DNA of 21,182 bases from a virus. Below the pieces are notes generated by a model. The model ran no database searches. It was not told the origin of the DNA and saw only the letters and a program-made list of their open reading frames with translations. The translations under genes were made by a program, and so were the position numbers. The stretch covers positions 7,638-28,819 of IMG/VR virus record IMGVR_UViG_3300039191_000483. One strand, 5' to 3'. This document shows, one piece after another, positions 1-21,182 of the stretch. Every line of letters begins with the position of its first letter. Within the stretch, counting starts at the first letter, position 1.

Positions 1-502
1 ATAATTCAAATAGTTTATCAAAAAATCCAGCTTCACCAAACGCCCCACCATGAAATACTGAGATAATTGCATTTGCCTCATCTTGGGTGATTTTCTTAAC
101 ATAAATTTCAGATAACATTTCATCACCATTATCATAAAATAACTCTTCGTTAGTTCCGAAATACCATTCTATTTCCTCATCATAATCCTCAGCTGTTTTG
201 ATAATATCTTTAAACGTTCCAGCATCAATAATACGCCATTCAGACATATCAAATTCATCGGCATAATTTACGTTAGCAGTTAATAACAGTTGTTGGTCAT
301 CATCCATTTTCTTTACTGATTCAATGTCTGCTGAGTTTTCACCCATATCCGCTTCCTCTTTTATTTCATCAAGTAATATATCAGCAAGAACACCAACATA
401 CTTTTATCTGTTATCTTCACCTTCACCAACTAATACTAAAGGGTTCTCAGATTCAACTGTAACTCCCCATTCTTTAATAACTTCTAATAATTCTTGTTCC
501 AT
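1..502 (-). pseudogene. unknown acidic protein, interrupted by in-frame TAA, 3' end outside window
   Basis: I do not recognise the protein. Reading leftward from the ATG at 502-500 there are 32 good codons (MEQELLEVIKEWGVTVES...), then TAA at 406-404. The same frame then stays open for about 134 more codons to the window edge. The downstream part is acidic, with segments such as MSEWRIIDAGTFKDII and EIEWYFGTNEELFYDNGDE. Both parts have similar composition and sit in one frame, so they look like one gene split by a stop. A shorter gene could start at the ATG at 346-344 (MGENSADIES). The start at 502 lies 8 nt after the stop of the repeat-protein gene, which fits the operon spacing seen elsewhere. 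Whether the TAA is a mutation, an assembly error or a read-through site cannot be told from sequence. Confidence 0.6.
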
Positions 503-510
503 TGTTTTAT

Positions 511-1116
511 TTATTTATAATCTTTAGTTTTAATATGTAAACCGCCTTTATACCACCTCTTAATACCGTTTGGGTATATCATAGCTGGCTTATCTCCATC
601 CCTGTGTAATTCACCATTTTGGTACCAATGCTTATAACCATCATAACCAATAACAGCTGGTTTGTCCCCATCCCTGTGTAGTAAGCCATTCTGATACCAA
701 TACTTACTTCCATTAGCCGTTATAACAGCTGGCTTATCTCCATCCCTGTGTAATTCACCATTTTGGTACCAAGCTTTACCCCCATCAGTTCTTATTATAG
801 CTGGTTTATCTCCTTCACGGTGTAATTTATCATGCTTATACCATTGCTTGGTTCCATTAGCCGTTATAACAGCTGGTTTGTCCCCATCCCTATGTAATTC
901 ACCATGTTTAACCCAAGCTTTACCCCCATCAGTTCTTATTAGAGCTGGCTTATCTCCATCTCGGTGGTGTAACCCATGCTTATACCAAGACTTAGTACCA
1001 TATTCATCAATGATTGGATTGTCATCCATATCATGATTATGATACTCACCATTGATATCAAAATAGTCAGATTCACCATCAGCATAGGTCATATGATATG
1101 TTTTATCATTAACCAT
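511..1116 (-). CDS. WYxxGxLHRDGDKPA 24-residue repeat protein (MORN-like), paralogue 1
   Basis: This 201-aa protein has a conserved leader (residues 1-43, including MTYADGESDYFDINGEYHNH) followed by six exact 24-residue repeats (residues 44-187) and a partial seventh ending in KTKDYK. Each repeat reads roughly WY[KQ][HN]GxLHR[DE]GDKPAxI then a variable x-G-x-K segment. Related tryptophan/glycine repeats, akin to MORN-repeat variants, are found in many bacteria and large DNA viruses; their role is poorly defined, and they may form an elongated beta-hairpin stack. There is no signal peptide or membrane segment. The gene starts 7 nt after the RNase R stop and is the longest of three paralogues in this window (others at 5263-5571 and 18586-19068). 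Confidence 0.85.
   Translation of the reverse strand: MVNDKTYHMTYADGESDYFDINGEYHNHDMDDNPIIDEYGTKSWYKHGLHHRDGDKPALIRTDGGKAWVKHGELHRDGDKPAVITANGTKQWYKHDKLHREGDKPAIIRTDGGKAWYQNGELHRDGDKPAVITANGSKYWYQNGLLHRDGDKPAVIGYDGYKHWYQNGELHRDGDKPAMIYPNGIKRWYKGGLHIKTKDYK
556..987 (-). repeat. six in-frame 72-bp tandem repeats within the repeat-protein gene
   Basis: Six 72-bp units encode the 24-residue repeats. The conserved DNA core of each unit, on the plus strand, is close to agctggcttatctccatcc. Units differ mainly in the codons before each tryptophan. A 40-nt stretch at 693-732 is identical to one in the distant paralogue at 18609-18648, which suggests exchange between loci. Confidence 0.85.
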
Positions 1117-1123
1117 CTTTAAA

Positions 1124-3067
1124 CTAATCTATCCAGAGGAATAAACCATCAATTGTTTTACGTTCAACATCAACTGCCTTAATAGTAATGTTAACCTTAT
1201 CACCTAATCGAACAACTCGACCCGTGTTATAACCTTTTATTTGGTGTTTATCTAATTCAGCAATATATGTATCGCCACCTATTTCAGATATCCTAACCAT
1301 ACATTCTGAACCAACATCTGGCATTTCAACGAACATACCATAATCGGTTATTGAACTTACAACACCTTTATAGACTTTACCAATTTTATCTTCCATATAA
1401 ATGCACTGCATATACTTGATAGAATCTCTTGAAGCTTTCTGTGCTTTCCTTTCCCTTTCGGACAAGTGTTTACACCTACCTTCAAGTCTTGAAGTGTTTG
1501 TTTCAGTCTTGTTCTCTAAATACCTTCCAAGCATTCTATGAACAATCACATCTGGATATCTTCTAATTGGAGATGTGAAATGTGAATAATGTTCAAAACC
1601 TAAACCATAATGTCCAATGTCCTCAGCAGTATATACTGCTTTTTGCATTGTTCTTATGACTAAGTTACTAATTATATTTTCCTCAGATGTACCTTTAACA
1701 TCATCTAATAGTTGATTAAGTGTGTTTGTTATCTCAACTGGATTATTCAACTTAATATCATATTCCAATGGACGGATAAACTCTTTCAAAGCAACTAGCT
1801 TCTCCATGTTAGGTTCATCGTGAGCTCTATTAACACAAGCACCTTTACTCTTAAGATATTGTGCAACCCTTCTGTTTGCCAGAAGCATATACTCTTCGAT
1901 TAACTTATTAGCATCCTTTGAGACCTTGAAGTCAATACCGATTGGTTGACTATCCTCATCCAATCTAAACCTAACCTCACGCTTATCAAATGATATTGAA
2001 CCACGAGTGAATCGCTTAGCTCTCATCTTCTTAGCTGTTTTATCTAGGTTAAGAACTGCTTGGTGTAACATTCCACTTGATACCATATCCTTCGGTAGAT
2101 TACCAAGCCCAACATTCTCTAAATTTGGATTTTCAATAATCTCTTGTGCTTCTTCATAGGTAAATCTATGGTTTGAGTGAATCACAGTCCTTCCGAACCA
2201 CTCATTCAACACATGTCCATTTTGGTCAAGTGTAAAGACTGCGGAGAAACATAACTTATCTTCATGTGGTCTCAATGAACATACACCGTTTGATAATCTC
2301 TCTGGAAGCATTGGTACCACCCTATCAACTAGATAGATTGACGTACCTCTTTTATATGCTTCCTTATCCAAAGAAGTGTCTGGCCTTACATAATGTGAGA
2401 CATCAGCAATGTGAACACCAACTTGCATTTTACCATTCACCCATTCAACACTCAAAGCATCATCAAAATCCTTTGCGGTTTCTGGGTCAATAGTGAATGT
2501 TAATACATCGCGCATGTCTCTACGCTTAGCTATTTCATCCTCTGGAATCTCCGTTGATATGATATTAGCTTCTGCTTCAACATATTCATCAAACTTGTAT
2601 GGTAAATCATACTCATGTAATATGGAATGAATTTCAGCTTCATTCTCACCAGCATTACCTAATACTTCAAGTATTTTACCATTAGGTGATTTAGCATCAT
2701 CTTTCCAATTGGTAATTTTACCAACAGCTTTTTGACCATCTTCACCACCTTTTAATTTACTAAGTGGTATGAATATATCAATCGGCATTTTATTTGAATC
2801 TGGAACTAGGAATGCATATCTATCTGAAACTTGTAAAGTTCCAACAAATTCATCCTTAAATCTTTCCAAGACCTCTATAATTTTACCTTCCATTGGTCTT
2901 CCCTTACCTACAATGACTTCAATCATTACTTGGTCAAGGTGTAAAGCTTTGTTAGTATTTTTTTTGTGAATGTAGATGTCTTTTGGTAAGTCATCACTCA
3001 CAAGGTAAGCTGAACCACTTGCGTTCATACTTAATCTTCCTTCTATTTTATCTCCTATTTTTATCAT
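1124..3067 (-). CDS. rnr: RNase R / RNase II-family 3'-5' exoribonuclease
   Basis: This is a processive 3'-to-5' exoribonuclease of the RNB family (647 aa). Residues 1-170 resemble the two cold-shock OB-folds. The RNB catalytic block contains DPETAKDFDDAL at about 194-205, with all four metal-binding aspartates (194, 200, 202, 203). It also has SNGVCSLRPHEDKLCFS and the hallmark HFTSPIRRYPDVIVHR with its catalytic arginines. A C-terminal S1 domain (GVVSSITDYGMFVEM) follows. It is shorter than E. coli RNase R (about 813 aa) because the N-terminal helix-turn-helix and the basic C-terminal tail are missing. The gene ends with TAG, so TAG is a true stop in this genome. It lies in an operon between an unknown charged protein and a repeat protein. 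In a phage it could degrade host mRNA, recycle nucleotides or help remodel RNA; that role is inferred. Confidence 0.95.
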   Translation of the reverse strand: MIKIGDKIEGRLSMNASGSAYLVSDDLPKDIYIHKKNTNKALHLDQVMIEVIVGKGRPMEGKIIEVLERFKDEFVGTLQVSDRYAFLVPDSNKMPIDIFIPLSKLKGGEDGQKAVGKITNWKDDAKSPNGKILEVLGNAGENEAEIHSILHEYDLPYKFDEYVEAEANIISTEIPEDEIAKRRDMRDVLTFTIDPETAKDFDDALSVEWVNGKMQVGVHIADVSHYVRPDTSLDKEAYKRGTSIYLVDRVVPMLPERLSNGVCSLRPHEDKLCFSAVFTLDQNGHVLNEWFGRTVIHSNHRFTYEEAQEIIENPNLENVGLGNLPKDMVSSGMLHQAVLNLDKTAKKMRAKRFTRGSISFDKREVRFRLDEDSQPIGIDFKVSKDANKLIEEYMLLANRRVAQYLKSKGACVNRAHDEPNMEKLVALKEFIRPLEYDIKLNNPVEITNTLNQLLDDVKGTSEENIISNLVIRTMQKAVYTAEDIGHYGLGFEHYSHFTSPIRRYPDVIVHRMLGRYLENKTETNTSRLEGRCKHLSERERKAQKASRDSIKYMQCIYMEDKIGKVYKGVVSSITDYGMFVEMPDVGSECMVRISEIGGDTYIAELDKHQIKGYNTGRVVRLGDKVNITIKAVDVERKTIDGLFLWID

Positions 3068-3078
3068 TAATTTTATTT

Positions 3079-3813
3079 TTATACACTATAGTATTCTCTA
3101 TATCTATTAAATGTTTCTAAATCCATATGACTAATTGTATGCGTTGGGATACCTGATATGTTTGATATCCTACGCATAATACTATCTATTGGATTATTTA
3201 TTTGTCCACGAAGGTCTCTGATACGTTCCTCTTCTCTTCTACGCATTTGTTCTCTACGTTCCTCTTCCCTCTGTCTACTTCGATTCTCATCAATAAATCG
3301 TTCAAGGTCAAGATTATTGAGGTTGTTATCTTGACCTCTAGTAAAATTTAGACCATTCAAATCTAATATTTCCTCATCCTCCAATATAATATCATCGTCA
3401 TCATCGTCATCGATACTTGTATTATCGAATAGAGCACCGTTATAGTCTTTACATATGAAGTTAAACTCTCTATTAGTTATACCATCAATAATTGTATCTT
3501 CGGTATATATCTTCACAAGTTCATCATATATGTCACCATCAGCATCTTTAATTATAGAATCAATATAACTTTTTAAATGTTCACCATCGATTAATTTATA
3601 AAAGGTAACGTCTTTTTTTGAGCCATCAATATTACGATACATAATTAAATCATAATCATTAATATTGTTATCTGGAAAATAATATAAAGCATTACTTATA
3701 GCTTCAACTTTATTATAACATCCAGTGTTTATCAAATAACCATATGCTTTTATAAAAGTTGTAATTTCTTTCCTTTTAAAGATTTCTTTAAGTCCTTTAT
3801 CGACTAATTTCAT
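3079..3813 (-). CDS. unknown protein with poly-Asp tract and charged coiled-coil segment
   Basis: Function not recognised. I place the start at the ATG at 3813-3811 (MKLVDKGLKEIFKRKE), 4 nt after the upstream stop, giving 244 aa. An upstream ATG at 3915 would overlap the preceding gene by almost 100 nt. The N-terminal ~140 residues look globular. A run of seven aspartates (DDDDDDD) and more acidic residues follow, then an Arg/Glu-rich stretch (REEERREQMRRREEER) likely to form a helix or coiled coil, and a short C-terminal tail. The alternation of strongly acidic and strongly charged helical parts is typical of scaffolding or interaction proteins, but that is only suggestive. Confidence 0.75.
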   Translation of the reverse strand: MKLVDKGLKEIFKRKEITTFIKAYGYLINTGCYNKVEAISNALYYFPDNNINDYDLIMYRNIDGSKKDVTFYKLIDGEHLKSYIDSIIKDADGDIYDELVKIYTEDTIIDGITNREFNFICKDYNGALFDNTSIDDDDDDDIILEDEEILDLNGLNFTRGQDNNLNNLDLERFIDENRSRQREEERREQMRRREEERIRDLRGQINNPIDSIMRRISNISGIPTHTISHMDLETFNRYREYYSV

Positions 3814-3817
3814 TTCA

Positions 3818-4705
3818 TTACTTATTATCTTTAACGTTATTGTACTCGATATAGATGTAATCCTTACGACTATCCATCCATTCAACTGTTTTATTGTAAA
3901 CATCATCACACACATCTAATGAGCCTAATGAAAATTTGCGTGATGGTTTAACCTCACCCAAATTAGGTTCAACTAATTCTATACCTCTACTTGGATTTTT
4001 AATAAAGACTTGTTTACCTCTACGCTTCATCCATACACCATCTCTATCTGGTGGTAAACCAATTTTCCTATCTTTAGGTGGCTCTGGTGGCTCTGGTGGC
4101 TCTGGAGCAATATAGCCTTCAATATTAATACCTTTGAATCTATGAATATGTTTATCAAAATTATCTTTATTATTAAGAATATAATCCCGTAACAACCTAT
4201 TATGCCAAGTACAGTCATGTTTATTACGAGCAATTGATGTATTATTTTTATCAATCATACTAACATGTGAGGATAATAACTCTTTGAATTTATCGAAAAT
4301 CTCTTTAAACCCTTCAAATTGACCATTCCTCCCATAATCCTCATTAATTTGATATCTCATGTTAATCTCTCCAATCGATATGACGATAGTAGTATTCTCA
4401 TAAGGATAATTTGAAAAATGTCTAAAATCATCTCTCAAATTAAAAACATTAAACTGAATTCTTTTCTCAATATCAATTAATATGTTAATACATTCATCAA
4501 GATTCTTAGGTTCAACATCCCTATACTCCATGTATAGAGTGTAACCAATATCATTGTAATTAACATTGTCCTTCTGAAAAATAGGTTGGGTAGAGTCAAT
4601 GGCAATGATTTTCTTTTGTTCCATTCCATTCTCATCAACCCCAGCGTCAACTGTTACTGTTTTAATATATGATGGTCCAAATTCTGATGTACAATTACAA
4701 CTCAT
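3818..4705 (-). CDS. unknown protein with PEPPEPPEPP hinge
   Basis: This 295-aa protein has no family I recognise. It starts MSCNCTSEFGPSYIKT and has a predicted globular region up to about residue 200. A proline-rich hinge (APEPPEPPEPPKDRK) follows, then a basic C-terminal domain with WMKRRGKQVFIKNPSRG. The hinge comes from three perfect 9-nt repeats at 4077-4103. The start overlaps the stop of the upstream metallopeptidase gene in an ATGA, which suggests translational coupling and perhaps a shared process. The gene and the next one downstream are separated by only 4 nt. Confidence 0.75.
   Translation of the reverse strand: MSCNCTSEFGPSYIKTVTVDAGVDENGMEQKKIIAIDSTQPIFQKDNVNYNDIGYTLYMEYRDVEPKNLDECINILIDIEKRIQFNVFNLRDDFRHFSNYPYENTTIVISIGEINMRYQINEDYGRNGQFEGFKEIFDKFKELLSSHVSMIDKNNTSIARNKHDCTWHNRLLRDYILNNKDNFDKHIHRFKGINIEGYIAPEPPEPPEPPKDRKIGLPPDRDGVWMKRRGKQVFIKNPSRGIELVEPNLGEVKPSRKFSLGSLDVCDDVYNKTVEWMDSRKDYIYIEYNNVKDNK
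4077..4103 (-). repeat. 3 x 9-nt tandem repeat encoding Pro-Glu-Pro hinge
   Basis: Three perfect copies of ggtggctct (plus strand) encode the PEPPEPPEPP linker. Such a tract can change length by slippage without changing frame. Confidence 0.8.
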
Positions 4706-5202
4706 ACCAATAAACTTTCACCCATTTTTTTATAGTTATCAAGGTCGAAATCTATCTTACCAAACATTGCATCTTTAATCTTAGGTTTATATTGCTCTTG
4801 TATAATTGAGTTTTCCAAACCTTGGGAGTAAGGTGCTTCTTCTCCGTTAACAATATAAAACATTAGACATGCATAACGGTCAGCTATTATTTCCTCTTGA
4901 ATAATATGATTAACAAATTCTTTAAAGTCAGAACTGGATAATTTATTAATATGAAAATCGGAACCGATTTTATTAATTCTCTTATAATGTGCCAATTCAT
5001 GTAAGGCAACATAATAAAAGAATTCAACTCCGTTTCTAAAACAGTTCGTATTAATATAGATTTTCTCATGCGTTGTAAATCCACCAACACCTAAAACCAT
5101 AGGAGCTATTAATACATCAACACCTTCATATAAATCTAGCAAGAAATCAATGTTTAAACCATTATCTCCATGCGTATCGAAAAATTCTTTTAATGTTATC
5201 AT
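4702..5202 (-). CDS. HExxH zinc metallopeptidase-like protein (ImmA/IrrE-like)
   Basis: Residues 68-72 form the zinc-binding motif HELAH, and EEIIADRYA at 103-111 supplies the expected third ligand in an E-x-x-AD helix. This arrangement is seen in ImmA/IrrE (M78) and other small gluzincin-like peptidases. At 166 aa it is about the size of a lone peptidase domain, with no helix-turn-helix or membrane segment. I chose the ATG at 5202-5200 (MITLKEFFD): the ATG at 5217 lies upstream of, and overlaps, the promoter -7 element at 5207-5214. The gene is the first of its operon, and its promoter is 4 nt upstream of this start. ImmA-type enzymes cleave repressors. Here the target is unknown, and a role in host or phage regulation is only inferred. 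Confidence 0.8.
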   Translation of the reverse strand: MITLKEFFDTHGDNGLNIDFLLDLYEGVDVLIAPMVLGVGGFTTHEKIYINTNCFRNGVEFFYYVALHELAHYKRINKIGSDFHINKLSSSDFKEFVNHIIQEEIIADRYACLMFYIVNGEEAPYSQGLENSIIQEQYKPKIKDAMFGKIDFDLDNYKKMGESLLV

Positions 5203-5206
5203 ACCA

Positions 5207-5237
5207 CAAATATACAAATTAATTAACTACTATGCAA
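5207..5237 (-). promoter_or_regulatory. Bacteroidota-type promoter for the metallopeptidase operon
   Basis: On the minus strand TTG (5237-5235) is followed by 20 nt and TATATTTG (5214-5207), which matches TTTG-N~20-TAnnTTTG. Only 4 nt separate it from the ATG at 5202. It lies directly downstream of an intrinsic terminator, as expected for a new transcription unit. Confidence 0.8.
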
Positions 5238-5264
5238 GAAAAAACCCTCAAAATTTGAGGGTTT
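5236..5264 (-). terminator. intrinsic terminator after repeat-protein paralogue 2
   Basis: A perfect 11-bp inverted repeat (aaaccctcaaa at 5242-5252 and tttgagggttt at 5254-5264) is followed, on the minus strand, by a T-rich tail (TTTTTTCTT). It overlaps the stop codon of the gene ending at 5263. This is the clearest rho-independent terminator in the window. Confidence 0.88.
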
Positions 5265-5571
5265 ATTTGATTTCAACTCTAATGCGTAAGCCATTCTGAT
5301 ACCAATACTTACTTCCATCAGCATATATAACCGCTGGCTTATCTCCATCTCGGTGTAGTAAAGCATTCTGATACCAAGACTTACCCCCATTAGGGTATAT
5401 CAGAGCTGGTTTATCATCATCTCTGTGTAATTGACCATGCTTATACCAAGACTTCCATTGAAGTATATCAATAATTGGTTCATCTAATTCATGATTATGG
5501 TACTCACCATTGATATCAAAATAGTCAGATTGACCATCGGCATAAATCATTTGTATTGGTTTATCAACCAT
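5263..5571 (-). CDS. WYxxGxLHRDGDKPA repeat protein, paralogue 2 (short)
   Basis: This 102-aa paralogue has the same leader as the other two copies (MIYADGQSDYFDINGEYHNH), two full 24-residue repeats (SWYKHGQLHRDDDKPAL and SWYQNALLHRDGDKPAV) and a partial third (WYQNGLRIRVEIK). The end of the third repeat is altered, as if truncated or recombined. I start it at the ATG at 5571-5569 (MVDKPIQM), which aligns with the other copies. This start overlaps the upstream zinc-motif gene by 8 nt. The stop lies inside the terminator hairpin, so this is the last gene of a long operon. Function unknown; see the paralogue at 511-1116. Confidence 0.82.
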   Translation of the reverse strand: MVDKPIQMIYADGQSDYFDINGEYHNHELDEPIIDILQWKSWYKHGQLHRDDDKPALIYPNGGKSWYQNALLHRDGDKPAVIYADGSKYWYQNGLRIRVEIK

Positions 5572-5806
5572 TTCTAGATTTAATACGATTAACAACCTCC
5601 ATTATAATATCATAACTAGCTGGGTCATCCTCTTTAATTTGATTTAATTCAAGAGACGATAATGGTTTTAGATTCAGTTCTTCGTCAAACTTATTGATAG
5701 CAGCACATTCGAAACATATTGAAATATCGTTAGGTTTAGGTGCATCATCGTGGTCAACACCAGTGGCACCATTTACTTCTGATTTACATTCTGGACAAAT
5801 TCTCAT
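5564..5806 (-). CDS. small zinc-binding protein (CxxC...CxxC)
   Basis: This 80-aa protein has two cysteine pairs, CPEC near residue 4 and CFEC near residue 31, which would bind one zinc ion as a zinc ribbon. A helical C-terminal half (LSSLELNQIKEDDPASYD) follows. Small proteins with this layout (CP.C..., a P..ND/GDI..C..C motif, then a helical tail) are common in phages and have no assigned role. The start lies 3 nt after the stop of a 31-residue membrane peptide. The end overlaps the next gene by 8 nt. Confidence 0.8.
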   Translation of the reverse strand: MRICPECKSEVNGATGVDHDDAPKPNDISICFECAAINKFDEELNLKPLSSLELNQIKEDDPASYDIIMEVVNRIKSRNG

Positions 5807-5809
5807 AAT

Positions 5810-5905
5810 TTAACTTTTTAATGCTAATGCAATAGTAACACCAATCAATAACCATAAAGGAAATAACATTATGATAGTTGTTAATATTTCATCTAATTTT
5901 TTCAT
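5810..5905 (-). CDS. 31-residue single-pass membrane peptide
   Basis: From the ATG at 5905-5903, a 31-codon ORF encodes a charged start (MKKLDEIL), one hydrophobic segment (TTIIMLFPLWLLIGVTIAL) and a short ALKS tail, ending at TAA 5812-5810. It fits exactly between two genes: 5 nt after the upstream TGA and 3 nt before the next ATG. That spacing argues it is real rather than a gap. Short membrane peptides of this kind in phages can act on the host envelope, on lysis timing or as inhibitors; nothing here shows which. Confidence 0.72.
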   Translation of the reverse strand: MKKLDEILTTIIMLFPLWLLIGVTIALALKS

Positions 5906-5910
5906 AATAA

Positions 5911-6255
5911 TCAGTCTTCAACAATTGTAACTTCTAGTTTTTCATCATCAAATTCATATGCTGATACAAAATTTAATTCAATGCCAAGACTACCATCTAA
6001 TCTAACAAAACCTTCATTTTGTTCAAACTCCCTTTTAATACCATATAAGTTATAATTGTATGTACTAGCTACTTTAATAACTTCCATCGCATATTTCTTC
6101 ATAACTTCATCTATTGGGTCCGCTTCTTTATCGTAATCCCATAGGAAGAAATCAATATTTTCTTGTGCAATTTCTTTTGTGAATTTATTAGTATCGACCT
6201 TAAAACAAGCTTGAGCTTCATTTAAATCGTAATCAAATGTATAGTGTTTAATCAT
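5911..6255 (-). CDS. small acidic protein, DUF2528-like
   Basis: This 114-aa protein starts MIKHYTFDYDLNEAQACFKVD and ends in an acidic strand (FDDEKLEVTIVED). The pattern of a beta N-terminus, a helical middle (EVMKKYAMEVIKVAS) and a YGIKREFEQNEGFVRLDGSLGIEL stretch is reminiscent of DUF2528 proteins found in phages and plasmids. I give that family name from memory of the pattern, not from a search. No catalytic motif is visible. The gene is mid-operon between an unknown gene and the 31-residue membrane peptide. Confidence 0.75.
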   Translation of the reverse strand: MIKHYTFDYDLNEAQACFKVDTNKFTKEIAQENIDFFLWDYDKEADPIDEVMKKYAMEVIKVASTYNYNLYGIKREFEQNEGFVRLDGSLGIELNFVSAYEFDDEKLEVTIVED

Positions 6256-6275
6256 ATCTAAAAATTTTATTGATA

Positions 6276-6575
6276 TTAGTTTTTATATTTGAAATTTTTC
6301 AAAAAGAAAAGCTCACTAACTACATTGAAATAAATCTCACCATTTGGTTCAGTATATTTTAACAGATAACAATCTTCCTTATTTCGAATGAAAAGTTTTT
6401 CACCACTTTGACCTATCACATAATAAGTTGGTTCTTCTGGCTCTTCATTAAATCTATCATGGAAATTACCAGTAGGTTTCCATCCTTTTGATAGACTTAC
6501 ACCATCGATATCTTGAATATTATCACCATCGATTTGGATTGCTTCTACTTTTACAAGTGATATACATTCTTTCAT
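6276..6575 (-). CDS. small phage protein of the 'VEAIQ...E.F' type
   Basis: This 99-aa protein starts at the ATG at 6575-6573 (MKECISLVKVEAIQIDG), one base after the upstream TAA (TAA-T-ATG). That junction recurs in this genome, so I prefer it to an ATG at 6623 that overlaps the previous gene. Its opening (VEAIQIDGDNIQDI) and closing (GEIYFNVVSELFFLKNF) segments resemble the widespread small phage proteins that begin 'V.A.Q..G.N...I' and end '.GE.Y.V..E.F...F'. The role of that group is unknown. Confidence 0.75.
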   Translation of the reverse strand: MKECISLVKVEAIQIDGDNIQDIDGVSLSKGWKPTGNFHDRFNEEPEEPTYYVIGQSGEKLFIRNKEDCYLLKYTEPNGEIYFNVVSELFFLKNFKYKN

Positions 6576-6576
6576 A

Positions 6577-6699
6577 TTATTTAACTCTTTTAATGAATCT
6601 AAAATTACCTTCACTAATCTCATACACTCCTATGACTTTTAAGTCATAGTAAGTGCATAAGATACCGTCAGGTGATATATAAATAAATTCTGTAGACAT
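6577..6699 (-). CDS. 40-residue hypothetical protein
   Basis: The ORF runs from the ATG at 6699-6697 (MSTEFIYISPDGILCTYYD) to TAA at 6579-6577. A longer version from 6834 would overlap the HAD gene out of frame by over 130 nt and is rejected. The start lies one base after the HAD stop (TAA-T-ATG), and the stop lies one base before the next ATG. The tight packing on both sides supports a real gene. It looks like a small beta-rich protein with a basic C-terminus (FRFIKRVK). Function unknown. Confidence 0.65.
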   Translation of the reverse strand: MSTEFIYISPDGILCTYYDLKVIGVYEISEGNFRFIKRVK

Positions 6700-6700
6700 A

Positions 6701-7237
6701 TTAAGGTGTTTCACCATGATGTTCACCAAGTACGTGGTTAATCTTGAACTCATCAAGTTTACCCTCAGTAACCATTCTATCACCCCATTCTTGGAATCTT
6801 GGAATATGTTCATCTCTGTCATCCCACATCTCAATACTCCTTACATCTGGATATTCTTTTAAAAGTTTCTCCATTCGGTACATCTTGTTCTCACCAGTCT
6901 CACCTTTATTGTTATGAAAGTACAAATCGAACTCAAGACCATGTGAGTCAAGAATCTTTTTAACAGCTTCTTCCAAAGGCTTTTTAGCTCTCCTTCCAGT
7001 AAGCATAATGTTAAGTACACCTTCGACATTTCTATACTTTTCATAATCCTTTATAACACTTGGAAGTGTTGGATTTTCAAATATATCCATGTCAAGAGAC
7101 TCAACTTTACTCCACCATCCGATGTGTGGCCATTCTTTTCCAGTCTTCTCCTTGAAGATTGGCTTCCCTTCTTCTGGTAAAGTAGTATCTACTAGCGTAC
7201 CATCAAAATCCCATATTTTAATCTTTGTGTATTTCAT
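6701..7237 (-). CDS. HAD-superfamily phosphatase, 'Swiss Army Knife RNA repair' HAD type
   Basis: The catalytic motif WDFDGTLVDT (Asp10 nucleophile, Asp12 acid/base) lies at the N-terminus. It is followed by a WW motif (GWWSKVESLD), motif II NIMLTGRR, GLEFDLYFHN, and the motif IV-like MWDDRDEHIPRFQEWG. This set, with WW, LTGR, GL.FD and .DDR.EHI..F, matches the HAD domain of proteins named 'Swiss Army Knife RNA repair-like', predicted to remove terminal phosphates from RNA ends. The 178-aa protein starts at ATG 7237-7235 (MKYTKIKIWDF), 4 nt after the upstream TAA; an ATG at 7252 would overlap the upstream gene. RNA-end repair would fit with Thg1 elsewhere in the window, but no RNA ligase is visible here. 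The family call is good; the substrate is inferred. Confidence 0.85.
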   Translation of the reverse strand: MKYTKIKIWDFDGTLVDTTLPEEGKPIFKEKTGKEWPHIGWWSKVESLDMDIFENPTLPSVIKDYEKYRNVEGVLNIMLTGRRAKKPLEEAVKKILDSHGLEFDLYFHNNKGETGENKMYRMEKLLKEYPDVRSIEMWDDRDEHIPRFQEWGDRMVTEGKLDEFKINHVLGEHHGETP

Positions 7238-7241
7238 AATC

Positions 7242-7646
7242 TTATTTTCCATACCAGCAATAAACTGGTCTAATTGCTACAATTGAATAACTATCACCAT
7301 CTACTTGACCCCAATCCTCAGTGTAAACTCTAAACCCTCTTTTATTATGACCATCATGTGACATATTAATATCCCATTTCCCAAGGGTGGGGAACTTCTC
7401 TCCTTCTTCTGACTTCAACCACTTCCATACAATGTCAGTAATTTCGTCTGAACTTAATGGAACTGGAAACTTGTTAGCACCAGATGAATCAGACCAATAA
7501 AGAATAAAACCTTTCTTCGGGTCAATCTTCCAAGCGGCAACTGTTTGCTCTTTATCATCATGATATTGACTCATAAGAGCAAGCTTTATAGTTGCAAGTA
7601 GTTGTCCTTTACTACTACCGTTTACATTGAAAACTATATTATCCAT
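7242..7646 (-). CDS. unknown 134-aa protein
   Basis: Function not recognised. The protein starts MDNIVFNVNGSSKGQLLATI with a helix likely at residues 12-30, then FILYWSDSSGANKFPVPL, an acidic helical stretch (SDEITDIVWKWLKSEEGEK) and a C-terminal beta-rich part (DGDSYSIVAIRPVYCWYGK). It has no membrane segment and no obvious metal site. The start overlaps the stop of the tRNA-binding protein gene (TAATG), so translation of the two is probably coupled. That pairing is the only hint to function. Confidence 0.72.
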   Translation of the reverse strand: MDNIVFNVNGSSKGQLLATIKLALMSQYHDDKEQTVAAWKIDPKKGFILYWSDSSGANKFPVPLSSDEITDIVWKWLKSEEGEKFPTLGKWDINMSHDGHNKRGFRVYTEDWGQVDGDSYSIVAIRPVYCWYGK

Positions 7647-7996
7647 TACATAAGTCTTCCACCGACTGAGAATTTCTCAAGTCCAAGTTCAACACTATCT
7701 CCAAATTGTGAAGGCATAATCATTACCTCACTAGTAACACCCATCATCTTCACTGGTTCTAAATTCATAACAAATGGAAATACCTCTCCACCGAATTCCT
7801 CACCATCAAACACTCCACCTAAATTGGTTACACATGTTTGAACAACCTCTGGGTTATCATCATCAAATGATATTGCAAGCTTTAATAACTTATCACTCCC
7901 TTCAATTTTTTCAACTTGAACAACTCGACCTAGTTGAATAACTAATTTGTCTGCCATATCGACAAACTCTTTAAATGTAATCTTTGCTTTTTCCAT
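7646..7996 (-). CDS. stand-alone tRNA-binding OB-fold protein (EMAPII / CsaA / Trbp111 type)
   Basis: This 116-aa protein matches the tRNA-binding domain otherwise found at the C-terminus of bacterial MetRS and as free CsaA/Trbp111 proteins of about 110 aa. The opening VIQLGRVVQVEKIEGSDKLL (residues 19-38) and the closing NLEPVKMMGVTSEVMI (78-93) carry the family hallmarks: RV..VE...., ADKL-like, and NL.P.K.MG..SE.MI. The fold binds structured RNA, usually the outer corner of tRNA, often as a dimer. No synthetase domain is attached. The gene sits just upstream of a coupled unknown gene and the SAK-type HAD phosphatase. In a phage it could protect, deliver or sequester tRNAs, which is inference. 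The family call rests on visible motifs. Confidence 0.85.
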   Translation of the reverse strand: MEKAKITFKEFVDMADKLVIQLGRVVQVEKIEGSDKLLKLAISFDDDNPEVVQTCVTNLGGVFDGEEFGGEVFPFVMNLEPVKMMGVTSEVMIMPSQFGDSVELGLEKFSVGGRLM

Positions 7997-8020
7997 TTCT
8001 ATTTTTCTTATGTTTTATAA

Positions 8021-8299
8021 TTACATGTAATTTGTTTTCTTAAATGTGATGAATCCAAATTTCTCATCAACACATTTTTCACAAACTTGTGCTTTCCAAG
8101 TTTCTGTATCTTTACCACTATCAAAGCCCCAATTAGCCGATAACTCCATGTATTCAAATTTATAATGCATTTCACCATGGTCCTCACGTTTTTCATTATC
8201 AATGACAAAACTATCAATTTTACAACTTTCTCCACAAGAATCACAAATTACGTCAGTAACAACGTCAACTTTCCTATTTTGTTTCTCTTTCTTTTCCAT
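8021..8299 (-). CDS. zinc-motif protein of the 'LSANWGYxSxxD' type
   Basis: This 92-aa protein has an N-terminal CDSCGESC (cysteines 19, 22, 26) and a C-terminal CEKC (73, 76) that flank a conserved-looking centre, FEYMELSANWGFDSGKD. The same layout, CD.CG...Y..L.A.WGY.S..D.E....LCE.C, is familiar from small bacterial and phage proteins of unknown role, probably binding one zinc ion. The gene begins 2 nt after the stop of the tail-anchored protein and precedes the tRNA-binding protein in the same operon. Confidence 0.8.
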   Translation of the reverse strand: MEKKEKQNRKVDVVTDVICDSCGESCKIDSFVIDNEKREDHGEMHYKFEYMELSANWGFDSGKDTETWKAQVCEKCVDEKFGFITFKKTNYM

Positions 8300-8301
8300 A
8301 T

Positions 8302-8682
8302 CTATAAAACTAATAAAATCACCGAAGTGATTGCAATTCCTAAAACTATTCCTATTGTGATATCTCTAAGGGATATCTTTGTTTTCTTTTTCTTCTGTTG
8401 ATTTGGGTTAACAATTAGTGAACCATAAATTCGTTTTCCAGCTGACCCGATTAGTTCCTTTTTAATTGGACCATGAGCATTAATAGCTTGTTTAAGTGCG
8501 CCATTAATTCGGTTCATTTCAACTTTCTTCTCTTTTTTTAGTTTCTGAATTGTGTTAACATTATCCTTTTGATAGTCATCAACAGCTTTGAGGATATTTT
8601 CAATATTCGTAGTATCACTTGATATCTCGCGAATAATTTTCTGTTCAAGTCTCCCCTTTCTCGTTTTAAATTTGTTAAACAT
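8302..8682 (-). CDS. tail-anchored, basic helical membrane protein
   Basis: The first ~100 residues of this 126-aa protein are highly charged and helical (KAVDDYQKDNVNTIQKLKKEKK), then HGPIKKELIGSAGKRIYGSL and a lysine cluster (NQQKKKKTK). The last 20 residues form one hydrophobic segment (DITIGIVLGIAITSVILLVL) ending at the C-terminus. This is a tail-anchor layout, with the body in the cytoplasm and the basic cluster at the membrane edge. It is the first gene of an operon with its own promoter (-7 element 16 nt upstream). Possible roles include anchoring phage complexes to the membrane. The function is not recognised. Confidence 0.75.
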   Translation of the reverse strand: MFNKFKTRKGRLEQKIIREISSDTTNIENILKAVDDYQKDNVNTIQKLKKEKKVEMNRINGALKQAINAHGPIKKELIGSAGKRIYGSLIVNPNQQKKKKTKISLRDITIGIVLGIAITSVILLVL

Positions 8683-8698
8683 TAATCATATCTATTTG

Positions 8699-8730
8699 CA
8701 AATATACTAATAATTTGGTTATTTACCAAA
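8699..8730 (-). promoter_or_regulatory. promoter with inverted repeat in the -33/spacer region
   Basis: On the minus strand TTTG (8730-8727), 20 nt and TATATTTG (8706-8699) precede the gene starting at 8682. The inverted repeat TTTGGT-N5-ACCAAA (8714-8730) covers the -33 element and spacer and is a possible operator. Further short inverted repeats lie at 8740-8754 and 8751-8764. The whole stretch 8683-8789 has no gene. Confidence 0.78.
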
Positions 8731-8789
8731 CAATCAGATGGTTATTTTATAACCTTTTTAGGTTTAACTATAAATACATTTTCAATCAC

Positions 8790-9236
8790 CTAAAATGTGA
8801 TTCCAGAAATTATTGGTTCCCATGAATCCAATGCAATTCTAAAAGCATCACTATTATATACTCTACCGTTTCTATTGGGTTCACTTGTCCCACTATACGA
8901 CCAATCACCATAAACTAATTCAATATTTGGGGCTTCCATTGGTTGGACTGGTACTATATCTTGAGCAACCATTTGTGCAGCAACTTGTTGCACAAGTGGA
9001 AGTACTGAGGTGAATTCTATTTCATTCTGGTATGATTCAATATTAAAGGTTGGTTCCTTATTTGTTATCCAACTTTCAATAATCTCTTCAACATCAACAC
9101 CATCAATGTCAAAATATAAGTATATTTCCTATACTAAATCAGCATTATAAACCTTATCACCATTTTCTAGAATAGTATTCTTATCAAGGTCTACTACATA
9201 GATTAAATCTAGGTATTTATAAATCTGTAATTCCAT
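8790..9236 (-). pseudogene. unknown gene interrupted by in-frame TAG
   Basis: From the ATG at 9236-9234, 35 codons (MELQIYKYLDLIYVVDLDKN...) lead to TAG at 9131-9129. The same frame continues for 112 codons to a second TAG at 8792-8790. The second part starts EIYLYFDIDGVDVEEIIESW and ends with a Trp/Tyr-rich tail (DWSYSGTSEPNRNGRVY). There is no ATG near the TAG; the first one after it is at 8993 (MQQVAAQMVAQDI), which would give only 67 aa. The coding texture is the same before and after the stop, so this reads as one 148-codon gene. It is the last gene before the promoter at 8699. I do not recognise the protein. Confidence 0.65.
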
Positions 9237-9272
9237 ATACAATTATACGCATATGGAGTGACATTGTAAATA

Positions 9273-9518
9273 TTAAAAATCTAATCGATAGACGGAATTA
9301 TATGTTTTGAATATTGTGAAATCATCACCTTCCTCAAGAATTTCTTTAACTAAAGATGTCTTAAAACCATCAGTTCCGTTATAATAATAGAATATAAAAC
9401 ATTGGTTAATTGTAGGCTCATTAGTGAAATAACCGATTTTTATACCATTACCGTTTGAGTTTGGAATCTCAGCTTCATCATGGGTTTCCAATTTGCTTAA
9501 TGTTCCACTATGTTCCAC
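9273..9518 (-). CDS. unknown 81-aa protein, GTG start
   Basis: This ORF reads (GTG)EHSGTLSKLETHDEAEI... and ends VYRLDF-TAA. There is no ATG in the first third, so GTG at 9518-9516 is the likely start; it overlaps the radical-SAM gene by 11 nt. The overlap contains a 10-nt near-direct repeat (GTGGAACATA/GTGGAACATT on the minus strand), which may have created the overlap by duplication. The sequence looks beta-rich (GIKIGYFTNEPTINQCFIFYY). Function not recognised. Confidence 0.6.
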   Translation of the reverse strand: MEHSGTLSKLETHDEAEIPNSNGNGIKIGYFTNEPTINQCFIFYYYNGTDGFKTSLVKEILEEGDDFTIFKTYNSVYRLDF

Positions 9519-10374
9519 TTTCTTTTTCTAATTGAGTTAAGAACTGCCCACAACTTGCACCTATATCGTTACCTGGTGGTTCATAATATTCAGCTGTATG
9601 TCCAGCATTTTCTAAAAATTCAATAAATTGACTAATGTCTAACAATGAGGCTTTTTTAACATCTAAAGCTTCTCTCTCAGAATACATCATAAACTTAATT
9701 GTACAACCTTTCCTAACTAGTTTAGATAGTTTATCAATATGATGTAACATACTATCATTAACTCCACGCATAATAGTATAATGAACCTCAATTGGATTGC
9801 CAGTCATACTATGGTAAAAATTCAAGGCATCAATTGATGGTTGAATATCTAATCCTGATGGCATCCACTCCTTTCGTTGTACATCGTCAACAAAGTGAAG
9901 ACTTAAATGTAGTTTCAAATCTAATCCTAAATCCTTAACAAAGTTTGTTAATTTAAAAAATTCAGTCCATTTGGATTTAGGTAGTAATGTTGCTAGACCA
10001 AACCTAACATGTTCATATTGACCTTTTAATAAAATCATACTGTCAACTACAGCTCCAGTATTATCCAACGGTTCACCGCAACCCATATATGATATGAGAA
10101 GAGTTCGATTATTTAATCCAAGTTCTTCAACAATATAATCAACACCTTCAACAATATTTTCTGGAGATAAGTTATTTAACTTTATCTTCCCAACGTGGTC
10201 GGTCAAATGACAAAACTTACAACTCATATTACACATAGTTTGACATGGTACACAGATAATATCTTTACCACTACCATTATCAACATATGAGAATTCAATG
10301 ATTTGTTTATTTAATTCGAAGATATACTTTATCGTCTTATCAATCTCTGATTTTATAATTTGTTTTAATTCCAT
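9508..10374 (-). CDS. rlmN: short RlmN/Cfr-family radical-SAM RNA methyltransferase
   Basis: The N-terminal cluster ICVPCQTMCNMSCKFC contains the three iron-sulfur cysteines (48, 52, 55) of CxxxCxxC, plus Cys41 exactly seven residues before, equivalent to E. coli RlmN Cys118. The C-terminus has DIGASCGQF (Cys275), equivalent to Cys355, the residue that carries the methyl group. MGCGEPLDN, SLHFVDDVQRKEWMPS and the IMRGVNDS segment match RlmN landmarks. The protein therefore keeps the full machinery for C2 (or C8) adenine methylation. At 288 aa it is about 100 residues shorter than RlmN, because the N-terminal accessory RNA-binding region is almost absent. The gene follows IF-3 by 2 nt. The RNA target is unknown; host rRNA, tRNA or phage RNA are all open. 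Confidence 0.9.
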   Translation of the reverse strand: MELKQIIKSEIDKTIKYIFELNKQIIEFSYVDNGSGKDIICVPCQTMCNMSCKFCHLTDHVGKIKLNNLSPENIVEGVDYIVEELGLNNRTLLISYMGCGEPLDNTGAVVDSMILLKGQYEHVRFGLATLLPKSKWTEFFKLTNFVKDLGLDLKLHLSLHFVDDVQRKEWMPSGLDIQPSIDALNFYHSMTGNPIEVHYTIMRGVNDSMLHHIDKLSKLVRKGCTIKFMMYSEREALDVKKASLLDISQFIEFLENAGHTAEYYEPPGNDIGASCGQFLTQLEKESGT

Positions 10375-10376
10375 TA

Positions 10377-10934
10377 TTATTTTTTTTCTTCTTTTTTGGG
10401 TTTAAAGAATATATTCATTTTTCTACCATCCATTTTTGGCATCTTTTCAACTGTAGCGTAATCTTCTAATGCAACGGCCAATTCAAGAAGTAACTTTTCA
10501 CCTTGTTCTCTAAATCTATTCTCACGACCTTTGAAGAATACGAAAGCTTTAACCTTATGACCTTTCTTTAAAAAATTAATAATGTGATTTGTTTTAAATT
10601 TCAAATCATTCTCATCAGTAGTAGGTCTAAATCGCATCTCTTTCATCGGCTTAGACTTCTGAGCTGGTTTCTTCTTATTTTGTTCGTAAAGATATTTAGA
10701 ATAGTCCATCAACTTAACAACTGGTGGTGCAGCCTTAGCACCAACAAGTACTAAATCTTTACCTTCATTCTCAGCAACTTTTAGTGCTTCGTTAATTCCC
10801 ATGATTTCTGGTTCACCATTTTCAGAAACAAGTTTAACATCACTACCGTTAATTTCCCTGATGATTTCTCGGTTAATTCTGTGAGGATTTTTCTTAATTT
10901 CTCTTTTTTGATTTCTTCTGTGACGTTTAGCCAT
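10377..10934 (-). CDS. infC: translation initiation factor IF-3
   Basis: This is a full two-domain IF-3 (185 aa). The N-domain runs from about residue 18 (RINREIIREINGSDVKLVSENG) through APPVVKLMDYSKYLYEQ, with a basic linker after it. The C-domain carries MKEMRFRPTTDENDLKFK, FLKKGHKVKAFVFFKGRE and a KPKKEEKK tail. IF-3 binds the 30S subunit, prevents early 70S assembly and checks start codon and initiator tRNA. Its start overlaps the Nudix gene by 8 nt (ATGGCTAA). It begins with ATG, not the rare AUU by which cellular infC is typically autoregulated, so that control is likely lost. IF-3 is rare in phages. It may bias host ribosomes toward phage mRNAs, which is inference. Confidence 0.95.
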   Translation of the reverse strand: MAKRHRRNQKREIKKNPHRINREIIREINGSDVKLVSENGEPEIMGINEALKVAENEGKDLVLVGAKAAPPVVKLMDYSKYLYEQNKKKPAQKSKPMKEMRFRPTTDENDLKFKTNHIINFLKKGHKVKAFVFFKGRENRFREQGEKLLLELAVALEDYATVEKMPKMDGRKMNIFFKPKKEEKK

Positions 10935-11388
10935 TTTTTTCTTTTATATGTTTTTTTATTTGTTTCAATACTTCAATTTGTGTATCATGAAGTATCTCTT
11001 TAGCTTCTTTTAATGTAACCCATCTCCAACCATCCATTTCTGGCTTACCACCATTCCATTTACGACCAGCTGGTACTGTAGAATTACATCTAAATAGAAA
11101 ATCATCAGAGTTGACTTCTGGATTTTCATCTTCAAATACGACGAATGGATTTAATCGTTTACGTTTATTTTTATAACCGATAGAATCAAAATCATAATAT
11201 TTGGTAACTTTAGATAAGTTAACATTAGTCTCTTCCCATGTTTCTCTTTTTGCTGCAATCCAAGGTGTTTCACCTTCATCAAGTTTACCTTTTGGAATAC
11301 TCCAAAAATCAAAATCATGACCAGTTGGATGTGCTACCAACAACTTACCATTTTTATTAATAAAGAAAATACCAGCTGTTTCAGTCAT
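10927..11388 (-). CDS. Nudix hydrolase
   Basis: The Nudix box GKLDEGETPWIAAKRETWEE lies at residues 34-53 and has the REUXEE core, which binds magnesium and hydrolyses nucleoside diphosphates linked to another group. The protein (153 aa) opens with a strand set (TETAGIFFINKNGKLLVAH) and FWSIPKGKLDEGE, typical of MutT/Ap4A-type members. The substrate cannot be read from sequence. Possibilities include NTP sanitising, dinucleoside polyphosphates, NAD-type cofactors or RNA caps. The start overlaps the upstream gene stop (TAATG), and the end overlaps IF-3. Confidence 0.92.
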   Translation of the reverse strand: MTETAGIFFINKNGKLLVAHPTGHDFDFWSIPKGKLDEGETPWIAAKRETWEETNVNLSKVTKYYDFDSIGYKNKRKRLNPFVVFEDENPEVNSDDFLFRCNSTVPAGRKWNGGKPEMDGWRWVTLKEAKEILHDTQIEVLKQIKKHIKEKNG

Positions 11389-11849
11389 TATGACATTGGA
11401 TTAAGTTTAACCTCAAATACAGTTAATGAATCCTCAGTTTTACCATAATGTAACTTCTCTAAGGCTTTAATTTCATTCTTAGCATAGAAGTATGAAGTAT
11501 GTCTTTTATTATCTCTATCGGACCAAACAATAGTATAACTATTACCAACATTAACATTTGGTGAACCATCCTTTTCATTCACATCACCTTTTAAAACAGA
11601 TTGGAGTTGTCTTATATTTTCTAAAACACTACCCCAAGCTTGAATTTCAGTATTATGAGTTTGCTCACACAATAAAAAGAAATTATCATGTTTAGGATTA
11701 TAGGTGATTACTTTAATTTTTACACCATCTTTTTGAAATTTTGATTTTTCAAAATGAACAGTAACACCATTATCAGAATTTAACATATTCTGAATATCTG
11801 ATTGAATCTTAATGATTCTCTTATCTATAAAAACTTTTGGATTTCCCAT
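11388..11849 (-). CDS. unknown 153-aa protein, first gene of the IF-3 operon
   Basis: Not recognised. The protein starts MGNPKVFIDKRIIKIQSDIQ, with alternating strands and helices (GVKIKVITYNPKHDNFFLLCE, then AWGSVLENIRQLQ) and a lysine-rich region. It has no membrane segment and no clear metal site. The ATG at 11849 lies only 4 nt after a strong promoter -7 element, so the mRNA is probably leaderless. The stop overlaps the Nudix start (TAATG). Confidence 0.75.
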   Translation of the reverse strand: MGNPKVFIDKRIIKIQSDIQNMLNSDNGVTVHFEKSKFQKDGVKIKVITYNPKHDNFFLLCEQTHNTEIQAWGSVLENIRQLQSVLKGDVNEKDGSPNVNVGNSYTIVWSDRDNKRHTSYFYAKNEIKALEKLHYGKTEDSLTVFEVKLNPMS

Positions 11850-11853
11850 ATTA

Positions 11854-11886
11854 CAAATATAAGTAAAATATTTTAATTCTCCAAAA
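11854..11886 (-). promoter_or_regulatory. promoter of the IF-3 / RlmN-like operon
   Basis: On the minus strand TTTTG (11886-11882), 20 nt and TATATTTG (11861-11854) precede an ATG at 11849 by only 4 nt. It lies within the end of the upstream gene. Confidence 0.8.
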
Positions 11887-12247
11887 TTGGTTGAAGAAAA
11901 TTAATTGCTTTACCATTATTAATCTTTTCTTGATAGATATGAGAAGCCCGTAAATCTGGGTCCATACCAAATGCCTTCATAATGATTTCTGCATCTGTGA
12001 TTGATGGTAAATCTTCATTCTTTGTGATTGAGATGTGTCTACACTTAAAACCCATTTGTTCCTCAATTGAGTAGACCACCCTATATCCACCTTCAAAGAA
12101 ACAATTATGTTTCTCGTCAAGTCCTGGTGCCTTGTCTGGATTTTCACTACGATTAATTAAATCTTCAAGACTAAATTCATTTTCCTCAGCAAACTTAATT
12201 ACTTCCTTGATTTTAGATTCATCTTTATCATTAATTTTTAACATCAT
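11873..12247 (-). CDS. unknown 124-aa protein
   Basis: The protein starts MMLKINDKDESKIKEV (either methionine could be the start) and contains LEDLINRSENPDKAPGL, then GYRVVYSIEEQMGFKCRHISIT, and a helical C-terminus (HIYQEKINNGKAINFLQ). The pattern is familiar from phage hypothetical proteins but I cannot name a family. It lies 3' of the AAA+ ATPase gene, with a long hairpin between them. No promoter-like motif precedes it, so it is probably co-transcribed with the ATPase. Confidence 0.72.
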   Translation of the reverse strand: MMLKINDKDESKIKEVIKFAEENEFSLEDLINRSENPDKAPGLDEKHNCFFEGGYRVVYSIEEQMGFKCRHISITKNEDLPSITDAEIIMKAFGMDPDLRASHIYQEKINNGKAINFLQPILEN

Positions 12248-12264
12248 ATTTAATTTTATAGTTG

Positions 12265-12298
12265 AATTTTCAAACCCTCGTTAAAAGGTTTGAAAATT
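12265..12298 (-). terminator. long hairpin between AAA+ gene and next gene (terminator or RNA-processing element)
   Basis: A perfect 12-bp inverted repeat (aattttcaaacc at 12265-12276, ggtttgaaaatt at 12287-12298) has a 10-nt loop and begins 4 nt after the AAA+ stop codon. On the minus strand no uninterrupted T-tract follows it. It may therefore act as a partial terminator, an mRNA 3'-end stabiliser or a processing site. Confidence 0.5.
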
Positions 12299-12302
12299 AA
12301 TA

Positions 12303-13586
12303 TTAACCCTTAGTGGGATTTTCATCATCCTTAGTGGGATTTTCATCATCCTTAAATGAGATTGGCATATCTCCACGTCCCCCAGTAACTTCCATTTTAA
12401 CCTCTACTTCATCAACTTCCCCAGACTTTTTAGAATGTGATTTCTTACCACTCTTTGGGTCTTTGCCCATTAATTTATCAGCTCTTTCAGTCGATTTAGT
12501 ACTATTAATGTTTTCACCATAGCCATATTCACCGTCACCAACATATGCATAATTCATATGGGTACCATAAGATTTCATAACTTTAAGTACTATAGTTTCA
12601 GTAACTACTTCCTCATCATTATCATTATATTCAATTAAATCCACTTCTATAACATCTGGCCCATGAACTTTACTAACTCTACCGATTTCCTTACCATTAA
12701 TATCAAAACAATAGCCCTCATAATCTTCATTATACTTAGGTCTTGGGTAAAGATTTGCATTCTCAATCAGAAGTGTTTCATTCTGATTAGTGTCAAGTTC
12801 GTAAACCTTAAATTTATTTTCAATCTTACTAACATTAAAAATATCTGCAAATTCAAACGGAGATTCGTTATGTATATTAACCTCATTTAATACTTCCTTA
12901 ACAATATCAACCGTAATAAGTGATAGTGTAGTCATAAAGTTAATACAATCATCTCTCAAATCCTTATTTTCTAGGATATCATCAACAATTTCTTCAACAA
13001 CTGATGGTGATAAGTCTTTAAATTCTTTCAAATAACGAAGTCTTGAAGGTCTTTGTTTAAGATTATCTTCAATATACAACCTATTTGTTGTCATCAAGAA
13101 TACTCTTCTGAATTCAGAGTTCATTGCACCATCCATGATTGTCAACATGGCGTTAGATTCACCAAAAATCTTTTCGTATTCATCGATGAAAATAGTAATG
13201 TTTTGTGGAATACTATTTAAAAAATATTGTACACCCGCACCGCCAAATGAACTAGTTACAACTATTGTTGGTTGTTCAAGTTTATTAGCTATTTGCTTAG
13301 AAGTTACTGTTTTACCAGTACCTTTAACACCATTTAATAACATACCTAAATTACCATCAGTATTCTCATAAGTTTTTAATAACCTACTGATTAGTTTATC
13401 TTCCATAGCGTAGATTTTGTAATCAAATACGTATGAATCTGCTACTTTCTCTAAATAAAATTTACCGATATTATCATTAAATTTTACAGTGTAAATAGCA
13501 TTTTCTAATTCACTATGTTCAATTGATGGATACTCTAAATAGAATTGGCCTCCATGTTGGGCCCAAATTTGATTCTTCTGACTCAT
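12303..13586 (-). CDS. AAA+ ATPase
   Basis: This is a 427-aa P-loop ATPase of the AAA+ class. Walker A GVKGTGKT is at residues 86-93, Walker B IFIDEYEK at 132-139, sensor-1 MTTN at 165-168 and an arginine pair RPSRLRY at 179-185. A helical lid region follows to about 250, and then a beta-rich C-terminal domain (EGYCFDINGKEIGRVSKVHG) rich in acidic residues. The N-terminal ~80 residues are not a known domain to me. The last residues form a heptad repeat, DDENPTKDDENPTKG. The operon context gives no client. It could act as a remodeller of a protein or nucleoprotein complex. The AAA+ call is solid; the role is not. Confidence 0.88.
   Translation of the reverse strand: MSQKNQIWAQHGGQFYLEYPSIEHSELENAIYTVKFNDNIGKFYLEKVADSYVFDYKIYAMEDKLISRLLKTYENTDGNLGMLLNGVKGTGKTVTSKQIANKLEQPTIVVTSSFGGAGVQYFLNSIPQNITIFIDEYEKIFGESNAMLTIMDGAMNSEFRRVFLMTTNRLYIEDNLKQRPSRLRYLKEFKDLSPSVVEEIVDDILENKDLRDDCINFMTTLSLITVDIVKEVLNEVNIHNESPFEFADIFNVSKIENKFKVYELDTNQNETLLIENANLYPRPKYNEDYEGYCFDINGKEIGRVSKVHGPDVIEVDLIEYNDNDEEVVTETIVLKVMKSYGTHMNYAYVGDGEYGYGENINSTKSTERADKLMGKDPKSGKKSHSKKSGEVDEVEVKMEVTGGRGDMPISFKDDENPTKDDENPTKG
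12309..12350 (-). repeat. 2 x 21-nt perfect tandem duplication at 3' end of AAA+ gene
   Basis: Two identical 21-nt units (plus strand cttagtgggattttcatcatc) encode DDENPTK twice at the C-terminus. This appears to be a recent duplication that keeps the frame. Confidence 0.9.
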
Positions 13587-13614
13587 ATTTTTATTTTTCT
13601 TTTTTTATTTATTG

Positions 13615-13646
13615 CAAATATACTGGGTTTAATTTAATAACCCAAA
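13615..13646 (-). promoter_or_regulatory. promoter of the AAA+ operon, with inverted repeat
   Basis: On the minus strand TTTG (13646-13643), 20 nt and TATATTTG (13622-13615) precede the ATG at 13586 by 28 nt. An inverted repeat TGGGTT-N9-AACCCA (13624-13644) covers most of the spacer and overlaps the stop codon of the upstream HAD gene. It could be an operator or a weak terminator. Confidence 0.75.
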
Positions 13647-14320
13647 TGATTTTTAAGTTTTTCTTCAACTTTTTCTTCCATACCACAACCCTCATGTGAT
13701 TCTGGGAATCTACATTCTAATACTTTTTGAGTTGTGTTAATTCTTATAATACCACCATCATCTGAATATGGTGTATCTATATTGAAGTCTATAATGATTC
13801 CATCTTCAATAATGGTTTCTTCCATTTTATACACTTCTTCACCGTTCATCATTTCCTCAGTTACCCCATTGATAATAGATACTATAACATTTGGGTCAAT
13901 ATTAGATGGTAGAACCCCCATATCTTTTAACATTTGTTCAGCCTTTTCCCAATCATAAAATGGTCTATCACTAATTTTTGGGTCAAACTTCAATGGGGCA
14001 CCCAACGCAGCATCATCTAAATAAATCTGACCATAGGCTTTAGGTGATTCGGTCCAAAACTTTTGGGTTGGGTTTGTCTGAACACCAAACAAAGGTATTT
14101 GATTATCTGAAAACCATTTTACAGCATCAGTTAGTCCACTACTAAACTTACCTTCTCTAACACCCTTTTCACTTCTCATAGTGAATAGGATTAATTTATA
14201 CCCTTTATCAGTTAGTTTTCTTAACACTGGTGCAGCACCAATATCCTCACCCACTCTAGGATAATCATGTGTGACACAAGTGCCATCAAAATCAACGCAA
14301 ATATATTTAAGTTCTTTCAT
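13634..14320 (-). CDS. HAD-superfamily hydrolase with acidic C-terminal extension
   Basis: I start at ATG 14320-14318 (MKELKYICVDFDGTCV), one base after the upstream TAA (TAA-T-ATG), giving 228 aa. Motif I is DFDGT (Asp10/Asp12). Motif II is ILFTMRSE, followed by LTDAVKWFSDNQIPLFGVQTN and the motif IV-like IYLDDAALG. The HAD core ends near residue 150. The remaining ~80 residues (VNGVTEEMMNGEEVYKMEETI...) are acidic, and their role is not clear. Substrates of such stand-alone HADs are usually small phosphates or nucleic acid ends. It is the third HAD of the window. Confidence 0.82.
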   Translation of the reverse strand: MKELKYICVDFDGTCVTHDYPRVGEDIGAAPVLRKLTDKGYKLILFTMRSEKGVREGKFSSGLTDAVKWFSDNQIPLFGVQTNPTQKFWTESPKAYGQIYLDDAALGAPLKFDPKISDRPFYDWEKAEQMLKDMGVLPSNIDPNVIVSIINGVTEEMMNGEEVYKMEETIIEDGIIIDFNIDTPYSDDGGIIRINTTQKVLECRFPESHEGCGMEEKVEEKLKNHLGY

Positions 14321-14321
14321 A

Positions 14322-15992
14322 TTATTCAAATGTTGTAAATTCTCCATCGATAAAGTTAATGTGTTGTGCTTTACCGTTCTTATGTATTATAACATGTGAT
14401 TGTAACCATGAACTTGGTCCATCATTATAACCAACTCTTAGGTGGGTTGATGTACCAACAGCTAATGCACCATCTTTTCTTTGTGGTGAGTGGTAGTGAC
14501 CTACGATTACTTTAGTGTTCAATTTACGGTACTGTTGGTGTGAACCTCTAGAACCGTTAGCACCGACATCTCCGTGCATACCTACTTCCCATCCAGCAAT
14601 CTTAAATGAATCACGTCTACCTAATGTATTCCATTTTGGATACTTCTCATTGATTAGCATTGGAATTACACCTCTTGGTTCATATGGGTTTGATTCAACC
14701 TCTTCCAACATCATACCCATGAACTTAGCGTATAACTTATAGTTCTTTGGTGTTGGTTGTTTCTTCCAATCTTGATTGATTACCCACCTATCAGCGAAGT
14801 CATCATGATTGGCTCTTGCAACAACAACACTCTCATACTTCTTGAACCCATCAAGAACTTCATACATTTCTTCAAGTTCCTTATTCAAATCATTCTTACC
14901 ATGGTATTCCATAGCATATTGAGTGATTGCGTTCTTCATTGTATGATGTGAAATTGAATAACCATCAAATATATCATGTAGTACTACATGCTTAGGTTTT
15001 ACTTTACCTAATAAATCATGTGTTGATTCTATAACTTTTGGGTCATGTTGACCACAGTGTAAATCACCTAATACACAAGCTTCAATCTCTTTAACCTTTT
15101 TAACTGAGTGTTTACCCTCTAACTTAACTGGGTCAGCGTGACAATGGTATTCAATCCAATTCACCTTATCCTCAATATTCTCAAATTGAATAGGGACTTC
15201 TTTACCTTCAAATGATACATCATAATATAGGTCACTAAAGTTACCATCTTCATCTGCGGTTACTTGTCTAATGAAGTACACTTCACCATCTTTAATCTCA
15301 ATGATACAAAAACCTAGTGTATGGTGAAATTCACCTTTCTTACCTTGTTTTGAATCAGTATAGTTTTTAACAGTACAAGCACCAGTAGTTAGCATTTGTT
15401 TTGGTTTCATTGATTCCAATACTGGAATCATTTCCATCTGCATTTTAGGGTGTCCAAAGATACAAGAGTTTTCACCAGAGATACTATACATAGAACTCAT
15501 TGGATTTGTTGCCGTTGGGACAATCTTGATATCTGACATTATTGAAACATACCTGTGTATGTCGTGTCTAGCTGCATCTAAATATGGAACTACATATCCA
15601 CTCCATACATCGTACTTCTTATCACTGAAAACAGACGTGGGATTCTTATAACGTCCAGCAATGACGTGTAGGTCTGCTTTAATCTCCTTTGCGTAAGCTT
15701 TTATATTACTGAAAAATTTCAAATGGACTGGAGTATCATTTTGTGCCCATGTTATTATGAAGCGTTTTGCTTTTTTATCGAATTTACGTTTCTTTGCTTT
15801 CTTTAGTTCTGGTGCTTCACTTTCTTCTCTTTTTGTAAAGCCTAATTCTTTAGCCCAATTTCTTACTGTTCGGTCACCTTTACCAATAAAGGCTGAAAGT
15901 AAACTCATCTTATCGTTCCAACTCAAGTTATCATCCCAATATATTTTCTTGAAATATTCCTTGTCTTTTTTGGTTAATTCTTTAAAATCCAT
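14322..15992 (-). CDS. metallophosphoesterase with N-terminal HTH-like region, possibly phage T5 A1-like
   Basis: The C-terminal half of this 556-aa protein has the five blocks of a calcineurin-type metallophosphoesterase: GDLHCGQHD (309-317), LHDIFDGY (338-345), ARANHDD (392-398), MHGD (472-475) and GHYHSPQ (498-504). These bind two metal ions, usually manganese. Residues 24-54 (SWNDKMSLLSAFIGKGDRTVRNW) look like a helix-turn-helix, followed by a lysine-rich linker (ELKKAKKRKFDKKAKR) and an unassigned domain (80-300). The size and layout are close to T5 A1, a phage nuclease tied to host DNA breakdown, but I recall that only by length and fold type. A role as a DNA or RNA nuclease is inferred. 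The gene lies between Thg1 and a HAD protein. Confidence 0.82.
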   Translation of the reverse strand: MDFKELTKKDKEYFKKIYWDDNLSWNDKMSLLSAFIGKGDRTVRNWAKELGFTKREESEAPELKKAKKRKFDKKAKRFIITWAQNDTPVHLKFFSNIKAYAKEIKADLHVIAGRYKNPTSVFSDKKYDVWSGYVVPYLDAARHDIHRYVSIMSDIKIVPTATNPMSSMYSISGENSCIFGHPKMQMEMIPVLESMKPKQMLTTGACTVKNYTDSKQGKKGEFHHTLGFCIIEIKDGEVYFIRQVTADEDGNFSDLYYDVSFEGKEVPIQFENIEDKVNWIEYHCHADPVKLEGKHSVKKVKEIEACVLGDLHCGQHDPKVIESTHDLLGKVKPKHVVLHDIFDGYSISHHTMKNAITQYAMEYHGKNDLNKELEEMYEVLDGFKKYESVVVARANHDDFADRWVINQDWKKQPTPKNYKLYAKFMGMMLEEVESNPYEPRGVIPMLINEKYPKWNTLGRRDSFKIAGWEVGMHGDVGANGSRGSHQQYRKLNTKVIVGHYHSPQRKDGALAVGTSTHLRVGYNDGPSSWLQSHVIIHKNGKAQHINFIDGEFTTFE

Positions 15993-16098
15993 TTAATTTA
16001 TTTTAACAGAAATGTTATACAGCGAATTTACCCAAAAAAAAAGCAGTTGACAAGTAAAAACTCGAAAAACTACCCTTTTTAGTTAAGAAATGTGGTTT
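15993..16098. other. non-coding gap between Thg1 and the metallophosphoesterase gene
   Basis: No ORF or promoter of the local type is seen. On the minus strand there is a short stem (AACTA-N7-TAGTT, near 16067-16084), two T5-C/G-T5-like stretches and a run of nine T (plus-strand A run near 16033-16041). It may act as a weak terminator or spacer. Confidence 0.45.
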
Positions 16099-16944
16099 TT
16101 AATCACAATTTGATGGAATTAAATCATATAGATAATCCCAATCTTGAGTGAATATTGGTGTATCATAATCTATAACCCATTTTTTACGTAAAACTGTTGA
16201 ACTAGGTTCTATTGTATTAGAACCTTCTAAATCACCTCTACTTGTCGGAAGCTCGACTTCAATCTTTTTAATAATGGCACCACGTTTATACTTAGTGATG
16301 TAATCATTCCAGTTAACACCCTTCTGAAACATCATCTCTTGTTTCTCATCGGATGATTTACCCATCAATTCTTTGTGTGAGTATAAAGCATCTGCTGCCA
16401 TACTAATTGAGTTCCTAGTAGCATCTTGCTGTCTCCAAACAATACAGTTTGCGACCTCTTTAATGTGTGGTATAACATAAACTCTGGAATCAAACTCAAC
16501 ATCAACTAATAAATCACCTTTTAAAAGGTCATTAACTAACACACCACTATCTTCGTATGTGTCGTATTTATGAGCTTTTAATAATGTTAACTTCTTATTA
16601 AATGAAGCGGTTGCCCTTGCTGCTGTAAGTGAGCAAATCTTTTGAACCTTACCTTTAAACATAGCTTCTTGGTTCTCACCAAAATCGGTGAAGACCAATG
16701 TAATCTCATCTGATTGGGTGTATGCGAATGCTGGGTTGAATTTCTTACACATTTCAACAGCTGCATCATTCATTGCCTCAGAAAAATCTGGGTCAAATGG
16801 TTTGTTCATCCCTTTGGTGAACTTTGAGAAACCTCTACCATCAACACGTACAATAGTATATGTCCTTGGTGGAATCATAGTACTATAACAAGCCTCATAG
16901 TGTTTCATACGTGAACTTAAATTATTTTTTCCATTTATACCCAT
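16099..16944 (-). CDS. thg1: Thg1-type 3'-5' RNA polymerase (tRNA-His guanylyltransferase-like)
   Basis: This 281-aa protein has the Thg1 catalytic signatures: PRTYTIVRVDGRGFSKFTK (Asp35, metal site A), FAYTQSDEITLVF (Asp79/Glu80), and IVWRQQDATRNSI (about 168-180), with RGAIIKK further on. Thg1 adds a guanosine to the 5' end of tRNA-His. Thg1-like proteins in bacteria and phages instead repair 5'-truncated tRNAs by 3'-to-5' polymerisation. The frameshifted stub upstream runs into this gene, so the true start may be the ATG at 16944 (its LSSRMKHYE aligns with the family) or the ATG at 16908. The gene lies downstream of prs and a HAD. A tRNA-repair role fits the context but is inferred. Confidence 0.93.
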   Translation of the reverse strand: MGINGKNNLSSRMKHYEACYSTMIPPRTYTIVRVDGRGFSKFTKGMNKPFDPDFSEAMNDAAVEMCKKFNPAFAYTQSDEITLVFTDFGENQEAMFKGKVQKICSLTAARATASFNKKLTLLKAHKYDTYEDSGVLVNDLLKGDLLVDVEFDSRVYVIPHIKEVANCIVWRQQDATRNSISMAADALYSHKELMGKSSDEKQEMMFQKGVNWNDYITKYKRGAIIKKIEVELPTSRGDLEGSNTIEPSSTVLRKKWVIDYDTPIFTQDWDYLYDLIPSNCD

Positions 16945-17085
16945 AAGCTGTTTTTATTTTATCATTAATACATTCATAAATTTTATTTCTCGCACCTTTT
17001 CTCAAATGCAACTCTTTTCAATATCTAAAGCACTATCAAAAGTATTTAATATTTCTCCAGTATCTTTATCAATTGTATGACTCAT
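16922..17085 (-). pseudogene. frameshifted NUMOD1-like stub
   Basis: From the ATG at 17085-17083 the frame reads MSHTIDKDTGEILNTFDSAL then stops at TGA. At a run of four A (17018-17015), a one-base shift opens a second frame (KELHLRKGARNKIYECIN, then KTAYGYKWKK) to TAA at 16924-16922. The joined 54-aa product looks like the small DNA-binding module NUMOD1 (tGE.i.tF.S...A, KtAyGYKWK) that usually follows homing-endonuclease domains. No nuclease domain is present. The ATG overlaps the stop of the upstream HAD gene (ATGA), and the end overlaps the annotated Thg1 start. A one-base deletion or an assembly error is likely; a programmed shift is possible. Confidence 0.6.
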
Positions 17086-17558
17086 AATTCAATACTTTTA
17101 CCAAATTGTTCTTGATAAAGCTCTCTAGCTTCATCCATCGTTTTAGGCTCTTGACTTATAATACGCATTGCTTTATCTAATATTATATAAGCACTTCTAA
17201 GTCCAGCTCTATCATCTAAAAAATGACTGTAAAATAACTTACCCTCACATTTACCATTCGCAAATACAATACCCTCATTGATTGTATCCCAAGGAATGTC
17301 ATTAGAATCTAAATATTCAATAATCTCACCATGTCGGTCATCATTAGAATGTGTATAAACTATAAATTTACAATATGGTTTACACTCTCTAAGTAAATTA
17401 ATTACCATCTTGAATTCATATCCTTTATCATGGTAATCATATACTGTATTATCATAGTCATAGGCGATAACCAATTGACCGTGTTTAATGTAATCTTTTA
17501 TTAATCTCTCGATTGCTCGATAATCTCTAAGAAATGGGTCTGTTATAATTTCTTCCAT
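17082..17558 (-). CDS. HAD-superfamily phosphatase
   Basis: This 158-aa protein has motif I IAYDYDNTVYDYHD (Asp34 nucleophile, Asp36), motif II IVYTHSNDDRHGEI, and an acidic motif FSHFLDDRAGL-like block (YSHFLDDRAGLRSAY) near the C-terminus. The order and spacing match small HAD phosphatases, perhaps for phosphorylated nucleotides or RNA ends. The start overlaps the prs stop (TAATG), and the stop overlaps the next ATG (ATGA). The tight coupling to prs hints at nucleotide or cofactor chemistry, but no substrate is shown. Confidence 0.82.
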   Translation of the reverse strand: MEEIITDPFLRDYRAIERLIKDYIKHGQLVIAYDYDNTVYDYHDKGYEFKMVINLLRECKPYCKFIVYTHSNDDRHGEIIEYLDSNDIPWDTINEGIVFANGKCEGKLFYSHFLDDRAGLRSAYIILDKAMRIISQEPKTMDEARELYQEQFGKSIEL

Positions 17559-18580
17559 TAATAATTGTTTTGTTTCAAAGCTTCAACGCTTACATTGTTA
17601 TTTATTGCTATAATCGCTTTAGCGATTTGTCTTGCTGTAGATATTTGTGTCACAATTCTACTACTATCTATTGTGAAAGACCAAATTTTGTGGCTACCTA
17701 TCTGCACTAATTTTTCTAATGGTAAAGAATTAGAACAGATGAAGTCTTCTAATTTTGAATTATTTATTCGTTCTAAAGCTGGTCCACTTAATACACCGTG
17801 GGTTACAATAGCTCTAACTGTCATAGCACCCTTTTCCAATAGCTCATCACATGCTTTAACTAGTGTTCCACCAGTATCACACATATCATCGATGATTATA
17901 ACGTTTTTATCTTTAACATCACCAATCAAAACCATTTCACCAACTTCATTTGCTTTCGGCCTTGTCTTATCAATCATAACTATTGGAAGGTCAATTGCCC
18001 AACGAGTCTTTAATTGGTCGCGGAAATGTTTAACACGTTTTGCTGCACCAGCATCTGGAGCACATAAAACCATTGAATCACCCATCTCAACATATAAGTC
18101 ATGTAAGCATCGGTCAAATAAATATTTGCCTTCCATGTGTGTTACTGGAATATTGAAAAACCCTTGGATTTGGTCAGCATGTAAATCAAATGTAACCACT
18201 TGTGTGGCACCACGATTTTCTAACATCTCAGCTAATACTTTGGCACCAATAGGACCTCTAACTTGGTCCTTTTTATCTTGTCTTGCATATGGAAAATAAG
18301 TTATTATTGGTATAATTTCTTTAGCTGCTGCACGCTTGGCTGCATCAATTGCAAAATTTAATTGTAATACTTTATCTGATGTGTTGGGGGTGGAAACAAG
18401 ATAAACTCGTTTACCCCTTACTGATGTTTCAAAATCGGCACATACTTCACCATCTGAAAATTTTCCAATGTTTATTCTTCCTGTATGTACCTCATGACCG
18501 ATTTCAATATTACATAACTCTTCTGAGATGTCATGTACTAAATCTTTTCGACCATCAACTGAAAATATAATAGACTGCAT
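17558..18580 (-). CDS. prs: ribose-phosphate pyrophosphokinase homologue (PRPP synthetase or ADPR-PP synthetase)
   Basis: This 340-aa protein has all Prs landmarks: KFSDGEV (40-46), YFPYARQDKK (95-104, catalytic flexible loop), FDLHADQIQGFF (131-142), APDAGAAKR (174-182), and the PRPP loop VIIIDDMCDTGGTL (227-240). Prs makes phosphoribosyl pyrophosphate from ribose 5-phosphate and ATP, for nucleotide and NAD synthesis. Homologues in some phages (Adps of the NARP1 route) instead phosphorylate ADP-ribose to rebuild NAD+ after host defence. The sequence does not tell the two apart, and no nicotinamide-joining partner is visible in the window. The gene sits downstream of a repeat protein and is coupled to a HAD phosphatase. 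Confidence 0.93.
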   Translation of the reverse strand: MQSIIFSVDGRKDLVHDISEELCNIEIGHEVHTGRINIGKFSDGEVCADFETSVRGKRVYLVSTPNTSDKVLQLNFAIDAAKRAAAKEIIPIITYFPYARQDKKDQVRGPIGAKVLAEMLENRGATQVVTFDLHADQIQGFFNIPVTHMEGKYLFDRCLHDLYVEMGDSMVLCAPDAGAAKRVKHFRDQLKTRWAIDLPIVMIDKTRPKANEVGEMVLIGDVKDKNVIIIDDMCDTGGTLVKACDELLEKGAMTVRAIVTHGVLSGPALERINNSKLEDFICSNSLPLEKLVQIGSHKIWSFTIDSSRIVTQISTARQIAKAIIAINNNVSVEALKQNNY

Positions 18581-18585
18581 AATTA

Positions 18586-19068
18586 TTATTTAATAAATTT
18601 ATCATTACGATACCAATACTTACTTCCATTAGCCGTTATAACAGCTGGTCCACCATCCCTGTGTGATTTACCATTCTGATACCACATTTTACTCCCAGTA
18701 GACAATATCATAGCTGGCTTATCTCCATCACGGTGTAGTAAACCATTCTGATACCAATGCATTTCTCCATTTGGATGAGTCACAGCTGGACCACATTCCA
18801 TAGTTCCATTGACATGTATAATAGCTGGCTTATCTCCTTCACGGTGTAGTAAGCCATTCTGATACCAAAAATATTCACCATCTGATGAAATAGCAGCTGG
18901 CTTATCTCCATCACGATGGCGTAAACCATGCTTATACCAAGACTTAGTACCATATTCGTCAATGATTGGATTGTCATCCATATCATGATTATGGTACTCA
19001 CCATTGATATCAAACCAATCACTATCACCATCAGCATAAGTCATTTGATATATTTTATCACCAATCAT
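18586..19068 (-). CDS. WYxxGxLHRDGDKPA repeat protein, paralogue 3
   Basis: This 160-aa paralogue has the same leader as the other two copies (MTYADGDSDWFDINGEYHNH), then repeats WYKHGLRHRDGDKPAAI and WYQNGLLHREGDKPAII. A unit lacking 11 residues follows (CGPAVTHPNGEMH, missing the WY..GxLHR part), then WYQNGLLHRDGDKPAMI, WYQNGKSHRDGGPAVI (one residue short) and a partial WYRNDKFIK. The 33-nt loss keeps the frame, so these genes appear to change by unit recombination. The start is 4 nt after a strong -7 element. It is the first gene of the operon with prs. Function unknown. Confidence 0.84.
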   Translation of the reverse strand: MIGDKIYQMTYADGDSDWFDINGEYHNHDMDDNPIIDEYGTKSWYKHGLRHRDGDKPAAISSDGEYFWYQNGLLHREGDKPAIIHVNGTMECGPAVTHPNGEMHWYQNGLLHRDGDKPAMILSTGSKMWYQNGKSHRDGGPAVITANGSKYWYRNDKFIK

Positions 19069-19072
19069 GTTG

Positions 19073-19103
19073 CAAATATAAGTATAATTTATCTAATAAG
19101 CAA
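19073..19103 (-). promoter_or_regulatory. promoter of the repeat-protein / prs operon
   Basis: On the minus strand TTG (19103-19101), 20 nt and TATATTTG (19080-19073) are followed after 4 nt by the ATG at 19068. The -33 region (TTTCTTGC) matches that of the promoter at 5207-5237. Confidence 0.8.
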
Positions 19104-19388
19104 GAAACCATCATTAAATAACATTCCAATACCAGCCATTAAATAACTTGAAGGCATTCTACCTTCCACATCTGGTACAGCTTCTTCAATTTCAGTTTTT
19201 GTAAATATGATTTCGGTTTCACCTTTTGTAAATCTGAAACACCATTCCATATCTTCACAATCATCATTATCACAAGCCTCACTATCTTCATGATTTGGAC
19301 AGCTTGTTACCTCGTAACCGTAATACGCATCGAACTCATCGTCCCATAATGATGCATAATCATCTGTGTTTAATACATTTAAACTCAT
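19089..19388 (-). CDS. unknown acidic protein with four cysteines
   Basis: This 99-aa protein starts MSLNVLNTDDYASLWDDEFD and contains an acidic, cysteine-rich middle, TSCPNHEDSEACDNDDCEDM, plus a fourth cysteine in EWCFRF. The cysteines might bind a metal, but the spacing matches no motif I know. The C-terminus has a mildly hydrophobic stretch (SSYLMAGIGMLFNDGFLL). The start overlaps, in ATGA, the stop of the in-frame extension of the gene before it. The gene's 3' end contains the -33 box of the next promoter. Confidence 0.7.
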   Translation of the reverse strand: MSLNVLNTDDYASLWDDEFDAYYGYEVTSCPNHEDSEACDNDDCEDMEWCFRFTKGETEIIFTKTEIEEAVPDVEGRMPSSYLMAGIGMLFNDGFLLIR

Positions 19389-19522
19389 TTCCCTATTAAT
19401 AAATATTTTTTATCGATTATTTTATTATCACTAAGAGTGTTAATATCTGTAAACCCATCAATTTTAATAGTACCAATGAAACTTTCATTTTCTTTAAATT
19501 CTTCAATATTAAAGTTAGAATG
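19385..19522 (-). other. in-frame continuation after TAA of the upstream gene (45 codons)
   Basis: Directly after the TAA at 19525-19523, in the same frame and with no ATG, 45 codons read HSNFNIEEFKENESFIGTIK...KYLLIGK before a TGA at 19387-19385. That TGA overlaps the next gene's ATG (ATGA), as true gene ends do here. It is either a C-terminal part cut off by a nonsense change, a read-through tail, or a separate gene starting at a non-ATG codon such as ATT at 19507. Confidence 0.55.
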
Positions 19523-19897
19523 TTAAATTAAAACCTCATGCCTTGGCATCCAGTTGTTTATAATTACATCATATCTATTACCTATTTTTTTGGTTTCAAT
19601 ATTATAGTATTCTAAACTTTCAATTAAGGGTAAATTTTCTGGTGCTATAACAATTGTATTAGCCCCACCCCTATTTGTTGACTTGTGAATCTGAGCGGAT
19701 ATCTGATTTAGTTTAGTGATTAACGTTTGATTCCAATCACGTATTGTGAATGGAGTTGTAGTAGCTTTTTTCCACCCATTGTAGTCCCAACGAACTCTCC
19801 AAGGTGCAATTTTAAGCATACCTCTGTATTTTTTAAAATCTATAGCATCTTGGTCAACAACATAACGGTTTCTATTTCGTATTAATACGTAATCCAT
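19523..19897 (-). CDS. unknown 124-aa protein (possibly truncated)
   Basis: The protein starts MDYVLIRNRNRYVVDQDAID and has an aromatic/basic middle (RVRWDYNGWKK), a helix (LITKLNQISAQIHKS), a glycine-rich turn (TNRGGANTIVIAPENLPL) and a closing strand segment ending RHEVLI. It is not recognised. A few phage virion-protein folds have a similar 'GGANTIV-then-strand' layout, but that is too weak to claim. The start overlaps the upstream stop (TAATG). An open frame follows its TAA (see 19385-19522), which would make it 169 residues plus the recoded stop, close to its neighbours in size. Confidence 0.7.
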   Translation of the reverse strand: MDYVLIRNRNRYVVDQDAIDFKKYRGMLKIAPWRVRWDYNGWKKATTTPFTIRDWNQTLITKLNQISAQIHKSTNRGGANTIVIAPENLPLIESLEYYNIETKKIGNRYDVIINNWMPRHEVLI

Positions 19898-20388
19898 TAC
19901 CCAGTAATTACACCTTTTTTAGTTTCATTTGTGAAACCATCTACAAATCTAAAGTTAGATGTGGTTTGAGTTTCAAAAATACCATCTGTTTCAAGATAAT
20001 ATGCTGGTTGAAGATGTTTTACGTCTTTATGAACAACTCTCTTTCTAAATGGCCAATTTCCTTTCCATTCTACAACATTCTTTTCTATAATGTCGTCTTC
20101 TGAATAAAAAATTTCCTCACTCCAACTTTTTCTAAGTTCAGTTAATTGTACTGGGTGATACTGATACTCCTTGTAGTGACCACGTTTAACTCTAGTAAGT
20201 CTATGACCACTAAAGAATAATGAACAGTTGTTAATTTCAATAGTAGGATTAATAATTACATCTGGTTTATAATCATAAGTACCTCTTGATTTTATATAAG
20301 AATCGATGCTACACCTTTCTAAAATTAGTGTACCATCAATTACTCTAACAGAATATAACTCTTTAATATCTTCTTTTTTAAATCGCAT
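19897..20388 (-). CDS. unknown basic 163-aa protein
   Basis: The protein starts MRFKKEDIKELYSVRVIDGT. It is rich in Lys/Arg and beta-type residues (TRVKRGHYKEYQYHPVQL, WPFRKRVVHKDVKHLQP) and ends DGFTNETKKGVITG. It may bind nucleic acid given the charge, but no motif shows it. It is not recognised. The start overlaps the upstream stop and the stop overlaps the next ATG (both TAATG), so it belongs to a coupled run of three unknown genes. Confidence 0.72.
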   Translation of the reverse strand: MRFKKEDIKELYSVRVIDGTLILERCSIDSYIKSRGTYDYKPDVIINPTIEINNCSLFFSGHRLTRVKRGHYKEYQYHPVQLTELRKSWSEEIFYSEDDIIEKNVVEWKGNWPFRKRVVHKDVKHLQPAYYLETDGIFETQTTSNFRFVDGFTNETKKGVITG

Positions 20389-20861
20389 TATGCTACAGAT
20401 TTTTTCCAGTTTAATAAACTTTTAAACTCTTCCACTTCTTCCTCTGAAACATCATCATAACCACCACATGTTGCATAATCTGAAAAAGTGTCTATAAATG
20501 AATGGTCATATAGGTGACCATTTGGATTATCCTTCAAGAATTCACTAACAACCTTTGTATCTGTTGTTATATCATAATCCTCATCTTCTAAAGGTCCGTG
20601 AATGTCAGAATGTTTACCAGCAATCTCACCAAAATGTATAGTTTTATCTAACATAATTTCGATTACTCTCTCAGCATTTTCTAATGGTAAAATAATTTGC
20701 TCAATAACACCATCGAAACCTCTACCGCCTTTCCATGACATAGTAAGTAGTACTAAACCACCTTCTTTTTGTCTAATTTCATTTACATTGTTAGTAATTT
20801 CATCTAATGAAATAAACTCATCACCAATCTTAATTCCGTCTTTTGTATATTCTATTTTCAT
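20388..20861 (-). CDS. unknown acidic 157-aa protein
   Basis: The protein starts MKIEYTKDGIKIGDEFISLD, has a helix-rich part (IIEQI-like, then LENAERVIEIMLDK), and ends with the acidic DDVSEEEVEEFKSLLNWKK. HLYDHSFIDTFSDYAT is the most distinctive segment. No family is recognised. It overlaps the upstream gene in ATGA and the downstream one in TAATG. Confidence 0.72.
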   Translation of the reverse strand: MKIEYTKDGIKIGDEFISLDEITNNVNEIRQKEGGLVLLTMSWKGGRGFDGVIEQIILPLENAERVIEIMLDKTIHFGEIAGKHSDIHGPLEDEDYDITTDTKVVSEFLKDNPNGHLYDHSFIDTFSDYATCGGYDDVSEEEVEEFKSLLNWKKSVA

Positions 20862-21182
20862 TTTTTAGATTTTTTCCAGTTAATATCATAATGTTTTGTC
20901 TTATACTTAGCAGCCTCAAACTGCCCAGTATGTAACATGATTTGAAGAGCTGTTGGAAGTTCTCTAAATAGTGTATCCATCTCTTCCTTCTTCTCATCGG
21001 ACCAACTTGGTTCTTCTGTACTTGTTGGGTCATCTTTCAATGGGTCCACATCAGGTTTACCAAATAAGATGAGTCCAAATTCATCATACATGTGATTTTT
21101 TGCTATTTCATTTCCATTATCAATAGCTTGTTTTCTGATATGGTATTGTTCCCAATCAGTGAAACGACACAAAGCAATGTGT
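20858..21182 (-). CDS. unknown protein, 5' end outside the window
   Basis: The frame is open to the right edge (HIALCRFTDWEQYHIRK...), so the true start lies beyond 21182; an internal TTG at 21172 is unlikely to be the start. The visible ~107 residues are charged and helical (EEPSWSDEKKEEMDTLFREL, then FEAAKYKTKHYDINWKK). Its TGA overlaps the next ATG. Function not recognised. Confidence 0.65.
   Translation of the reverse strand, partial: HIALCRFTDWEQYHIRKQAIDNGNEIAKNHMYDEFGLILFGKPDVDPLKDDPTSTEEPSWSDEKKEEMDTLFRELPTALQIMLHTGQFEAAKYKTKHYDINWKKSKK

Follow-up and report, generated by a model that had tools for sequence, protein, structure and literature searches.

A predicted leaderless start architecture at Bacteroidota-type promoters in a lineage of huge phages

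Promoters and genes of the window

The window analysed here is a 21,182-nt stretch of a 28.8-kb virus record, and its minus strand carries five exact copies of TTG-N20-TATATTTG, as a sequence-only reading of this DNA had proposed. All five have a −7 box of the form TAHHTTTG and a −33 TTG at N20; of the nine copies of TATATTTG that the window contains, the other four lack the TTG at that distance. In agreement with the same reading, three of the promoters lie exactly 4 nt before an ATG. We refer to the distance from box to ATG as the gap, to genes with a 4-nt gap as gap-4 genes and to those with longer gaps as leadered. The promoters, the genes they precede and a neighbouring hairpin are as follows.

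4702–5202, minus strand: ORF, predicted leaderless HExxH metallopeptidase-like gene, 166 amino acids; predicted +1 is the A of the ATG at 5202
5207–5237, minus strand: promoter; TTG (−33 element), N20, TATATTTG (−7 element, 5207–5214), TGGT, ATG
5242–5264, no strand: intrinsic-terminator-like hairpin that is usable in either direction and separates the 5207 promoter from the repeat gene upstream of it
8302–8682, minus strand: ORF, leadered gene of unknown function, 126 amino acids
8699–8729, minus strand: leadered promoter, TTG-N20-TATATTTG; ATG (8682) after a gap of 16 nt; a leader of about 12 nt is predicted
11388–11849, minus strand: ORF, predicted leaderless gene of unknown function, 153 amino acids; first gene of the IF-3 operon
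11854–11884, minus strand: promoter, TTG-N20-TATATTTG, TAAT, ATG (11849); its −33 end lies within the final part of the upstream ORF 11873–12247
12303–13586, minus strand: ORF, leadered AAA ATPase gene, 427 amino acids
13615–13645, minus strand: leadered promoter, TTG-N20-TATATTTG; ATG (13586) after a gap of 28 nt; a leader of about 24 nt is predicted
18586–19068, minus strand: ORF, predicted leaderless repeat-protein gene, 160 amino acids
19073–19103, minus strand: promoter, TTG-N20-TATATTTG, CAAC, ATG (19068); gap of 4 nt

The identities first given to the three gap-4 genes hold: a metallopeptidase-like protein with a HELAH motif, an unknown gene leading the IF-3 operon and a repeat protein. 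The 11388–11849 product had no Pfam match, and its gene is followed by those for a NUDIX protein (10927–11388), an IF-3 with both domains (10377–10934) and a radical SAM protein (9508–10374); because no homologue was found among the related loci compared, support for its start is purely positional. Two paralogues of the repeat protein start at ATGs 1116 and 5571 of the window, and the repeat protein aligns with both from residue 1; these matching N termini support the start codon at 19068. At the 8699 promoter, an earlier ATG at a gap of 9 nt opens a frame of only four codons. No relatives of the protein encoded at 14322–15992 were found in viral contigs.

The spacer and gap had also been judged more regular than chance would give, and shuffling bears this out. 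Dinucleotide shuffling of the window (500 replicates) gave a mean of 0.06 copies of TTG-N20-TATATTTG against the five observed, a number that no shuffle reached; for TTG-N20-TATATTTG-N4-ATG the mean was 0.002 against three observed. A fourth gap-4 site, TTG-N20-TATCTTTG-TAAT-ATG, lies outside the window at position 1605 of the record.

The 4-nt gap in related phages

The search for a peak at 4 nt that had been suggested from the window was carried out in 11 records of related phages (together about 2.2 Mb, the window's own record included), and the peak was present. An ATG stood at a gap of 4 nt behind 94 of 833 promoters, compared with 38 of 2337 control boxes (1.6%; Fisher p about 3e-28). 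Among 490 promoter-linked ORFs (spacer 20, ORFs of at least 50 amino acids), gaps of 3, 4 and 5 nt were found for 10, 80 and 9 genes, a peak one nucleotide wide; a gene-anchored count that did not require the TTG gave 14, 81 and 17. Few promoter-linked ORFs had gaps of 7–13 nt, and a second, leadered class lay at about 14–35 nt. In the relatives, N20 was a sharp mode of the spacer. The gap was exactly 4 nt at 73 of 409 strong phage promoters (about 18%), a share that rose to about 30% in individual large records (G004, 21 of 69).

These counts bear on the possibility that the three 4-nt gaps of the window are a coincidence in an AT-rich genome. The window offers three cases only, and the number 4 was picked after seeing them; the genome-wide count nevertheless refutes coincidence. 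The shuffles speak against it as well, and so does the fact that ten other records independently repeat the peak at the same gap; we give this explanation practically no chance of being right.

We rejected the idea that the gap is tied to one box variant: gap-4 genes were carried by TATATTTG (30 of 205), TACCTTTG (23 of 173) and TATCTTTG (14 of 157). In loci picked by a gap-8 match, no gap-4 genes were found among 63 other sites, and the trait is therefore not general to all viral contigs with such promoters.

Alternatively, the gap-4 genes could be read mainly from farther upstream, on leadered or polycistronic mRNAs, with the box acting as a secondary promoter or as a translation or protein-binding signal. 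The genomes are compact, the median distance from the end of the upstream gene to the TTG being 13 nt for gap-4 and 18 nt for leadered promoters, and read-through is therefore possible. However, the peak tracks the −33 TTG at N20, the same box without this TTG showing no gap-4 peak in the related records; the two classes are alike in promoter composition; and the terminator-like hairpin stands between the 5207 promoter and its upstream gene. We consider transcription mainly from upstream to be very unlikely.

Start sites, start codons and orthologues

In the leadered promoters (n = 326), position 5 after the box is enriched in purine (A 0.60, G 0.13), and position 4 is most often T (T 0.45, G 0.02). 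Position 5, where transcription is expected to start, is the place taken by the A of the ATG in the gap-4 class. The evidence for a purine start site 4–5 nt after the box consists of this base composition in 326 leadered promoters and of published spacing: in Flavobacterium johnsoniae the −7 box lies at −12 to −5, that is, 4–5 nt before the start (PMC6847099), and in F. psychrophilum it occupies the same place (PMC9723704). Both support the initial suggestion that the box is the Bacteroidota −7 element and that transcription should start at or next to the AUG; together with the 4-nt peak, they argue for the predicted leaderless mRNAs. The predicted leaders of the leadered class are about 10–30 nt long, A-rich around −10 to −13 and have A at −3.

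A further alternative is that transcription starts a few bases downstream, so that the gap-4 ATG is missing from the mRNA or unused, and ribosomes initiate at an in-frame codon farther along a leadered message. Some promoters do vary their start site by a nucleotide or two. Against this, when gap-4 genes are aligned with their leadered orthologues, a beginning at matching first residues is the commonest outcome (50 of 118 alignments; 75 of 118 begin within 10 amino acids of both starts), the window's repeat protein matches its paralogues in the same way, and the second Met of gap-4 genes lies at a median residue of 35; nor does a downstream start give any reason for a peak one nucleotide wide. 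We hold it to be very improbable. Upstream, 72 of 85 gap-4 genes have no in-frame start before a stop, and orthologue or paralogue N termini support the AUG as the true start codon at 5202 and 19068.

The gap-4 state is conserved among orthologues. Pairs less than 80% identical included 116 in which both members were gap-4, compared with 63 expected and a maximum of 107 in 2000 shuffles, pairs that are not independent of phylogeny. The state recurs between orthologues less than 40% identical, including the window's metallopeptidase, whose orthologues have a gap of 4 nt in G002/L013, L032, L038/L039 and G009, of 3 nt in G010 and of 20–21 nt in L019, L026 and L073; at about 30% identity the 4-nt gap is retained and its letters vary. 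Several orthologues of the gene at record position 1605 are leadered (gaps of 23–25 nt), and the gap-4 state is therefore not fixed per gene. Because distant relatives retain this spacing in their related genes, we regard it as a real, testable way of starting translation.

Gap-4 genes include those for primase, tRNA nucleotidyltransferase, RNase R, HAD phosphatases, polynucleotide-kinase-like RNA-repair enzymes and peptidases. We rejected a tie between the class and a single function: RNA ligases and nucleotidyltransferases occur in the leadered class too, so no clear functional split emerged.

The mRNAs might also be leaderless merely at the host's ordinary level, which the phage would have brought along and which would mean nothing in particular. 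Leaderless mRNAs amount to 5.5% in F. psychrophilum (PMC9723704), 5′ UTRs shorter than 10 nt to 3.7% in B. thetaiotaomicron (PMC7366714) and leaders of at most 10 nt to 13% of genes with a probable promoter in F. johnsoniae (PMC6847099). The shares of strong phage promoters given above are higher, however; an ATG stood at gap 4 at 45 of 1427 pattern sites in eight Bacteroidota genomes; and orthologues retain the gap-4 state. We consider an ordinary host level unlikely as the explanation.

Proposed mechanism and known systems

What the sequences of these phages show is the form of the promoter, its spacing of exactly 4 nt, a division of gaps into two distinct classes and conservation of the gap among orthologues. 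The explanation we favour, with considerable confidence, is that Bacteroidota-type sigma-A promoters are placed so that transcription would start on the A of the start codon, giving a 5′-AUG mRNA that would be translated leaderless. The −33 TTG, the 20-nt spacer and the −7 TATATTTG would direct the start to position 5 after the box; with the promoter 4 nt before the start codon, position 5 is the A of the AUG, and the mRNA should therefore begin with the start codon. Initiation would then be leaderless, probably by 70S ribosomes binding the 5′-terminal AUG directly. The same promoter type would also drive the leadered class in the same lineage. We thus predict, from sequence comparison, a lineage-wide leaderless start architecture in Bacteroidota huge phages, a variant of known leaderless starts.

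Sigma-70 family proteins are encoded by all 13 relatives searched, a set outside which the window's 28.8-kb record lies, and those of sampled relatives include full-length factors that are 37–47% identical to Bacteroidota sigma-A and share its short form. The phages' own sigma-A paralogues, rather than the host factor alone, probably read these promoters, and would do so with host core RNA polymerase. A Bacteroidota host is suggested solely by promoter type and sigma type. IF-3 was found in 10 of the 13 relatives. As the reason for the leaderless class it was rejected as a requirement, because LR745206, in which no IF-3 was found, has the gap-4 peak. High IF3 levels are reported to inhibit leaderless translation (PMC9031893), and IF-3 may modulate the class. 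More tentatively, Bacteroidota huge phages might keep two promoter-encoded translation classes (leaders of 0 nt and of about 10 nt or more, with few between), holding particular genes leaderless long-term to translate them when canonical initiation is altered, for example by phage IF-3 or sigma factors during takeover; we see this as possible but doubtful.

Bacteroidota do not use Shine–Dalgarno sequences, and the way in which their ribosomes select start codons is a matter of continuing study. With about one in six strong promoters predicted to start on the AUG at single-base precision, these phages provide many natural cases in which leaderless initiation in Bacteroidota can be studied. The 4-nt rule can also guide the annotation of promoters and start codons in those huge phages for which metagenomes are the sole source, and the pairing with phage sigma-A paralogues, and with IF-3 in most members, makes phage steering of host translation toward or away from leaderless messages testable.

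Phage lambda cI is a phage mRNA that starts at its AUG. It is named as a leaderless mRNA in the literature (PMC9031893). There, one well-known gene is concerned, whereas here dozens of genes are predicted across a lineage, primase and RNase R among them. In mycobacterial transcriptomes a sizeable share of genes reportedly starts at a 5′-AUG; that case involves another phylum, another promoter type and a cellular genome rather than a phage lineage. The Bacillus giant phage AR9 also has a large genome but follows the opposite strategy, with mapped 5′ UTRs of 26–491 nt (PMC5312081). Bacteroidota huge and jumbo phages (moraphages, and huge phages with IF3 and ribosomal proteins) share very large genomes, translation genes such as IF3, sigma factors and predicted Bacteroidota hosts, a likeness by features and not a lineage assignment; in papers on them we found neither promoter-to-start spacing nor leaderless genes described. 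Bacteroidota sigma-A (sigma-ABfr) promoters, TTTG/TAnnTTTG, have the −7 box, the −33 element and the distance to the start in common with the phage promoters, but the phage −33 TTG and 20-nt spacer are far stricter (pattern versus reversed control pattern, 87 versus 8 in G003 and 1427 versus 887 in eight host genomes). Leaderless mRNAs of Flavobacterium and Bacteroides likewise follow a TAnnTTTG box and carry their AUG at +1 or close to it; they make up about 4–6% of mapped host mRNAs, whereas the predicted phage counterparts follow nearly a fifth of strong promoters, at exactly 4 nt, and recur in orthologues.

Promoters and gaps in the window and in related phages

The sequence-only reading described five minus-strand TTG-N20-TATATTTG promoters in the window, three of them with only 4 nt between box and ATG. 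Both statements proved exact: all five sites are as described, with gaps of 4, 16, 4, 28 and 4 nt. Dinucleotide shuffling of the window (500 times) gave a mean of 0.06 such promoters (5 seen) and of 0.002 followed by N4-ATG (3 seen). The three genes at gap 4 are:

4702–5202, minus strand, metallopeptidase gene (ATG at 5202)
11388–11849, minus strand, first gene of the IF-3 operon
18586–19068, minus strand, repeat protein

A fourth gap-4 site is found in the same 28.8-kb virus record, outside the window (bases 7638–28819). The window holds at least three paralogous repeat proteins within 21 kb (514–1116, 5266–5571 and 18589–19068), with closely similar N termini and repeats of the form WYQNGxLHRDGDKPAxI; the one copy tested had no Pfam match.

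The sequence-only reading predicted leaderless mRNAs, with a peak at 4 nt set beforehand as the genome-wide test. Such a peak emerged when 11 records were combined (about 2.2 Mb, counting that of the window): an ATG follows at gap 4 after 94 of 833 promoters, compared with 17 and 15 at gaps 3 and 5. No gap-4 peak was seen at 2,337 control boxes without TTG in these records (38 ATGs at gap 4, 1.6%; Fisher p ~3e-28). The TTG-to-TAHHTTTG spacer in these records is sharply 20 nt; the related record G010, for example, has 113 sites at 20 nt versus 14 at 19 and 5 at 21. When an open reading frame (ORF) of at least 50 amino acids and a spacer of 20 were required, gaps 3, 4 and 5 held 10, 80 and 9 genes, gaps 7–12 held 12 in total, and a broad leadered class appeared at about 14–35 nt. 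A count that began from independently called genes, with TTG not required, agreed (81 genes at gap 4). Strong promoters in front of called genes divide into 73 with gap 4 and 336 leadered, a gap-4 share of about 18% that ranges by record from about 5% (G007, 3/65) to about 30% (G004, 21/69) and is higher in some small fragments. An ATG stands at gap 2 after 24 of the 833 promoters (11 of them in G004); gaps 0, 1 and 3 each have fewer, and long ORFs seldom begin at these gap-2 ATGs.

Predicted transcription start and mode of translation

The transcription start site of the gap-4 genes can be inferred along two independent lines. The box of Flavobacterium johnsoniae lies at −12 to −5, with a box-to-start distance of 4–5 nt (PMC6847099), and that of F. 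psychrophilum lies at the same place (PMC9723704). Among 326 leadered phage promoters, the fourth base after the box is T in 45% and G in 2%, and the fifth is A in 60% and G in 13%, a composition that reads as the expected start-site signature. Its position in the leadered class is that of the A of the ATG in the gap-4 class, and promoter composition is otherwise equal in the two classes.

The promoter parts are evident in the DNA itself; the choice of sigma factor and the behaviour of the ribosome we infer. RNA polymerase with a Bacteroidota-type sigma-A factor, of host or phage, would most likely start on the A of the start codon, yielding an mRNA with a 5′-terminal AUG that would be translated without a leader. 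Ribosome entry would probably follow the direct 70S binding that has been described for other leaderless mRNAs (PMC9031893). To judge from the scarcity of genes at gaps 7–13, leaders only a few nucleotides long seem to fit neither mode. Leadered genes are A-rich at −13 to −10 and carry A at −3, consistent with Kozak-like signals known from Flavobacterium; a Shine–Dalgarno-like G-rich stretch is absent. IF-3, encoded behind one predicted leaderless gene and present in 10 of 13 relatives, was considered as the cause of the gap-4 pattern but is not required for it: LR745206, in which no IF-3 was found, has the peak too.

Start codons and conservation of the gap

For 72 of 85 gap-4 genes, reading upstream in frame meets a stop before any other start codon. 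Of 118 alignments of gap-4 genes with leadered orthologues, 50 begin at equivalent first residues, by far the commonest offset, and 75 begin at most 10 amino acids from both starts. Among the window's own genes, the repeat protein encoded at 18586–19068 aligns with two paralogues from residue 1, as does the metallopeptidase with an orthologue likewise at gap 4. Gene 11388–11849 has no homologue among the loci compared, so its predicted start draws its support from position.

The gap-4 state is not fixed. Metallopeptidase orthologues (protein identities about 28–38%) are at gap 4 in the related records or loci G002/L013, L032, L038/L039 and G009, at gap 3 in G010, and leadered by 20–21 nt in L019, L026 and L073; the letters of the 4-nt gap vary and their number is constant. 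The record's fourth gap-4 gene is leadered in three relatives. Among reciprocal best pairs below 80% identity, 116 had gap 4 on both sides versus 63 expected from label shuffling within records (2,000 shuffles, largest 107), an excess that, because the pairs are linked by phylogeny, is best taken as recurrence and retention and not as an exact probability. Steady gap-4 families include two HAD-like phosphatases (12/17 and 9/10), a CYTH-like protein (5/6) and RNase R (5/6, the remaining one at gap 5).

Sigma factors, hosts and other phages

The related sequences come from large phages and comprise IMG/VR contigs, of which the largest span 200–600 kb, and two uncultured phages with genomes of 635 and 642 kb. 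Sigma-70 family proteins are encoded in all 13 records searched; 12 full-length phage sigma factors share 37–47% identity with sigma-A of Flavobacterium and Bacteroidaceae, and the short sigma-A N terminus (MRQLKIT-like, without region 1.1) is present in one of two phage paralogue groups. Promoter type and phage-encoded sigma factors point to Bacteroidota as hosts.

Five genomes (G003, G004, G007, G012 and G014) each encode two full-length Bacteroidota-type sigma-A paralogues (about 280 and 300 amino acids) besides smaller sigma-70 family proteins. In G009 (1–15.5 kb) and G010 (about 58–87 kb), covered by loci L150 and L140–L142, variants of the −7 box occupy separate stretches, with TATATTTG and TATCTTTG promoters clustering in one block and TACCTTTG promoters lying elsewhere; in G010, neighbours are alike in 50 of 86 cases versus 30.5 expected. 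Together, segregation and paired paralogues suggest that the promoters fall into two classes, perhaps an early and a later one.

Leaderless mRNAs and the Bacteroidota promoter type are both already known. A search limited to published open-access papers turned up no account of leaderless genes being used systematically by Bacteroidota phages or by huge phages. Among 12 sites in the first half of crAss001 there was no gap-4 peak, and among 63 other sites in viral loci chosen through a gap-8 match there was no gap 4. The trait is therefore one of a lineage or lineage group and not of every phage with such promoters. The 635-kb relative LR745206 also has the peak, at gaps 4–5; its −33 spacer is bimodal (19 and 20 nt), unlike most other records, which keep strictly to a spacer of 20 and a gap of 4. 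Across eight Bacteroidota genomes, an ATG stands at gap 4 in 45 of 1,427 TTG-N20-TANNTTTG sites, many of which are noise because a reversed control pattern yields 887. Mapped host transcripts give a leaderless fraction of 5.5% in F. psychrophilum (PMC9723704) and a fraction with a 5′ UTR below 10 nt of 3.7% in B. thetaiotaomicron (PMC7366714).

What the first reader, a model, noticed from the sequence alone, without database searches (positions are those of the whole stretch)
9508..10374. Minimal RlmN/Cfr-type methylase that keeps all five functional cysteines but lacks most of the N-terminal RNA-binding region
C41, C48/C52/C55 and C275 match E. coli RlmN C118, C125/C129/C132 and C355 in spacing and context. 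The enzyme should therefore be chemically complete, yet it is about 100 residues shorter, so recognition of RNA must differ. A phage methylase for rRNA or tRNA beside IF-3 suggests ribosome modification during infection, or masking from a host nuclease.
Basis: partly seen in the sequence, partly recalled or inferred. Interest (0 to 1): 0.75.

Follow-up and report, generated by a model that had tools for sequence, protein, structure and literature searches.

The report
Short phage RlmN-like radical methylase
A large bacterial virus carries a stripped-down relative of the enzyme that puts a methyl group on adenosine in ribosomal and transfer RNA; it keeps the chemical machinery but not the domain that grips the RNA, and it belongs to an old, widespread and apparently unstudied set of phage enzymes.

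Summary
Window 9508-10374 (-) encodes a 288-aa radical-SAM protein whose best model is RlmN (E 6e-33) and whose predicted fold (pLDDT 91.5) is closest to RlmN crystal structures (TM 0.81-0.84), then Cfr (0.69). E27, C41, C48/C52/C55, M97 and C275 align with RlmN E105, C118, C125/129/132, M176 and C355. The N-terminal RNA-binding domain (about 77-80 residues) is truly absent: IF-3 ends 2 nt upstream, and no RlmN_N domain was found in 19 phage records carrying such genes. It is not unique. At least three well-supported lineages of short RlmN-like proteins occur in large phages; the window lies in one (25 tree rows, support 99/99) separate from cellular RlmN and Cfr. Residues that contact substrate in Cfr are replaced by other, lineage-invariant residues, and the lineage is mildly acidic. 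A second lineage lacks the resolving cysteine altogether. IF-3 is adjacent only in the window and close to it in one 62%-identical relative, so that clue is weak. Best reading: an active class A radical-SAM adenosine methylase with different substrate recognition, most likely acting on tRNA; the substrate is unproven. New variant of a known kind.

The parts
9508..10374 (-). Short RlmN-like class A radical SAM methylase, 288 aa
   Evidence: TIGR00048 E 5.7e-33; Pfam Radical_SAM E 1.5e-9; AF2 pLDDT 91.5; Foldseek RlmN TM 0.81-0.84
10294..10296 (-). E27, equivalent of RlmN E105 (base that activates the methyl-carrier Cys)
   Evidence: Alignment; invariant in lineages A, B and C; role from PMC9692996
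10252..10254 (-). C41, equivalent of RlmN C118 / Cfr C105 (resolving cysteine)
   Evidence: Alignment; present in 21 of 24 lineage A rows counted
10210..10233 (-). CxxxCxxC (C48, C52, C55), [4Fe-4S] cluster motif
   Evidence: Invariant in all short forms aligned
10069..10086 (-). MGCGEP (97-102), SAM-binding GGE-type motif; M97 = RlmN M176
   Evidence: Alignment
9550..9552 (-). C275, equivalent of RlmN C355 / Cfr C338 (methyl-carrier cysteine)
   Evidence: Invariant in all short lineages
10377..10934 (-). Translation initiation factor IF-3, immediately upstream, 2-nt gap
   Evidence: TIGR00168 160 bits, cut-off 60
7646..7996 (-). Stand-alone tRNA-binding (MetG C-terminal type) protein; possible but unproven partner
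   Evidence: PF01588 E 1e-12; in 2 of 19 phage records searched
16099..16944 (-). Thg1-type tRNA-His guanylyltransferase
   Evidence: phrog_4717 E 2.5e-72
1124..3067 (-). RNase R
   Evidence: TIGR02063 678 bits, cut-off 598

Best explanation
The gene makes an active, single-domain class A radical-SAM methylase. As in RlmN (inferred from residue conservation), C275 is first methylated by SAM with E27 as base. A second SAM, cleaved at the [4Fe-4S] cluster on C48/C52/C55, gives the 5'-deoxyadenosyl radical that activates methyl-C275, which adds to an sp2 carbon (C2 or C8) of an adenine; C41 then resolves the covalent adduct. Shown here: the protein, its fold class by prediction, the conserved catalytic residues, the absent N-terminal RNA-binding domain, and the separate phage lineage. 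Inferred: that it is active; that the substrate is a tRNA adenosine (A37-type) read through the radical-SAM domain alone or with a partner; that this adjusts phage or host tRNAs during infection. Likelihoods: class A chemistry about 0.8; RNA substrate about 0.75; tRNA in particular about 0.45.
For: All RlmN catalytic residues present (roles from PMC9692996, PMC13001441). Confident model closest to RlmN. E27, the cluster cysteines, M97 and C275 are kept across lineages, i.e. under selection. Lineage A is old and coherent. RNA/tRNA context in the window's own record: IF-3, RNase R, a tRNA-binding protein, Thg1, SmpB. 16 of 19 searched phage records carry tRNA genes; the closest relative (L002) has 61, and 50 of the 55 with an assigned amino acid in the fetched segments have A37.
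Against: RlmN uses contacts to the D-arm and acceptor end and does not modify an anticodon stem-loop alone (PMC5130265); the short form lacks the N-domain and is acidic (window net -10; lineage A median -4.5; cellular RlmN median +3). The target-ribose Arg (RlmN R344 / Cfr R327) is lost in all three short lineages. Some phages with the gene have almost no tRNAs (L046 record 1, 201phi2-1 record 1). Neighbourhoods are not conserved across lineage A. No activity data.
Confidence: 0.45

Rival explanations
1. It is a rRNA methylase acting at or near A2503 of 23S rRNA, like RlmN or Cfr, changing ribosomes during infection.
For: Fold and catalytic residues match; IF-3 neighbour in two related phages.
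Against: RlmN_N (PF21016) absent in 19 phage records while 10 of 14 control genomes ring; that domain anchors H91/H92 and truncated Cfr is non-functional (PMC13001441, PMC8752094). Cfr and RlmN act on naked 23S rRNA, which needs new rRNA synthesis. Bacteria generally have RlmN already (21 of 21 genomes sampled). Substrate-contact residues differ.
Confidence: 0.2
2. It methylates a small adenine compound (nucleotide, cofactor, signalling nucleotide) or another substrate that is not structured RNA; the RNA grip was lost because it is not needed.
For: N-domain absent in three lineages; net charge acidic; ribose/phosphate contacts of Cfr replaced by lineage-specific invariant residues (K154, H156, E196, H198, E262, Y264, P267). 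Prs in the window and Prs/NAMPT beside the lineage C gene in a Vibrio phage.
Against: All characterised close relatives modify RNA (PMC9692996). Nucleotide-metabolism neighbours are common in large phages and not conserved here.
Confidence: 0.2
3. It needs a trans-acting RNA-binding partner (for example the tRNA-binding protein at 7646-7996), so the enzyme is a two-piece RlmN.
For: tRNA_bind protein 1.5 kb away in both the window and L002.
Against: That protein is found in only 2 of 19 phage records with the gene; no other conserved neighbour.
Confidence: 0.08
4. A relic or non-catalytic protein that no longer methylates.
For: Resolving Cys lost in lineage B and in L037, L038, L046.
Against: The window's lineage keeps the full catalytic set, bar those three rows, over deep divergence.
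Confidence: 0.07

Closest known systems
RlmN (E. coli, TIGR00048; 3RFA, 5HR6/5HR7)
   Same: Radical SAM core, CxxxCxxC, E105/C118/M176/C355 equivalents, beta-extension, C-terminal segment with the methyl-carrier Cys; about 25% identity over the core
   Different: No N-terminal helical RNA-binding domain, shorter C-terminus, R344/R347 and other substrate-contact residues replaced, scores below the RlmN cut-off (114 vs 290 bits), acidic
Cfr (9p0p; NF000424)
   Same: Same catalytic cysteines and mechanism class
   Different: More distant (TM 0.69, E 3e-18 by profile); no HhH2 N-domain; Cfr substrate-contact residues mostly not conserved
phrog_27142 'Fe-S-cluster redox domain-containing' (201phi2-1, CcrPW; lineage B)
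   Same: Short phage RlmN-like proteins without the N-domain, methyl-carrier Cys kept
   Different: Lineage B has Tyr where the window has the resolving C41; the window matches this family only remotely (73 bits against about 600 for 201phi2-1)
Plant RLMNL1-3 (PMC10838301)
   Same: RlmN relatives that split rRNA and tRNA substrates
   Different: Highly similar to E. coli RlmN by BLAST; not reported as short forms

Membership tests
Class A radical SAM methylases (RlmN/Cfr type) | CxxxCxxC cluster motif in a radical SAM core | tested here: met
Class A radical SAM methylases (RlmN/Cfr type) | Two catalytic cysteines: methyl carrier (C355) and resolving (C118), with E105 | tested here: met
   C275, C41, E27
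Class A radical SAM methylases (RlmN/Cfr type) | Methyl transfer to an sp2 carbon of adenine | not testable with these tools
   Needs biochemistry
RlmN (TIGR00048 equivalog) | Score above curated cut-off (290 bits) | tested here: not met
   114 bits
RlmN (TIGR00048 equivalog) | N-terminal helical RNA-binding domain (PF21016 RlmN_N) | tested here: not met
   Absent from the protein and from 19 phage records
RlmN (TIGR00048 equivalog) | Falls inside the cellular RlmN clade | tested here: not met
   Separate lineage A, 99/99; cellular RlmN plus Cfr 99/97
RlmN (TIGR00048 equivalog) | Makes m2A2503 in 23S rRNA and m2A37 in tRNA | not testable with these tools
   Needs mass spectrometry
Cfr | Score above curated cut-off (530 bits, NF000424) | tested here: not met
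   66 bits
Cfr | C8 specificity and antibiotic-resistance phenotype | not testable with these tools
   Needs biochemistry
phrog_27142 | Strong match to the family profile | tested here: inconclusive
   Full-length but remote, 73 bits, E 7e-20, against about 600 bits for its own members

The most novel reading that the evidence does not exclude
Large phages hold an old radiation of N-domain-less class A methylases that have left the RlmN/Cfr substrates. The window's lineage modifies a different target (a phage-specific RNA site or a small adenine compound), while lineage B, which lacks the resolving cysteine and in CcrPW and pMPPla107 has only four cysteines in all, either forms a lasting covalent adduct with its target or resolves it by chemistry not yet described.
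Probability: 0.2. Interest if true: 0.8.

Novelty: new variant of a known kind. Interest (0 to 1): 0.5.

Why it matters
RlmN and Cfr are the models for methylation of unactivated adenine carbons, and both hold their RNA with an N-terminal domain. A natural set of enzymes that keeps the chemistry without that domain separates catalysis from recognition, gives small proteins for structure and mechanism work, and offers natural counterparts of the C118A mutant (lineage B). If the target is tRNA, it would be a phage-encoded editor of position-37-type adenosines in phages that bring their own tRNAs.

Tried and rejected
1) Sequencing or start-site artefact hiding an N-domain: rejected (open frame 297 aa; IF-3 2 nt upstream). 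2) N-domain encoded separately: no RlmN_N in 19 phage records, with positive controls. 3) IF-3 linkage as a family trait: only in the window and L002 by BLAST of about 90 loci; 5 of 19 records carry IF-3 anywhere, one more of them (L040's) about 5 kb from the methylase. 4) tRNA genes close to the gene: rare in lineage A (1 of 26 loci, L026), more frequent in lineage C; not decisive. 5) Conserved neighbours in lineage A: none beyond Thg1 in four loci (WIN/L002 and L037/L038); Pfam counts of 118 neighbours show mixed nucleotide-metabolism and other phage genes. 6) Cellular origin: profile searches of 100 genomes of one phylum returned mainly ordinary RlmN-length frames; no clear short lineage A gene among the best-scoring ones, but not every match was inspected. 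The one genome-contig hit (L017, Agitococcus MAG, 21% identity) is a long, uncertain branch. 7) Faecal 'phage' records: the one examined (H3/L012) is a full-length bacterial-type RlmN (342 aa) beside a RsmB-like gene, so likely host DNA. 8) phmmer matches of residues 181-258 to unrelated large proteins at E 0.003-0.07: judged chance, not pursued. 9) Monophyly of all short forms: the free tree places lineage C with RlmN/Cfr, but one short clade is not rejected (AU p 0.127), so the direction of N-domain gain or loss is open.

Full report
What is there. Window 9508-10374, minus strand, is a 288-aa ORF starting at ATG. The window is 21 kb of a 28.8-kb IMG/VR virus record. Best family models: TIGR00048 RlmN E 5.7e-33 over profile positions 76-343 of 355, then Cfr models at E 3e-18 to 4e-16; Pfam gives only Radical_SAM. 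The RlmN score (114 bits) is far below the equivalog cut-off (290). E27 and M97 also align with E105 and M176, which matter for activating the carrier cysteine and stabilising its radical (PMC9692996). A structure predicted from 24 aligned relatives has mean pLDDT 91.5; the nearest solved folds are RlmN entries (TM by query 0.78-0.84, E 1e-19 to 1e-15), then Cfr (0.69, E 2e-10), then other radical SAM enzymes.

What is missing. The protein starts at the beta-strand extension that precedes the radical SAM barrel. The N-terminal helical domain (about 77-80 residues in E. coli RlmN) is absent, and about 16 residues fewer follow the last catalytic Cys. It cannot be hidden: the open frame is 297 codons stop to stop and IF-3 ends 2 nt upstream. 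RlmN_N (PF21016) was found in none of 19 phage records with such genes, while 10 of 14 control genomes gave a match; several of those records may be fragments. In Cfr the N-domain is an HhH2 fold that anchors helices H91/H92 (PMC13001441); N-terminally truncated Cfr does not confer resistance (PMC8752094); RlmN contacts tRNA at the D-arm and acceptor end and does not modify an isolated anticodon stem-loop (PMC5130265).

Not a singleton. tblastn finds short homologues in Tunturi_5, 201phi2-1, Psa21, Phabio, CcrPW, CcrColossus, Vibrio, Salmonella, Aeromonas and Stenotrophomonas phages. A profile scan of viral contigs gave 193 relatives, of which the best 80 were kept. In lineage A rows the first cluster Cys lies at residue 30-69, in cellular RlmN comparators at about 111-154. 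Starts were chosen automatically, so single positions may be off; one lineage C frame, L050, reads 122. A maximum-likelihood tree of 68 rows gives: lineage A with the window (25 rows, 99/99); lineage B (7 rows, 100/100: phiKZ-like phages, CcrPW, an IMG/VR contig, and two plasmids, in Rhizobium and Pseudomonas); lineage C (17 rows, 100/100); cellular RlmN plus Cfr (99/97). The split A+B against C+RlmN+Cfr has 99/96, but one clade of all short forms is not rejected (AU p 0.127). The window protein is therefore no recent host truncation. The only PHROG it matches well, 27142, is built around lineage B (about 600 bits for 201phi2-1, 73 for the window).

Active site and substrate face. E105, CxxxCxxC, M176 and C355 equivalents are kept in lineages A, B and C. 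The resolving Cys is kept in C (17 of 17) and in most of A (21 of 24 rows counted; Val in L037, L038, L046), but is Tyr in all of B; CcrPW and pMPPla107 proteins contain just four cysteines, those of the cluster plus the carrier. Parsimony needs three changes of this trait on the tree. Mapping the Cfr residues reported to contact rRNA (PMC13001441) onto the alignment shows that most differ and that each short lineage has its own invariant residues there. In lineage A these are K37, L93, S95, K154, H156, E196, E262, Y264, P267 (Cfr W101, S151, S153, N208, T210, Y252, T325, R327, F330); neighbouring H198 is invariant too. S95 is the one that matches Cfr. The Arg that contacts the target ribose (RlmN R344, Cfr R327) is lost in all three. 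Median net charge: A -4.5, B -2, C -6, cellular RlmN +3; window -10. The mapping rests on an alignment at roughly 25% identity, so single positions are tentative; the pattern as a whole is clear. Substrate recognition has been rebuilt, not just trimmed.

Surroundings. The window's record is rich in RNA and translation genes: IF-3, RNase R, a stand-alone tRNA-binding protein, Thg1, a HAD domain of RNA-repair type, and SmpB upstream of the window. The 362-kb relative L002 (62% identity in the methylase) keeps IF-3, Nudix, AAA ATPase, Thg1 and the tRNA-binding protein in the same order, with one ORF inserted between IF-3 and the methylase. Outside this pair the neighbourhood is not kept; IF-3 is in 5 of 19 records, the tRNA-binding protein in 2. 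Most of these phages carry tRNA genes (16 of 19 records; 61 in L002's phage), but two large ones have one each. These points favour tRNA modestly and do not settle it.

Mechanism and rivals. I take class A methylation chemistry as likely (about 0.8): selection has kept the full set of chemical residues through deep divergence. A RNA substrate is likely by descent (about 0.75), tRNA more than rRNA. The rRNA case suffers from the missing anchor domain, from the need for naked 23S rRNA (PMC13001441), and from the RlmN that bacteria already have (21 of 21 genomes of one phylum; the actual host is unknown). A small-molecule substrate is not excluded and would fit the charge change. Nuclease masking has no support in these data.

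Novelty. The searches made of the held open-access literature turned up no study of phage RlmN-like enzymes; most subscription papers are not covered. Sequence databases do annotate members as RlmN or 'Fe-S-cluster redox', so this is a new variant of a known kind rather than a new kind.

Noticed in passing
L004, L005, L006, L013, L045, L098, L099 (lineage B): Short RlmN-like proteins of phiKZ-like phages, CcrPW and two plasmids have Tyr in place of the resolving cysteine but keep the methyl-carrier cysteine; two have only four cysteines in all. Natural counterparts of the RlmN C118A mutant.
   Followed up: partly
L117 5349-5906 (record, upstream of the window) and window 1124-3067: The phage encodes both SmpB and RNase R, partners in trans-translation, but no tmRNA was found in the 28.8 kb.
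   Followed up: partly
L026 8560-9118: A lineage A locus carries a tRNA-Met and a tmRNA gene about 3 kb downstream of the methylase.
   Followed up: no
L131-L135 (L002's phage): Of 56 predicted tRNAs in the fetched segments, 50 have A37, including Leu anticodons UAG, AAG, GAG and one Pro UGG, which to my knowledge normally carry G37 in bacteria.
   Followed up: partly
window 511-1116, 5263-5595, 18586-19068: Three ORFs made of tandem 'WYxNGxLHRDGDKPA' repeats, a repeated paralogous family in this phage.
   Followed up: no
window 16099-16944; L037 7060-7812; L038 6757-7521; L081 7793-8932: Thg1-type guanylyltransferase lies within about 6 kb of a short RlmN-like gene in three separate groups; CcrPW and CcrColossus have it about 10 kb away. 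Not tested for significance.
   Followed up: partly
L008 115-4918: In a Vibrio phage the lineage C gene follows a ribose-phosphate pyrophosphokinase and a nicotinamide phosphoribosyltransferase.
   Followed up: no

What the first reader, a model, noticed from the sequence alone, without database searches (positions are those of the whole stretch)
10377..10934. Phage-encoded translation initiation factor IF-3
A full two-domain IF-3 is coupled to a Nudix hydrolase and an RlmN-like methylase. In E. coli, IF-3 discriminates against leaderless mRNAs and non-AUG starts. This genome appears to use leaderless genes yet carries its own IF-3, so the phage version may have changed selectivity. It also begins with ATG rather than the AUU that typically allows cellular autoregulation.
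Basis: partly seen in the sequence, partly recalled or inferred. Interest (0 to 1): 0.7.

Follow-up and report, generated by a model that had tools for sequence, protein, structure and literature searches.

The report
Jumbo-phage initiation factor with shortened linker
A giant phage of Bacteroidota bacteria carries its own intact copy of translation initiation factor IF-3, in an operon whose first gene appears to lack a leader; its lineage has shortened the linker between the factor's two domains, so the phage may change how host ribosomes choose start sites.

Summary
In detail: 10377-10934 (minus strand) encodes a complete 185-aa two-domain IF-3 that overlaps a Nudix gene by 8 nt and is followed 2 nt later by an RlmN-like gene. 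The 28.8-kb record is phage; its closest relatives are 353-kb and 362-kb contigs with terminase, tmRNA, SmpB and RNase R. The IF-3 belongs to one phage clade nested inside Bacteroidota IF-3 (bootstrap 98), about 70% identical to the nearest phage and at most 51% to any host sampled. Phage IF-3 itself is already known. Best explanation: a working IF-3 acting on host 30S subunits during infection, probably with altered start-site discrimination. That alteration, and any feedback on its own operon, are untested inferences. The ATG start is not phage-specific.

The parts
10377..10934 (-). IF-3 gene, 185 aa, ATG start; N-domain about residues 26-89, short lysine-rich linker about 84-97, C-domain 97-180
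10927..11388 (-). Nudix hydrolase (closest curated models: RNA pyrophosphohydrolase, below cut-off); overlaps IF-3 by 8 nt
11388..11849 (-). first cistron of the predicted IF-3 operon, 153 aa, no Pfam family; shares 1 nt with the Nudix gene
11854..11861 (-). predicted Bacteroidota -7 promoter element TATATTTG, 4 nt before the ATG at 11849, with TTTTGG at 11886-11881; predicts a leaderless transcript
   Evidence: spacing rule from PMC6847099
9508..10374 (-). RlmN/Cfr-like radical-SAM protein, 288 aa; lacks the N-terminal ~84 aa of E. coli RlmN but keeps Cys118, Cys125/129/132 and Cys355
1124..3067 (-). RNase R (over curated cut-off), in the conserved IF-3 neighbourhood
7646..7996 (-). free-standing tRNA-binding domain (PF01588), conserved in the neighbourhood
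16099..16944 (-). Thg1-type tRNA-His guanylyltransferase, conserved in the neighbourhood of several relatives

Best explanation
This is an intact IF-3 acquired long ago from a Bacteroidota host by a lineage of jumbo phages and kept since then next to RNA-handling genes (Thg1, Nudix, RNase R, SmpB; tmRNA elsewhere in the genomes of relatives). Shown by sequence: identity, phage context, clade membership, operon overlaps, shortened linker, leaderless promoter positions. Inferred: during infection it competes with host IF-3 on 30S subunits, keeps subunits free for new initiation after termination or rescue, and checks the start codon. The shorter linker limits how far the N-domain (platform/tRNA elbow) and the C-domain (P site) can spread, and so probably changes start-site discrimination, most simply by making the factor more tolerant of the leaderless phage mRNAs that host-type IF-3 disfavours. 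Because the operon starts with a leaderless cistron and IF-3 is reached by coupled translation, both known to be lowered by excess IF-3 in E. coli, the operon may also limit its own IF-3 level, in place of the AUU-type feedback.
For: Identity. Phage context: terminase in 353/362/369/436-kb relatives, tmRNA over the gathering score in four relatives, SmpB in all short-linker relatives searched, conserved order Prs-Thg1-phosphoesterase-HAD-Nudix-IF3-HAD-RNaseR-SmpB-sigma. Bacteroidota origin: clade of 19 at 98/91 inside Bacteroidota; holding the chromosomal copies together without phages is rejected, p-AU 0.0027. Linker: 20 residues in 54/54 Bacteroidota and 6/6 other bacterial copies; 15-17 in 16/18 phage relatives, 16 in the window. 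Linker shortening and start-site errors: PMC8266586. Leaderless: -7 element 3-7 nt before ATG in 24 genes of G002 (0.8 expected, 23 families) and 15 of G003 (0.8 expected); share of promoters 0.34 and 0.22 against 0.02 in four host genomes; transcription starts 4-5 nt after the element (PMC6847099). Operon. IF3 lowers leaderless translation (PMC9031893) and re-initiation (PMC2268962).
Against: No transcription starts or protein data exist; leaderless starts are read off promoter positions. The codon-contact residues are conserved, so discrimination may be unchanged. The linker statement rests on a citation whose source I could not read. Other huge-phage lineages with linkers of 20-22 also show a few leaderless-type promoters (2 of 7), so linker length and leaderlessness need not be linked. 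The leaderless operon head is seen clearly only in the window and in G002; other members start the operon differently. The window copy lacks two basic residues of E. coli IF3 (112 and 147), which could weaken 30S binding.
Confidence: 0.5

Rival explanations
1. Ordinary IF-3 dosage: the phage supplies more of a host-like factor to keep ribosomal subunits recycled during heavy late translation; the linker change is neutral drift and selectivity is unchanged.
For: Codon-contact and platform residues conserved; IF-3 lies in a block with RNase R and SmpB, and tmRNA occurs in relatives, which suggests ribosome rescue and recycling; no RRF, IF-1 or (in the close clade) bS21 was found, so there is no wholesale initiation takeover kit.
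Against: The linker is 20 residues in every bacterial copy aligned but short in nearly all clade members at about 40-70% identity to each other, so drift would have to be confined to this clade.
Confidence: 0.3
2. Translation switch: phage IF-3 is a strong, host-like discriminator that shuts off leaderless (possibly early) mRNAs and its own leaderless-headed operon, moving ribosomes to leadered late mRNAs.
For: IF-3 antagonises leaderless mRNAs and re-initiation in E. coli; leaderless and leadered promoter classes coexist; the IF-3 operon is leaderless-headed in the window and in G002.
Against: Timing of the two gene classes is unknown; the linker shortening points, if anything, to relaxed discrimination.
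Confidence: 0.15
3. The contig is a piece of bacterial chromosome and this is simply the host's infC.
For: The record is only 28.8 kb and no terminase or capsid gene was recognised in it (one search shows only a sub-threshold Gp23 match).
Against: No thrS-infC-rpmI-rplT context; synteny with 353-369-kb contigs that carry terminase; IF-3 sits in a phage-only clade; phage A1-type DNA transfer protein, closest to Flavobacteriia phages.
Confidence: 0.02

Closest known systems
Bacterial IF-3 (infC) of Bacteroidota
   Same: Two domains, same family (TIGR00168), conserved Tyr75, Arg133 and Arg168 equivalents; the phage clade nests inside it
   Different: At most about 51% identity; linker 16 instead of 20; no thrS-rpmI-rplT context; ATG start where many host genes have only AUU/AUC/AUA
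IF-3 of other huge phages (735-kb LR756501, 636-kb LR756504, 462-kb LR756500; compare Al-Shayeb et al. 2020, PMC7162821)
   Same: Phage-encoded full-length IF-3; that paper proposes redirection of host translation
   Different: 42-44% identity, linker 20-22, placed outside the window's clade
IF-3 of Asteriusvirus 121Q/PBECO4 and Agrobacterium phage Atu_ph07 (compare PMC7824862)
   Same: Annotated phage IF-3 in cultured jumbo phages
   Different: 32-40% identity over part of the protein, long branches, linker 22, different neighbours
PHROG 9787 (translation initiation factor)
   Same: Window protein matches it over nearly full length, 134 bits
   Different: A family name only; no function tested here

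Membership tests
IF-3 (infC, TIGR00168) | Whole-protein score over the curated equivalog cut-off | tested here: met
   160.1 bits against 60
IF-3 (infC, TIGR00168) | Both N- and C-terminal domains with the IF-3 fold | tested here: met
   PF05198 and PF00707 over cut-off; AlphaFold2 plus Foldseek to 1tif, 1tig and 5lmn
IF-3 (infC, TIGR00168) | Residues near codon and platform (E. coli Y75, R99, R131, R133, R168) | tested here: met
   Y83, R103, K135 (conservative, also Lys in 26 of 54 hosts), R137, R171
IF-3 (infC, TIGR00168) | Interdomain linker of bacterial length (20 residues from Y75 to K94): conserved, but not a formal criterion of the family | tested here: not met
   16 in the window; 15-17 in 16 of 18 clade members; 20 in 60 of 60 bacterial copies. 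Treated as a variant feature, not as a reason to deny membership
IF-3 (infC, TIGR00168) | 30S binding, subunit anti-association, start-codon discrimination | not testable with these tools
   needs biochemistry
Phage-encoded IF-3 of huge phages | Located in a phage genome | tested here: met
   terminase and synteny in large relatives
AUU-type autoregulated infC | Non-canonical start codon | tested here: not met
   ATG available in the window and in all relatives inspected (L055 was a regex artefact, its start is ATG)
Leaderless-headed operon | -7 element 4-5 nt before the first ATG | tested here: met
   TATATTTG taat ATG at 11861-11847
Leaderless-headed operon | Transcript 5' end at the start codon | not testable with these tools
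   needs 5'-end mapping
RlmN/Cfr methyltransferase (neighbour) | Score over the RlmN equivalog cut-off | tested here: not met
   114 bits against 290; all five functional cysteines kept, N-terminal domain missing

The most novel reading that the evidence does not exclude
A viral IF-3 whose shortened linker has re-tuned start-site selection so that host ribosomes accept leaderless viral mRNAs, with its own level set by feedback through a leaderless operon head and coupled translation instead of a rare start codon.
Probability: 0.2. Interest if true: 0.85.

Novelty: new variant of a known kind. Interest (0 to 1): 0.58.

Why it matters
Phage IF-3 has been reported for years, but as an annotation with a guessed role. 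Here a whole lineage keeps it, with a natural change in the one part of IF-3 (the linker) said to affect start-site accuracy, in genomes that use far more predicted leaderless genes than their hosts. That turns 'do phages re-programme initiation?' into a direct test: swap linkers and measure leaderless against leadered initiation on Bacteroidota ribosomes, which do not use Shine-Dalgarno pairing.

Tried and rejected
Close relatives by scanning IMG/VR with the IF-3 or the phosphoesterase alone: none found, so RNase R was used as bait. Loss of C-domain contacts as the source of changed selectivity: rejected, contacts conserved. Glu55 to Leu, fixed in the clade, looked striking but is Leu in the two best-matching solved IF-3 sequences too, so it is not phage-specific. 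'ATG is special': rejected. A phage initiation kit with bS21, IF-1 and RRF: not found in the close clade (one bS21 in the distant 436-kb relative). tRNA, tmRNA or other Rfam RNAs inside the record: none. Clean correlation of linker length with leaderlessness: only partly holds (the linker-20 relatives G025/G032/G044 show no host-type promoters in the stretches held, but other huge phages with linker 20-22 show a few of both kinds; samples small). MT837394, the best GenBank 'phage' hit, groups within Bacteroides IF-3 and is probably host contamination. Two source papers on the linker are not held.

Full report
CHECK. The ORF 10377-10934 lies on the minus strand, starts with ATG and encodes 185 aa. 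It is IF-3 by every test: TIGR00168 at 160 bits against a cut-off of 60, both Pfam domains, PHROG 9787, IF-3 chains as best matches in the PDB, and a two-domain AlphaFold2 model (mean pLDDT 83.5) matched by Foldseek to solved IF3, most of it on 30S subunits. Chance is excluded.

WHERE IT IS. The window is 7638-28819 of a 28,819-base IMG/VR record. Outside the window the record also holds SmpB and a primary-type sigma factor. With RNase R as bait, 47 viral loci were fetched; 22 of those records carry IF-3. The gene order Prs - Thg1 - phosphoesterase - HAD - Nudix - IF3 - HAD - RNase R - SmpB - sigma recurs, with insertions and losses, in about 20 of them. The closest are a 353-kb (G002) and a 362-kb (G003) contig; they, a 369-kb and a 436-kb relative carry a terminase. 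Four relatives carry a tmRNA over the Rfam gathering score, two of them also by ARAGORN; 16 of 22 carry SmpB, including all searched members of the syntenic clade. The A1-type DNA transfer protein is closest to phages of Maribacter, Cellulophaga and Flavobacterium. So this is a jumbo-phage fragment, and the host is very probably a Bacteroidota.

DESCENT. A careful tree of 87 IF-3 sequences places the window in a clade of 19 phage proteins (bootstrap 98, SH-aLRT 91) inside Bacteroidota; with its two nearest it forms a 100/97 group (first tree). Forcing the chromosomal Bacteroidota copies together without the phages is rejected (p-AU 0.0027). Identity is 71% to G002, 68% to G003, at most 51% to any host copy sampled.

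WHAT IS DIFFERENT. The stretch from E. coli Tyr75 to Lys94, the interdomain linker, is 20 residues in 54 of 54 Bacteroidota and in all 6 other bacterial copies in the alignment, but 15-17 in 16 of 18 phage-clade proteins and 16 in the window; other phage IF-3s have 20-22 (a cruder motif-based count agrees apart from misreads). A kinetic study of IF3 states, citing earlier work that I could not read, that shortening this linker leads to incorrect decoding of the start site and fitness loss (PMC8266586). By contrast the residues seen near the start codon and platform in 30S complexes (PMC5037330; my own mapping from Thermus to E. coli numbering) are kept: Tyr83, Arg103, Lys135, Gly136, Arg137, Arg171. 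Two basic residues of E. coli (112, 147) are Asn and Glu in the window.

LEADERLESS GENES. The phage relatives lack Shine-Dalgarno motifs (10 of 399 and 19 of 416 genes, fewer than in control windows), as Bacteroidota mRNAs do. In Flavobacterium johnsoniae transcription begins 4-5 nt after the -7 element TAHHTTTG and 87% of leaders exceed 10 nt (PMC6847099). In G002 this element stands 3-7 nt before the first ATG in 24 genes where 0.8 are expected (23 different families; 17 at exactly 4 nt), in G003 in 15 (0.8 expected). Among genes with a recognisable promoter the short-spacing share is 0.34 and 0.22, against 0.02 in four host genomes sampled here (Fisher p 5e-5 with the record's own genes pooled). 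Several of the same genes are leaderless in both phages. These are predictions from promoter position, with first-ATG starts; no 5' ends are mapped.

THE OPERON. In the window, TTTTGG-19-TATATTTG-taat-ATG starts the 153-aa ORF 11849-11388; its stop shares 1 nt with the Nudix ATG, the Nudix gene overlaps IF-3 by 8 nt, and the RlmN-like gene follows 2 nt after. In G002 the Nudix gene itself is the leaderless head and overlaps IF-3 by 23 nt. Across 16 members IF-3 overlaps or abuts an upstream ORF (gap 4 nt or less) in 13, although that ORF differs (about 40% of gene pairs are within 10 nt in these phages; binomial 0.0009, members not independent). In E. coli excess IF-3 lowers translation of leaderless mRNAs (PMC9031893; PMC4611024) and re-initiation at coupled cistrons (PMC2268962). 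Both features lie upstream of the phage IF-3, so negative feedback is plausible; this is inference.

START CODON. The AUU argument is weaker than stated: of 110 Bacteroidota infC loci, 59 have an in-frame ATG, 17 only GTG/TTG and 34 none of these, so AUU/AUC/AUA or CTG must serve. All phage-clade genes inspected can start at ATG.

HOW IT LIKELY WORKS. Shown: an intact phage IF-3 of host origin, its operon, the linker change, predicted leaderless genes. Inferred: it binds host 30S, prevents premature 50S joining and takes part in start selection, with altered discrimination owing to the short linker. Rivals are simple dosage/recycling support, in line with RNase R, SmpB and tmRNA in the same phages, and a switch from leaderless to leadered translation.

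KNOWN OR NEW. Phage IF-3 is known (PMC7162821; PMC7824862; 71 GenBank phage records with matches, some of them probably host contamination). I found no description of the short linker or of IF-3 in a leaderless-headed phage operon in the papers searched, but the library lacks most subscription journals. Hence 'new variant of a known kind'.

Noticed in passing
record 5349-5906 (outside the window; L002) and L210-L214: The clade carries a full trans-translation set: SmpB and RNase R near IF-3, and a tmRNA gene elsewhere in at least four relatives (long predicted tag peptides of 25-31 aa in two).
   Followed up: partly
window 9508-10374: RlmN/Cfr-like protein lacking the N-terminal ~84 aa of E. 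coli RlmN but with all five functional cysteines; among clade loci a clear relative was seen only in G003 (57%).
   Followed up: partly
window 7646-7996: Free-standing tRNA-binding domain (PF01588), conserved across the clade, often next to the Nudix gene.
   Followed up: no
window 511-1116, 5263-5595, 18586-19068: Three paralogous proteins built of repeats like LHRDGDKPAVIxxxGxxxWYQNG; the two scanned (511-1116, 18586-19068) match no Pfam family.
   Followed up: no
window 16099-16944: Thg1-type tRNA-His guanylyltransferase in a phage, conserved in several relatives.
   Followed up: no
L031, L035-L051: More distant relatives (RNase R 48-50% identical) show almost no Bacteroidota-type -7 elements, so they may use another promoter type or another host.
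   Followed up: no
L166 (MK672802): A Vibrio anguillarum phage record contains thrS-infC-rpmI-rplT beside an integrase: either a captured host block or a prophage boundary.
   Followed up: no
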